64,000 bases of DNA from Dicyema japonicum (Eukaryota; Dicyemida; Rhombozoa; Dicyemidae). Where the stretch lies: positions 2,014,939 through 2,078,938 of the forward strand of contig RDEW01000004.1 in assembly GCA_011109175.1 (NCBI GenBank), read 5' to 3'. A program made the translations under genes and the position numbers. The notes under the pieces were generated by a model. It did no database searches, was not told where the DNA came from, and saw nothing but the letters and a program-made list of their open reading frames with translations. Every line of letters begins with the position of its first letter. Position 1 is the stretch's first letter. Positions 1-64,000 of this stretch are shown here, piece by piece.

Positions 1-59
1 TTCAATTAAATTTTACTTAACTAAAAATATTTTATTAATTAAAAATATTTAAAATCTAC

Positions 60-230
60 TTTCGGGTGTTGAAACTAGCCTATAATGCCAGACATCTCAA
101 CGGAGATATGCTGGAAAACTAACGGGTCCACGATGCAGTGGTACGTCCTCCATTTCGAATCTTCAGCAGTGCTCGCTGCGGAAGACTCGAGTAGTCTCTG
201 ACTCGAGTATTTGACAAACAGAAATCATTT
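60..230 (-). pseudogene. RT-RLE retroelement, C-terminal fragment
   Basis: The minus strand carries a short match to the C-terminal part of the RT-RLE proteins, including a FQHISVEMSGIIG-like stretch. The same segment is clearer at 42190-42260 (FQPISVEKFAVIGTS), and the two are similar at the DNA level. No intact frame remains. The first 60 bases are plain AT-rich sequence. Confidence 0.45.
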
Positions 231-316
231 TTATGACAACTAAAATTTATTTCACGTTTTTTATTACTAATTAATTTTTTATTTTTTATAATTTAACATT
301 TGTAAGACTTTCGGTA

Positions 317-505
317 GTGGTATTGAGCTGTTGCATTCTAAGGTATCACGGTTTCCCTAACCACTTCGTCTTCATCCTGTGTTCATCGATGGACCCAACC
401 TCTTACCGAAAGTGTCTGGATTTTTGCCTTTTGCAAGAAATCGATGGGGGACTGATGTCTGAGTATAGGTCTTACATTTTCAGATTGCGCCAAGGAAAAA
501 CATAG
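317..505 (+). other. possible endonuclease-start fragment of an R or J element
   Basis: A 62-codon frame without an obvious ATG contains CLDFCLLQEIDGGLMSEY. This resembles the CLQETK motif II region of APE endonucleases in the R elements of this window. No other endonuclease motif is visible nearby, so it is a weak call. The surroundings (231-700) show nothing else. Confidence 0.2.
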
Positions 506-705
506 TGGATTCCGTGATCTTGCTGAACTGGAGTAACCCGCGACCATTCCTTCGTATTGACGGCTCTGACAGTGGAGCTACAAGAGTAGAATCTGTTTGA
601 CTTAGTAAAAAAGCTTATCTTTTCATGTAAGGAGTGAATTTTGTCCAGTGACGACGCTAAGATTACGTACTTACATAAAGCAAATGGATTTTAGAATGAT
701 TTTTC

Positions 706-840
706 ACATGTTACCATATTGTCATGCGGTTCTCCTATTTTGGGGGCACCCAGTGCCAATAGGCATAAAGAAAAACTATTCTCTTTCCCTTACTCGTCAG
801 ATCGCTTTTTGGGGTGGTTCCCCTTTCTCCTAACCTGCTC
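706..840 (+). repeat. 5' leader-like piece of a J or S element
   Basis: The stretch GTCATGCGGTTCTCC followed by CACCCAGTGCCAA resembles the heads of the J element at 52049 and the S repeats at 26860 and 48895 (GTCATGTGATCCACC ... GCCCAGTGCCAG). No coding part follows. From 841 to 1220 nothing further is recognised. Confidence 0.35.
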
Positions 841-1224
841 GAGATAAATTATGGGTTCAATTCTCACATCGATACTCTTCCTTAATTTACTGAAGAGATT
901 CTCACAGCGGCGGATTTGAATGTGATTTACGTCACCATGTAGCCATAAATTTCATAATTCATTTTATGATCGTTGTTTTTTAACTTTAGTGTTTCGATGG
1001 AGAACCTGGATTGAAAAAATGCACGACTTGATCTCGACATGTGCTATACGGCCTTTTAGAGACAACAATAATTTATCACAAACCCCCTAGACTGGCGCGT
1101 CAAAATCGTTGATTCCAAATAATATTAGAGCAACTCGCCAACCTACAACGTGGAGATCATCTGGAGTGAAATGTATCGTGTCTAAACATTGCGTTCATCC
1201 ATATCTATTAAGAACCCCTTAAGT

Positions 1225-1600
1225 AGGGAAATGATGATCCATTTTAAATGCCTTTGAAGCATGTGGATCATATGAAGGCTTCGTAGGAATTGAAGAAGGA
1301 ACGGAATCGATTGGGTAGGTTGAACCAACACTACTTGCGACTGGAGGGACGGCACTGACAACTTCTTTCATTTGCTTAAAATAATATCATTTATTATTCT
1401 GCACAAAACGCAACTTAAAGCATCACAAACTGAAATGCCTCCACACTCCACTGAAGAAGCAACTACTGTAAGAGAATCTAGGTCCTCTGCTTCATTTTTG
1501 AATACCTCATGTCTTCTTGGATTCCACAGGTACCATATATCTCGGTCGTTTTCAATATAATCCATTACATTCAAAATATGCTCCCATAACGTCGTTGGAA
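1225..1600 (-). CDS. possible host gene exons, unidentified protein
   Basis: On the minus strand a frame reading LWEHILNVMDYIENDRDI and onward (about 1600-1404) joins in phase to a Pro/Ser-rich frame starting QMKEVVSAVPPVASS. The join removes a candidate 35-nt GT..AG intron (roughly 1375-1409), and the second frame ends at a stop near 1228. A further 22-nt GT..AG segment lies upstream around 1620-1645, but its phase does not fit. No family was recognised. The composition is protein-like and unlike the retroelements, so a small spliced host gene is the best guess. A decayed gene is equally possible. Confidence 0.3.
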
Positions 1601-1874
1601 AGTATTGTTGAATTTATTCTTAGAATATGTCCAAACAAACCTCAATCCGGGATTTACACAACAATATATGTTTCACTTTGAGTGACCATTCATCAAATAT
1701 TTAAGACACAAACTTGGTGCTATGTTATTTCGAATTATTAAATAATAAAAAAACGTGAAAATTGACATAGAAAAGAAAAGTCATGACTGGTAAAATGCAT
1801 CTATCCCCAACAAATTTTGATGGGGGATTATCGTCTGGGGTGTACTAGTTATAAAGGAGTATGGAATTTAGTAT

Positions 1875-2135
1875 CAATATCAAAATAAATGTAGCGACTT
1901 ATATTAACATTTTGGCAAACAATTTTTGGAAGTCAGCCGAAAATTGGATTGAAAGATTTTTCCAACAAGGATTGATTCCCACGGTTACTCCAAGCTAACA
2001 ATAAACAAGCCGTCAGAATTTTGGATTGGGCACCTCAATTGCCGGATTTAAAACCAATTGAACTTCTAAAATGGAATTGAGAAAAAATCCATGAAAAATT
2101 TCATCGAAGTGAAAAACGAAATTATAGACTATTGT
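1875..2135 (+). pseudogene. Tc1/mariner transposase remnant
   Basis: The frame reading ILDWAPQLPDLKPIELLKWN matches the highly conserved C-terminal block of Tc1/mariner transposases (LDWPAQSPDLNPIE-W), which carries the second and third catalytic acids. Just upstream, NFWKSAENWIERFFQQ corresponds to the segment ending in the FQQD block. The reading frame shifts and contains stops, so this is a relic. No terminal inverted repeats could be located. Confidence 0.7.
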
Positions 2136-2553
2136 GAAAAGAAACCGGGAAATTGTGCCCAAATTGTCTTCTATTCTTTTAAGTTCGTCTGGACGTCTTC
2201 ACAGTGGAGGAGAGTGAGAAAGCGTATATGCAGACACTCATGCTGTGAAATCTTTAGAGAGCATACAAGTTAAGCCGAGAAACAGAGTATTGATTTAGAA
2301 GTGCCTCAGCGAATATCTACGGAAAAACTTGATCAAGGCATCTTTCTTTAGGACCGATCGGTATTCCTCTGCATAAGCAATTTTTAATTTAAGTGAGTTT
2401 CCTGCTTCTTCGCAGAAACCACTGAAAAACACGTGGATGCCTATCTAATTGTTTCCGTATCACAGTAACTTAAAATGCGTATATAAACAATCACAGCAAT
2501 AATAGTTAAGAATTGTAACAGTTTTGATTCAACTTCCGTAGTCATGCATCCCC

Positions 2554-3393
2554 TCACTTTAGCCTCAACTTCCATAGTTTAATCGATCCTTCAACGTCTA
2601 AAGTAGCTACTTGATCTCTAATTTTTATTACAATTAAAAAACAAATGTGAGGACACCTTGACGAGTGAAACGGGACGTCCATGCGTAAAAGTTTCGCAAG
2701 AATCAAGAGAGCCTTCTCCCAATGATAAAAGTACAACTGATCCATTGCTTAAGCCCGGTGTGCTAAAATATGGTTCAATGGTAACAATCTCTCCAAGTCG
2801 ACAAATTGGACAGGGTTAGGCTGTCTTAAAAATGTAAAATTACTTTATGGAGGTCATATAATCTAACTTGACCACGTGAACAGGTTGAAACGAAAAATGG
2901 ACTGTTCGGCCGCATTCTTGATTCTACAGTGGAGCTACGATGTGATTCGAATTTTTTACTTTTGTCTATCCTCCAATTTTCTCTAAAATTGATAAATATC
3001 TCAACTATCAATGGAAGATTTGAAATCCCAGCTTATCCTCATTATGTCCCCAAATGAGGTCCCACATGACAGTTCACCATCAAAATAGATCATGCGTGTG
3101 AGATCGGCGTTTATGTGCTGTCCAATATCAATTCTATAACATTTTTTACTAAAATGGAAATTTAGATAAAAATTTAATTCTCAGTCGAGTCGACAGCCCA
3201 TAAAATAGTGATTGAATCTTCCAAATAAGTCAGCTAAAGTGAATATAACAAATACTACAATTTTATCACGTGGACTTCTCATGGCCAAAAATATTACAAA
3301 TTTAAAATGGCCCTGTGATTCGCATAAAACTGTACTCACATTTAATTGTAGAATTTTCGTCCAGCACATCAGAAAAAGATCCGTTATTTGCAT
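2554..3393 (-). CDS. WD40-repeat protein with very short introns
   Basis: Minus-strand exons join into one open frame when these GT..AG introns are removed: 3313-3339 (27 nt), 3234-3258 (25), 2981-3005 (25), 2821-2843 (23), 2763-2785 (23) and 2618-2642 (25). The junction between about 3180 and 3149 has a good acceptor but no GT donor and is unresolved. The product shows at least four WD40-like blades: GHFKFV...SITILW, GDIMRISWDF, FFVSTCSRGQVRLYD and QVATLDVEGSIKLWKL. It ends at the TGA at 2554. The first in-frame ATG after a stop is at 3393. A different-frame stretch (3520-3350, containing KVRAWNVATEYKP) may be an upstream exon. WD40 proteins are scaffolds for complexes; the exact orthologue could not be named. 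Confidence is high for the fold and moderate for the 5' end. Confidence 0.7.
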
Positions 3394-3587
3394 AAAATGT
3401 TGAAGTAGATCCACAAGAATTCGGTTTTAGACAATGTCGACACTTTTTAGTTGAGGGTTTGTATTCTGTCGCCACATTCCAAGCTCTGACCTTAATTTTT
3501 ATGAATGCAAAATCCTTCATGAAACGTTTTGCAGAATCTATCCACTAAAAACCACAAAATCACGTTGCTGCTATCAGGAAACCTGGA

Positions 3588-3870
3588 GTGTTTTTACAAC
3601 ACGTCGAAAACGTAATTATTAAGTGTGAGAAGGGTAACCTTCTGAAGCCTGTCAGGATTGTGGAGGATCAGAAACCATCCAGTCATAAATTCACTCAACA
3701 AACAGTACATAGAACCATATCCTATGCTTGTGCTCCCTGGAGCCCATTCATCTTTTGGAAAAATTCCTTAAAGATCGAAGCTAGATAAAAAAGAGCGTTT
3801 AGAGTTATCCAAGACCTTTCCAGAAGTTCATTGAGGGAGGAACATCGATTAGGTCATTTCTAATAGTCTG
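3588..3870 (+). pseudogene. J element, post-RT segment remnant
   Basis: The frame includes HRTISYACAPWSPF followed by KRAFRVIQDLS and REEHRLGH. This aligns with the region after the reverse transcriptase in the J copy at 58861-59136 (IEPCFSYACASWGPSI). An in-frame stop lies near 3787. The fragment is truncated at both ends. Confidence 0.55.
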
Positions 3871-4084
3871 TTAGGTCCTAATAATATGTCTTAGTTACGC
3901 TTACGTCATCCTGATCATGGTATATGGAGAGATTACGTCATAAATGAACAATATTCAAACAATTTGTTTAATCAATGTTTTCACTAATATTTGAGTTGCC
4001 GGATTGATTTTAAATCCCATTAATTATGCTTTGGTGGAGATGTTCTCTTTGCTTTTCCCATGACTCGACGTGAAAGCTGAGGAT

Positions 4085-4375
4085 CTATGAATAGACACAC
4101 TCCATGCGCGGAAAAAAACGATGAGGGCAAAGGAGAAGAAATACGAAGCCCTACGAGACCGATTCGCGTTCTATCCAATTGTGGTCGAGACAACTGGAAG
4201 AATAAGTGGAAAATCGCTTCGCTTCCTAAAGAAACTTGGACGCCTAGCTACACTAGAAAGCCACGACGCACATGAGACCCGGTTGGCTTCTCCAGTTGAT
4301 TTCTGTTGCAATCGTGAGAGGCAACGCGACGTCGATAATGTCGGTGAGGACCACTTTGGATGAATCGCTGTGTTA
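4085..4375 (+). pseudogene. RT-RLE retroelement, C-terminal end
   Basis: KYEALRDRFAFYPIVVETTG begins the conserved C-terminus found after the endonuclease in RT-RLE proteins. It is followed, after a frame change, by LISVAIVRGNATSIM. The same 3' subfamily recurs at 20778-20960 and, inverted, at 13590-13685. The final 100 bases are strongly conserved among the three. It is 5' truncated, as expected of target-primed reverse transcription. Confidence 0.7.
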
Positions 4376-4770
4376 ATTAATTATTTTTAAATTATTAAAA
4401 TCAATAATAATAAAAAATTTGAATTGCATGCAAATTAAAGTTCGATAAATGATTCATCCTCAAGGTGAATAATCCGAGTGTTTCAATATCTAATAATTCT
4501 GAATAATACGAGCTCCAAGTCTGCATGCACTGTTACAACAAGGAAATAAATTTCATTAAAATCTGACATGAAATTTAATAAAACAGCAGTAATTCCTCCA
4601 ATTTGTCATTAATCGCCCTAAGCACTTAAGAATGTCTACAAGACTCCCTCAAAGCACTCCCAATTACAGGCCAGATTCAGCCGACAGCTTAATTATCATA
4701 AGCGGGAAAAATTAATCGTTCGGTCACTATATTAAAACGAAAATCACCCAAGAACGCCATTTCGTGTGTA

Positions 4771-6189
4771 ATGTCGCTGCTTCTGACACTTTTCCTGACA
4801 TATTTCCATATTTCACAGAGTGGGGTCGGCAAAAAAGGTCTTATTATGTTGTATGGTAGTCTGCTATTCCATAACTAATGGTTTGTCGACTTCTTCTGGT
4901 GTGGATCGACTCAGGTTGTACAGAGGCATATACGGAGGTTGCACCAAAGTGGTGGGTCCGCTGGAAATAACTCATGTGAGCCTCCAGCAAAACGAGACTC
5001 TCAATTTTCTTGGAGGAATTCGTGAGGTTTTTTGTAATGAAGACTGAAGATAACTGACTATCTTCTAATATATAAGGTTACTGCCAAGGAACTGAAATTG
5101 TCCAATCTGAGCTTGATTATGGGAATAATCTCTTCATGGGCAGAGGGATCATGATCTCGGACTCACAAATAGAGAATTTCGACCTTCGATCACTTGCTGG
5201 TTTTATAATTTGATTTCTGATCGTAGAAGTATCCAGGGGATCCATTTATGTGAGGAATGTGAGGGGATTCCGCAGTATTTCAGCCATATCCTTTGAAGAA
5301 TTTGTCGTTGACAAGTCGAGACAGAAGATTGTGACTGATTTTACCCTCGAAAGTTCCATTTGAATAAATAATCCAGCAGAAACATCATGTCCCCCCACTG
5401 CCAAGGCTACAATCACAAATCCTACTGCTGGTCTGAGAATGAGTGCCAGATCTGTTCATTTGATTATCAATATTCTACTAGTTAAAAGACTACGTTGCCA
5501 TAGAATGTGCTGATCAATGCATATTGAAGGGAAGTGCGGCAATTTGTGTCAAATCGAAGACCACGAGGACCTCTAATTATATTGATAAAGGTATTACCTT
5601 TCCCTCAGCCACAGTATCTGTGGACTATAAATTTTCCAAGGTTTCTGTCTCCTCGGGGAGATTGCCTTCAGGAATGTCTGCTTGAGGGTCAGTTCTGGTA
5701 GAACTCCTTATGGTTGTTCTCTGATCATCCTGTATGTTCAACCTACAGAAATGGGAAGATTACTGAAATTACTCATTCGAACATCCACGACTTTGAGGAT
5801 TGCCTAATAATTGAGGGGAGTCTGATTTATTTCCCAACTGGGTACTCATTCAAGGTAAATATTCTAGTGGGACATGATGGCTTCAGATCTTGAAATACTC
5901 AGATCTGTGAGGGCTGTGACGGGGTTCATTTACGTTACAGTTCCTGTGGGGGTTGAAAGTCTTGATTTCCTCGGAAATATTGCTTATGTTGGCGGGGATT
6001 TCGTGTATTCTGTTATTTAACGTTGTAGCCACATGGGGTACTCCATAATAATATTTGACGTGTACAGATCGAATTTGAGGAGTCTTGGTTGGCCAGTCTT
6101 TCAGTTTGAAGTAATTATGCTATCCTCAGAGACTGATTTCATTGGGCGGGTGAATCTCTCTGTCTGCCCTACGTCTTTTTCGGTTTAGA
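4771..6189 (+). CDS. EGFR/insulin-receptor family ectodomain (L1, furin-like, L2), probably broken
   Basis: The ATG at 4771 opens a hydrophobic signal peptide (MSLLLTLFLTYFHIS). Removing introns 4838-4859 (22 nt) and 5027-5049 (23 nt) gives a receptor L1 domain: KKVC start, CTKVVGPLEITHV, IREITDYLLIY. Further introns are 5200-5226 (27), 5353-5376 (24), 5454-5488 (35), 5591-5614 (24) and 5676-5701 (26). They lead through a furin-like cysteine region (SYCWSENECQ, ECADQC) into a second L domain (NIHDFEDCLIIEG, DLEILRSVRAVTGF, YSIIIFDVYRSNLRSLGW). Four one-base frame breaks fall in G or C runs (near 5118, 5391, 5841, 6034). No transmembrane helix or kinase was found before an RT-RLE relic begins near 6430. 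Either the gene is truncated and decaying, or homopolymer errors and undetected exons hide the rest. Family members bind growth-factor ligands at the cell surface and signal through a cytoplasmic tyrosine kinase. Confidence 0.7.
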
Positions 6190-6429
6190 ATTTTGGTGAA
6201 ACTTCCTGAATCCCCCGTGAAACGTCTCGGAATGCTTAAGAGAATTCTTGAATTCGCCATAGAATGGCTTCCACGTTTTTCCAGAAATTGTGAGTTTGTT
6301 GTTAGTTTTTTAATTGTTTGATTGATAGGATAAATAAGAAAATTTATTTGTCCTCCTTTACAAAAAACAACTCCTATGCGAATCGCTGGACAGATTACAC
6401 CTTCTTGACTCACACTCAGCACTATTCCT

Positions 6430-7320
6430 CATGAAAAGAAGTCTTAACATTCAGAGAATCGTTTACTCAGGACAGCTCGGTACTATTCCCAACTAGAGCA
6501 GCTTGAGCACTTTGATTTGTCTTTCCTCAACTCGACGGAGAAAATATTTAATGTCAAATTCGACGATGCTACATGGAAGCAAGCTACACTCCCAGTTAGA
6601 TTTGGGGTCTTGGAATCCGTCGTACTTTGCACGTCTCACCTCCTGCACATCTGTCTTCACTCACGGCCTCCGAACCTTTGGTCAGGATGATTCTACACTC
6701 CCTACCCGAATTCTCAATTGATCAAGACATAATCCACGTACGAGAAGTCTGAAATGCCACCAACACCCGCTGTCTCCTTCACAAGACTGTTAGCGAATCC
6801 TGGACAATTTATTGTGCTGGAAATCATTTGGACTCCTACTGGAATCGGCCAATCAGCACCGACGCGCTTGTTTGCTTTCGGGGGCTTTCCCTGAGAGCAG
6901 AGCTTGGCTAAACGCCATCCCAAATGGAGCTCTGGGAACTTTTCTGGATAAAGAATGCGTTAGAAGTGGTATCTCTCTGCGACTGAGACTGAAAGTATGT
7001 GTACCTCACCCGTGCCGATGTGGTGTCCTGATAGACTGCTATGGCCTGCACCCTCTCGCCTGCAAGAAGAGCGCTGGCAGATCTCCAAGGCACAAGGCTC
7101 TGAATAAAATTGTCAAGTGAGCTATGGATGCTGCTGGATACTCGGCCATTCTTGAATTGGTCGGGTTGTGCAGAAATGACAGGAAACGACCGGACGAGAT
7201 TACTATATTTCGCTTTGAGGCCGGGAAACCACTTGTTTGGGACGTGACATGTACAGATACGTTCGCCCAGAACAATCATCACGAGTGCGCTTCAAGAGCC
7301 TGCTTTGCAACCATCTGACG
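6430..7320 (+). pseudogene. RT-RLE retroelement, thumb and endonuclease part
   Basis: Starting near 6430, NVKFDDATWKQATLPVRFG marks the post-RT region. Then come GAFPESRAWLNAIPNGALG, a zinc knuckle (CRCGVLIDCYGLHPLAC), SPRHKALN, and the nuclease core with KRPDEITIF and VWDVTCTDTF. The CCHC, RH and PD...D order is that of restriction-like endonucleases in R2-type non-LTR elements. Frames change several times. The reverse transcriptase proper is missing (5' truncated). It lies directly downstream of the EGFR-like gene. Confidence 0.75.
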
Positions 7321-7984
7321 ATACCATAACTTAGAGCCGGTGAACCATATTATTACTGAACTTTCGCTATGTCACGGTCATAGCAAAGCACGTATAAACA
7401 GAGAAACTAACAGCAGCGTTTCCTTTTCCAGTTGCTTTAGTCGCAAATAATCCACTTGGTACATGCAGGCAGTGTTGCAGATGAATAAATCATTCGCTTG
7501 TCAGAATTTATCAAGTATGGTTCATTGTATGTTTCTTCTCCCTTACCTTCCTTTCCTATGAAGGTTTTCTCCTCGCAATCCGAGTGCGACTTTGGCATTC
7601 AGATATTCAAGAATAAATACTAAGGAATGTATCCGATCCCGACTTTATATTTTTTTAGTTTTTATTTTCCAAATTTTTTATAGTCATCTAACATTGAACG
7701 TAAGGACATTAATGCAAGTTGCAGCTAGTTTCTTGGGTTTTAGACATTTTTATTAGCCACGTCACTAGCTCAACCAAAAATGAACTACCACGTAAAAATT
7801 AAAATTTTGTAACAACATCGTCAGAAAATATATTTATTCATTTTAATAAAAAACACAGAAATCAATAAAAATGATTTAATTTAAATAAAAATAAAACTAA
7901 ATTATTCTAGAATTATTATTAATTTAGTGAAATTACTACTCTAAATGTTTCAGTAATTTTTAAAAATTAAAATATGACTATTTC
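7321..7984. other. no clear gene
   Basis: No recognised element occurs here. A 53-codon ATG-initiated minus-strand frame (about 7598-7440, beginning MPKSHSDCEEKT) contains a possible donor but resembles nothing known. The last 350 bases are AT-rich. Confidence 0.3.
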
Positions 7985-8365
7985 CAGTTATTGGCTGAGG
8001 TGGTGACGTCCCTCAATTAGATGTATTTGTAAAACACACCAATGAGAAATCGTACTTATCAAAAAACAAGACCTATACACAATTTGTAAATCGAAGCACA
8101 TATATAAAATTATTACTAAGACCCGATGGGGATTATTTGGGCACATATTATGAATGAATCATGCCATCCATGCTTACGATGTTATGCAATCATATTTCTG
8201 CTCGGGCAGCTTTTAGAGGGAAACCACGAACAATGAACATCGATCTAAAACATGTTTAAATAGCATTAGAAGACGCAAATGATCTAGACAGCTCGAGAGC
8301 ATGGAGAAGTCTAACAGAGCGAATCATCTGGGGGTTGCACAAGCGACGGCAGGGTATAACTGTTT
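7985..8365 (+). repeat. short deletion derivative of an R (RTE-like) element
   Basis: The head GGCTGAGGTGGTGACGTCCC matches the 5' end of the full R copy at 43542-43560. After about 130 bases the sequence jumps to the R C-terminal segment: RWGLFGHIL, then FRGKPRT, then LDSSRAWRSLTERI in shifted frames. Nearly the whole endonuclease and reverse transcriptase are absent. A similar 5'/3' fusion occurs at 63130-63560. From 8366 to 8810 nothing is recognised. Confidence 0.6.
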
Positions 8366-8814
8366 TATTGCGAATGTTAATTGCTTAGAAAGTTGAGATG
8401 GTCACGTACCTTGATATCACAGAATGTCTAATAGCTTTATGACTGATAAATAGCATTGTCTTCCTCCTCATCAGAATAGATAAAGAAACGGAGCCAGAGG
8501 ACATCAAAGTTTAATTACTATCTGAATACTAAAGAAGTTTGTTAATTCCAAATTAAATCTGAGAATTCCCCCAAGCACATCAGCGAATGTTATCACGGAA
8601 AACTATACTTCTCGGACGTCCATGTACAATGCTTCTGAAATTCTTAATGCCGATCTTAGCTTGTAAATAAAGCACTATTGGACACTAAGATATTTGAACT
8701 GTTTGGCGTCGAATAAAGGGGTGGAATCGATTGGTTAACAAAATCATCAAAGTGCTAATAGTAAGTGAAAATAGGATATTTTATTAAAAAGTAGTTTAAA
8801 TTAAAGTTGTTATG

Positions 8815-9065
8815 ACGTATCCATTATGACCTGGAGGTATTGAGCACGCGATGGGAGATACCTTTCATAATCTCGAGCCCAATGTTCTGGAAAAGCCATC
8901 CCGTCATTCTAGGTTCACCCTTCCCTTTCCCTACAAGCCGTCCGATTAACCTGATCCGGTTTCGCAGTGAGATGTTCACTGATAACGGCATCATTCGTCA
9001 AGCCAAAGCATTGTAGATGCCTGGAACCTTCAGCCGGAATGTACAGCTGCTAGATTAGGACCCCT
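8815..9065 (-). pseudogene. RT-RLE retroelement, C-terminal/3' fragment
   Basis: On the plus strand, GGTATTGAGCACGCGATGGG and TCTCGAGCCCAATGTTC are near-copies of 42108-42200, which is an RT-RLE 3' region read on the minus strand. A third copy lies at 57140-57235 on the plus strand. The three define one 3' subfamily. No intact frame. Confidence 0.5.
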
Positions 9066-9329
9066 CAGGCCTTTTACAGCTCTCGCTACAGCGCCACTCG
9101 GAATTTAATATATAGTTATTGTAGATAATGTTAATTTATTGTATTTTATGATTTTTTAATAAAATGTAATATAAAGTAATTTATTATTATATGAAGGTTA
9201 TGACTAGATTAACGTATCCTTTTTCTTTTGCGAGGATCTTAACCAGCCATCCACATGACTACCTCATCGGACTCCTAGTTTGCCTCCTGATTTTCTATTT
9301 CTCTTGAAACAAAATGCTTATGTCCTTCT

Positions 9330-10060
9330 TAAGTAGGAGTAGAATTACCTCAAAGATATCAGTAATGCTTTCAACACTCTAATAATAATATTCCGGTGGA
9401 GTGTATAGAAAGTTGCCCTAATATCTTCAAAATACCAATTGTAAATTTTCCGACTTTGTTCTTTGATCCTTATCACTAGAGAGCAATGGTGTATGCATTT
9501 TGTGACAAGCAATGCTTATTTTGATTATTTATATTCAACTTTCACGCCTCACTATTTCTCATGAGGAGCAGTCTCACTATACAGGTGCTTGCATAAATTC
9601 TTAGGCGGTTCCCTATTTTTACAAACAGACGTACCTACGGTCTCTTTGGCCTGCCCGTTTCTGGAGCTTCACTGTCTCAAACGGAGCACTGTAGAGTTTC
9701 TAAACGACGATTCCGTTAAAAATGGATTTTCATTACTCCTTGGACTTAATTAAACCACATTCTGTCGATGCGATGATCAGATCGACTGTTTTGGTCAACG
9801 TCCACTCGCCTGTAAAGAATGCTGGAAAATCTCTAAGATACTAAGCCCTAACGAAGTCGCCAAAGGGGCTATAGATGCTGCCGGATATCTGTCTTTGCTC
9901 GAACCTGTCGGTTTGTGTAGGAAGATGTTAATCTTTTAGTTTGAAGCTGGAAAGCTTCTGGTCAGAGACATTATCTGCACGGATGCCTTCCCTGCAAACT
10001 ACATTTACCAAAGCGCATCTGGGTAACTGAGAAGCCGAATTGTTGCGAAAAAAATATTCT
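9330..10060 (+). pseudogene. RT-RLE retroelement, internally deleted
   Basis: RT motif A is seen as KDISNAFNTL near 9350. After a gap, the nuclease half follows: FLNDDSVKNGFSLLLGL, the zinc knuckle CRCDDQIDCFGQRPLAC, AIDAAGYLSLLEPVGLC, then FEAGKLLVRDIICTDAF. RT motifs B and C are missing and several stops are present. The PD signature is degraded, so the copy is dead. Confidence 0.65.
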
Positions 10061-10479
10061 GCATGCTTAGTGAATGATGTTTGCTTCTCTTGCTTATTTT
10101 AACAAAAACAATCAATGATCGGAGCAGGAATAATTGTCAATATGCTAATATGTCTTCGTTCCTACATCTAACTCTCAAGGTTTTAGAGACCTTAGTATAC
10201 ATCTTGAAGAACTTTGGCGATCATTGAAGAACTGATTTTCTACACCAAAACTTGTTTCAGTACATCGCGACAGTTTTGTTTTTTGAAAATCCAAAAGTTA
10301 GAATCCCATTCCACCGAATTCCTCACAAACGTCAAATTAGATGATCAAGGGGAGACAAAACAAATTTCATTCGCTTAGGCAGCATTGTGTGAGATTAATT
10401 TACAAACCTTAAAAATAGTAGAAATTCCATCAAACACTAAATCGAAACCGACAAAAAACATCCATCATTGTATTTTTCA

Positions 10480-11400
10480 CCGAGAGATGTAGCGTCGGAA
10501 ATTTCTCGATTAAACAACACACATTCCTGATATTAAACGGGATCTCAGCAATCCTGTTGAAAAATTGGTCACTGTGGCTGATTCTTCACTAACGAGCATT
10601 TTCAATTCAATCTTCGCTATATGAAAACAATCTATTATTCATCCAATCCTGAAGCCTGGAAAACCAAAGGAAGACCCCGGCTCCTAGAGACCGATGTCGC
10701 TTTTGTGTGTGCAGACAAGAACCCCAGAAAGACTGGTTATGACACTCATCCGCCCTTTTCTCTTAGACGCATGGTTTCAGCATGGCTTAAAGAGTGAGCG
10801 TCGACTGACCTTGACACCTAAATACATTAAAGGAATTCATAACAGATTGCCTAAACAAAAGACGATTGTCTGCTCAGTTGACATATTTGACTCTGTTCAG
10901 AGATCACCACAAACAAAATTTATTCGTCGACCACTGACGCAAATCTGAAGTTATGGAAAATTTCTTGAGCTGTCGCCGGGGCGAGTACGACACGGTAATC
11001 GATATTCTTCATCCTGACTATTATTATCAATGGGCTTCCTCAGGGTTCCCATCAATCTTACTACAAATAACCTAACAATTTCACAAGATGACGACATATT
11101 ATGGTCCTATATATTTGTTGCATCAAGGGATGTGAGTATTATAGACGCTAAGATTACAAGCTTTTTGGAAAATAATAGAAAACGAGTTCTTAAAAGTCTG
11201 TTTTTACCCTTTTCACGTCAAACAGAAGACCGAATATAATTCCTTCATATTTGGAAATACGAATAGTGTTTGTCTTTGCTAACGCATTCTTAAAGCATTT
11301 TTTACGAAAGCTCCCGTTTTTCAATCTCAAGTGCACGGAGTCTACCATAAAAATGTTAAAATGCGGACTAAGGGCGATTTTTTAGAGAAAGTCATTAAAT
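10480..11400 (+). pseudogene. J element, reverse transcriptase remnant
   Basis: IIHPILKPGKPKEDPGS opens the RT domain. Next come FQHGLKSERR and the motif A region (TIVCSVDIFDSVQRS), then a damaged motif B (GLPQGSHQS). The order matches the J copies at 51000 and 59750. Multiple frame breaks. The upstream part (10480-10600) fits the pre-RT segment loosely. From 11401 to 11886 nothing is recognised. Confidence 0.6.
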
Positions 11401-11886
11401 TCAATGTAATCTTTTGAGAGATATAGAGTACATTCTTCAAAAGCGATTTTCTCCGTATAAGGATGTTTGAGAAAGAATTTCAGTGTCTTTCCTGAGATAT
11501 ATCTGAAATTAGCAAATTTTAGAAAATTATGTCCTCGATGTCGACATACTGTGTCTGGCTCAATGAGTAGAGGTAATTAGTATTTCTTGTTGCGTGAACA
11601 ATCAACACCAGGTTTTCCAACACGACGTTTGATCCATCAAAGCCAAACCATGTTTTGACTGACACAAATTCATATTTCATAGAATTAACACATGAATTTC
11701 CTGTTTACAGGTTTTGACGGTAAAAATTGACGTCTATTCACTCTACGTCCACTAAAGTTAAAGTTTCTCCAAACTTGAGTTTCGATTTATTAGTTGAAAC
11801 ATGAAAGTTGATATGCTTCCATCAATAATGCTCACTGAGCCTCTCCTGCGCATCAGACAATGGTTTGCAATATTTGAGTTCTTGAG

Positions 11887-12370
11887 TTACTTTTTATGAA
11901 GGTCTGCTCAATTTAGAACCAGATCCACCAATTCCGTTAAATTTGATTGTCTCTGTCATTCAATATGAGACTCCGATAATGTAGGTAAGTTCTTTGGATG
12001 GCTGATCAATCAGGCCAGGTATTAGTGACCAATCTTGTTTTTTTTATACTCGCCTGTGGGTGGTCTTTGAGCAATATTGTCCGAATTTACTAGTCTTTAA
12101 GACTGCGATCCGTGCAGGAAATGTAGAGACGAATTCAATAACGCGTTATTACGTTCAAGATTTTCCTGTGCGATAGATGGGAGATAAGTAGATGGCATCC
12201 TCAGCAATGATAATAATTTTCAGGGGGAGAAAAGAAGATATCGTCGGTAGCGTTTAAGAAGAGTCTTCCTTCGAATATGTCACGTATATAATCTCGCATT
12301 TGCAAAAATTTGACTCCAGTCAATGTCCAGAAAGAGTTACCTTTGTCGACCTCTGTCGCCACAGTTATCT
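11887..12370 (-). CDS. unidentified protein gene with very short introns
   Basis: The minus-strand 3' half splices cleanly. Removing 12065-12090 (26 nt), 12002-12029 (28), 11951-11971 (21) and 11907-11928 (22), all GT..AG, gives LKTNHPQASIKKTRLPSKEL, TYIIGTIKFNGIADLHKK and a stop at 11887. Upstream, 12368-12230 is open and protein-like (SFWTLTGVKFLQMRDYIRD, then EGRLFLNATDDIFFSPP). The link between the halves (about 12230-12091) needs a 50-nt intron or a frame correction at a C-run. No family was recognised. Four introns of the expected size that each preserve the frame argue for a real gene. Confidence 0.45.
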
Positions 12371-13589
12371 ATTTTCGCCCACAGTTAGATATTTATATCT
12401 TATCCCGAAAATAGGACCACCAAGAAAAAAAGAGTTAAACTATATAATTAAGTGACCCCGTAGACCTCAACAGGATCTAGAGTTTTTTTCTGTGCTTCTC
12501 CATATAGCCACAGCTTTTCTGAATCTACGACGTTCATATTTCATGAGAATTTGTGGAGGCGTGGGTTTTTTTCTCAATTTACGTGTACCACCGTGCGAAA
12601 CATAACTTTTCAAAAATTCTGAAATCTTATCTTTTTGAGCAAGATTTTATTTCATTTTTAAAATATGTGTGTATATACAAAATAAAAAGTTTTGGTTGGG
12701 ATCTTGCGACACCCAATTTGAGTGAAAGCGTGTCCTTGATATGAGAGGAAGTGCATAGATGTTAACAAGAGACAATTTTCCTTAAGGAAGTTATAGTCCA
12801 ATTAACTTTTTACTATTGATTAAAATTTTGTCATTTTCCTAATACATCACGATTGTCACGGTGAATTTATCATTTCCAATGAATTTACTTGTAGATAATC
12901 TTCAGGCTTTTCTGAGTAATGTGAAGAATTCCTCCACCATATGATGTTAAACCAATAAAAAAGGGGCGTCATTAGCTGATAAGTGAATTATGTGACTTAA
13001 CATGTGTTGAAGTAGTTAAGTCCATTTGAACCCGCATCCGTTTAGTTCTCTGTATTTCGACTATCTCGTGAACTTAACACTCTTGACAAAATGGCCGTCT
13101 TTATTAACAATATTATCCTGGAATCTATGACGTTCTAAAAAGGAAAGCCAGTTATACCAATAGACACGGAATTATGGCTCTAGTCAAATAAAGAAATCGT
13201 CTCAAAATTGGGGAAGACTTTCTTCCGATGCAAGGCTTCATCTAAAATCTTATAGCAATGAAATAAAAGCAAGTGAATTTCAAAATACAGACAACAAAAT
13301 TAGAGCAAATTCTTCTCCAATGAAAGTATTAATGTAATAATTATAAATTCTAAATTTGATTAATTTTTTTTATTTTTATATTCAAATGAAATAAATTTTA
13401 ATTATGAGTTATTGTCTCAAATATATTTCAAAAAAATTAAATATATTTTTACTCCCAGATAGCTGACTCACTGAGCGTATTTCTTACAAAATAGTAAGCG
13501 GTAATCCGCTCTCATTCATGAGTGCAGCCACTTAGATCATTTAAATTAGTTGTTTTTAATTAACTTTAATTTAAAAGTAATAATTAATA
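12371..13589. other. AT-rich stretch without recognisable genes
   Basis: The longest frame (12553-12744) is Lys/Phe/Ile-rich, lacks family features and is probably chance. No repeat family of this window was detected. Confidence 0.3.
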
Positions 13590-13685
13590 ATTAATTAACA
13601 CAGTCATCTATCCAAAGTGGTCCTCGTCGACAATATCGATGTGTCGTTGCCTTTCACGATTGTAACAGAAATCAACTGGATAAGT
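13590..13685 (-). repeat. RT-RLE 3' end (4.1-kb subfamily), inverted
   Basis: Read on the minus strand, the segment is nearly identical to 4290-4380 and 20865-20945: CCAGTTGATTTCTGTTAC, then GAGGACCACTTTGGA. It encodes the ISVTIVKGN C-terminal signature followed by the element's 3' tail. It is a severely 5'-truncated insertion. Confidence 0.6.
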
Positions 13686-13798
13686 AATTAGTAGTTTTGT
13701 TTTTTGATGCCAAGGGTAGACAGCAAAAATCAGGTTAGGGTAGGACTAACGATACTACTTTTTCTGGAGGTGCCGAAGGTGGGAGTTCTCAAACTCTT

Positions 13799-14547
13799 AT
13801 GCGCATAGGTACTCTGGCTACCTATGCCAATGGAAGGATCGTCAAACGAAGAGAATACCACTTGTTGGTGGGATTCAGGAACGAAGTGGACGCCTCAGCT
13901 TTTGAAGCTGAGGTTAATGATAAAGTACCTTTTGGGCCTGGGGCACATAACTTGTCTCGGGTAATCCCCAAGGAAACTGACTCAGTAGTGCTAGTCTTCG
14001 GGGTCCTCCTTGACTTGGAGATGATGTACTAGATCACATCAAGAAGGACTACCCCACGGCGCACAAGATCGAGCGCTTCAAGAGGGGCAGGAGGCTCCGG
14101 ACCTTGAAGGTCTGGCTTCGATCAGGAGCAGAGGCAGATAGGATCTGCCTAGAGAAGGTACGAATTGGTTACTTTAGGTTCGGTGTGGCCCGAGAGCGAC
14201 CGGTAGCAATCCAATGCTACAGATGCCAAGGATTCGGCCACACCAGCCCTCGGCACTATAAAGAGAAGTGACTAAATTGCTGGGTCACACATTCACGGAA
14301 GGCCTGTCAATCCAAAGTCAGGTTTCTCAAGTGCGTGAACTGTGGAGAGGAAGGACACAGAACGAGCCACTCGAAATGCTCCCTGATTCATAAGGCTACA
14401 GAGAAGGTACTACAGGGGAGAAGGCAGGCACTTTCCTCTGGAGTAACCAGCGATGTAAGCGCTATCCACCATGTGGTAAGTCGCTCTGCAGCAGCTCCGG
14501 CTCAACGTTCCCTAATGCGCTTAGGGACATTGCGCTATGCGATATGA
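13799..14547 (+). pseudogene. G element ORF1, gag-like nucleic-acid-binding protein
   Basis: Frames in sequence encode FGPGAHNLSRVIPKETD, then FKRGRRLRTLKVWLRSGAEA, then zinc knuckles CYRCQGFGHTSPRHY and CVNCGEEGHRTSHSKC. Arg-rich and knuckle segments of this kind are typical of Jockey-clade ORF1 proteins, which bind element RNA. A stop separates the first knuckle from a Cys pair (LNC), and the N-terminal part ends early at 14030. The end overlaps the start of the endonuclease ORF. Confidence 0.7.
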
Positions 14548-15223
14548 AGACGAATGCTTTCAAATGATGTTGAACATCATTTCGGTAAACGTAATGTCCC
14601 TCCGGAGAAGAAGGAAGGCCATCGAGGATCTTCTGGACTCCCTGGAGGTCAACATCTTGGTCCTTAACGAGACAAAGTGTAAGGATACGGCTGCTGCAGA
14701 CTTTAAAGGCTATACTAGTTGTCATCTCTTGTGGAATGTCATACATCGAGGTTTGGATACTAGTGTCTATCGGAGGACAAGTCTAGCAGCAGTCGTCCAA
14801 AGTATATCTCAGTGCCCTCATTGCGAGCTTATATTATTACGCGTTAGACTTCCTAGTTTTACTATTGTCATTGGGGCAATGTATGCCAAGCAGTTGTGGT
14901 TGTGTAAGGATCACATTAAAACTGCCTTCGACATATATCCCGATTGCGTTATTTTTGGCGATCTGAATGCTAAGTATTTGGATTTTGGCTGCTTTACTAA
15001 TAACAAAGGGGGATCGGCACTGCGGAACCTAGCCGGGGATCTTGGGCTCTCCGTTAATACATCAACGGATCCTAACCAAAAGGATTCAAGAGGAGGAGAG
15101 GACTATCTGGGAATGGCCGTAGCCTTTCCATCGTTAATTGGTATGCTGTCTGTACTTCGTGTTCTTAGGGACATCGGAAGCGATCACCGTCAGCTACTCA
15201 CCAAGCTTCAGGAACCTGCTTGA
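14537..15223 (+). pseudogene. G element ORF2, APE endonuclease part
   Basis: IISVNVMSLRRRRKAIEDLL is motif I, LVLNETKC is the QETK-type motif, and VIFGDLNAKYLDFGC is the GDFNA-type catalytic block. RDIGSDHRQL is the SDH block. These are the catalytic landmarks of the exonuclease-endonuclease-phosphatase fold that nicks target DNA. Substitution of E-T-K context residues (N for Q) and a missing W in the N-x-H/W region suggest erosion. The frame then shifts into the spacer before the RT. Confidence 0.65.
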
Positions 15224-15769
15224 TCTCAGGCCCCAATTGGCTACGACTTGGGCTCTGGCACTTGAGATAACCTTGAGTCGTTCATGGATAGAAAACTCCC
15301 TTTTCTCAAAGGGCAAGTTTGCAGTGAAGAAGACGTGGAGGAAATGGATGCCACTGTGCGTGATATCTTTGAAGAATACATGCGGACTAACTTTCGGTTA
15401 CGTCTGCATAGTGAAAGTTTCGCGTAGATTCTAGGCCTGATTTCAAGTAAAATAATACTTTGAAAGAGGTACTTGAGATTCCGCTCGAAGTGCGTGTAGG
15501 AAGAAAATAGGACCTACTGCAAGAATAGGGCGAACATCCAGAAGAAGGAAATCATGGAGGGGCTTGTTGACTTCCAGAGTAATAAATGGAAGAGGGCCTG
15601 CGAGAGGTTGAACCCTGCATGGCCGGACGTCAACTCAAGCGACTATCGGGCAGAGGGTATGCGTCGTCTGCACGTACCTTGAGTCGTGCGGATGGATCTA
15701 TAACCTCAGACCCAACCGAAGTTTCGAACATCTTCGCAGGTAGATTTGGAGACCGAGCGAATTCGTAAG

Positions 15770-16911
15770 CCTACTGGCGCGCTTGGTAAGGTTGTATAAC
15801 GGTAGCTTTAGGTTAAGTTACATTCCTAAGCGTTGGAAGGAAGTGGAACTAGTTTTTGTAAGGAAACCAGGAAAACCACCTGAAGATCCTAATAGCTACC
15901 ACCCTATAAGCCTGTTGCCTGCCGTTGCTAAAATCTTAGAGAGAGAGAGAGACAGAGAATGATACACCAAAGGTAACCCAGGAATGCATAATGAGAGACA
16001 CCCTCTCGGACCTTCAGATGGGATTCCGTGAGGGGCATTCCTGTTGGGACTGCCTTGAAGGTTGAGCTCTCAGATCCGCAACCACTGGAATCTGAGGCAG
16101 TCCACAGCCGCTGTTCCTCGATGTGGAGAGGGCGTTCGACTCGGTCTGGCATCCGACGCCCTCGTTGAAGGAGGAATTCCCCTGGAACTAAGGAGTTGGT
16201 TATCAGCTTCTTAGAGGATCGGACAAACTACGTGAGACATAAAGGTTGCCGATCCAGTTTGTTTAGATCTAACCGGGGAGTTCCACAAGGGTCGGTTTTG
16301 AGCCCAACCTTTTTTAACATATACTTGTCGACACTCCCTCACCCAGCCAATGTCAGGACGGAGATGGCTGTCCATGCTGATGACATAGTTCTCTGGGATC
16401 ACTCGTGGAGACCAGATGTGGTGTGTGGGAGGATGCAAGTCGCCGTTTATAAAATCATACGCTGTGTGAGAGCAGAGGACTCAGGCTGAGGCCGGAGAAA
16501 TGCAGTTTATTAGTCTTTGACCGCCCTAAGTGGTCTAACAATGTAATTCCTAGAATGACCATCTATGGGGTACCTATAGAGGTCACTGGGCGGACGAGCT
16601 ACCTTGGTGTGATTTTCAACTCCAAGTGTAGTTTCCTGGAGCACACTGCCCTCGTTAAGAGGCGGGCGTTGCAAAGATTAGGAGCGCTGAGGGCTTTTCA
16701 GCTGAGTCGCGATGCCTGGGCCAAAGTGTTCAACTCCATGGTGCTGCCTATGCTCACTTATGGTGCGCAATCCTGGTATCGCAGTGAGGTACGCGAAAAG
16801 TGCCTCACCAACATTAGGATAGTCCGGCGGCGCGCAATACGGTATTCTCTAGGAATTTCTTATAGAGCGCCGCTGTCGGAAGAGGATTCCTTGATCACTG
16901 TGCATAGATGA
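15770..16911 (+). pseudogene. G element ORF2, reverse transcriptase part
   Basis: The block PIKRWKEVELVFVRKPGK-like is followed by FLDVERAFDSVWHP (motif A), NRGVPQGSVLSPTFFNIYL (motif B) and MAVHADDIVLW (motif C, YADD variant HADD). Then come YLGVIFNSKCSFLEH and the conserved thumb and tail (MVLPMLTYGAQSWYRS). At least three frames are used, and the GA repeat interrupts the 5' side. It ends at the TGA at 16909. Confidence 0.7.
15937..15959 (+). repeat. short GA dinucleotide run
   Basis: About ten GA units with one interruption lie inside the RT-coding part of the G element and add to its frame disruption. Confidence 0.8.
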
Positions 16912-17224
16912 GGGTTCTACTGGATCACAGGATTAGTGAGCGGAGACGTTTTTCGACTTAACGTGTCCTCGCATCATCTGCAACAAGTACTGCATAATCT
17001 GTGACGTATACGACAGGCATGTCAAATTCAATGTCTCCAGGGGACGCATAAGATAATTTGAGTATACAAGCGGGCCACACTAACGAATTGAAAACATCGT
17101 AATTTTATTGAAGTGTAATAATTTGCAAGTCTACTACAACGACTATATTACGATAACATTCCACAACACTAAATATAACAATTGTAATCAAACTTTCAAG
17201 ATTATCATTTTCACTCTTTGTTTT

Positions 17225-17480
17225 GTCATGCTAATCACGTGATCCAGCACGCACTAGCAGGGACCTCATTTTGGCCCGATGCTCCTCCCTCGACCCCACA
17301 CAAGAACGTATCGGTCAGGTGACTGGATCTTCGCAGTCACAACGGCGCGTTCCATGGTTTATTCGTATCAATGCTTCAAGATGCATTGGTCGCTGGAACT
17401 CTCCAGAAATCCAGTGTTCCGTGATTTTGGAGGCTTTTTTCGGCTAGCCTCGATTTCAAGACATTGATCAGAGATGACAA
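17225..17480 (-). repeat. J element 3' end, inverted
   Basis: The minus strand reads the conserved J C-terminus and tail: GTGGGGTCGAGGGAGGAGC, then GATCACGTGATTAGC. It matches 51900-51985 (GAGGGAGGAGCACCGG, GATCACGTGATAGTT). Frames are decayed. Confidence 0.6.
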
Positions 17481-17739
17481 GTATTCATCAGTCAGCCTTG
17501 TTCTCTAGAAGATTTTGTTGATTTTATGAAGGAAAACATCTGTCAACACAGGTGAAACCGAACATTGCCATTTCGAGGTATTTTGCTCCTAGTTTAAAAT
17601 CAGACTGAATTTTATAGTTCCATCGTAAGCGCGCCGTTGCTCCGTCAAACATGGGAAAGCACACAAGTTGTAGGACAGTATCTCTGTTCTGAATCTTTTG
17701 ACCTACAATAATATCGGGTAGTGGTCTGAAGCAAGGTCA

Positions 17740-17960
17740 TACACACTGGCCAGGACGTCTGGAGAGCGATGTTCGGAGCAAATGGAGATATTGGGGGATG
17801 TGTTAGATTCGTCTTATCGTAAAGCTATACGTATTATGTGTTGGAGAGGGTCATTTAGGACTACGAAGCTTTCAATCTCGGACGAGAACTACTCCTCTGT
17901 TGATGCAGTTTACCATCAGAAGACCATAGAGGTTTCCTGTCATTAAAATGCCCGAACATG
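17740..17960 (+). pseudogene. Jockey-like element, post-RT tail fragment
   Basis: The frame VLDSSYRKAIRIMCWRGSF and SISDENYSSVDAVYHQK resembles the segment IVRRRAIRYSLGISYRAPL of the nearby G element, placed after the RT thumb. It could be a second, older G-type copy. Confidence 0.45.
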
Positions 17961-17982
17961 ATTATGTTCTTAAGGGACGAGA

Positions 17983-18396
17983 TCAAAGAGAGGTCAGGCT
18001 GGTATTCTTTAGAGGAAGAATATATAGGTTGATGATTATTTGCTCCACGTTGTTGATTGTTATCACCATCGAGATGACCTCCAAATTGGCATCAAAAAGA
18101 GATTCGATTGTGTAGTAAAGGGGATACTCACATAAATAGGTGTGATCGTGAGAGGAAATGAATTCCATCAGCTCGTCTCTTTTTCGAGTGATCCCGTTAA
18201 TGTTTAGTTGTAGAATAGTTAGCATTCCGATAAGGTCAGGTTGGTTTGACGTCTCCCGGAACAAGAGACTAGTTGAAGATTTAAACGCCCGCCCTGAGAA
18301 CAGACAAAAGGATCCCGTTGAGGAGAAGATCCCAAAAATATTACTTACGTACATGTTACCAAAATAAAAAAGTCTAAATAAAATAATACATAACAA
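17983..18396 (-). pseudogene. J element endonuclease start, internally deleted
   Basis: LTILQLNINGITRKRDELME is motif I of the J endonuclease (compare AFQLNINGIKGKVREH at 49390). After a gap, EQIIINLYILP corresponds to the NIYLPSPGS block. The QETK segment between them is lost. The 5' part of the frame is unrelated. Confidence 0.55.
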
Positions 18397-20089
18397 TTTA
18401 ATTAAATATTATATAAAAAATTAATTTAATTGAAAAAAATAATAAAATACCGCACTGTGTTGGAAGTTTGTTCATTGGTAAATTTTTTGAGAATAACTAT
18501 TTTTAGAAAGGAACTAGACAACAGCATGATATAACACAAAAGTGGGTGAGTTTCCATCCAGATACGAAATGATCCCAATACCTGATACAGATTTTTTGTC
18601 TCACATTGTGGCAACTGTCGATTTGAACTTAACTGAAAGGCCCCATTAACGCCTGTAAAGGAGAAAACTAACTCGAACTACCAATTAATTGATATATTTT
18701 TGACGGTAATTTCTTTTATCCTGAAATTTTGCTGCCAGAGCGTTTAAATTCCTAATTAATGAGCAAAATCTTATTGTCTGATAGTAGCTCTCTTCATTGA
18801 GAGAAAATGAACTCTATCTGCGGTCTATTTTTGGTTGTATTTCTTTTTTGCTTATAAATATTACTTGGCTAAGATCAATCAGTTTTATTTAATATTTTTA
18901 GTAATTTTTTACAATTTATTGTGTAATACAATTTAATTGTGTATTTTAAATTTTTAATATTTAACTGTGTGACTTTTTTGTATTGTATGAAGGTATACAT
19001 TCTTATTTAAACAAAATATTAATTTGAGCGAAAATTTAATTTCAGTAGGCTCATTTATTTGATAATTAATTTTAATATGATAGTGTGAACATTTTACAGC
19101 AGTCACATAAGGCACATATATTGCTCATTCACTTAATTGTACTTAATGATGTTTTTTATTAATTTATTATTATTAACAAATATCAGAATGGTAGCGAATA
19201 GCGCAAATAACAAAACTATTATTTCTTGAACAAATTTGTTAATTTTATTTGTTAGATAATTGCACTGCAAAGTATGTGTCTTTTTCCATCGAAAGTGAAA
19301 ATCGTATATTAAAATCTCTAATTTTAGAAAACTCAAACGATACTTATATTCCGGACGACTCACAAATCATGAAAAGCAAAACAGGCAGCTAAAAGTATGG
19401 TGTCTGGTAAACACAATATTCCTGAAATAAAATTGGTTTTTCAATGAATTTTTACTTTCAGGCTAGTCATTGGAAGTGGATTCGTCACGGGAACTTATAA
19501 AAAGTATGATTTCACTGAAAAGATTCATCTTATAAAATTCTCCAAAAATCAAAACAATAGTGTGAGCATGCTTTAAATCTTGAAGATTGAACAACCTGGA
19601 TTATCTTTTTTACTATTTAAGATGCCACTTATGATTTTGGAAAAGCAAATGAGGTTGAAAAACGTACGATTGTTACTGTTAGACTGATGAACCTGTAAAG
19701 TCTTTCGAATTTGAAGGAAGAACTCGAAGACTTAAAAACACCTACTTTCAAAGACAAAATTCAAAATTATAACACATCATTTTAGAAGAAAAGACTTGAA
19801 AATTTGACAAATTCCATAATTTTGGTGAAAATACAAAGGAGTTTAACAAACCTTACATGTTTGATTAATTGTCGATGAAAACGGAGAAAGTTCACAACTC
19901 TGGTGAAAAAAACATACGAAATTGAGAAATGTATTGTTTTTAAAGAGAAGAGCAAGGAAATTCCGGAATCTTGAATATTATAATACCTGCAAATTCGATG
20001 ACAAACAAAATAATTTCGAAAAAAAACTTATCAACGCAGAGCAGCCTTATTGGAACATGGTTGGATTGTATTAGTATTTTAGATTCTTC
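18397..20089. other. AT-rich, mostly non-coding; Lys/Glu-rich fragments at 19600-20000
   Basis: No retroelement is recognised. Between 19600 and 20000 the plus strand carries short Lys/Glu-rich frames (YDFGKANEVEKRTIVT, EELEDLKTPTFKDKIQNY, KKRLENLTNSIILVKIQ, TYEIEKCIVFKEKSKE), with GT..AG pairs of 20-24 nt between some of them. No consistent phase could be found. They may be remains of a coiled-coil host gene. Confidence 0.25.
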
Positions 20090-20330
20090 AATCCTTCCTA
20101 CGAGCATAATTGAGCAGTCTGCTCAGAAACAACTATTTTGAGGCTAACGTGTAATTGTTATATCAGAATTTGTATTAAGAAGAGGGTTGACCGCTGCTCA
20201 GCTTATAAGTAAATCCAAAATAGAAGCTAACGAACTGAAAAGGTGTTTTTTAGTGTTAATTCATCAGTTTTCCAAAACAGTGAAAATATAACATACTGTA
20301 AATTGAAAGTGAAGTCAAAACAGAGAGATC
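20090..20330 (+). pseudogene. POLR3C (RNA polymerase III subunit RPC3)-like N-terminal fragment
   Basis: LSSLLRNNYFEANV, then after a two-base shift SEFVLRRGLTAAQLISKSK and ELKRCFLVLIHQ. This follows the first winged-helix region of RPC3 in order, spacing and hydrophobic pattern. That region has a short helix, an LxxxG turn, then a helix ending LVLVQHN. RPC3 belongs to the RPC3-RPC6-RPC7 initiation subcomplex. No initiator ATG is seen, and nothing of the remaining 400 or so residues follows. The match is short, so the identity is tentative. Confidence 0.3.
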
Positions 20331-20777
20331 TACATCTTTAACGAGTTAGGCAGAAAGATTGACTTTGTTCCTTCAAAGATTAGGTGTATTATTTTAAACT
20401 GAAAAATATTGAAAAACACCTTATTGGCGATGAAAGTAAATCGAAGTTGATTTTGTGATTACTTTATAATTAATTTGTCGATCGATTTGCCTTTTTTGAA
20501 AAATAAAAATATCTCGAAAAATCGGAAGCTTCGTAGTCTTGTAATTTAATTTTAGCGCTTTTAATGAAAAAGTGCACTCGATAAGTGTCGAGAAATTGTA
20601 TCTTACGTATAGATGTTAATCGATGTTGTTTTATGCTTTTCTCATTTAATTGTGAGTTTTTTTTAGGAAAAACTCAACAAAAAATGCTCGTGAGTTTTTC
20701 TAGCTAGGTTTTAAATGAGAAAAGGAAAGCGGAATTGTCCGACCTGTGTTTTAATAAATATGTTAGTTCATTCTATA

Positions 20778-20960
20778 AAATAAGTGTAAAATTGCTTCGC
20801 TTCCTAAAGAAACTTGGACGCTTAGCAACACTGAAAAGCCACGACACACGTGAGACTCATTGGCTTCTCCAGTGATCTCTGTTGCAATCGTGAGAGATAA
20901 CGCCACGTCGATAAGTCGTCGGGGTCCACTTTGGATAGATGGCTTTGCTAATTATTTATT
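20778..20960 (+). repeat. RT-RLE 3' end (4.1-kb subfamily)
   Basis: It is nearly identical to 4200-4380 at the DNA level (TTGCTTCGCTTCCTAAAG, then CACTTTGGATAGATGG). It encodes FLKKLGRL and ISVAIVRDNATS in broken frames. It is 5' truncated at 20778. Confidence 0.7.
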
Positions 20961-21218
20961 GGGTTAATAAAGTTCATCTATTAAATTATGATTTGATGTT
21001 AATTATGTAATTTATTATTTTTTATATTTTTAAATACAAGCTTCCAATCTATTAAAATTAATTAATCACTTATTTCACTTGATAAGAAGTTTTTTCCTGA
21101 AAACTTAATTTATCATTACTTAACAGATTTAGTTTCTACTTTGCAATCTGTTTGTATATTCATTGATAAATTATACAATAATTTTATTTTTTTTTAAAAT
21201 TGAAACATTTTATGATTT

Positions 21219-21420
21219 AGAAAGAGACTTGTAAAATTGCCGATGATTTGGAAAAGGAAAATGAAGGTTAGTATTTTCATACATTCAGTTCAGCGACAGA
21301 TTGCCAATATGAGAAAAAAATTTGGAAAAGATAGATTAGGATTAGAAAGTAATAAAATAAATTACCGTAAACAGCAGATGGAAACGTTGATTCAATTATG
21401 ATGGGGATCTCATTACAACT
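21219..21420 (+). CDS. host gene exons with 22- and 26-nt introns, cut by an RT-RLE relic
   Basis: TCKIADDLEKENE, then V(Q)RQIANMRKKFGKDRLG, then LETDGNVDSIMM are read continuously after removing 21267-21288 (22 nt) and 21349-21374 (26 nt). Both are GT..AG and both keep phase 1. The charged helix-like composition suggests a coiled-coil segment. An acceptor-like sequence precedes 21219, so earlier exons are expected but were not found. Downstream the sequence runs straight into RT-RLE coding, so the gene is interrupted. Identity unknown. Confidence 0.4.
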
Positions 21421-21900
21421 TGGATTAAAATCGGTGTTCCACATCCCTGTGCCGATGCGGAGACCGGATCGACTGTTTTACCTACAACCTCTCTCATGCA
21501 GAAGATTGCAGTCAGATTTCCATACTCATGTTCTTGAACGAAGTCGTTAGGCAAGCTTTGACGCCGCCCGACATTCCACTATGGTCGAACCAGTCGGTCT
21601 TGTGATGGGAAACTATCAGATGGAATGAGAATCTTCTCTTTTGAAGCCGGGAAACCTCTTGTCTGGGACATCACCTGCACCGACACGTTTGCCCCTTGCA
21701 ACCTACTAGTGCCTGTTATGTATCTGAGAAGACTAAGAGGTTGAAACGGGAAAAGTACGTGGTCCTACCCAAGGATTTTTTATTTGTTACTCGCAGTTGA
21801 GACGCCTGTTTTCTTGCGTTTGCGAAACTGGAATTCTTGAGTCGTCTAAGGAATCGGATTTTTATATGAGCACGAGATCCCCATGAGTCCTGTGGGTTAT
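21410..21900 (+). pseudogene. RT-RLE retroelement, endonuclease part
   Basis: VPMRRPDRLFYLQPLSCRR is the damaged zinc-knuckle region. HSTMVEPVGLVMGN precedes FEAGKPLVWDITCTDTFAP, the distal half of the nuclease core. VETPVFLRL and a NRIF-like tail follow. The K-R-P-D part is lost (MES in its place). From 21900 to 22575 nothing else is recognised apart from AT-rich DNA. Confidence 0.65.
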
Positions 21901-22575
21901 TCTGTAATTTTTAATATTAAAGATAATTCCTTAGAATTCTGTTTTTGAGTCTTAATTGGCCTTTGTGTTTAGCTGGACAGTTAAATTCAAAGATAAAAAT
22001 TCCGAAATTAATAATATTTAGTTTTTATATCAACTAGGTTTTGTAAATTAATATTTTAGATTATAAACCTATTGATTTGGATATTTTCACGACGAATATT
22101 TTAACACGGGCTTCTGAGCTCTACCGAAACTCTACAATAAATTGAAAGTTGTTTCTCAATTTCTTTTAGTATTTTATATTGAATCAATGTACGGAGATTT
22201 TGAATTTTAATTTTTAATAGTTTTCTAGTTTCTTTGATATTCTTAATGACTGTTAGACGCGTTATATAAATACGATAGGGATGTTATGTTGTCTTGTTAA
22301 TATGGTCAAATATCCTACGGAGTTTCATTAACCACCTTTAAAGGTTAGACATACTGTCACCTATAAATACTTTTTTTATTTTTTCAATTTTGTTTTCGTA
22401 TAATTATTGAACACCACGTGCCTACATGAACTAAGAATGGTACTAAGTGATTAAATGACTAAACGTAGGAATTAACTTTAATTACTTAGCTATAACTGGA
22501 AAAAGAGTGATAAAAACCAGGATATGACTAATTATGAAATATATTGAACGGAAAAGCAGAAAAATTATCATTATA

Positions 22576-22905
22576 AACATGCATAAAATCATATTAAGTA
22601 TAATTCCATATCTGTATCTTTTGATAGGTAATTTTCTAAGTTTGATTTTTTAAGAAAAAATGGAAAAATTAGCATCCCTAAGAAGACCGGTCCTTCAAAG
22701 TCTGAGGTAATATTTCAATATATTTTAGTTCCCTGCTGATTTAAGAGTAACTTTAACACCAATCAAGTTAAAGAATTTTGTCCTTCTTAAAAGGAAGGAT
22801 AAATCAGTTTGCTCCATTTTTTATTATTGGTTGTGGATATTCACACTGAATCTCATGAGTGAAAGAAGTCGAATATCATCAAAGATAATTCAATATATGA
22901 AATTG
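22576..22905 (+). CDS. host gene exons, unidentified basic protein
   Basis: YNSISVSFD, then RKNGKISIPKKTGPSKSE, then FPADLRVTLTPIKLKNFVLL followed by KRKDKS form one frame. It requires removing a 27-nt intron (about 22628-22654) and a 22-nt intron (about 22709-22730), both GT..AG with preserved phase. No start or stop was fixed; the frame stays open to about 22890 with lower-complexity residues. No family recognised. The J 3' end begins soon after (22950). Confidence 0.4.
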
Positions 22906-22949
22906 AAAATAATGTTTTATTTCTATATATTTCAGGTCCTGGCTAATAG

Positions 22950-23260
22950 TTTATCAGGCACCCTTTATTCTCCCATCAAAACAAGAAAATCGAGGACGTT
23001 CAAAGAAGACTTTCAGAATGACGTAGCGGTGGTCTTGTGGGAGACACATAACCGGACCGACTACTCTGGAGGCCCTCATTAAACAAAACTCCGGCATGCT
23101 GGAAGATGGCCCTGCAATACATTCAGCCGCCCAATACGAGTTTGTGTGGGTACGAGGGAGAAGCACCGGAAAAGAATGAGGATTTTGGCGGAACGCATCG
23201 GGATCACGTGATAGTTAGTTTTGGTTTTACTGTAGTCTTGGGTGTTAAATAAATAAATCA
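22950..23260 (+). repeat. J element 3' end
   Basis: It shares the terminal 300 bases of the J copy ending at 52020, including GGACGTTCAAAGAAGAC, GGTCTTGTGGGAGACACA and GATCACGTGATAGTTAG. It ends in GGTGTTAAATAAATAAATC. It encodes EKHRKRMRILAERIGIT. It is 5' truncated. Confidence 0.75.
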
Positions 23261-23561
23261 ATCAAAACAAGAAGCGGTAGAAATAAGAAAAATAAAAACA
23301 TGACAAGGATGAACCGTTTTTTTAGGTTTTATTATAGGAGGCGGAAATAACTCCAAAAGGACTTAAATCGGAGTCCTTCGTCATAAATAAATCTTAGATC
23401 CTGTGGATGATATTTCTGAAATAATGAGGACTTCCGACGGAAATGAGATATTCTATATATTTCATTCAGACAAACGTGATGATAGACTTTCAAAAAAGAA
23501 ACAAAAAATTCAATAATTGAAGCTTGCAATGTAAATCTGACAATTTAATTTCTTTGCTTTG

Positions 23562-23667
23562 GAAACACTTGGAGAAAATTCAATAATGTGCCATGGGTTC
23601 ACAATGGAATAAATTAATAATACGAAACACTTGGAAAAAATTTAATAATGCGTTATGTGGTTCACAA
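23562..23667. repeat. imperfect tandem duplication, period about 62 bp
   Basis: GAAACACTTGGAGAAAATTC (23562) recurs as GAAACACTTGGAAAAAATTT (23624). Each is followed by AATAATG, then a GTTCACAA end. About 43 bases of each unit are conserved. Confidence 0.65.
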
Positions 23668-24591
23668 TTTTTGTATGCGCTCAGTGCATGTTTGCATCAA
23701 AACGACCATTCGCTCACTCCCATCCGAAGAAGGACTTTTCTGATACTAAATGTCAAAAGAAAATAAGTAAAACAAATCAATCCCGTAGATGATATTATTC
23801 CTGAAAATAATCTTGACACATGTGGACAACATAACAATTTGGAATATATATAGTCTGCAAAAAATATAGCCAGGAGAATATAAATAGGGACAAATCAAAT
23901 AGTGAAAAATAATCCATATTTATTGGTTACCAAAATATAAAATATATTAGACATTTTGATAACATCCTTCTACACTATTTGATGAATCCAATACGATTAT
24001 CTTGAAGAGAATGTATGACTTTACAACAGAATATACAAGGAATATATACACCAACAACCAACAAAAAGAGAGTGGCAACTGCTTGCCAATCAATATACTA
24101 TTGTATTTAAAGGTTCGCCATATTGTAAAACATTTTTTTAAATAAATAAGTATTAATAATAATATAAATTAGTTAAAATTTAACATAAATAAATTTTAAT
24201 AAATAAATCTAACTATAATTTTTGTTAATTGAGTGTTGCAATGGCGGTTGAGCATTTGAAGGATGCAACCTCACACTTGTTATTAAGACTAAGCTAACTA
24301 AACTAATAAGTTTATGAATTAATTCTGTACCTTTGATCTGATTCAATATATTGTTGAAGTTAACAATATTTAGATATTAGTAGATGTTACCAAAGAAAAT
24401 CGAAACTAACAATCAATACAAACTAAAATAAATCAATTTTGGAGACCAATAAACTTGGGTCTCATTAAGTGACACTACGATACAAGATGTTGACTGCAAT
24501 AGCTCTATAATGACTGAAATTAACCATTTTGGATTGAGTGTTCTTTTCTTTATTACCAACTTAGAAAAAATTATTATTCTAAGAATTAAAG
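23668..24591. other. AT-rich stretch, nothing recognised
   Basis: No frame with family features and no repeat family of this window is seen. A short ATG frame near 24241 (MAVEHLKDATSHLLLRLS) ends after 18 codons. Confidence 0.3.
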
Positions 24592-24885
24592 GTGACACTA
24601 AAATCGCCTCGAAATAACTTTACACCGACACCTTTTCCCAGTCGAAACTTGCTGGTTCCGCGTTGGAAGCTAGGGAGGTTGCTGGAGTTTAAGAATTTCA
24701 ATATAAAAAATACGACAGCCTTTCTTTCAGATTCCATGTACAGTCCATTGCGTATAGATACGAGTGGAGCACTTATGCCTAAGAGAGTCTTCTTTCTAGA
24801 TCGCTTGAGTCAACGATATCGAAAGTTAGCAATGAACGTTGGTTTTGGTGAACATTCAATAAATCATAATATTTTAAATTATTAA
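24592..24885 (+). CDS. unidentified open frame, possible exon
   Basis: A 97-codon frame without an upstream ATG; the first ATG is internal, at about 24737. From there it reads MYSPLRIDTSGALMPKRVFF and DRLSQRYRKLAMNVGFGEH, ending at 24885. Composition is more protein-like than the flanks, but no homologue is recognised and no intron could be confirmed. Confidence 0.25.
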   Translation: MTLKSPRNNFTPTPFPSRNLLVPRWKLGRLLEFKNFNIKNTTAFLSDSMYSPLRIDTSGALMPKRVFFLDRLSQRYRKLAMNVGFGEHSINHNILNY

Positions 24886-25104
24886 TTTGATATGCGAAAT
24901 CGATTAATAATACTTTTAACCTTTTTAGGGTTGGCAAAGTCATCATTATTTTTTTCCCACAATCAGAATCTTAGCTGACGGACAGTAATGTTTGATTTCG
25001 CATGCCATTATGGTTACGTTTGTAGTAAGGTCAGTTAGGGCCGTTGTATTAACTTTTTATTTTATTTTGTATTAATAATAAAGATAATTAAGATCACTGA
25101 CTCT

Positions 25105-25230
25105 TTTAAACAGAATCAGATATCTCATTGCGGAGAGGAAAAATGATAGAAGAGAAAGAAGATGGCTAATTGAGTGCAGTTCCTTGCAAATCGTCAGGGG
25201 GAATTTAATTTTTATTTGTTAAAACACCAT
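25105..25230 (+). pseudogene. RT-RLE retroelement, extreme C-terminus
   Basis: IRYLIAERKNDRRERRWLIE followed by SLQIVRGNL fits the family's last 35 residues (LGRxI...R(E)xxWLxQxISLAIVRGN). It is followed by TTTTTATTTGTT-type AT-rich DNA. Confidence 0.5.
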
Positions 25231-25554
25231 ATTAGATAATAATTTACATTGTAGGGTAAGAAATTTCTATTTTTATTCAATTTCATTTAAAATAGATTGT
25301 ATATGGATTGGGAGTTCCCTTCGCGCTCTCGATCCTAATTTTCTCGAAGAGACATCATGCTGTTCTAGTCCATCATTTTCGTGATCCAACAAGTCCGATC
25401 ATCTCAACAAATTCCATGATATCGACTAAGCCTTCACATCTCGCGTGGAGTCACAGTCATCTTAATTCTAAAGTGTACTGAATAATCAAAATACCAGAGC
25501 AAGAATGATAGTCCAACCAACATTATGTTCAAATGATGATAGACATAGAATATT

Positions 25555-25810
25555 TTATTTTTTATTTATTTAACCCAAGACAACGCTAAAACAAAACTAA
25601 TTATCACGTGATCCCGATGCAGTCTAACAAAGACCTCATCTTTGCCCGGTGGTACAGGACGACTGCCTGAATTTTCAGGGCCAACTTCCAGTGATCTGTA
25701 GTCTAGTCACATAATGTCCGGGTCGATGATCTTCACAAATCCAACGCTCCGTTACTCGTTTCTCTTTTGCATTTCCTCAATTTATGAAATCCTGACTGAG
25801 TAAGCTTGCA
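25555..25810 (-). repeat. J element 3' end, inverted
   Basis: It starts with AACCCAAGACAACGCTAAAAC (the complement of the J tail), then ATCACGTGATCCCGATG and ACCTCATCTTTGCCCG. The same order is seen in the minus-strand copy at 58730-58810. Confidence 0.7.
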
Positions 25811-25989
25811 AAAAATATTTTTTATAAATAATAATCAAAATTATAAATATTCAAAATTATAATTACATTACTTTGTTGGTTGACGTTACAAACCTATAAT
25901 GCACTTTATTATAAAGTCCTTTCTTGCAAGGAAGGCCTTTCAGGTGTCATCGAATGACTGTGTCTTCCCTATGTGAATTTATCATGATC

Positions 25990-26250
25990 AGATTTTCTGT
26001 TCAGTGTAGTGGATCCTGGTTGGAATCCAATACTTAAAGTCCCTAAACACTTGTACAAATAAGATTACAAGCTTTCTCTCATTGAGTTGTGGTACTATGC
26101 TCATAGTAAACCTGAACCCAAACACACCAGCTTTGGATGTAGGAAAACCAACTAGGATGGATGTCTTCTGAACGCTCTTTCAAATGATATTGGATTTTAA
26201 GTCTTTACATCTAATGAATCCAACCATAACGGTGGTGACGAACTTAGACT
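25990..26250 (-). pseudogene. unassigned degraded coding stretch
   Basis: A single minus-strand frame of roughly 85 codons is interrupted by one TGA. It includes KFVTTVMVGFIRCKDLKS, TSILVGFPTSKAGVFGFRF and RKLVILFVQVFRDFKYWIP. It resembles neither the retroelements here nor a family I can name. From 26251 to 26790 nothing is recognised. Confidence 0.3.
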
Positions 26251-26799
26251 TTTGACATTCCTAGAACGTCGGTAACTCAGATCGACATTGCAAGCGACCA
26301 CATATCATATAGAATAAATTTCAATCTAGAGACTTTAAGACTATTAACGTTTTTTTCGGTTTTGATATTGAACATGTAGATTGGTATCACTATTGTTTTT
26401 TTACGTTTGATTTGACAGTTCTAGAACTTAAAACACCATCGACAACTTGATTAAAGGAATCATTATTCTTGTAAGGTCCTATATTCGCAACTCAAAAAAA
26501 TAAGGAACAGACTCCAAGACAAAATGAGGCACTGTGTTGATTACATATATTGTAGAAGCTTTTCAAAACAAATTCAGAAGAAACACAGTCTATTCCAAGA
26601 ATCTTACGAAAATGAAAAATGATGAACTGGGCAGTAGGAATTTAACCTTATAAAATTTAATGAAAATTATTAACAAAAGAAACAAATCAATTAGATATAA
26701 AGCCACGAATAACTTTTTTTTGAAACCGATGGTATTTTTCGAAATTAATTTGCACGTTTGGAAATACTAGGTTGTGATAAAATGTTACTTTGCTGCGTG

Positions 26800-27090
26800 G
26801 TTAATTGGTTTAATTTTTCTGCTTGCTTGTCTGTTCCTCCTCTCTCCCCTATTAGAGTGGCGTCATGTAATCCACCTGTCTAGGTGACGCCCAGTTCCAG
26901 GCCGGCATGAAAAAGGATCATTTGCTCTCCCCACTCCACTGGAGGGGTCTCCACAACTGCATGTCATGGACACATCTTACCCTTTATGCTAATTCCGGAT
27001 GGACTCTGTTTCTGTAGAAGTGGAAACTGGATACACTTAATTAGTTGTTTTCTTTAACTTCTTTCTCGGTGTATCCGGGGTTAATAAATA
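26800..27090 (+). repeat. S repeat (300-bp non-autonomous retroelement)
   Basis: Shared blocks are TATTAGAGTGGCGTCATGT, CCCAGTTCCAGGCCGGCA, AGGATCATTTGCTC, GAAGTGGAAACTGGATACAC and GTGTATCCGGGGTTAATAAA. The other copies are at 38335-38645 (-), 48050-48370 (-) and 48800-49130 (+). The tail resembles the J tail. Confidence 0.75.
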
Positions 27091-27354
27091 AATAAAAACA
27101 TTTTGGAAAAGAATAATATTTTGAAAATGTTTCTATTATAGATGTAAGTATTCATTTGCGATAATTGAAATAGCCACACACAAAAACTCTAAGTGCCGCG
27201 GTTGCCGACCCTTGCTCTAGGAAGTGCATGAAACGTCAAAGAAGAGACAAGTAGTCCAATGGAACGCAATCAGCGGACTTTTTCAGAAAAAATGAAACAC
27301 GTGTAAATAAAACGTCAAAATCTTCTCTGTTAAAACGTCTGATTCCTTTACGCA

Positions 27355-27460
27355 TGAGACGCTAAAATTCCTGACTTCGCCTAGGAAATCGGATTTCTGC
27401 ACGAACAAAAAATCCCCGTGAGAGCTGCTGGCTATTTGAACGAATCTCGCTCCATCGTAA
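27355..27460 (+). pseudogene. RT-RLE retroelement, C-terminal fragment
   Basis: ETLKFLTS, a frame shift, then NRISARTKNPRESCWLFERI. The same DNA pattern (GGAAATCGGATTT, then ATCCCCGTGAG) is present at 21850-21890 in another copy. Confidence 0.55.
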
Positions 27461-27589
27461 AGAAATAGCTAAGCAGTAAGGCAACCTCTGTATCACTATT
27501 TTTTGTTTTATTTTGATATAACAATAAATTATCTATGTAAATCTTTCAATAATTCTTCAAATTTACTAGAATTACTAGCAGCTTAACTA

Positions 27590-28000
27590 AGATTGTTGAC
27601 AGCCTACTAGTTTTCACGGACATGAACCTCTTGAAAACCAAGTGGGATCCGCTCACCAGGGAACTCGCTCTCTCAGTTTTCCTGCCTCAGTCAACGCTTC
27701 TACGGATCTTATGCGTAAGATCCTACCCCACATAAACAAATCACAAGAAGAACCAGTAGCATGCGTGGGTCGGGTAATTGAGTCCAAAACTTTGGTTTAT
27801 GGTAAAAACCAGAACTTCAACGGAATCTCTTTGCATGCCTTGCTTCTGCATCGACGATGAAAGCAGTGCTTTTAGCCTAGATTTTCCCCTCCTTTGGGTC
27901 GCTATTGGACGATGACTCCAAGAGAATAGGAGTCTGGGTCCGCCTCAAATAGAATACAGCCCTGTGGTCAAGAAAAAGTAATGTAAACCTCAGCTTAGGC
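27590..28000 (+). pseudogene. RT-RLE retroelement, post-RT to pre-nuclease segment
   Basis: Near 27830 LFACLASASTMKA and then SLLDDDSKRIGVWVRLK correspond to ACLLSGAFPESRAW and LGTFLDKECVRSGISLRL of the 6.4-kb copy. The preceding 200 bases encode KTKWDPLTRELALSVFL, probably the family's inter-domain region. Truncated before the zinc knuckle. From 28001 to 28790 only AT-rich DNA is seen. Confidence 0.5.
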
Positions 28001-28794
28001 AGAACGCACAATTTATTCAAGAAGTAAGATCAGTCATGATAATTTATCCAAGGCATTGAGAATGTTCTTGACTTCTTGTTTTTTTGCTTTTGTGTGAGTC
28101 CTATAAGACAATCCGGTTCCACGTATATGAATCACTGATGACAGTGTCACTCATCACCAGAAGCATCATGAATGATTGAAAACCGAGAAATCACATATTT
28201 TAATTATTTATATAATATTTGTTTGATTTAATTTAATTTAAATTTATTTTATATTGGTTTATTTATTTAATAGATTTATTCAATATCACGTTTTGTCAAA
28301 TCGCTGTATGATTTTTTTTGTTTGCCAATGATGGCTTTGGGATTTGTTACTCACATACACCCGTGCCAGTTAGCAACATTAAAGGCGAGAATCGCTGCTT
28401 TATATATTCCATCATCTTTTTAGCTACTAAAAAGATAAACCATGTAAAATACATTTAACTATTTAAGAACCATGCTATCTTTGTTTAGTATTATACGTTT
28501 GGATAATCGCATATTTTTTAGAGTATGGTTATCCAACTAAGCGTCCTTTGTTTGTGTTCAAATTAAAATATAATCGACAATTTTTTTATATAACTGCCTT
28601 TTCTACATATGAGAATTAACTTCCATGTTGTCCTCAATGTCTGCGGTTCACGTTATTCATTTTATAGCGCGCCTCTTTTTTATGTGTTCGACGATCTGCT
28701 TGGGACGCATCCATGGGAATGTATTTTAGGTTTTCTACAAGTATGAATTTGTTTAAATATTTAATTGCGGATTTTTTTTACTCAAAAACAATTT

Positions 28795-28921
28795 ATTACG
28801 GTACAGACAATCAAAAAAATCCAGCTGATAGGATGGAATGGATGTTTCCCCCGACAAGAACCAGAGAAATCCTTTGGAAGAGCCATTCGGTTTCCCGGCG
28901 TTCATTACTAAATTTCGATAA
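28795..28921 (-). pseudogene. RT-RLE C-terminus interrupted by the Tigger element
   Basis: The minus strand reads NERRETEWLFQRISLVLVGG, then SILSAGFF and a stop, the family C-terminus. Its upstream side ends exactly where the Tigger terminal repeat begins (28924), so the transposon inserted into this older relic. Confidence 0.6.
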
Positions 28922-28923
28922 TA

Positions 28924-29813
28924 CAGTCCGACCCCGAATTTGGGCACCAAGTGCCCCAAAAGCGGGGGTGCCCCAAAAACAGGGGTTTAATAAAACAGAG
29001 ATTTTAAACATCAAAAATCAATTTTAGAATAATAATCAGTTAATTTATCCCCAGTTATCCTTTTACTTCTTACATTTTCATAAAATTAAGTCGAAAATCG
29101 TAAATTCTTTTAGCATTTCAGGAGATATTTAAAAAATGTTCTTCTCTAACTGATCAAGAGAATCTTGAATTTTAAAAAACTCATTGATGTAAGTCAAGTC
29201 ACATGAATTTTTTTCTCCACAAATTGATTTGAATTTCAGTTCATGTCGCTTTTTAAATCTGTCAATCCAGCCGTTTAAAGCTTTGAAAGTATCAAATCCA
29301 ATTTTTGAAGCCGTATATAAAGCAATTTTCTTTATGAAAGGACCTGATATTGGAACCTTATCTTCGCGTAGATTCTGAAATATTTCAAAAACTTGATCAT
29401 CGAATTTAGATTTCTCACAATAAGGCATAAGATTCTCATCCTTGTTCAGAAAAGGTACAATTGTTTTTTTTATTCGCGAAATCATGCCTTTACTAGTTTT
29501 GTATTTTTTATTATCTGTCTTTCAGATAATTTGTTCTTCAATATCAATTTAGCAATCGTTAATTTTGTTTCGTAGTTAATAACCATTCACAACAAAAAAA
29601 TGTAAATAAACGTGTAAATTAAAATTATATATTATTAATAAAATATAATTTCATTTACTTATAATTTCATTCCCCACAATTTTATAGTGCCCCAAAATTT
29701 CCATATTTTTTTATCGATTTTCCATTTTACTCTGCCAAAATGCTGGCAAAAAAATGCTCCAAAATCCGAGGGTGCCCCACCCCTGGGGTCTGCCCCAATT
29801 CGGGGTCGGACTG
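28924..29813 (-). mobile_element. Tigger/pogo-type DNA transposon, internally deleted, with TIRs and TA duplication
   Basis: Both ends carry an inverted repeat of about 23 bp with one mismatch (CAGTCCGACCCCGAATTTGG left, its complement right). TA dinucleotides flank it at 28922-28923 and 29814-29815, the usual Tc1/mariner-superfamily target duplication. Subterminal GGGGTGCCCC-like blocks occur on both sides. At 890 bp it is too short for a full transposase with its DDE domain, so it needs a helper. Confidence 0.85.
29129..29485 (-). pseudogene. Tigger transposase, CENP-B-like DNA-binding part only
   Basis: An open frame of 118 codons ends at 29129. It carries VPISGPFIKKIALYTASKIG and LNGWIDRFKKRHELKF with SICGE, the second half of the CENP-B/Tc5 helix-turn-helix region in Tigger transposases. 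The DDE catalytic domain is absent. The start codon used by the frame is uncertain, and the N-terminal HTH is incomplete. It could still bind the terminal repeats. Confidence 0.7.
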
Positions 29814-29815
29814 TA

Positions 29816-30500
29816 TTGAATTAAGCAATCTTGGAATAGATGTCTTTTAAGTCCGAAGATTCGCTCGTCTCGACGATATTGGTTATAATGGTATTCCAAG
29901 TCATAACATTTACGAGATCCAACATGTTTTTGTCCAATTCGGTTGTTTGTTGTAAGTTAAAATATTCCAATCTCTCTTTTATGTATATGATGTCTTCATT
30001 CTAAGCCAGTTAAACTCTAATGACACTTGGGGGCATTTATTCTTATACGTTTATCTAAGAGGTGTATTTTAATACTTCCTCACGAGTCATGTGTCATTGG
30101 TGGAATCAAAGCTTTGAGTTTTTTTAATTCACGTGCCGCCTGGTTAGTGACTTTGAGTATTGGAGTGTTGATTTAATTTCGGAGATACTCAGTATTTCGA
30201 ATTGATCTTACAATGGAAGCATCTTTTTTAAAGTTAGTTACATAAGTAATCTCGGTTTCACTATCTCGGAGCTGCAAATACAAATCGTACCCATAGATCG
30301 TTCAGCCCTGGAATTGTAAACGAACAGTGTATTATTTCAGAAAATTCAAATTGTGATGTGCTGTCTTATTTAAATCATCCTGTAGTAAGAACTGGTACCA
30401 ACATCGTAGAGGATCCAGGTTTACTCGGATGTCTGAAGGGAGGTTCAGTCATAGGAAAAATTTGTTTAAGTTTTAGTTCAATTATTTTCGGTTTTTGTAG
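29816..30500 (-). pseudogene. unassigned long frame broken only by stop codons
   Basis: From about 30500 down to 29816 one minus-strand frame stays protein-like for some 220 codons. It contains about eight stops of all three kinds but no obvious frameshift. Readable blocks include CWYQFLLQDDLNKTAHHNLN, YGYDLYLQLRDSETEITYVT, FKKDASIVRSIRNTEYLRN, NTPILKVTNQAARELKKLK and ALIPPMTHDS. No family is recognised. It abuts the Tigger right end. Confidence 0.35.
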
Positions 30501-31345
30501 AGGGTTACTGAGAACTCCTATGGAAATTTGATATCGTTAGGTTATTTTATTTATTATCTGATCTTATTTGAAAGTTCCTATCTTTAGATGATGAGAAAAT
30601 TAACATGGGATAGAGAGAGGGGTTAGTGAGTTGTGCCCATGTTTCTGAAGTAAAATTGAAAAGGGTGGGGGAGATTACTGACCTTTGAAGAACCGCGTTA
30701 TTAAGTGGCAAAAATAGAATATGAGAGTATAAATGAGTTTAACCCAGAGGGGAATATTATGGTATAGGATATCCAAATAAAATGAATAGAGGAGGATTAA
30801 ATTTTGTCGGAAAATACGACATGGTCGAATTCTTTTGTTTGCTAGATATAGCCGGGACTTTTCATGGGAGAGGAAATGTTGAATCTATCAGCAATATATT
30901 GTGTCATAGTGATGAGGGGACAAGTCAACGTTGACCTTAAGAAATATTGATGTGGCTGAAATTACGTTAAGAGCTATTTTCAAAAATAAAAATAATAAAA
31001 AAATTTTTATATCAAATTGAGGTTAGGCATTAATTTATTAACCCCAGGCTTACAACCCCATCACAAAAAGTCACAACTAATTAATCCAAGAAGTGAACCC
31101 AAGGGAGAACATCTGCTTGTGCCGAATCATCCATTTTCCGATAGTACATTACAGACTTCATTTAAGAAGAAAGGTGGAGAAGCAGGATACACTTTTTTAT
31201 TTTTATCACGTCACATCGGATCCTGAATATCACTTCAATTTTCGGTGGAACAGTTTTTTTATAATGGTAATCTTCTACTTTTTCTTTCTTACGTTTTGAT
31301 TATTGATGTTTGAAGTGAATTTCTCTGAGGCTTATAATTTTTAGA
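30501..31345. other. no recognised gene
   Basis: Overlapping frames at 31017-31299 read SFKKKGGEAGYTFLFLSRH and similar, without family features. No repeat family was detected. Confidence 0.3.
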
Positions 31346-31349
31346 ATAA

Positions 31350-31760
31350 AATGACGTTGAAAAACTCTCTTTTTTCAGTTGGCCATCACTGATTTTGGAG
31401 TTGACTAATCTCACACGGAGCGATGGCAAACGCCCCAACGGAAAAAACATTCTCTTTGCTAATTGTCGGAACCAGGTTTGGGATCCTACATGTGTTGATA
31501 CGTACTCTTTGAAGAATTTCTCCACTTCAATCTCAGACCAAAGTCATGCTTCTATGGAAGCAGAGACAGAAGAGAGGAAGTGAGAAGCATTTGGAGGATC
31601 ATTGTTTATCCCATTTGCTATTGATACATCAGGAATCCTCGGCCCATAAGCGGGCGATCTTTTCCGTCGGATCGGATCAATTATCCAATGGGTCATCAAG
31701 GATCTAAATGAGATTGGATGGTTTCGTTAGCATATCTCGGTAGCCATTGTCTGAGGTAAT
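31350..31760 (+). pseudogene. RT-RLE retroelement, nuclease core and C-terminus
   Basis: LELTNLTRSDGKRPNGKNIL and NQVWDPTCVDTY are the nuclease core, with PD changed to PN. They are followed by FIPFAIDTSGILGP, LFRRIGSII and HISVAIV, the ordered C-terminal landmarks. The zinc knuckle is truncated away. Several stops follow 31580. Confidence 0.65.
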
Positions 31761-31939
31761 AGTAAAAAATCAGGAGATATATTGGATTTAGAAAATTGAG
31801 TAGATCGTTAGAGAAGGTTCTTTACATTGAGGTCTTCACAGACAATGGATCTCTTTTAAATACTTGTATTCAACGTTGGGCATGTCCATAAAACGGTCTA
31901 AGTTGGCATATCTCCCCCCTTCGAACTAAGATCTTACGT

Positions 31940-32155
31940 TCATCCGACACTTTTTTTCATAAATTTGAATTTCCAAAGACAAGATTTATCGTCACATAAA
32001 GTGATCCAGAAGTCCATATTAGTTTTTTTCCTGCGGTTAGTTTTGGAATCCTGGATTAATCTCCACAACAGAGAAGGTTTCTTCTCGTATCTCGTGTATT
32101 CGTGCAAATATAGTTTGATGTCCAGCCAGAGGGAATTGTCAGATTCGTACAACAA
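31940..32155 (-). CDS. unidentified open frame
   Basis: A 71-codon uninterrupted minus-strand frame reads NSLWLDIKLYLHEYTRYEK and LLWRLIQDSKTNRRKKTNM and ends at 31940. Trp/Lys-rich and coherent, but unassigned. A host exon or an unrecognised element part. From 32156 to 33235 nothing else is recognised. Confidence 0.25.
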   Translation of the reverse strand: MLYESDNSLWLDIKLYLHEYTRYEKKPSLLWRLIQDSKTNRRKKTNMDFWITLCDDKSCLWKFKFMKKSVG

Positions 32156-33239
32156 AGATACGTAGCCCCCACAACATTCCGTCCAATTAATAATACCAAA
32201 AAATAATATTTTATTTTTGAATAAAACGTGTTATTGGGAAAAATAATACCAAACTAAATAATTAAATTTTAATAAATTAAAATTAACATAATTATAATTT
32301 ATCAACAACTACTGAAAGTTCCTACTAAAAGTGACTCCAGGAATGTCCTTAAGAAATTATTCTGAATAGATTATAGTGAAGATTGTACACGTAAATTATA
32401 CTGACAAATCATCGTTCCCGCTATAGAATATGACTTTACTTAAGAAATTCTGCATTTCTGGTCATCATTGGACGATTCAGCTTTTTACATGAGAGGACTC
32501 TACGCCTTTTAGGGAGTTAACGGATACTTCCCTCTTTACTTCCCTGCTTGAATTGTCAATGCGAAGAAATAGACTCGGATTCCTTCGGTTCTTCCTGGAA
32601 CGAGGGAATCCACTATGTTTATTGTGATTGTAAGACGTTCTCTAAAAGAGTTTCATCGTCGTTTTAGTCGCTTTAACGATAAGTAATTGTCATGCTGACA
32701 AATTCATTTGCATGTGACTCCTAGTAGATATGCTACGAACGGTCGTAGGTAATTATTAATAACTGAGTTTAATGGATGGTCCAATTTATTATTCAAAAAG
32801 TAGGTTCAGTAAAAGCCTAAATCAAGGGTTCGTATTTCGGTAAACTTGGTGTCTCAAAGTATTTTCAGCGAGAACCAAAGCGCATTTCTGATGATTCTAT
32901 CTAAATCTCTCTTTTTAAAGTAAGTTCAGTAATGATTTAGAATAGTTTGTTGTCTGAATTATAATAGCCATTATTATAAAAGATCCAAACTACAACGACA
33001 TTACATCCACGTTTCTTTTATTCAGAGAGTTTATCTGATGGTTCTCTGAATTTGTCATTTCTTCCAAAAGGCTGGAAGAAAAAAGACCCAAGAGTACCAA
33101 TTGAAGTTATGTCCACAATTAACGTAAAAGCGCTATTTCAACTACGGCCATTTAACTCATAAGTCGGAATAACGGAATTATTATTATAATTAACAGTCGC
33201 AATACAAAAGTTATATTTTCCCGTTTCTTGTGCCATTCT

Positions 33240-33690
33240 AGACTCCTCATCGCTCTTCTAGAGATTGCGATTTTTAGTGGCTTTCTGAGTCCTTTAGTTG
33301 TTTTCCATGTCCGAGTTAATCACCATGTTCCCAAGTTTTAGAGCAGTATCGGTTGTACGAAAGTGTACTTTTACTGGTCTTGAAACATTCAGCGTCGAAG
33401 TAGTCTCTTCAGTGGTATTTTTGACAATATCTTTCTTTGTTGAACATTTTCCAGGTCGCCAAGCAAAGACCCGACTTTTTTTGCTCTCCTCCAACTCTCA
33501 TCGGTAAGATTGCTTTCTTGTTTGATTGCAATAAGTTCATTTTCAGGAATCGCTCTCCAAATAATCTTGGAGCATGATTAAGAGCAATATTGATATTATT
33601 GATGTCTTTGGAGACAAATCCACGTTATCCATCGTAAGTACAATTTCTCCAGGGTGTGTTTTAACATACGTGCAATTGAAGGACGTCATC
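33240..33690 (-). pseudogene. R (RTE-like) element, RT-to-tail fragment
   Basis: The minus strand reads TDESWRRAKKVGSLLGDLEN and QRKILSKIPLKRL, then NLGTW in shifted frames. It aligns with SDESWRKQKKVGSLLGDSED and the following segment of the full copy (45880-46090). A damaged motif C region (IVLTMDNVDL) lies upstream near 33620. Confidence 0.65.
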
Positions 33691-33984
33691 ACTTCAGCCA
33701 AAGAAATTATGGAAATGGCCCATAAAATGCATAAATTACATAAATTAAACTTAAATTTATTGAAATAGAAAACCACCGTCATAGCCAGAATAAACAAATT
33801 CAGGTGATCTCGTCCTCCTTCATAAATCTTCGGCATGCTCGGACTTGAAGGAGGTGCCATCCAGGAGGAACTCCTCTAGTTGTTCACGTCAAACCAAGGT
33901 ATCGTATATGCGTGTAACTTTAACCGATAAGTACAGCAGTGGGATTCTCACTAGGGACCATCATTTTTAATCGGATATTAACGA

Positions 33985-34290
33985 ATTAAAATTGAGGAAG
34001 TTACAAGCACAGTCAATACCCAGAAAGTAGCGTCCCACAGCCGCATTAAGAAACTAAGATTGGACGCAAAGGAAATGCTATTAAATCTGTTCCGGCTAAA
34101 TCTGTTCTTTGGCTACAGGACTGAGGATCAAGGAAGTCAAGGAAATCTATGAGGGAGAAATAGTTGAAGAATAGCCGATTGAGACAGAAAACACAATTTG
34201 TGGGTATTCAAGATGATAAGCTACATGATGATCACTTTGAAGACAGCGTAGGGTATGTTTACGTTACAGGTACGTATGAAATAAACAGTG
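33985..34290 (+). pseudogene. RUVBL1 (pontin) pseudogene fragment, internally deleted
   Basis: KIEEVTSTVNTQKVASHSRI and KKLRLDAKEM are the N-terminus of RUVBL1, with the initiator ATG now ATT at 33985. The frame then jumps to GLRIKEVKEIYEGEIVEE, a TAG, PIETENTICGY and, after a shift, MISYMMITLKTA. These are the segment after Walker A that starts the OB-fold insertion. About 85 residues including the Walker A loop are missing. No intron is evident, so a decayed retrocopy is possible. RUVBL1 is an AAA+ ATPase of INO80, SWR1/TIP60 and R2TP complexes. Confidence 0.7.
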
Positions 34291-34479
34291 CACTTCCTGG
34301 TTCCTTGCAAAAAAGCAGAAAACCTTGCCCATTGTTTCTTGTCACAATCTTCAAGAGTAGCAATAAATCCGAAATCCTTATAAACAATTAAAATGGATTA
34401 TTTATAAATTAATTATTAATATATAATATAAATTAGCGGGAGTTTATTTAATTTTATAGTCTTTTGTTGTCTTTTCATT

Positions 34480-35028
34480 ATGTCAGATTTGTATGACAAC
34501 TTTAATATATATGGACATAAGTACTTTGGATTTATCCCCATTGATCTTATAGAAGATGGTAAATTCGATTTCTTATCCTCATAGTTGTTAAAATAACGAT
34601 AGAAGAACTCGATAACCTGAAAAATAACTTACTCCCACTTAGAAACGAGGTACTTACTAAGTAACCGAATAAGACCATTTCCGAGAAGGAATGGACTGAC
34701 TTTATCGAGAATGCCTACAACAAATCTATTGAGTCTACGGACGACTTCATTTTTCGATCATTTGTACCATTCTGTCTCATTTAAGGACTTAATTTCGTCA
34801 ATTTTTAAGATCCCCGACCACGTGACGCTGCCGTGTGATAAAGAAGGCGACAAATATACAAGAGAATGCGACCCTTCTGACAATGAAGTAAATGAGTTGG
34901 TGGAAAGATCCTCTCAGGTTGTCATTGTGGTCACTTAGATTTCGCTTGAACTCATCGATAATAATGATAATATAAGGGACCTTGAAAATTGTATTGAGAA
35001 ACTGGAGTTTTTGTTAAATGACGATTAG
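34480..35028 (+). CDS. MIS12: MIS12-like kinetochore protein with four very short introns
   Basis: From the ATG at 34480, removing 34559-34584 (26 nt), 34650-34673 (24), 34764-34785 (22) and 34918-34938 (21), all GT..AG, leaves exactly 152 codons including the TAG at 35026-35028. The 151-residue product has YGHKYFGFIPIDLIEDV near residue 11, matching the N-terminal (Y/F)FGFTPQ motif of MIS12. It also has LISSIFKIPDHVTLPCDKE, matching the conserved F-x-L-R-IP-x-x-(I/V)-LP block, and a Glu/Asn-rich coiled-coil tail (NIRDLENCIEKLEFLLNDD). MIS12 scaffolds the outer kinetochore, linking CENP-C to NDC80. At about 205 residues in vertebrates, the usual protein is longer; here the C-terminal helices are shortened. 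All reading-frame evidence is intact. Confidence 0.8.
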
Positions 35029-35204
35029 TTTTTTATGTTTTTGTTATATTTGCTTCCATATTTAAATTTGGTGATTTTTAGTCTGGTAGTTAAGTTTTCT
35101 ACCAATGTTGCCTGACAATCACGGATCATTCTACGGAGACATTGATTTGGAGTTGTCTCAAAGGGAGAAACAATTAGATGGACTATAAGAAGGACAGTAA
35201 TGGA

Positions 35205-35229
35205 NNNNNNNNNNNNNNNNNNNNNNNNN
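35205..35229. other. assembly gap (25 N)
   Basis: A run of exactly 25 N, probably a fixed-size scaffold gap. Isolated N bases also occur at 43406 and 62584. Confidence 0.95.
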
Positions 35230-35584
35230 AAGACTTTAGCTTGATATGACATGTGACGTCGATTGATATGGATATCATGGCCTTATGTCTAAGAACCTCA
35301 GAAAGATTCCCACGACAAGGCAATAAACGGAACCTAGAAACGTGCTCTGTAGTCTGCTAGATTCCCCTCTAAACTGAACCGCTCGGCCTGGACAGATAAG
35401 GAGAAGCCATTGGTTAGTTTTGTTCTTCCCACATCGTCCCAGTAGTCACGTTGTATGCCAACGCTAAAGCCGAGGAGGCTTAAGGGAAGAAATACGATAG
35501 ACATCTTGACCTGACTGGTACACGTTCTGTGATCCACTTTACCTAGGTGACGACAATGTCTTGATGGTATTCATAAGAATCCAT

Positions 35585-35705
35585 AGAATCCAGTACGAGG
35601 GAGGAGCACCGGGAAAGAATGAGGATTTTGGCGGAGCGCATCGGGATCACGTGATAGTTAGTTTTGGTTTTACCGTAATCTTGGGTGTTAAATAAATAAA
35701 TCTCT
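35585..35705 (+). repeat. J element 3' end
   Basis: GGGAGGAGCACCGGGAAAG through GTTAAATAAATAAATC is nearly identical to the last 120 bases of the copies ending at 52020 and 23255. It is a very short 5'-truncated insertion. Between the gap and this repeat nothing is recognised. Confidence 0.75.
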
Positions 35706-35869
35706 TCATTCTACCGAGAGACTATTCCGCTCCGTGGCGACGAGTTCTGGCTTAGACCTCACTTCCAGGACAAATTGCTCTTAATCACTTCGCTGGATGA
35801 GGGTTCTACTGGAACGTATTGATATCTACTGGAACGTACGGGACTAGTTAGTTCGTGTTTACCCATGGT

Positions 35870-38200
35870 CTTCGGAATAATTCCATGTTGAGACGTTCCG
35901 TGGATCGCACCTTTTTGAGGCGAGTTTGCTTCCAATGCTGTGGAGAAAAGTTTCCGTCTTCGCGCCTACAGCTCCAGTTGTTTCCATAGCAATGAGAGCG
36001 AAATGGTAATGGTCTTACTTATGGATCTTCTTAACTTCCGCCTAGTCGGCTGCATCTCCAGGAGAATGCGTCGCTGTCAGCAATCTGGCTCCTGAAAAGT
36101 GTCCACACACGTTGCGTCCCAGACGAGTGATTTCCCGTGGGAGATGGGAATAACGTCATTCCATCCGGCCTCTCTTCGTCGCCTCTGTCTAAGCCCAATG
36201 ATTCCAATTGGGCAGGAAATTCCGCAGCCTTGAAGGCTCGAAAAATGATGTCATTGAGGGCTGTATGGCGTGGGGCTCGACCAGCACTCCGTCGGCAAGA
36301 TAGTGGAAGTAATCTTTCGTATCAACATCTCCGCTTCAACGGCATTTGTGTCTTGGCATATGTCCAGTCCTAGGCGTAGTGCCACCCCGATCCTCAAGCT
36401 GTTTTCGTCAAAGAGGGTCCCAGATGTGGACAAATTGGGCCTCGACCAGACACCATTTCCTCGATGTGCGGCCGACTTAATGCTTTTTAGTCGGTGTTGT
36501 TGGCGCTTTTCTTCGCGGCCTCCAGAGTGCTCATACATGCGATCGAGTCCTAATTCTTCTGGCAAGCGAAGTTCGACGGGAATTCCAAGTCCAACTAACT
36601 CCACAACTTGCAAACTCTGTCAAGCTCAGAGTCCAAGGTATGTCCGGTTGCGTTACGTAGGACTGCTTGGGCCAAGCGACTGCAGCTCGCAAGGGATGAA
36701 AAGTAGGCAGGCAGGGCGGCTTCAAGAGGGAATCTCAACCCAATGGCCCCATTTCTCGCAGGTTGTTTGCACATAGTCCATCCCAGATCATCGAATTTGA
36801 CATTCAGTATTGACTCCGCCGATCGTCTCAGAGTTCCATCAGCGACAATAGTGCATTCCGGTGGTTGTTTCCGAAAGGGCAGCCAGGGAAGTGTACCTTG
36901 TCCAAGGAGGATATGCTGAAACATGAAAGTAGGGATCTGTATTCTTGGCAGGTAGTAGAAAATTTTGGAGATGAGCAGGAAATATTGATCAGTTCCGATT
37001 TTATAACATTAACAATTAAACCCCATTCGTTTGAGCTGAATGGTTAAGAAATATCCTGATATACGTTCTCCCATGGGCCAGTGATTGTGGCTTCGTCCAA
37101 GTCCCACAGGTTGAGTTCACATTTTATGCTTCTTGCCACTGAGTCAGTCGTCATTGCAAAAAGCAAAGGCCCTAGTGGGTCTCCCTGCTGAACGCCTGTG
37201 CGTGAATAAACGATATCGTTTCCGTAAACAAAGGCTGAGTCCGTCCCATACGATAAGTGTACTAGTCGGCCAATCTCTGGAGCTCTCTTCCAACAGGTTT
37301 CTAAAATACAGTCTCTCCTCAGCGTGTTGAAGGCATTTGATATATCAAGCTTCTAGCCTAGCCTTTGGGTCTGGGAATTATTGACGTTGAAGTAACTCCT
37401 CGCGGCGTGGACTGCTGCCTTGAAACCGCCGCTCACTCCCACCCCATGTTGAGTCGGAAACAGCTCTTCAGCAACATTGTGGGAGACTCTCCGGGCAGCG
37501 ATTTTACCAGCAAACCTTCGAAAGTATGTACCGATTGCAATTGAGCGGACACCATCTCCTTTTTGGAATGCCAATAGATGTCCACAAAAAAGATCTCTAG
37601 CAAATTTTGGAATATCACCATTAACTATTCGAGTGAGCAGCAAAATGATAGACGTTAACAAGGCACGGCCGGCTTCAGCAGTAGCTTCAGAGGTTAAGTC
37701 CTTTATATGGCTTGGGCGCAGTCCGTTTAGGCCTCCACAGCTACTGGGTGCAAAAGACTACTTCAAATTCCGTGGCAGTAAATGCCGGGAGGTCTTCTGG
37801 CATTGTCAAGTTCCACGGGTTCGATAGTGGTCCAGGCTGCTTCCTTCTCAATAACTCCAAGACTTCAGGGCACGGCTTCAACAGCGTTTCGTCACAAGAC
37901 ACCACTCTTCAGCTGCGCGAACGTCCCTTCCATTAGTTTTCGGTTCACTCTCTCTCGAAATGTTTTAGAATCTTCTTGTTTACTCCCAGCTTCTGTAGAC
38001 AACTGTTTGCACCGAAATACTTGCTCAGACTCGATTCCAGAGTTTTGCTGCGTTGAAGTGACCAAAAAGGCAGAAGTACTAATCTTGATTATTGAGGCCA
38101 GTGTTCCGTTGCGAGCTTGCTTTGAGGCAGAAATTCCAAGGGTCATAGATGCAAAGCTTAGTAGACGTATCCAAGAGGCCTGGTCGCTGGTGCTGATGGC
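35870..38200 (-). mobile_element. RT-RLE non-LTR retrotransposon, best copy
   Basis: Minus-strand order: KTFRERVNRKLMEG (about 37950); LNGLRPSHIKDLTS and FQKGDGVRSIAIGTYFRRF (RT start); LDISNAFNTLRRD (motif A); TGVQQGDPLGPLLFAM (motif B); LWDLDEATITG (motif C, normally xxDD, here DE). Then ESILNVKFDDLGWTMCKQPA, an eroded zinc-knuckle region, APRHTALNDIIFRAFKAAEF, EERPDGMTLFP and VWDATCVDTF (RLE core), and AMETTGAVGAKTETFLHSIG (C-terminus). Homologous proteins reverse-transcribe element RNA at a nick made by the restriction-like nuclease, as in R2-type elements. Frame changes, a stop after motif A's upstream block, and the altered motif C show it is dead, though less decayed than its relatives here. 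Confidence 0.8.
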
Positions 38201-38334
38201 TGATGTCTTTAATCTATTTTAGAAATCAAATTCGACGGCAAACTCATCATGAAAGCGAAATACGGGGGCTCATCCAGTTAATGTAGAAAGCCCTGATTAA
38301 CTTCATTTATCAGACTTCAAGTTTAATTAATTTA

Positions 38335-38645
38335 ATTGATTAACCCCGAATACACCGAGAAAGAAGTTAAAGTAAACAACTAATTAAATGTATCCAGTTT
38401 CCACTTCTACAGAAAGAGTCCATCCGGAATCAGCATAAAGTGTAAAGACGTCCATAGTTTCAGTTGTGGAAACCCTTCCAGTGGAGTGGGGGAGAGCAAA
38501 TGATCCTTTTTCGTGCCGGCCTAGCACTGGGCGCCACCTAGACAGGTGGTTCTCATGACGCCACTCTAATAGGAAGAGAGAACAGACGAACAAAACAGAA
38601 ACTTCAATCAATTAGCCACGAAGCACACATGGCGCCACGCGGCTC
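38335..38645 (-). repeat. S repeat, inverted
   Basis: Read on the minus strand it shares all S blocks, including ATTAGAGTGGCGTCATG, GGTGGCGCCCAGTG, AGGATCATTTGCTCTCCC and GGAAACTGGATACATTTAAT. A 75-codon frame runs through it (HEKGSFALPHSTGRVSTT, then DSGWTLSVEVETGYI). The frame is partly kept in the 26.9-kb copy, so it may derive from a coding parent. Confidence 0.75.
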
Positions 38646-38779
38646 TTATTCAAGATTTTCAGACTTCAAGACTTCAAGTTTTGAGCGAAATATTGAAACG
38701 CTTTATAAAAATTCTATAAAATTTAATTTTTTTATTTTTTAAACTTTATTTAAATTTTTTTTATAAAGACAATTAAACA

Positions 38780-39000
38780 AATGTCAGTTGAGGAAGCCTG
38801 CTGCGTGGATTGCGAACGAATTCCCTCGGAGTATTGCTATTCCAATCTTTTGTCTTAGCCATAACCCTTCTCGTTGATCCCTTTTCTTTCTGGCAAGCAA
38901 TCCTCCGAGTTCTCGCAAAAACTCACCGTCATTGGACCAACGGCTCCCGATGATTCGGTCGCAACAGTAATTAGAACATTTGCTGTGAGAATACTCCAAT
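38780..39000 (-). pseudogene. RT-RLE retroelement, C-terminus (38.8-kb subfamily)
   Basis: NDGEFLRELGGLLARKKRDQ and GLWLRQKIGIAILRGNSFAI, then HAAGFLN and stop. This is the cleanest C-terminus of the family, with an uninterrupted 71-codon frame. The last 70 bases recur at 60650-60720. The AT-rich tail follows at 38700-38775. From 39001 to 39625 nothing is recognised. Confidence 0.65.
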
Positions 39001-39629
39001 TGCTAACTTTATAAAATTTATCAATAATAGAAATATACACGTGTTTAATAAATCAGTGATGAATATGAAAATTTAATATACAAGTCAACACACTTGAATA
39101 CAAAATTAAAGACCACTACTACTCGAGTTAAATGACAAGTCATGTGGCCTGATGTTCATGAAGACATGCACTATCAGCGTCGTTTTTGACAAATCAGCTG
39201 ATTTGCACGAAAAGACTCTACGCCTTTTATGGAGCCGAGCAGATCCTACCATCGTCACTCCACTGTCAGAGTCGTGAACCCATGTCTTTAATCGAACCCA
39301 TGTCTTTCCTGATAGAGATATGAGAACTCAATCTACTAGCCTCCATTCCCATTACCCCTTCGCTGCTCTGCCGCTCCCAGCTCTATTGTTGTTCGGTCTT
39401 CTTTAAAGCTTTTAGTTCCCCATTTGTGATTTTTCTACTTGTCACCGTTTTTTCAACTCTTTATTCCCTGACATTTGCACACATCAAACAACTGTTCTTT
39501 AAGCGAATAAAAAGACAGATGACGTACGGTCTTTTAGCCATTTAACATAGAATTTAACCAACCTTGATAAATCTTTTAATTTTTGAACACATTTGAACTT
39601 TTTATTGGTTCCGTTGATATAATAATTAG

Positions 39630-39980
39630 AGACCACACTAACTAATCATGTGATCCCAGCAAGCTCTAGCAGAGACCTTTAACTTGGCCCGACGTTTTCC
39701 ATTACCCTAAATAAGCACGTATACGTGAATCTTCATAGTCAACACGGGAAGTTCTATGGTTCATGCGTATCATAGATTCTAGAGTCATTGAGGCTGGGAC
39801 TCTCCAAAAGTCATTCCTTCCGTAATTTTAGAGGCTTTCTTTCGGTTATCCTTATCTCCAAAACATTTTTCCCAAGAAATGAATGGACCCCAGATTAAAC
39901 ATGCATAAGAAATGTGTGGCTCAATGAATTAGTTTTACAATGTTGTTGAAGATTTAGCATCAACATGAGGGTTATATGTT
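39630..39980 (-). repeat. J element 3' portion, inverted
   Basis: The plus strand reads AATCATGTGATCCCAGCAAG, ACCTTTAACTTGGCCCGACG and further blocks up to GGCTCAATGAATTAG. These follow the order of the inverted J copy 58740-59070 with many substitutions. An older copy of the same family. Confidence 0.55.
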
Positions 39981-40229
39981 GCCTTGAAGAAGATTGAGTT
40001 AAGGGCTCTTAAGCTGATATTTGAATCAAGGATTTGTTCTGTTACTTGATCAACGCATTCACAATTCAACCCCTGACACTGTATTTGCAGACAAATAAGC
40101 ACGTAAAGAACTTGCACCGAATTCAACACGTGTAAATATAGCTTTTCCTTATTTGCGAATCGGATAAGGACGCGGTTACCCTAATGCAGTCAATGTCATC
40201 GACTCACGTGACTCGACGTCTAGCTAAAC

Positions 40230-40650
40230 AAAATCCCCTTAAGGTGATTCATATTAAAAACAAACCTTCTCATAAATGATAGGCATTTGTTAGAACTGAA
40301 AATTGATGAGTCTGTTCAACGGTGCGAGGCAGAACACAAAGACAAGCTTCGACATACTATCTCCTTGCAAAATCCCCTTGTAATTGTAACTTCATTAATA
40401 TTATCTTTGTTTCAGTAACAAACCACCTATTTAGGAAGACCTTAACAACTGAATGATATACAACAAAAGGCTCGCAGACACTCGATATGGTAGCTATGAT
40501 CAACTAAATCAGACGTTTTTTCACATCTACTCACGTGCACATAAGTGATCGTCAATGAGGTGATCTAAGCTTTCCTCAATAACGACCTTAACTTGTCCTA
40601 ATGATTCCTCGTTCCGATACTATCGAGAGAGGCTTCAATTGTAGATAAAT
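40230..40650 (+). CDS. possible host exons, unidentified
   Basis: LLINDRHLLELKIDESVQRC and EAEHKDKLRHTISLQNP form an uninterrupted frame up to a possible donor at about 40378. A second protein-like frame, MIYNKRLADTRYGSYDQLNQ and TFFHIYSRAH, starts at about 40453 and ends at a 25-nt GT..AG segment. The phase between the two is unresolved. No family recognised. Confidence 0.25.
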
Positions 40651-40862
40651 TTACAAATTTATTTGTTTTATAAATTATTTTACAATATGGCAAATTTAAT
40701 ACAATTGTACATAATTCGTCGTGTGACGCCACGTGTGTTGTTTTCATCGTCTTTTTAACTCAGCCTTTGTTTACATAATATAACTTTCTTGTAACTTACA
40801 AGAACAACATTTAACTAATTCATTAATTCTAAATAAAAATTAATTTAAATTGTATTTATTAA

Positions 40863-41091
40863 ATGGCTAACCTGATTTCTTTTAATTTTAATAGCATGCT
40901 TAAGTGATTTTGTATGTCTCAATTTAGCGGGTATATCAGAGATCTTATCGAATATGACAAAATTAAAAAGCTATTATGTGGAATCAATTTTGGTGTATTT
41001 AATTAAGGTACGAATCGCGAAAGATCATGGAACTAACCCAGCATTGATGCTTGAAAAGTTTAATCCAACTATTCTGATACTTGCGAAATAG
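40863..41091 (+). CDS. small 57-residue protein with two short introns
   Basis: The ATG at 40863 starts MANLISFNFNSML. Removing 40904-40927 (24 nt) and 40993-41023 (31 nt), both GT..AG, leaves 174 coding bases ending at the TAG at 41089-41091. The middle exon reads NGYIRDLIEYDKIKKLLCG and the last NPALMLEKFNPTILILAK. The exact multiple of three, the start and the stop support a real gene. It has no signal peptide or transmembrane helix and resembles no family I can name. It stands alone between AT-rich DNA and an inverted J relic. Confidence 0.45.
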
Positions 41092-41384
41092 TCTTATCTA
41101 ATTCACGTGTAGAGGTATTTTTCGAATGTATTTATAGGTTGAATTTTCTGATGGATGAAGAAGACCGGTCTTAATGTCAAGACTTAAAAAATAATTGTTT
41201 TTTATTATATTAAATAAATTCCTCATTTTCGGCTGTGAATCTACAACAACCTAGTAACAAATAAGAAGGATCAATCATTATTGCATTATTGGGCGTTTTT
41301 TGGACCCACTCTTGTCTTCCCCTATTCACTTGAATCTCTTATACTACATTTCTTTGTTTACACTATGATCGAACAAGCTCTATG

Positions 41385-41720
41385 ACTGAGGACACTTGTC
41401 GTCTTTCCGAGTAATATAATTTCTAGTCCAACCTACAGTGTAAGTGAACAGTCTCGCGAAGCCAACAACAACATCATCCGCATAGGAAAGTAGAACAGAA
41501 TTATCAGATGATATAAATAAGACTAATTAATTTCTATTCTTTCCCACAGAATAAAGATTTGACTACAGAACATTGATTCTAAACTAATCTCACCATGCAA
41601 GAACTAGTTGCTTGAGCTGGACTAACGATTAAGTCATCCTTGTGGCTCGCCGTTAAGAGGAAATTATAGCCGGACGATGTGAAGTCCCTAGTATACTTCC
41701 TCTCTGTCTACTGAAATAAT
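41385..41720 (-). pseudogene. J element, RT core remnant
   Basis: The minus strand gives FPLNGEPQG (motif B, in one frame) and SDNSVLLSYADDVVVGFARL (motif C). This is almost the sequence of the 58.7-kb copy (ESDNDVLLSYADDIVVASRD). The frame at 41708-41902 just upstream is unassigned. Confidence 0.6.
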
Positions 41721-42074
41721 AGTATGGATTCTAATGTCCCAATTTGCATAGTTATGATCTTTTTATAAAACCTTGTTTGATTTCTCATTTTGTCTTGGTT
41801 AGTTCTTTTGACCACATTTTTGTTCCCACTAAGAATGATCTCCAACTTAGGACAACCGACTGAATGTACGTTTTCATTGAGACACCAATCGATAGGAGGC
41901 ATTGTTAATTATGGTTAGAAATAATTGAGAATATATAACAGCGTCAAAGTTATCTTAAGTGGCATAAATGATACACAAATACTCTCACCAATAAAACACG
42001 ATTTTGAAAAATATGTATTTTTATAATTTTAAAACTTTTTTTTCAAAAGAAAACAATTTATTAAAATAAATTAA

Positions 42075-42750
42075 ATTTGTTATGAAAGCCCTCCTTATGG
42101 GCTACAGGCATTGAGTACGCAATGGGAGTTACCTCTCATAATCGCGAACCTAACGTTTACCCTTCAAGCCATCCAATTAACCTGATAAAATCTGAAATGC
42201 TCGTGCCGATCACAGCAAACTTCTCAACGGAGATCGGCTGGAAAACGAACCACTCCACGATGGTACTTCATCCTTTTCATATATTTGGCAGTCACTCTGC
42301 AAAACCCGCGTGCAACGAGGAATATATAAACCCATTAGAGAAAGTATCGATGTAAGTTGAATCCCAAAGAATAAATCTCATACGAGTTGTTGCGCCATTT
42401 AGGTTCTTTCTATCATCTCTCTCAAGACCAACGGCTAACAAGAGGAAGCGAGCCCTGCGTATTCGATAGTTCTCATGACAGTCGCGTTTAATGTGGTGTA
42501 CGAAGAAATCTTCCTGAGTTTCCTCTGCATGAGTTCTCCAAGTAGAACCCACCACATCGGCGTCAGTTTTCAAGTAGACGCCTAGGTCTAGCCGAAGAGC
42601 AACTCCAACGGGGATTATATTCCTGTCAAGCTAAGTACCAACTGCCCGTATCGGGAAGGCATTGAGCCAGGATCCAGAATTCTCAGCAACGCTGCATTCA
42701 GAACTCGGCAACGATGGGTATTTGCGGATTGTTTTAGTCCATTAAGTTTT
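42075..42750 (-). pseudogene. RT-RLE retroelement, nuclease and C-terminus
   Basis: The minus strand reads the nuclease region with LLLAVGLERDDRKNLNGATT and LWDSTYIDTF (the PD pair replaced), then FVFQPISVEKFAVIGTSISD and IRLIGWLEG, then EVTPIAYSM. The 3' section defines the subfamily also found at 8815-9065 and 57140-57235. Confidence 0.65.
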
Positions 42751-42799
42751 TTTCACAAAGGATTTCATCCCAGAGGTGATTCTATCGAATTAAAAAATT

Positions 42800-42890
42800 A
42801 AAACTTTATAGTTATTTGAGCGAATATCTTCACAATTTTGAAAAGAAATACCCGCGCAGCCAGTGTGGCCACTGTATGGACCTCTGATTG
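42800..42890 (+). pseudogene. RT-RLE C-terminus fragment
   Basis: LFERISSQF followed by KRNTRAASVATVWTSD matches the family end (FLxQRISLAIxRGNAxSV). A similar DNA segment is at 56800-56885 (CGCAGTCAGAGCGGCT, then GTATGGAC). Confidence 0.45.
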
Positions 42891-42944
42891 ATTGCTTTTA
42901 TAGTAATAAATTGCTTTTTGTGGGCATACACAAAAATTTGGACC

Positions 42945-43070
42945 AGACATCCTAGTGGTTAGTGCTGTCTTTGCGTATCACATAGCGTGAGTTCGTTCCT
43001 CTCACAGTAAGGAGTGATTTTCAGCCTCTTGACAGATATCTCTTTAATATTAATAAAGGATAATCATTTG
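42945..43070 (+). repeat. tRNA-like/SINE-like sequence
   Basis: CCTAGTGGTTAGTGCTG resembles a pol III A box and GCGTGAGTTCGTTCCTC, 38 bases on, a B box. Both have tRNA-like spacing, but the acceptor stem does not pair and the T-stem is offset by two bases. The segment ends in AATATTAATAAAGG. A tRNA-derived SINE or tRNA pseudogene is likelier than a functional tRNA. Confidence 0.35.
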
Positions 43071-43075
43071 TTTTA

Positions 43076-43270
43076 TTGGTCAGAAGATTAAGATGGTCTC
43101 TTCTAGATAGTACATCAACTCGGACCACTATTTATTGTGTGGCTTGTAGAAATGATGGAATGTATGTGCAGATTGGAGGAACTTTGAAGAATCTACTATA
43201 CGAGAGAACAAGAGCTTGCGAGTATGTTATCAATATGACAATGGTATGTGAGTTGAATTCCCCTTTTTGA
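43076..43270 (+). pseudogene. possible GIY-YIG domain, Penelope-like element remnant
   Basis: A 64-codon frame has TIYCVACRNDGMYVQIGGTL and NLLYERTRACEYVIN. This follows the IY-x-C-x(5)-YIG-x-T-x(3)-L-x(2)-R-x(3)-H pattern of the GIY-YIG nuclease in Penelope-like retroelements, with the final His not evident. No RT of that class is nearby. Short, so tentative. Confidence 0.35.
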
Positions 43271-43539
43271 TCATAAACTTCTTGTTCTATTTTCAATTCC
43301 TTCTTTTCATTAGCCTTGCGTCATGAATCCGCTTGCTTCAACAAGCACACAATACTATGACATCATGCACCAAAGAAATCATTTACTATTTTACTATTTA
43401 AATAANTTCATAATTATTAAATTATTATTAATTTAATAATAATTTATTAAAAATATCTCAAATGATGATTTAATATGTTCTGAATTTAGAGACACTTTAT
43501 TAAACCACTCAAAAAAGTTACTATTTGACGTTTATTTTT

Positions 43540-46500
43540 GGTTGAGGTGGTGACGTCCCTCTACTTGCACTATGTCTTCTTCGTATTGCTTACCAGTTTC
43601 TCCCCTCACTCTTGGATCCCTCAACTGCCGAGGCCTCAATCAGTGCTACAAAAAACAACAATTGGCGCGTGATCTGAGTAAATACAACATCTCTGTCTGT
43701 TGTTTGCAAGAGACGAAAATAACCGAACAATCTGCAGAACTGTTTCAGAATTTTTACCTTTTGACCCTCACACCAGACTGCAGGCACTATGGGCTCGGAT
43801 TTGCTGTTCATCGGCACTTGTTTCACTGTGTCTCAAGAGTATGGGCAGTATCTGACCGTGTCGCGGTGTTACAAATCAAATGCGGAAACAAACTCAACTC
43901 AGTGATCTCCATCATAAATGTATATGCCCCAACCGGAGCACGTGTATCAACGAATATCGAAGAACTGGATACGTTTTACTCTACTCTCACAAGTGTGTAC
44001 AACTCACTTTCATCCTCTTACTTTCTTTTTATCGCCGGGGACTGGAACGCCAGGGCCGGAAAAGCAAGACCTGGTGAAACGTGTATTGGATCCCACGGTA
44101 GAAACCGCCGTAACATCCCCGGAGAGGCATTAATACAATTTTGCACGGCATTCAACCTACTCATATGCAACACTTGTTTCAAGCACCCGGCAAGACACAG
44201 GACCACGTGGGTTGGTACCAGAAAAGGCAAATCTGGAAACACAGTCAATATATACAATCAGATCGACTATATTATCTGCAAGCAACATCAGAAGGCCCTC
44301 CTACAGGACTCGAGATCTTACGGTGGACTTGAAACAAGTAGCGATCATAAACTTGTGGTCGCCCGGCTAGTACTTAAAAGAATCCATGGAATACACGGGA
44401 AACACAAAGGCCTTACCTCAGTACGTTTCGACACTGAGAGGTTACGCTACGAAGAATCCACCAAATGTCGTTATAGTGCAGTTCTGAGAGATAGCATCAA
44501 CAGTATTAACCAAAATCAGCCGACAAACAGCTTATGGGATGAAATAGTGGTTGCTATCCAAAACACAGCCTTTAGTGTGCTTGGTCACATCACCAAATCT
44601 CGTCACAAACAATGTAATCCGGATATCGGACAACTCTCTGTAACACAGAAAGAGCTCAGACTCCGGATGGAAAACACAAACGCTCCGGAAGATATCAAAG
44701 TACTGCGCACCCAGAGAGGGAGAGTCTTAACGAAGATCAAACAAATACAAAGATTCCTTGCCAAAAATGAAGCTGAGGAGAAAATCTCAGACATATTAAA
44801 GTACAAGAACGGACCAAGAATGTTCAAAGCAATCCGGCTTCTTAGCAGAGAAAACTGTCCAATTTCGTTAACTGTCCATGACAACCTTGGTCACGACGTT
44901 ATCGGGACCATTAACAAAGCAAACGTTCTGGCATCCCATTTTGACCTTATGTTCAACAAACAGGACGCGGCTGACCAAGCAATGAAATCTCGGAAGTCTT
45001 ACAAGTACACTCTAACTAGCCCTATTACCATATCCGAAACTCAACAAGCTATTAAAAAATTAAATACCGGAAGATCTGCCGGACCAGACTTCATTACTGC
45101 AGAACTTTTACAATACGGCCCGGAGGAGCTAATTGAAATGATTACTAACATTTTCAACCGGTCTCTCGAGGGTGCAGATGAACTGGAACTGGGAAAAGGG
45201 TGGCTAATTCCACTACAAAAACCGGGAAAAAGTAAAGGCCCCCTCACAACTTCAGACCTATTATACTCCTAACCTCCATACGAAAAACATTATCCCTCAT
45301 TGCTTTAAACCGAATAAAGGAGAGGGTGAACATATTTCTTTCGGACGGCCAAAGTGGATTCCGGACGGGCAGGTCCACGGCTGACGTGGTATGGGGGCAC
45401 AGGTGGTATTGTGCCCTGTGCCAAAAATACAAAAAATCTATTGAGATACTTGGTATCGACATGTCCGTGCGTTCGACTCGGTGGACCGTGGAAAACTTAT
45501 GGAAGTGTTGGAGAGTTTTCTACTGCCTGACGATGTCAAAATAATACACTTACTCATGCGGAACACTCAACTTGCCGTCAAAATTGGTGACTCTACCTCT
45601 AACTTTTTTTCGACCTCACGTGGAGTTCCACAGGGGGACTCACTATCCCCGGTCCTCTTTTTTGTCTACCTTGAGGCCGCACTAAGAGAGTTCAGACCCC
45701 TGGTTGGCAACAATTATAACGAGATAATCTACGCGGACGACCTGGACTTTGTTTCTGAGGATATTCAAGTACTTCAACACATGCTTAACGTTCTTCCACA
45801 CGTATTCTCGAAATGGTTCTTAACCGTTAACACCGATAAAACAGAGTTCACAACACTTACACGCAATGATCGAAGATCGGACGAGTCTTGGAGAAAGCAA
45901 AAGAAGGTGGGTTCGCTTCTCGGGGACTCAGAAGATGTTTCTCGGAGGAAAATCCTCGCAATGTGTGCACTAAAGAAAGTATCGAATATGTGGGGTCATA
46001 AGAAGAGGATGGGATTAAACACCAAACTCAGAATATATAAGGCTTTTGTCATCCCCGTCCTGACCTACAATTCAGGCACTTGGGGAATCTCTAAACAAGA
46101 GATGGACCGTCTTGACGCTTTCCACAGGACACAATTGAAATCAGTAATCAAGATCAAGTGGCCTAAGAAGATCTCAAACAATGACCTCTACTCGAAGTGC
46201 AAATCTGGTATACACTATCCGAGGAGATCTTCAGATCAAGATGGAGTCTCTTTGGACATATCTTACGTCTAAATGCTCAAGTACCCGCGAATATCGCCAT
46301 GGAAAACTACCTAATGCATACGGGAGCCGGTTTCCGTGGAAGACCAAGAGTCACACTCTCGACAATTTTGAATGGAGACCTGTCGGCTGTGGGACTGAAG
46401 CTCACTTCCGCAGACGACCTAGATACCTTAAGGGCACTGGCACGAAGTAGAGGGTCCTGGAAAAGGCTGATAGAGAGGATGGCTAGAAATACGGCACAAG

Positions 46501-46545
46501 GGAGGCTTGATTAATTTTATGACTTCTCGGGAGTGCTTTAAATAA
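43540..46545 (+). mobile_element. RTE-like non-LTR retrotransposon, nearly full length (family R)
   Basis: It begins with GGTTGAGGTGGTGACGTCCC, 31 bases before the ATG, a head shared with 7993, 62706, 63549 (inverted) and 63751. It encodes endonuclease, RT and the C-terminal segment of RTE proteins in one long ORF broken twice. It ends with CTTCTCGGGAGTGCTTTAAATAATAATAATAA; the CGGGAGTGCTTAAA block and A/T tail recur at 48740. The most complete retroelement in the window and probably among the youngest. Confidence 0.85.
43572..46514 (+). pseudogene. R element protein: APE endonuclease and reverse transcriptase
   Basis: The first 566 codons are intact (43572-45272). They contain LGSLNCRGLNQCYKKQQL (motif I), CCLQETKI, ISIINVYAPTGA, FIAGDWNARAG, QIDYIICKQ and ETSSDHKLVVA, a complete set of APE endonuclease motifs. 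LNTGRSAGPDFITAELL starts the RT. A frame change near 45240 and another near 45470 join GQSGFRTGRSTADVVWGH, GIDMS...FDSVDRGKLME (motif A), SRGVPQGDSLSPVLFFVYL (motif B) and NEIIYADDLDFVS (motif C, YADD). A third change near 46200 reaches RSRWSLFGHILRLNAQVPAN and RGRPRVTLSTILNGDL, the RTE-type tail, ending at 46512. Catalytic residues are all present; only the frame is broken. About 980 codons in total. Confidence 0.8.
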
Positions 46546-47034
46546 TAATAATAAAATTTGACGTTTAACAACCTTCCTCGTCCATTGACTAATTTACCCC
46601 TCTTTCTATCTACGGGCTCTGGCTCTCATACTCCAATGTAATTCTCTCTAGGGTTTGTTTTAAAAAGTGAAGTATAGATATCCCTGGTGCCTCTACCTTG
46701 ATCTTTACCCTATTTTTCTCTAATACAGATTGTGTATTAGAGGAACAAATTACTCGCATTTAGAGAAGTCTTAAATAACAACGCTGCTTCTAATTTCTTC
46801 ACACAACACCGTGATGGGATTCAATTTTCTTGATAAGAACTCCAGAAATTCTATCGCAGCTAAAAGTTTTCCAATTAGGCACACATTGAAAATACTCTTA
46901 ATAAACTCAGTTTTAATCTATACTGAGGACTTGTCTTTCTTATGCATTCTATAGGGAATCTTCTGGGTAGGTCTTCTTGCATCTCTTGTACTGATTGAGG
47001 TCTCTTGATGTGCTTACATTTTCCATACATGAAA

Positions 47035-47690
47035 TCTAGTATCCATCGATTAAGAAGGCCTTTGATTCTGTTCCGAGGAAACTCCAAATGCAAAAAGTTT
47101 TTAATTCCAACTTACATCCGAACATAAAGCTATGGCTAGAAAATTTCTTAACTGGTCGACACGTGGAAGGGTTCGGATTGATAAAACCACTTCAAATCAA
47201 GACTCTCCCTAATGGGGTCCTGCAAGGCTCCCCTCTGTCTCCTCTCTTATTTAACTTATTTCTACACGATTTACCTACTATCAATGATCAGGACACCATG
47301 TTTCTATCTTATGCGGACGACTTGATTATCGCTGCAAGGAACAAACTCCCTCCAAGGCTGTGGCGATGGTTCAATCACACCTCAACAGGTGTGTGACTTG
47401 CTGTCTGTCTCTGCATCCAAGTCTCAGTTCATGATATTTACTACGGACAAAAGATTTAAAGGTGGACAGATATTCCTCGGAAACATTCCCATCCTTTATA
47501 CACGAATCCAGAAGATCCTTGGAGTAACTTTTGACTCTGATGAAAAAACGCTTCCCGAATGCAATTGGGTCATCAGAAAACTCGACGAAGAGAGTTCGGA
47601 TGTTGTTGGAGGCTCGGTTCACCTAATTCGTTAGTTTTGATCTATCTTTTTTGGCGGTCTTGGGGTTAAATTAATAAAATACATGAAATC
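47035..47690 (+). pseudogene. J-like element, 5'-truncated RT
   Basis: KAFDSVPRKLQMQKVFNSNL (motif A), TLPNGVLQGSPLSPLLFNLF (motif B), MFLSYADDLIIAARN (motif C), and SKSQFMIFTTDKRFKGG with IQKILGVTFDSDEKTLPE. Frame shifts occur near 47350 and 47600. It ends with GGCGGTCTTGGGGTTAAATT, a variant of the J tail, so it is a related subfamily. The part before 47035 is unassigned. Confidence 0.7.
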
Positions 47691-48049
47691 TCTGTTTTCG
47701 AAGGTCAGTTTACTGATGCATTGTTTCGATTAATATATATTGCTCTGGGAGGGGGTACACATTCAGTAATTTTTTAATTTCGGAAATTTTCTTTTGAGTT
47801 AAAAAATGGGTATTGATATATTAAGCTATCGTTTAGTAGTATCAATAACACCTGAGATCAATTAATCTTGTCATTGGATTAAATCTCAAAGATCAAAGAT
47901 TGAGGAGATAGCCGTTAAACTAGGACATTTGCACTAGAAGACCTCTCATGAATTTCAAGAGCATCATGTATTCATGAATACATGCCTCTCACCTCTAGTT
48001 GTTTATCATCTATAAATTTTCAGTAAGCGGGCCTTTTTATTATTAACAG
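47691..48049. other. no recognised feature
   Basis: AT-rich DNA without frames or repeats that could be assigned. Confidence 0.4.
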
Positions 48050-48370
48050 AGGATACACAGAGAAAGTGGTTAACAGTAAACAAATAATTAATTGTATTAA
48101 GATTTCACTGTTACAAAAGCAAAGTCCTTCCAACGTCACTGAAATTCACCGGAACCACCATAAAATAAATGACGTCCATTCCTTGCAGCAGTGGAACCCC
48201 TACAGTAGAGTGAAAGCACATGATCCTTTTTTGTGACAGCCAGTCACTGGGCTCCATCTGAGATAGGCGGATCACATGACTCCGCTCTATTAGGAAGGGA
48301 AGAGGAGGAACAGACAAAACAAATTGAAATCTTGAGACAATTAAACACATATCACCAAGTGGTGCTACGA
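48050..48370 (-). repeat. S repeat, inverted, most diverged copy
   Basis: The minus strand shows TAATAGAGCGGAGTCATGTG, AGCCCAGTGACTGG, AAAAAGGATCATGTGC and GTGTATCCTCTGTTAATAAT. The middle differs most from the other three copies. Confidence 0.6.
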
Positions 48371-48499
48371 GACCTTAAAAATTAGCGCAATGGTAGGCTT
48401 CAAAATTTGTTTGCAATCTGAAGAGAACTGATATATACAAGTAACCGCAAAACTCCATTTTTTTAAATATTTAAATGTATTATAAGTAAATTAAAACAT

Positions 48500-48775
48500 T
48501 GCAATGGAGAACTATTCGCACAAATGAAGGGATCATTCCGTGGCAGGCCTAGAGTGACGTTGCCTTCAGTACTAAATGATGACCTAATCCGAATAAACAA
48601 AACTCTACGAAATGGTGAAGATCTTGACTCACTACGAGCAATGGCCCGGAACAGGGGAACATGGAAGAGGATGTGTGGGAGGATACTGGACGTGGCACAA
48701 GGGGAACTTAATTAATCTTATTAATTTTTGATTTCCCGGGAGTGCTTAAAAAATAAATAAAAAATAAGTAAATTA
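48500..48775 (+). pseudogene. R element C-terminus and 3' end
   Basis: FRGRPRVTLPSVLNDDLIRI and ARNRGTWKRMCGRILDVAQG in an intact 63-codon frame, then TTTCCCGGGAGTGCTTAAA and an A/T-rich tail. It closely follows 46330-46545. 5' truncated. Confidence 0.8.
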
Positions 48776-48799
48776 AATTGGCGGATGAGATGAATCTGC

Positions 48800-49130
48800 G
48801 ATGTTATCCGCGTGACGCCATGTGGTGCTTGGTGGCTAGTTGGTTGAAGTTTCTGTTTGTTCGTCTGTTTCTAACCTCTCTTCCTATTAGAGTGGCGTCA
48901 TGTGATCCACCTATCTAGGTGGCGCCCAGTGCCAGGCCGGCACAAATAAAAGATCATTTGCTTTCTCCCACTCCAGTGGAGGGGTTTCAACAACTGCAAG
49001 TATAACTCTTTTACCCTTTATGCTGACTCCGATGGATTCTATTTCTGTGGAAGTGGAAACTAGATACACTTAATTATTAGTTTACTTTAACTTCTTTTTT
49101 AATGTATTCGCGCTTAATCAATAATAATAA
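48800..49130 (+). repeat. S repeat
   Basis: It contains TATTAGAGTGGCGTCATGTG, GGTGGCGCCCAGTGCCAGGC, AAAAGATCATTTGC, GAAGTGGAAACTAGATACAC and an AATAATAATAA tail. It lies directly upstream of a complete J element whose own leader (49195) starts with the related TGGCGTTATGTGGTCTACC. Confidence 0.75.
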
Positions 49131-49189
49131 TTGGCCGCTTGTATTACTGTATTACTATGTTTGTTGAGATTAAACGTTATAAAAAATTG

Positions 49190-52020
49190 TAGCGTGGCGT
49201 TATGTGGTCTACCAATTCAAAAAATTCAAAAGGATTTGTCTACGCCCAGACGGCTTTTAATACCCTCCTGAAAAGGACCATTAGACCCCTTCCCCCGGGG
49301 TCATTATCGACCCCCCGCCGATGTGTTTCAAGATAGTCCAAACATTCCCGGCGAAAACCCTCAGCCCACTGTGGAGAAAAGAAAATTACTGCTTTCCAAT
49401 TAAACATCAATGGAATTAAAGGAAAGGTCAGGGAACACCGTTCAATCCTGGCAAATCAGAAGATCGACGTGGCCATGATTCAAGAAACTAAACTCCGCAT
49501 GCATGATTCCACTCCTTCATTCCCTGGATACGACGCAATCAGAATGGACCGTAAAAAGAGAAGAGGGGGTGGACTACTTACTCTATTCAAAAAGAACCTA
49601 AAATGCAGAGACATTACTTCGGAAGTGAGGAAACTTGTTGGAAATGACGAGGTTACTGAGGCAATTGGAATCTCGCTTGGGACAACGAAAGGAAGTATGT
49701 GCCTCGTGAATATCTACTTGCCTTCTCCCGGCTCCTGCTCAAAGGATTACGTTATTCCAAACCTATCAAGATTGGCTATCTACGATGAGATAATCACATG
49801 TGGAGATTTAAACGCAAAGCACCCATTATGGTTGTCAACCCAACAGGCCGACACAAGAGGAAAGTTATTGTTATTGAAATCGGACTCCCTAACGATACTG
49901 AACGATCCAGCGAAAAATACAAGGACCCCACTAAGAGAGACGGATCAGCTTACCTCACCGGATGTAACACTCTGCTCATTGTCGCTTTCATAAAAATTGA
50001 TTGGTCAGTCCTCTACAAAACAAGAAGCGACCATAATCCAATTGTGATGAAGGTCATGAGAGAAGTCAGAGTAAAGAGAACACCTGCTAGTTATAACTAC
50101 AAAGCTGCTAATTAGGAATTGTATTGCGCAATCTCTGATGATAGACTGAAGAATTGTTACTTGGTCAGCTTCAAATCCCTAGAAAAAGCGATCAAATACT
50201 TTACTTGCCACAATCCTAGAAGCAAGATCATTGGCTATTCCCAAGCATCGTCTAAACTCCTCTAATGGTCGAGGGAAGTCGGCATTGATCAAAGAAAGAA
50301 ATCACCTCAAATAATCTAATTGGATCACATTAAAAACGAAACTCCGGATCAGAGCTCTAAACAACGAAATAAAGGCCAGAGAGTTCAAGGCTCAGAAATT
50401 GAAGTGGAATCGGATTCTTACAAAGGTAAATCGCAACCGTAGTACCGGAGAAGTGTGGAAAGCCATCCGAAATGTTGCAAAGGGAGAAGAAACTTCCTCC
50501 CGAGGATGACTATACTCAACGAGACGTTAACAATTTGATAAAATTCTACACAAAAATTTCGTACAAGGAACACAGGAAGTCGGAAATGCTTCTCTCTTCA
50601 TGGAGAAAACTGAAGAAGGATTCTTACCCAGTTTACTTTTCGGATGAAGACGTGAAGAATGCGCTGCATTTTACAAGAACAACGTACTCTGCCGGTCCTG
50701 AAAACATTCCAGTAGTATTATTGAAGAAATTGGAGTCGGTTTTCTAAAGTCGGTGTATAACTATTCAATTAATTGTAATGTAATACCTTTGATATGTAAG
50801 CAAGCCAACATCCGACATCATTTAGACCTGTGACATTGTTATGTTCCATATCGAAAATCCTGCAAAGGCTTGTGCTATGAAGAATCAAGGTTTTCTCACC
50901 AGAAAAGGATTTTCAACACGGATTCAAGAGCGATTGTTCTACATCAACGTACCTACAGAAATTAACCAACTTCATTAGAGAAGGTTTTTCAAACAAAGTA
51001 AGGCATTTGAAAACAGTCTTATGTTCCATTGATATTAACAAGGCCTTTGATTCTATTTCGATAAAAATATTATCAAAGAAAATTTTCCAGTCCGAGATCC
51101 CGGGGAAGCTTAAACTTTGGATAACAAATTTCTTAAGTGGACGAAGGGGACGTGTATGCCTCGGAGGACTGAAATCAGTCTCACGTCTTCTCCCAAACGG
51201 TGTCCCCCAAGGATCTCCTTTATCCCCCGCCTTATTCAATTTATACCTGGCAGACCTCCGACACCGGAATCCAATAACGATGTTCTACTCACATATGCGG
51301 ACGACATTGTTTTGGCCTCGCGTGATCGGGATATCCAAAATGCTACAGAAAGATTACAAATTAACCTGGACCGATCAACGCCTGGGTAATGAAGAACCGA
51401 CTCACGATAAATTCCAGAAAGTCGGTCACGTCTATGTTTACTTTGGACAAAAGGTTGGGGAAGATGACTGCCAAGTTAAAATTGGACAACAGTGAAATCC
51501 CCTTCACCAAATATCAGAAGATCCTGTGCGCGACAATGGATACACACTTATGTTTGTCACCACACGTGGCAAACATTTTTCTGAAGTGTTAGAAGAAGGA
51601 TCAATGTATTAAAATGTTTATCTGGAATATGGAAGACAGGTACCTACCCAGTCTTGATAAACATTTACAAGCAATACATCGAACCATGTTTTTCGTACGC
51701 GTGTGCTTCGTGGGGATTTCATTATCATGGACGAAAACTAAGAAAATTGAGGACGTTCAAACGAAGGCTTTCAGAATGACGAAGCGGTGGTCTTGTGGGA
51801 GACACAGAACCGGACCGACTACTCTGGAAGCCCTCATTAAACAAAACTCCGGCATGCGGGAAGATGGCCCTGCAAATACAGTCAGTCGCCCTGTACGAGC
51901 TTGTGTGGGTACGAGGGAGGAGCACCGGGAAAGAATGAGGATTTTGGCGGAGTGCATCGGGATCACGTGATAGTTAGTTTTGGTTTTACCGTGGTCTTGG
52001 GTGTTAAATAAAAATAAAAA
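49190..52020 (+). mobile_element. CR1/Jockey-like non-LTR retrotransposon, nearly full length (family J)
   Basis: It runs from the leader at 49195 to the GGTGTTAAATAAAAATAAA tail at 52000-52020. Endonuclease: LNINGIKGKVREHRSILANQ, VAMIQETKLR, CLVNIYLPSPGS, IITCGDLNAKHPLW, then RSDHNPIVM after a frame change. RT: TVLCSIDINKAFDSISIK (motif A), RLLPNGVPQGSPLSPALFNL (motif B), LLTYADDIVLASRD (motif C), and LTINSRKSVTSMF. The C-terminus carries EDVQTKAFRMTKRW and EHRERMRILAECIGIT. Only one ORF was found, so ORF1 is lacking or unrecognised. About seven frame changes or stops. The reading is otherwise complete. Confidence 0.8.
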
Positions 52021-52039
52021 AAAACTTTATAAATAAAAT

Positions 52040-53530
52040 TTTAGTGTGCGTCATGTGGTTCTCCAATTCTGGTGGCAGTGGATGTAGTCCTAAACTATAT
52101 CTAAAAAGAACCATTTGCTCCTTACCAACCAGAGGACTTCTCACTGGACGGCATTTTCTTAATGTTGGAACATTTTATAGATTGAGACTGTTGACCTCAC
52201 GAGACGTGGAATAAATCCAGGTCAAAAAAAGTTAACAATCCGAGCGTAAACATAAACGGGATCAGAGGAAAGATTGCAGAACTTTCCATATTCTTGGAGA
52301 GGAACAGAGTAGACGTCTGCCTTCTTTAGGAAACGAAGTTTCAAAAATCATTCCTACTTCTCTCTCTAATAAATACAACACAATAATATCCGACCGTCCA
52401 TCTGGCCATAATGAGGTCTACTGACTTTTGTAGGAAAAAGAATAAAATACCTTGAGAACCCTTCTCCTTACAAGAGCCTAATGGAAGACTCGAACACGGA
52501 GCTAATTGGAAATTCTGTTATAACTTCCATTAGAAAAATTGAAATTGCGAATGTTTTTGTTCTTCCTCCGGGCTCCTGCAAGAAGAATTTCTGCTTTGAC
52601 CTATCGACCCTGGACAAACTGGAGAACTTGCTTTTATGTGGAGATCTGAATGCGAGGCACCTTTCTTGTTTCCGCTCTCAGGCCGCTGATATTCCAAATA
52701 GCCCCTCTGACTTATTTTCTTTCTAAGAAGTATCCATAGCAATATCAAATCAGAAAAAAAACAAACTCATATAGGCCAGACAAAATTCCTTTTATTCTGG
52801 GCCAGCATCAATAAATACACTTGGGGTTAGCATCAATAAATGCATTGACAATCATCTACAACACATCGCTAAACATAAATATCATACCGACTTTATGGAA
52901 ACTATCAAAAATTCGTCCAATATTAAAACTGGAAATACCGAAGAACGATCCCGGCTTTTATAGACCAGTCTTCCTTATATGTGTTTTGTCGAGAATCCTC
53001 GAAAAATTGATCTTAAAACTTATTCGTTTCTCCTCACAACCTACATTCCAACATGGCTTAAAGGAAGTATTATCAACAGCCTTTTTCCTAACAACACTAA
53101 TGAAGTTCATAACTGAAGGACACTAGAACAAGCCAAAAAAGAAAAATAGGTCATTGTACGATCGAGATTCAAAAAGCATTAGACTTTGTCCCAAGAAAAA
53201 TCCTCATACAAAAATTATTTTTGACAAAAATTGCTTCACCAGTAAAGTTATGGATACAAATTTCTTAAATTGACGCTGAGGAAAAGTGTGCGTCAGAAAC
53301 AAGAGTTCCAGATGTAGATTGTTACCTAATGATGTACCCCAGGGCTCTTCTTTGTATCCAATCCTCCTTACTTTGTTTCTGAATGATCTCCCTGTTCCTA
53401 TGAATAATAATGACATGCTACTTTCCTATGCCGATGATATAGTAGCATCTAGGGACGTTCTTCAACAGATTAAAAAGGAAAGCAGAAGATATCAAATAAT
53501 GAAAACTTTGAAGATTGTTACTAGAGACCT
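52040..53530 (+). pseudogene. J element, older copy
   Basis: The leader TGCGTCATGTGGTTCTCC is followed by NGIRGKIAELSIFLERNRVD, ETKF, LPPGSCKKNF and LLCGDLNARHLSCF (endonuclease). Then come LWKLSKIRPILKLEIPKN and FQHGLKEVLSTAFFLTTL (RT start), NDVPQGSSLYPILLTLFLND (motif B) and MLLSYADDIVASRD (motif C). Motif A is displaced by frame damage. It begins only 20 bases after the previous J copy ends. Confidence 0.7.
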
Positions 53531-53539
53531 CTCAGTTTG

Positions 53540-54290
53540 TCATGGGTGTGGCAAAAGCAACGACGTGAAGTGGGGTGTTTGCTGTTTTACGTTCAATGAA
53601 TTCTTTCCAAATTAGCTGCGCACGACTAATTAAAGTTGCAGTGAAATGCTTTCCTCATTGGAACTGCTGCAGTTGTATGACTGCACGGGAAATCAAACCC
53701 TCTCATCATGTCGCAGGTACGTAGGCCTCTTCTGCAACAGGAAACCAAGTCAAAACATTATTTTTTTAAATTCTCCAAATCGCGGAAATAAAGAATATAC
53801 TACTACGGATACCTGAGCTTGAAGAAAAGAATGAAAAAATATTCCCGAAACGCCAAGAACAATAAGAAATATAATTTGTGGATACAAGAACAATATGAAA
53901 TATAAAATCCTCATGTACAACTATTACTACCACTTAAGCTGTGTTAGGATGAATAAATCTTGTCTTTCTTTATGCCATTACGCAGTGCATAAACAAATGA
54001 CCTCTGAAGAGAACTTACCAACAAATCGGACCCTTTTCGAGCGGTTAATCACTGACTTTAACTTTTTCTTCTTAAACATATCCAGCATGCGAAAGTCCAA
54101 GAAAATACCACTGAGGATTCAGATGACCGTTCGGATCCCAGCCGCTTTATGTTTTCTTCACTCGTCGACAATGCACTCACATCGAACTGTGATGGTTCTT
54201 GGATAGACGACTGAGCTTTGCTTTTCTTGTTCTTGGCCTGTCTATCAATGAATCTACGAAAAATAACCACGGGCAAACTGAAGCCATAAG
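53540..54290 (+). other. possible host exons, unresolved
   Basis: Non-retroelement frames occur here. NQTLSSC joined to RKPSQNIIFLNSPNRGNKEY requires removal of a 24-nt GT..AG segment (about 53720-53743, donor GTACGT). Also present are RIPELEEKNEKIFPKRQEQ, MTSEENLPTNRTLFER, and an acidic frame HAKVQENTTEDSDDRSDPSR with FMFSSLVDNALTSNCDGSW ending near 54210. A small acidic host protein is plausible, but the phases could not be joined. Confidence 0.25.
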
Positions 54291-54369
54291 TTCAACATTT
54301 CTTCGAAAATTAAAAGAACATTAAGACTATTTATGAACAAAGCTTCACCAGCATTCAGGCTTCGCAAAT

Positions 54370-55865
54370 ATGTAAACTCTCAGTCAAACCACCACCAAAC
54401 TCAAAGAGAGGGTGAATCGAAAACTTTTCGAAGGTGATATCCGAGTAGCTTTACGGGTGGTTGCTTCTGACGATACAGTTCTTTTTCTGTCCCAGACTGT
54501 TTTGAAAGGCTAATGAGGAAGCATCCAAACCCTCCGGACAACTTTTGTATACATACTACTCTTGAAACAACTCTGAAGATATCTATCAACGAGAAAGATG
54601 TGACTGGATGAACTGCTTCCGGACCATATTAGAGATCTGACGTCTGGTCCTACAGCTGAGGCTGGACATTATCTCGTCAATTCGATCACTTATCCACCGT
54701 ATAATCAATGGGGATATTCCATACACGAGATCTTCTCTATTCTGCCCATCTACTGGCATTCGAAAATAATGATGGAGGCATCCGTCCCATAGCAGTTGGC
54801 AACTATTTCCTATGATTGGATGCAAAAATTACTTCCAGGCTTGTCTCTTCAAGGATCAGTGAAGAATTATCCCCAATCCAACTGGGTATTGACGTACTTA
54901 GTGGGTTCGAAGCCTCTATGCACATAAAGAGGAGTTTCTTCTCACAAGAAAACCTAAAATAATCCATGTATGGGATTAAAGCTTGACATCACTAGCACCT
55001 TCAATTATTTTAGGAGAGATCGTATCATTGTATGCAGCTAGCGAGCCCGTGAGTTATTCTATTTTCTTGGATATCCACTCGACAATGCAGAATTAGCACC
55101 TTTCAAAGCGGAAGAGCTTTTCCTTTTTATGAAAAGACTTGCTATTATGAACTCCTACATATCTTTTTCTCTCATGAAAAGACGATTATGTTTGCCGAAA
55201 TTTGAATACGCTAGCGGAGTTCCCTGTACTTCGGCCATCGAGATTTGCTACTGAGTCTAGATCAGACTTTAAGGCAAATAGTCGAGTCACTACTAATGTT
55301 GCGCTTTACGAGGTGGATTAGACACAATGCAAACTTCTTTCAAGTCTCGGAGGAGTGGGCCTAAGATCCGCTGTAAAGATCGATCCAGCATACCTATCGT
55401 CGCTTTCGAGCTGCAGTATCTTGTCTGGGAAATCCAACGTCACCCTATTGGACTTTCATTGGACAGAGTTGACGAAGCTTGTTTACAGTTGAGGGAAGCA
55501 AGATTTCCAATCTCAGATGATATATTTAATCAGAACGAATGGGACGCAATTTTCTGCAAGGCTATCGTTGCAGCCTAAAGCAAGAGTTGAACCAACACCT
55601 GCTTGCCTGTTTGCTATCTGCTGCACAATATGGGAGTGGTGCATGGCTCCACACATTTTCATGCTCTTCTTTGGGAATTCACGACGACTGTGTGAGAATC
55701 GGAATAGTACAACGATTGGGACATGACGTCTGCTAAAAACACAGATGCAGCTGTGGAGGAACAGTTGACACCAAAGGACTACATCCTTTGTCTTGCAAAT
55801 GGAGTGCAGGTCGCTTATCTTGTTACGTCGCATTGAATTACATTCAAAATAAAGTAAACAAATTT
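54370..55865 (+). pseudogene. RT-RLE retroelement, RT core deleted
   Basis: KLKERVNRKLFEGDIRVALR, LLPDHIRDLTSGPTAEAGHY, NNGGIRPIAVGNY in broken frames, ISEELSPIQLGIDV and KLDITSTFNYFRRD (motif A). Motifs B and C are missing. Then AAQYGSGAWLHTFSCSSLG, the zinc knuckle CSCGGTVDTKGLHPLSCKW and LSCYVALNYIQNKV. Truncated before the PD...D core. It preserves the N-terminal part better than any other copy. Confidence 0.7.
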
Positions 55866-55869
55866 TTGT

Positions 55870-56640
55870 CACCTGGACAAAATTGATTCAGAGAAGGAAG
55901 GTCTACCAATGACATCGTCTTTACACACAGATTGTCTTAAGGTTATGCCAAAAATACAGGAAATGTATAGAAGTTCTTGGTCTTGTTCAGTTGATTATGT
56001 CCACAGAGGCAAACTCATTAAAATTTTGACAACCTTTTTCAACGCTGATGATGTTGGAATGATCTTCATGATGGTAAAAGATGCTTATCTAAAAGTCAAA
56101 CTGGGAAACACTACCACTATCTTTTTTATGAAATTACGCGGGGAGTTCCACAAGGCGACTCTGTAACCTATTCTTTTGTTATTTATCTAGAGGCTGCGTT
56201 GAAAGACTTCAGATCGTCAATTAAAGGAAATGGAGTGATTATGCAGATTTTGTGGATTTTATATTTGACGACGTTAAATGTTTTAAACACTTACACGAGT
56301 GTCTCCCATAATTAAAAAATGGTTGTTGAAGTTAAACACCACAAAATGGAGTTTAATCATTCAGCCGTGAAAAGAGGACATTTGACGAGACGTGGAGAAG
56401 ACATAAGAAGGTCACTCTTGAGGGAACTATAGCCCGCCTGAAAATCCTTTCCTCTGGTGCTTTCAAAAACCTAGTAAAAATATAGTGATCGGGCAGAAAG
56501 CTCAGTGGAAAAGTAAAGATATACAAATACTCCATTGTACCCATCCTAATTTAAAATTGCGGGACATAGATTGCTAAAACACGTTATGGAGACTATTGAT
56601 AGTTTTCACTGCGTCACCTTTGATTTCTCATTAACCTGGA
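55870..56640 (+). pseudogene. R element, RT fragment
   Basis: FREGRSTNDIVFTHRL, VDYVHRGKLIKILTTFFNAD (motif A region), ITRGVPQGDS and SFVIYLEAALKDFRSSIKGN (motif B region), then FDETWRRHKKVTLEG and IYKYSIVPIL. It follows the full R copy 45350-46080, older and heavily shifted. It adjoins the truncated RT-RLE. Confidence 0.6.
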
Positions 56641-56799
56641 GACATGGTTGAAAGTAAATAACTTTTTTCCAGAAAATTCTTCTATTCTATTGTTCAACAA
56701 ATCGCAGAAGCAAGACTTGGTGTTGAGATTAAACAAAATGACATTTCCCTTGCGCCTTTGAATTCTTGGGACGTCTACTGAGTCTGATTTCTACACGCG

Positions 56800-56885
56800 C
56801 CGCTGTCTATTTGAGCAGATTTCGCTATCTTGAGACGTAATATCCACGCAGTCAGAGCGGCTATCGTATGGACTGGATGTCCCCA
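56800..56885 (+). pseudogene. RT-RLE C-terminus fragment
   Basis: LFEQISLS, then RRNIHAVRAAIVWTGC, the counterpart of 42800-42890. Confidence 0.4.
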
Positions 56886-57139
56886 AAAATCCCAATTAGA
56901 TGATTCTTGGAGTGACCATTGACAAGTGGTTCTCAATGCGGCCAGTTTAACATTACAAAATTCATTTCCTCTTTGAACTGTTAAGGATAGTTCTCTCAAT
57001 TAGGAATTCTAATTGGGATAATCTTCCCTTGTCGGGTATTCGTAACTGCAGTTAGAAACTTCTTAAGTATTACAACTTTTGGCACATGACAGATGGTGAA
57101 ATCGTTGACAAATGTCATAAATGCCGTCAACCCTTCTAC

Positions 57140-57235
57140 AATTACTAATGGCTTTTCCAGAACATTGGACTTTCGATCATGAGGGGTAACTCTCATAGGG
57201 TTCTCAATGCCTGCAGGCGATACTGGAGACATTGT
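57140..57235 (+). repeat. RT-RLE 3' fragment (42-kb subfamily)
   Basis: The complement of TACAGGCATTGAGTACGC and the following block of 42106-42150 is found at 57183-57231. The flanks are unassigned. Confidence 0.4.
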
Positions 57236-57544
57236 CTTACAAAATTACTTTTAACTAATTATCTTATTACAAAATTGCTCTACCAGCAGATCAGATTTGT
57301 ATCTTCAGATTAATAAAATAAGGGGATCATTATGTTTGTTAAGTATGGTCATTTGAGAGTATAAAACGCGTTAAGTCTTCTAAACAATTTCATTCACAAA
57401 ATAAAAACATTGATCAAACACAACTCGGATAGGTTTGTGATTCTTACAACAGGCAAAGTTTCACTAGAATAAGTAAATGTTAAAAATTATATAGTCTGAA
57501 GACTATTACTTTGACGTATTTTTCTAACATGAATTTAAGAAGGC

Positions 57545-58585
57545 TCCCTCCTCAACTACTCACCTTACTTGCTTGAAGAAATTTATCAAGGAAGACCTAC
57601 AATGAAAACCTCGGCATCAAAAGACCATTATGTGTTCCATTGAGAAGGCTTTTGACTCGATTCCGAAAAAATTGCTCACTAGGAAGATTTATGGCTCTAA
57701 CATTACAAACAACTTGAAAATTTGGCTTGCAAACTTCCTCGAAGAGTAATTTCACAATCCATATTTTCTGTTACCAAATTTCTGCCGAATTAGGTCCCGC
57801 AAGGATTCTCTCACCCATTCTCTTCAACCTCTTTATGAGACATGCCTTCCCACAGCAGGAACGATATTCTGTTCCTCGCTTATGCTAACGACATTATCCC
57901 GCCAACAAAAGACTAGTGTATCCACACAGCGGGTATCAGTTTACGATAGTTACTGGACAACTTGAACTGTTGGCTTACGAGAAACTATTACACACAAGTC
58001 CTGAAAAGTCGAGCCTATGATTTTTACTTCCAATAGAAGACTAACAAACTAGGCACCTTTTTTACTCTTAATGGAATATAAATTCCCTCCAAAAACACAA
58101 TCAAAATACTGGGGGTCGATATGACTCTTTAATGACCTTCATCTTCTTTTTTTAGCGAAAACTAAACTTAGTAAAAACGCTACTTGGATAATACAAAATG
58201 TTTACACTCAACATTGAATCATTTTTTACATCTAATATATACTAACGTTAATCTACTGCTGTGCGGCATGGGGTACTAACCTATCCTATACCAACCTAAA
58301 AAAATAAACTCCTTCCGAGAAATAGTAACGAGGCCCCTACAAAGGTCCTCTTCCTCGCCACTAAAGCCAAACACAGTTGAGAACTCGTGAGGAGAACGGG
58401 AGCTCAGTTGAAACCTCAAAACTTCCGACAAGTGATTCATCCATACAGAAAGTGTGTCGGCTATCGGGAGGAACACCGAGAAAGAATAAGGCGGTTGCTT
58501 AAGGAGGCCGGGATTATCTGACGGGCCCTTCTCTCTTTTATTTTGTCGGTGATTTTTGTTTTTAAATAAATAAAGAGGATTCTGC
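57545..58585 (+). pseudogene. J-like element, 5'-truncated, third subfamily
   Basis: TIMCSIEKAFDSIPKKLLTR (motif A), NNLKIWLANFLEE, a damaged motif B, a motif C seen as FLAYANDII, and a C-terminus YREEHRERIRRLLKEAGII. It ends with TGATTTTTGTTTTTAAATAAATAAA. Many frame breaks. Confidence 0.65.
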
Positions 58586-58724
58586 AATTTAGTGGTGACT
58601 TATGATTATGTCATAAAGTAACTATAATCATATCAAGACGAAAGCCGTTATAGGCGGCTAACCCTGTATGGACTGAAGAATTATGTTAATCAACTTAACC
58701 CTATTATTATTTTATTTTTATTTT

Positions 58725-60615
58725 ATTTATTTAACCCAAGACCACGGTAAAACAAAACAAATCATCACGTGATCCCGATGCATTTTAACAAAGACCTCAT
58801 CTTTGCCCGTCGTTCTTCCTTCGTGCCCGCGCATGAACCTACAGGACGGCTGCCTATTTTTCAGGGCCCAATTTCCCGAGATCTGGAGTTAATTATCATA
58901 AGGGCCTCCAGAGGCGTAGATCTGGGTCGATGATCTTCACAAATCCAACGATCCGTTACTTTGTAATCCCTCTTTTGCATTTCCTCAATTTTCCTCATAT
59001 TTGTCCCAGATATGGACGGACCCCACGAGGCGCATGCATATGAGAAACATGGCTCGATGTATTGTTTGTATACGTACATCAAAACTGGGTGAGTACAACT
59101 CTTGCATATTCCCGATAAACTTTTCAATACGTTCATTTCAATAGAATGTTTTCTACATAAGGTGTTAAACAGAGATGCATATCAATTGTCACACCCAAGA
59201 TCCTGTGACATCAGTGGAAAGGGATGCCGACCTTGTTTAACTTCAAGGTGACTGTCTTACTTCCCAATTTTTTGTCCGAGGTAAATAGTGATGTAGACGA
59301 CTTCTCTGCATTCACCACGAGCCGGTTTTCCATTATCCAGGTTAATTTGTATTCTTTCTGTGGCCCTCTGGATGTCCTGATCTCGCGAAGCCACCACAAT
59401 ATCATCCGCATAGGATAGTAGAACATCATTATCAGATTCAAGACTCGGGATATCAGCCAGAAAGAGGTTAAATAGAGCAGGGGATAAAGGCGATCCTTGA
59501 GGGACACCGTTTGGAAGGAGCCGTAAGATTGATTTCATACCTCCGAGACAAACACGTCCCCTTCGTCCACTTAGGAAGTTAATAATCCAAAGCTTTAGCT
59601 TCCCTGGGATCTCCGATTGAAATATTTTTCTCGATAGAATCTTCCTCGAGACTGAGTCAAAAGCCTTATGTATGTCGATCGAGCAGAGCACTGTTTTAAA
59701 GTGTCTCGGCTTGGTTGTGAATCCGACTCGAATGAATTTGGTCAATGTTTGCAAGTATGTAGACGTAGATCTCTCATTTTTGAATCCATGTTAAAAATTC
59801 TTTTCTGGTAAAAATTCTTTTATTCTCCCGAGCACAAGCCTCTCCAGAATTTTTGACATTGAACATAGCAGTGACACCAGTCTAAAAGACGCTGGGTCTT
59901 CTCTCGATCTTCCTGGTTTCAGTAGTGGCCGTATTAGAGCCTGTTTCCATAACAACGGTATCACATTCTGATTAATTGAATGGTTGAATATCGACGTTAG
60001 GAAAGTGATACCTCCGTCTCCAAGAATTTTTAATAAGATAACAGGAATGTTATCTGATCCGTGTCAGTATGTCGTTTTTACAGAATGTATTGTATCCCTC
60101 ACCTCTCTCTCACAAAAGAAGAGTGGTTTTGATATTATCTTAAGTTTCCTGCGTGATGGAAGTGCATCAGACTTCATGTGCTTTTTGTGTGAAATTTTAG
60201 TATAGAATTTTATTAAGTTGTTCACATCACTTTGAACATAATCCTCCTCTGTTGAAACTTCATCGCCTTTTGCCACATTTCGAATAGCTTTCCACACCTC
60301 TCCCGTAGTGCGATTTCTATTCACCATTGTAGCCACACGATTCCACTTCGACCTCTGGGACTTGAACTCTTTTGCCTTTTTTTCATTATTCAATGTTCTG
60401 ATCCGGAGTTTCATATCCAAGGTTATCCGGTTAGATATTTTAAGCCAATTTCTTTCTTTAATCAAGGCCGTCTTCCCTAGACCACTCGACGAATTTAAGT
60501 ATTGTTTGGGTATAGCCCTTGATCTCGCTTCCAAGATTATTTGGATAAAGATGCTGATAGCATTATTGAAACTAAGATTACTGATAAACCAGAACTGGTT
60601 GACCAACATATTTTT
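58725..60615 (-). mobile_element. J element, 5'-truncated, best RT domain
   Basis: Minus-strand frames: LDMKLRIRTLNNEKKAKEFK and NRTTGEVWKAIRNVAKGDE (pre-RT), PLLKPGRSREDPASFRLVSL, FKTVLCSIDIHKAFDSVSRK (motif A), LRLLPNGVPQGSPLSPALFN (motif B), DNDVLLSYADDIVVASRD (motif C), VNAEKSSTSLFTSDKKLG, then PVLMYVYKQYIEPCFSYACA. RT motifs are intact within one 165-codon frame (59257-59754). The 5' end at 60615 abuts an RT-RLE 3' end. The tail is the complement of AACCCAAGACCACGGTAAAAC. Confidence 0.8.
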
Positions 60616-60624
60616 TTTAATTAA

Positions 60625-60720
60625 AGATGGCTAAGACAAAAGATTGGAATAGCCATACTCCGAGGGAACTTGTTCGCAATCCACGCAGCAGGCTTCCTCA
60701 ACTGACATTTGTTTAATTGT
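60625..60720 (+). repeat. RT-RLE 3' end (38.8-kb subfamily)
   Basis: WLRQKIGIAILRGNLFAIHA then AGFLN and stop. Nearly identical to the complement of 38770-38860. Severely 5' truncated, with a TTTAATTGTTAAAAA-type end. Confidence 0.7.
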
Positions 60721-60801
60721 TAAAAAAAATTTTGTTATTAAAAAAAAAATTAAAGATTATTTTTAAAATAATTATATTATTGATATAATAACTAAGCAAC
60801 A

Positions 60802-61584
60802 ATGACGACCTCAAAACCAGTCTAAAAGTGGTTACAATCCTTTGATCTAAGCACCCCGTAAGGAAACCAAAATGGTTAATCATAAATGCATAAATTGAGG
60901 GATTTGGCAAACGATTGTGTAGGTGGGGAGATTTTACTACACTAATTTCCATATGACATGAAAGAAAATGAATTGCTATATTCTCATTCTCTGCAAGCAA
61001 GGCGTGAAAACTGGAAGAGAGTCATAAAGGTGGTGATTACTTATTATCAGACATTCAACAAAAACGGATTAAAATTCCAAGAAGTCTATTCGAAAACACA
61101 ATCCACAAGAAAGAACACGCGGCAGTGATTCTGTTAGAATATTTATATGAGAATTTAACAAAATCAAAGTAACATTTATTTTAAGATTAGGCTTTTCGAA
61201 TCAAGCTCTCATATTTACGAGAGTGCAGTTGGGACTGATTTCCTATACCAAACATGTCTTTTGATGACTGCCAGGAAAACAGAATCAAAGTCAATAAAGA
61301 ATAACATCAAATCGGCAGAAATACGACAAAACCGTGATGTAACGAATATTCAAAATATGGTAATTTGTTTAGACATGTAGGCCTTACAAATTATAAACGA
61401 ATGCTCGAATATGCATAAAACCGAAAAAATTGAAAATCCCAAAAGATTTTTAATTTCCCAAAATATTGGAGAAAGGTGTTTACGAAGGAGTGCGCTCCCA
61501 GAAAATCGACCTAAATTTGCTGAATTTAAACAAAATATTAATAAGCTAATAAATGCAAAAAAAATTGTTGTTAATCAAAAATAA
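60802..61584 (+). CDS. SPATA4-like CH-domain protein, short introns, N-terminal half damaged
   Basis: The C-terminal half is intact. LSDIQQKRIKIPRSLFENTI, HKKEHAAVILLEYLYENL and TARKTESKSIKNNIKSAEI match the CH-domain end and the conserved S-KSIK-N motif of SPATA4/SPEF-type proteins. Introns 61169-61190 (22 nt) and 61360-61380 (21 nt), both GT..AG, keep the frame to the TAA at 61582. Upstream, KWLQSFDLSTP, DLANDCVGGEILLH, FPYDMKENELLY and RRENWKRVIK fit the first CH helices. They need a 42-nt intron (60858-60899) and a 21-nt intron (61030-61050), a one-base correction in an A run, and two in-frame TAA codons explained. CH proteins of this group associate with microtubules in cilia and flagella. 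Either a decaying gene or one with assembly errors. Confidence 0.6.
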
Positions 61585-61924
61585 TAAATTACTAATACTT
61601 TTAATTTAATTTATGATTGAAATAATTTTTTTTAATTATTTAATTTTAAATTATTTTTTGGCCTGGTGCCGGGCAGACTTACTTACATTTCATCTAAACA
61701 TTTACGATGCTTTGACTTGACGAGTGACGTCGTCATCAGTGAATATATCACTGCGAAGACATGAGAATTTATTGGTTCTCCCTCAACATTTAGTTATAAC
61801 TGTTATTTACTTAAAATAAAGTTGGTGGGCTGCCTGGGAGGAGCTATAGCTAACATGTCTCTTCTAAAGTGCTGTATTATTATTCGCAAAGGTTTCGACT
61901 AATGATGAGAAAAATTATTCTTGG
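61585..61924. other. no recognised gene
   Basis: AT-rich sequence, then unremarkable DNA. No repeat family could be assigned. Confidence 0.35.
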
Positions 61925-62370
61925 TAATTTTTCCAAACTAGAACCCATGGAAAGCTTAAACTCTGGTTATATAACTTCATAGCGCTAGGAGGGAACGTGT
62001 TGGAGTCGGACACTCAAAATCTATTTATCTTCCCAGTGGTGTTCCCCAAGGATCCCTTTGTCTCCTTTGTATTCAATCAATTCATGGTCGATCTTCCTTC
62101 ACAAAAATCCTAAAATGATATTTTTATACTGATGACATCGTAATAGCTTCACACAATTGGGACATCCAGGATAATCTTTAAGTTTACATGGACAGTCTTA
62201 ACGAATGGTTGAAGAGCCTTCAACCAGTACTGAGAATTCAAGTCATAACTCTTTTCACGTAGAGACTGGAAACACGGAAAGTCGAATTAAAAGCTATCCT
62301 TGGGGTGATTTTTAACATGGATAGTATTATGAATGCGCCACATGAGGACAATTCCTTAAAGATCAAAGCT
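61925..62370 (+). pseudogene. J element, RT fragment
   Basis: GKLKLWLYNFIA, LPSGVPQGS (motif B), LYTDDIVIASHNWDIQDNL (motif C, YTDD) and LGVIFNMDSIMNAPHE follow the J order across shifted frames. Both ends are truncated. From 62371 to 62699 nothing is recognised. Confidence 0.6.
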
Positions 62371-62699
62371 AACAAAAAGACTTAAAATACTAATCGATAC
62401 AACACTACAAACAGATATGTCAATTAAATAACAAACCAGATATTTTCTTTCACGATAAATCCAAGAATGAAATAATACTTGGATCACGTTCCAAGAATTG
62501 TTAAAACATGTTGAAGTGGAGAAGCTCTACAGATACGATCTTCTTCCAGAACTAGCCATCCACAGGGCCAAGTATACGATATANGACTGCAGGGAGATAC
62601 GCTCAAACAGTCACTGGTGTTCTCGGAAATCATCGGATCTAACCATGGAATAAATGTCCGATGGCTCTGGATAAATAAACGTAATTTTGTCATTATCTC

Positions 62700-62960
62700 A
62701 CAAGTTTTGGGTGAGGTGGTGACGTCTATCTCTAGCTCGTCTATCTGGCGAATACTCTGTGAAAGAAAAGAATTGTTCTTACTTTTAATGTGAAAGGGAT
62801 ATGTTCTGAAATGCGAAAATTCAGCTTTGCCAAGATATACAGCAATACGGAATGAATGTTGCATGCCTTAGGAAACTAAAGTATAACTATGGAATAAGCT
62901 TTGCAGTATATCAAAGCATTAAAATAAAAAAGTATTGGAAAATCAATGATAGGATTTGCA
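62700..62960 (+). pseudogene. R element 5' end, endonuclease start with deletions
   Basis: GGGTGAGGTGGTGACGTC starts the repeat. GMNVACLRKLKYNYGISFAV is a shortened version of ISVCCLQETK joined to YGLGFAVHRHL of the full copy, so about 18 codons are missing between them. After 62960 the similarity ends. Confidence 0.55.
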
Positions 62961-63129
62961 TTATGCAGATATTGATTTGTTATAAATTTCCAATAATAAT
63001 AAATTTTTGGTTAATTGGTGACATGCTTTTGATTTTCTCTGTAAAAGGCTTTATTATTATTATAGGCACGTACGCGATGCCAAGATGATGACAAAGCATG
63101 TGCAACACGAAAAGTTAACAATCTAATTA

Positions 63130-63560
63130 ACGCCCCCTATCTTTTTCGATCCGTTGCCATGTTCCGTAGCGTATCCTGAGATCTTCTTCTTGAATAACTG
63201 GCAGTGTTGTCCTCGGCCGGCCGCGGAAACGAGAAGCTTCTAAGACAAAATACTCCTCCATTGTTATGTTGGCAGGAGTCCCCATATCGTGGCGGAGTAT
63301 GTGTCCAAAGAGCCTCCATCTTGAATCATAATCTCACATGATATTGGCTCAGTTCCTGTTTTCTTGTATAAGATTTTAAACTCCTTTGATATTTTTGTCT
63401 CTTGGAAACATCCGATTGATATCTTGATTTGAAAGATCTTCACAAAGTTCTTTTCTATTCCATGCACTAGAGTCCTTTGATATTGAACGTTAAAAGAGAG
63501 AAATCATTTAGGTTGCAATTTTCGTGTTTTTCAGACATACTTTTCAAGAGGGACGTCACC
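63130..63560 (-). repeat. R element 5'/3' deletion derivative, inverted
   Basis: Reading down from 63560, the complement of the R head (GTTGAGGTGGTGACGTCCCT) is followed by ISIGCFQETKISKEFKILYK. It then passes directly to the tail segment: SRWRLFGHILRHDMGTPANI in shifted frames, RFRGRPRTTLPVI and RYGTWQRIEKDRG. The whole RT is absent. Same design as 7985-8365. Confidence 0.65.
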
Positions 63561-63744
63561 ACCTCAACTAAAAAAAATTAAATTCAAAACCTTGTTCACC
63601 ATCGCCTTAATATACAAACTTGCGCCTCGCTTTATATTCCATGATATAAAACAAATATAGAGTTTTTTGATATGGTAATTCTTGAACTCCGTGCTTATTT
63701 TTGTCTACAAAACGATATTTAAAAAATAACTTATTTATGGGAAA

Positions 63745-64000
63745 ATTAACGTGGCTGAGTTAGTGACGTGGCTCTTTAAATGCAGTCTGAAAAATACAAG
63801 ATTCAATGGGATGGCCTCAACCTACTCTCGTTTAATGTCAGGGGGATCTCGAAGACATGGATGAGGAAAACACTGTGCGATGATTTAGACAAGTACCGCG
63901 TCTCTATCGGATGTCTGCAAGAAACGAAGGTCTCTGATGGATGCTGTGAACACTATGGAACCTATAAACTTATTCTCTTCCCTAGTGAGTCTAAACATTA
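63745..64000 (+). mobile_element. R element, 5' end, continues past the window
   Basis: The head is GGCTGAGTTAGTGACGTGGC. An ATG at 63780 opens a frame that remains open to the window end (73 codons). It has LNLLSFNVRGISKTWMRKTL (endonuclease motif I) and VSIGCLQETKVSDGCCEHYG (motif II). No damage is visible in this part. It may be an intact copy; only 221 coding bases are in the window. Confidence 0.75.

Follow-up and report, generated by a model that had tools for sequence, protein, structure and literature searches.

The sequences described here very probably derive from a dicyemid nuclear genome in which U2-type GT-AG introns have shrunk to a narrow length peak and in which AT-AC introns persist together with a minor spliceosome. 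The genes of Dicyema japonicum are predicted to carry GT-AG introns of ∼20-28 nt, and dicyemid introns are among the shortest known in animals. The lengths and boundaries of the introns, the colinearity of the spliced products with known proteins, the snRNA genes, and the organism group are direct observations. Ultra-short introns are an already published dicyemid trait, known since 2007, and are not new here. Studies of them are reportedly those of Aruga in 2007 (D. acuticephalum), Zverkov in 2019 (Dicyema sp.), and Lu in 2019 (D. japonicum); ultra-short introns in D. japonicum are also said, via citing work, to have been described by Ogino in 2010.

Length and Boundaries of the GT-AG Introns

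An earlier note on a 64,000-nucleotide stretch of this genome (the window) had claimed that its genes use introns of only ∼21-28 nt. The claim holds beyond the window. Gaps between adjacent Pfam matches in the CCT and kinesin genes, a measurement that assumes neither GT-AG boundaries nor a length, fall at 20-30 nt in 38 of the 42 usable pairs (from 66 adjacent pairs) with a median of 23, the remaining four being 11, -1, 1, and 46. Ab initio splicing with no prior on length, applied to 38 regions (142,355 bp), places 39 of 70 GT-AG segments at 20-30 nt, as compared to only 3-14 of 42-61 segments for seven decoy dinucleotide pairs in the same regions. The 20-30 nt peak appears with GT-AG only among the eight pairs. 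Alignment of CCT5 (contig C181, ∼714,200-716,000) with three animal orthologues reveals eight GT-AG introns of 22-24 nt and one frame break, and the spliced protein shows, in the 120 matches listed of 7996, 63-66% identity over 97-100% to animal CCT5 of like length.

The sampled GT-AG introns have a mean length of 22.97 (SD 1.37, n=74 distinct), a value drawn from CCT, kinesin, and WD40 loci and thus from a nonrandom sample. The peak in these genes lies at 22-24 nt, which corrects the earlier size estimate while leaving the range of ∼20-28 nt in place. The modelled genes contain several introns each, and the 5' signal is weak. The models also include putative segments of 30 nt or more, 21 of 98.

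The earlier statement that dicyemids have introns in this range is borne out by the published work. Reported values are a length of 26.2 (PMC2222250), a median of 27 (in the part of PMC6543705 available), and, in a table row of PMC2483917 available apart from its column labels, 24.93 for 41 introns. The present introns resemble these in their GT-AG boundaries, their narrow range near 20-30 nt, their weak 5' signal, and their number per gene, but their mean is lower than all three values.

A Branch-Point-Like Signal

Among 39 introns selected with no splice-site matrix, the motif TNAY with its A at -7 or -8 occurs 20 times, against ∼5.3 expected, a count reached in 0 of 2000 shuffles. A larger count, 53 of 75 introns, is biased since those introns were chosen with a 3' matrix. 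The A lies ∼15 nt past the intron start, near the 16th base, and usually 6-7 nt ahead of the last base, and the motif is described as a putative branch-point-like signal near the 3' end. Given these two distances, the contacts of U6 with the 5' splice site and of U2 with the branch point would nearly abut in an intron of ∼23 nt, presumably with no space for a separate polypyrimidine tract between the branch point and the AG.

Tiny introns are also found in Stentor (15-16 nt), Paramecium (∼25), and the Bigelowiella nucleomorph (18-21). The dicyemid introns share with those of ciliates and nucleomorphs a narrow length class and a branch A at a fixed distance, although the organism here is an animal. 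The branch A of Stentor is the 10th base of the intron (PMC9505925, in part), rather than one near the 16th. Whereas a shortage of lengths divisible by three is described for the ciliates named in the available part of PMC5014332, no shortage is seen here (21 of 75). In PMC2483917, dicyemid introns are reported without a branch-point signal, in contrast to the candidate signal described above.

Identity of the Organism

Dicyemids are tiny parasites of octopus and squid. The assignment to this group rests on one gene, Zic, whose product best matches Dicyema acuticephalum ZicA (57% identity over 97%) and then ZicB of the same species (56% identity over 92%). Query coverage above 90% is seen in only 3 of the 120 Zic matches listed, and the third is likewise dicyemid-like. 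The Zic gene (contig C53, ∼1,148,000-1,149,500) contains one 26-nt GT-AG intron between finger-coding exons. This intron appears to split the zinc-finger domain at its middle, where other bilaterians also have a Zic intron and where one is described for Dicyema Zic (PMC2222250). With a dicyemid source and GT-AG introns of ∼20-28 nt, the interpretation of the earlier note is supported.

One protein filed under Octopus sinensis looks like dicyemid contamination in which a short intron was translated as nine residues, a warning to annotators.

AT-AC Introns and a Probable Minor Spliceosome

Four AT-AC introns of 48-58 nt were found in SMAP-, PLC-, Cav2-, and GGPPS-like genes. Their positions are C137:646004-646051 (minus), C126:181460-181517 (plus), C83:990521-990573 (plus), and C148:743067-743118 (minus). 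All four begin with ATATCCTTT, contain a TTCCTTAAY branch site, and end with AC. Reading through any of them meets an in-frame stop, and in three the length shifts the frame. The 5'-to-branch spacing is 40-45 nt, and the branch-to-end distance is 7 nt in three of the four. Matches to solved structures run gaplessly across the junction in Cav2 (1.7e-28), GGPPS (5.7e-10), and SMAP (1.7e-8). U12-type introns have a ATATCCTT or GTATCCTT 5' site and a TTCCTTRAY branch site. A strict pattern gives six matches versus two in the control, and four of the six are the AT-AC cases in genes. This longer class is absent from the earlier note.

The genome also contains a U12 snRNA gene (85.4 bits, cut-off 53) and a U6atac snRNA gene, in which UAAGGAA and AAAGGAGAG are kept; 22 of 25 U2 snRNA matches lie above the cut-off. 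It seems from these sequences that the dicyemid keeps a second, rarer splicing machine with introns about twice as long. As judged from the predicted branch sites, the branch-to-end distance is short in both classes, but the 5' spacing differs, ∼15 versus 40-45 nt. No report of a minor spliceosome in dicyemids was found in the literature searched.

The start, branch site, and end of these introns, together with the U12 and U6atac genes, are those of U12-type AT-AC systems, and by family so are two of the hosts, inasmuch as human minor-intron families include calcium channels and PLC (PMC6865273, in the part available). The difference lies in the length of just 48-58 nt. This is not an overall record for U12-type introns because the Blastocystis minor-intron median is 39 bp according to the accessible part of PMC10639083, the main text of which makes no mention of dicyemids.

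Loci within the Window

The earlier note had drawn its evidence from six loci, the features of which are listed in Table 1.

Table 1. Features of the six loci examined in the window.
Feature	Position	Strand	Basis
Locus earlier named WD40, unsupported	2554..3520	-	no WD40 match of joined pieces; no 18-45 nt GT-AG path from ATG 3520
EGFR-like receptor L-domain gene, at least 2 frame breaks	4771..6188	+	Recep_L_domain matches of joined pieces
Candidate GT-AG intron, 22 nt	4838..4859	+	splicing model only
GT-AG intron, 23 nt, within first L domain	5027..5049	+	splicing model and L-domain match
35-nt GT..AG segment, coding	5077..5111	+	kept in L-domain piece, E 3.7e-14
GT-AG intron, 27 nt, within first L domain	5200..5226	+	splicing model and L-domain match
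Candidate GT-AG intron, 24 nt	5353..5376	+	splicing model only
Candidate GT-AG intron, 28 nt	5454..5481	+	splicing model only
Candidate GT-AG intron, 26 nt	5676..5701	+	splicing model only
Candidate GT-AG intron, 23 nt	5736..5758	+	splicing model only
GT-AG intron, 24 nt, within second L domain	6005..6028	+	splicing model and L-domain match
Locus earlier listed as unknown, unsupported	11887..12370	.	poor splicing score
151-residue gene model, earlier named MIS12-like	34480..35028	+	456 coding nt, open frame; no homologue
GT-AG intron, 26 nt (44-nt reading likewise in frame)	34559..34584	+	open 151-residue frame
GT-AG intron, 24 nt	34650..34673	+	splicing search
GT-AG intron, 22 nt	34764..34785	+	splicing search
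GT-AG intron, 21 nt	34918..34938	+	splicing search
Proposed 57-residue gene	40863..41091	+	24- and 31-nt GT-AG segments in splicing model
CH_2-domain locus (sperm-protein type), broken frame	60802..61584	+	E 6.3e-10

Short introns are supported at the EGFR-like locus. Joined pieces with the 23-, 27-, and 24-nt segments left out, and with X placed at the frame breaks, match Recep_L_domain with E values of 3.7e-14 and 1.4e-7, whereas the raw frames give none, none, and 0.011. There is no fully open GT-AG path when only segments of 18-30 nt are removed. When 18-45 nt may be removed, 8 of 13 decoy pairs give an open path, and three outscore GT-AG. The 35-nt segment was cut as an intron by the splicing model; it is coding in the first L-domain piece and was rejected. 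At the MIS12-like locus, GT-AG is the top-scoring of 14 dinucleotide pairs, with a first segment of 44 nt preferred by the search. The gene model stands, but the product has no family or protein match in support of the MIS12 name.

Taken alone, the other four loci lend the claim no support. For the proposed 57-residue gene, no homologue exceeds the cut-off, and removing segments no longer than 30 nt opens no path; when as much as 45 nt is allowed, decoys score like GT-AG. The CH_2 match arises from a hand-joined piece that omits one 42-nt GT..AG segment and carries X at an in-frame stop and at a frame break; immediately before this piece is a second in-frame TAA. A domain is present, but the frame is broken and a forced GT-AG model yields no CH match. 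An altered meaning of TAA, considered for the two in-frame codons, was dropped because the CCT5 model reads open in the standard code. For the locus called WD40, the hand-joined pieces match no WD40 family, and no 18-45 nt GT-AG path leads from the ATG at 3520 to the stop at 2554; paths from other ATGs need segments of 19-49 nt. The locus listed as unknown has a GT-AG score of -12.6 and is outscored by four decoy pairs.

A window-wide gene scan (score >6) left the six loci blank except for an intronless EGFR-like fragment and returned chiefly long intronless ORFs, several of which are retrotransposon-like by our reading. A spliced model at 49202-50115 overlies one such ORF and was taken as an artefact.

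Two further claims fared less well. Twenty or more segments were said to keep the frame, which counts for little as evidence, since open paths are obtained with decoy dinucleotides too. As for the proposed longer introns of 31-42 nt, the sole segment testable against a protein family, that at 5077, is coding; the other segments of 31-49 nt in the window may be compensation for frame breaks.

Alternative Explanations

The short segments of the window might mostly be artefacts, with free GT..AG cuts of 18-45 nt opening decayed genes or an indel-bearing assembly. The success of the decoys at the EGFR-like locus, the coding 35-nt segment, and the poor scores of the CH, WD40, and unknown loci all fit such an explanation, as do apparent frame breaks elsewhere, in CCT5 and two Pax copies. 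It is unlikely, however, in that it cannot account for the 20-30 nt peak measured in conserved genes free of any splice-site assumption, nor for the specificity of that peak to GT-AG; the CCT5 and Zic results also run against it. Programmed frameshifting was considered as a source of the broken frames in CCT5, Pax, and the EGFR-like and CH loci, but gene decay or indels in the assembly seem the likelier cause. It is still less probable that the short introns arose convergently in some other miniaturised animal, such as an orthonectid. The small genome, 64.7 Mb, is compatible with several reduced parasites, but the best Zic matches listed are dicyemid, and the orthonectid intron median is 57 bp in the part of PMC6543705 available.

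The AT-AC segments could likewise be chance matches or substrates of the major spliceosome, with the U12 and U6atac genes as relics. Only four cases are known, and the other two strict matches lie outside a coding context. No excess relative to the control is seen with broad U12 patterns (83 vs 105; 28 vs 20), and GT-type U12 introns are not enriched (3 matches vs 5). Ten loci examined from the 83 matches gave two good ones, both among the AT-AC cases, and none of six examined from the 28 could be supported; one of these six, with open frames on both sides, was set aside as it lacked a Pfam match. The joined exon pieces fall below the Pfam curated cut-off in three of the four AT-AC genes, the PLC-like alignment has a 7-residue gap close to the junction, and the U6atac gene scores 37 bits, just above its cut-off of 33. 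Set against this are the shared boundaries and branch site of all four introns, the stops and frame shifts on read-through, the gapless structural matches at three junctions, the retained snRNA motifs, and the known minor-intron families among the hosts, and we regard this explanation as rather improbable.

Implications

Retention of both spliceosomes is the reading that we prefer. U2-type GT-AG introns that have contracted to the 22-24 nt peak would interrupt the protein genes, and a minor spliceosome with U12 and U6atac would remove the few AT-AC introns. That the segments are actually spliced as described, and by which spliceosome, is what we infer from these features. A U2-type intron would then comprise ∼15 nt from its 5' end to the branch A followed by 6-7 nt, and a U12-type intron 40-45 nt followed, in three of four, by 7 nt. 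The U11/U12 complex takes the 5' site and the branch site at once. We tentatively suggest, as a possibility somewhat short of an even chance, that both spliceosomes persist and that the geometry of each machine, not drift, sets intron length, at ∼23 nt for the U2 type and ∼50 nt for the U12 type. If so, U11/U12 would set a length floor two to three times that of U1 and U2 in the same cell.

A known oddity, the short dicyemid intron, is confirmed and sharpened here, with the sampled genes lying below the dicyemid averages in print. Less expected is the apparent retention of a minor spliceosome, and of two intron classes at two sizes, in a parasite this reduced. If this is true, the shortest intron that each spliceosome can process could be measured side by side in one animal.

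Introns of 20 to 30 nucleotides outside the window

The lengths of the short introns were estimated by three routes. In the first, which carries no assumption about splice sites, the stretches between adjacent Pfam matches in the CCT and kinesin genes were measured, and 42 of 66 adjacent pairs qualified with a query gap of eight residues or fewer. The inter-exon stretch lies between 20 and 30 nt in 38 of these pairs, with a median of 23; the remaining four stretches are 11, -1, 1, and 46 nt. The second route was an ab initio splicing search, lacking a length prior, of 38 merged regions (142,355 bp). With GT-AG, 39 of 70 segments are 20-30 nt long, whereas the control with seven decoy dinucleotide pairs gave just 3 to 14 such segments among 42 to 61 each. 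Trained splice-site matrices yielded 98 segments, 75 of which are 20-28 nt, 21 at least 30 nt, and two below 20 nt. The distinct short segments (n = 74) have a mean of 22.97 nt and a standard deviation of 1.37. Finally, three CCT5 orthologs from animals, aligned to the CCT5 locus, revealed eight GT-AG introns of 24, 23, 23, 24, 23, 22, 23, and 23 nt, together with one frame break that the aligner spanned with a 17-nt AT-AC gap. The spliced CCT5 contains 541 residues and, among the 120 of 7996 matches listed, is 63-66% identical over 97-100% to proteins of like length. On the sequence evidence of these gaps, the decoy comparison, and the CCT5 alignment, spliceosomal introns of the length that the earlier note proposed for the window (about 21-28 nt) very probably occur in this genome. 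Lengths divisible by three are not depleted (21 of 75, with 28 leaving a remainder of 1 and 26 a remainder of 2).

The assembly containing the window comprises 64,672,829 bases in 191 contigs; the genome of D. japonicum is given as 67.5 Mb with a GC content of 36.7% in the available text of PMC6736024. A short run of N at window positions 35205-35229 indicates at least one gap in the contig. Zic has one match in the assembly, and its spliced product was used as a protein query. Within the best 120 of 4083 matches, the closest are Dicyema acuticephalum ZicA (57% identity, 97% query coverage) and ZicB (56%, 92%), and among those listed only these two and one protein labeled Octopus sinensis cover more than 90% of the query. 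The genome is therefore that of a dicyemid other than D. acuticephalum, as had been suggested. The protein labeled Octopus sinensis, filed as ZIC 4-like on a 37.7-kb contig, shares 78% identity with D. acuticephalum ZicA, carries nine additional residues amid the zinc fingers, and looks like a dicyemid contaminant in which a 27-nt intron was taken for coding sequence.

The window loci

The earlier note had placed short introns at six window loci on the grounds that their frames open once GT..AG segments are removed. Frame-keeping is weak evidence, however, because decoy pairs open the EGFR-like locus as well: with segments of up to 45 nt, 8 of 13 do so and three outscore GT-AG. With segments limited to 30 nt, GT-AG leaves this locus unopened. 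Homology supports the proposal there. The raw frames matched Recep_L_domain with none, none, and E 0.011, and two joined pieces lacking segments of 23, 27, and 24 nt, each with an X placed at a frame break, gave 3.7e-14 and 1.4e-7. A 35-nt segment at 5077 cut by the splicing search was rejected as an intron, for it is coding in the first piece. The MIS12-like locus stands as a gene model, namely a 151-residue open frame following removal of GT-AG segments of 26, 24, 22, and 21 nt; GT-AG scored highest among 14 dinucleotide pairs, the splicing search favored a 44-nt reading of the first segment, and a search for a homolog of the product found none. The frame of the CH locus is broken. Its CH_2 domain (E 6.3e-10) appears only in a hand-joined piece with an X at one stop and at one frame break and with one 42-nt segment omitted. 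A further in-frame TAA immediately precedes that piece, and when splicing is forced the resulting model lacks a CH match. Two in-frame TAA codons are observed at 60802-61171 amid otherwise domain-like sequence. The WD40, unknown, and 57-residue loci received no clear support from splicing models or homology searches, and a scan of the whole window returned no host locus above threshold save one intronless EGFR-like fragment.

Apparent frame breaks are present in conserved genes, namely in two Pax copies (loci L088 and L089), in CCT5 (L022, near 2218), and in the window near 5121. Those of the Pax copies fall near one common conserved stretch. Such breaks more probably reflect assembly indels or decay than programmed frameshifting. 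Long open reading frames are found in the window at 14525-15223, 36251-38222, 43554-46272, 49337-51970, and 59257-60630, and in places the same stretch is open on both strands; by appearance they read like the endonuclease and reverse transcriptase of non-LTR retrotransposons.

Signals in the short introns

The 5' site is weak: position -1 is G in 76%, +3 is T or A, and each position beyond the GT carries 0.18-0.34 bits. Near the 3' end lies a TNAY motif whose A occupies position -7 or -8 when the final intron base is counted as -1. In 39 introns picked without a splice-site matrix, 20 such motifs were observed, a count that none of 2000 shuffles reached; the expectation was about 5.3. A larger set, biased because it was picked with a 3' matrix, has TNAY with the A between -10 and -5 in 53 of 75 introns; of these 53, 29 have 15 bases ahead of the A. 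This branch-point-like motif differs from the available account of 41 Dicyema introns, in which no branch-point signature was described (PMC2483917). There are 25 matches to U2 snRNA, at least 22 above cut-off, and the single one aligned retains GUAGUA. Several cluster on contig C115 of the assembly (851,000 to 962,500). Such introns would be recognized by intron definition. The branch helix would almost abut the 5' contact, and no pyrimidine tract would separate the branch from the AG.

A putative U12-type class

At least one match each was obtained for U12 snRNA (85.4 bits, cut-off 53) and U6atac snRNA (37 bits, cut-off 33). The strict pattern ATATCCTTN{8,38}TTCCTTRAY gave six matches versus two in the reversed control, and four of the six are each flanked by open frames of a single protein. 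The other two, L093 and L095, lie outside coding context.

Candidate AT-AC introns, with alignments of the joined pieces to proteins of solved structure
Gene	Length (nt)	E value	Alignment at junction
SMAP-type ArfGAP	48	1.7e-8	gapless across
PLC Y domain	58	1.4e-14	7-residue gap near
Cav2-type calcium channel	53	1.7e-28	gapless across
Geranylgeranyl diphosphate synthase (GGPPS)	52	5.7e-10	gapless across

Given its gap, the 3' end of the PLC intron is less certain. Of the four joined pieces, that of PLC alone clears the curated Pfam cut-off; the SMAP, Cav2, and GGPPS pieces match the expected family below it. All four candidates terminate in AC and would meet an in-frame stop on read-through, and three have lengths that shift the frame. 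The candidate branch A is positioned 40-45 nt past the start and 7 nt (15 nt in PLC) ahead of the end. Broader or GT-type U12 patterns showed no enrichment. At the level of families, calcium channels and PLC are common to these introns and to human minor introns, which according to the available part of PMC6865273 occur in every voltage-gated calcium-channel alpha gene and in 60% of PLC genes.

Relation to published work

Short dicyemid introns have already been published, and thus the finding of the earlier note was known. The accessible portions of the papers give a mean of 26.2 nt for 16 dicyemid introns (PMC2222250), a median of 27 bp for Dicyema sp. (PMC6543705), and a mean of 38.2 bp for D. 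japonicum (PMC6736024); Ogino 2010, as cited in later work, is a further source. On the sequence evidence, the short introns are real, dicyemid, and of this known kind. No dicyemid minor spliceosome was found in print within the freely accessible main texts covered. None is reported in the available part of PMC2483917, neither PMC6543705 nor PMC6736024 mentions "U12," "minor," or "snRNA" in its main text, "U12" and "minor" are absent from that of PMC12249979, and "dicyem" is absent from that of the survey PMC10639083. What the present analysis would add is a sampled length peak of 22-24 nt, under the dicyemid values found in print, a branch-point-like signal in the short introns, and, alongside them, a probable AT-AC, U12-type class near 50 nt.
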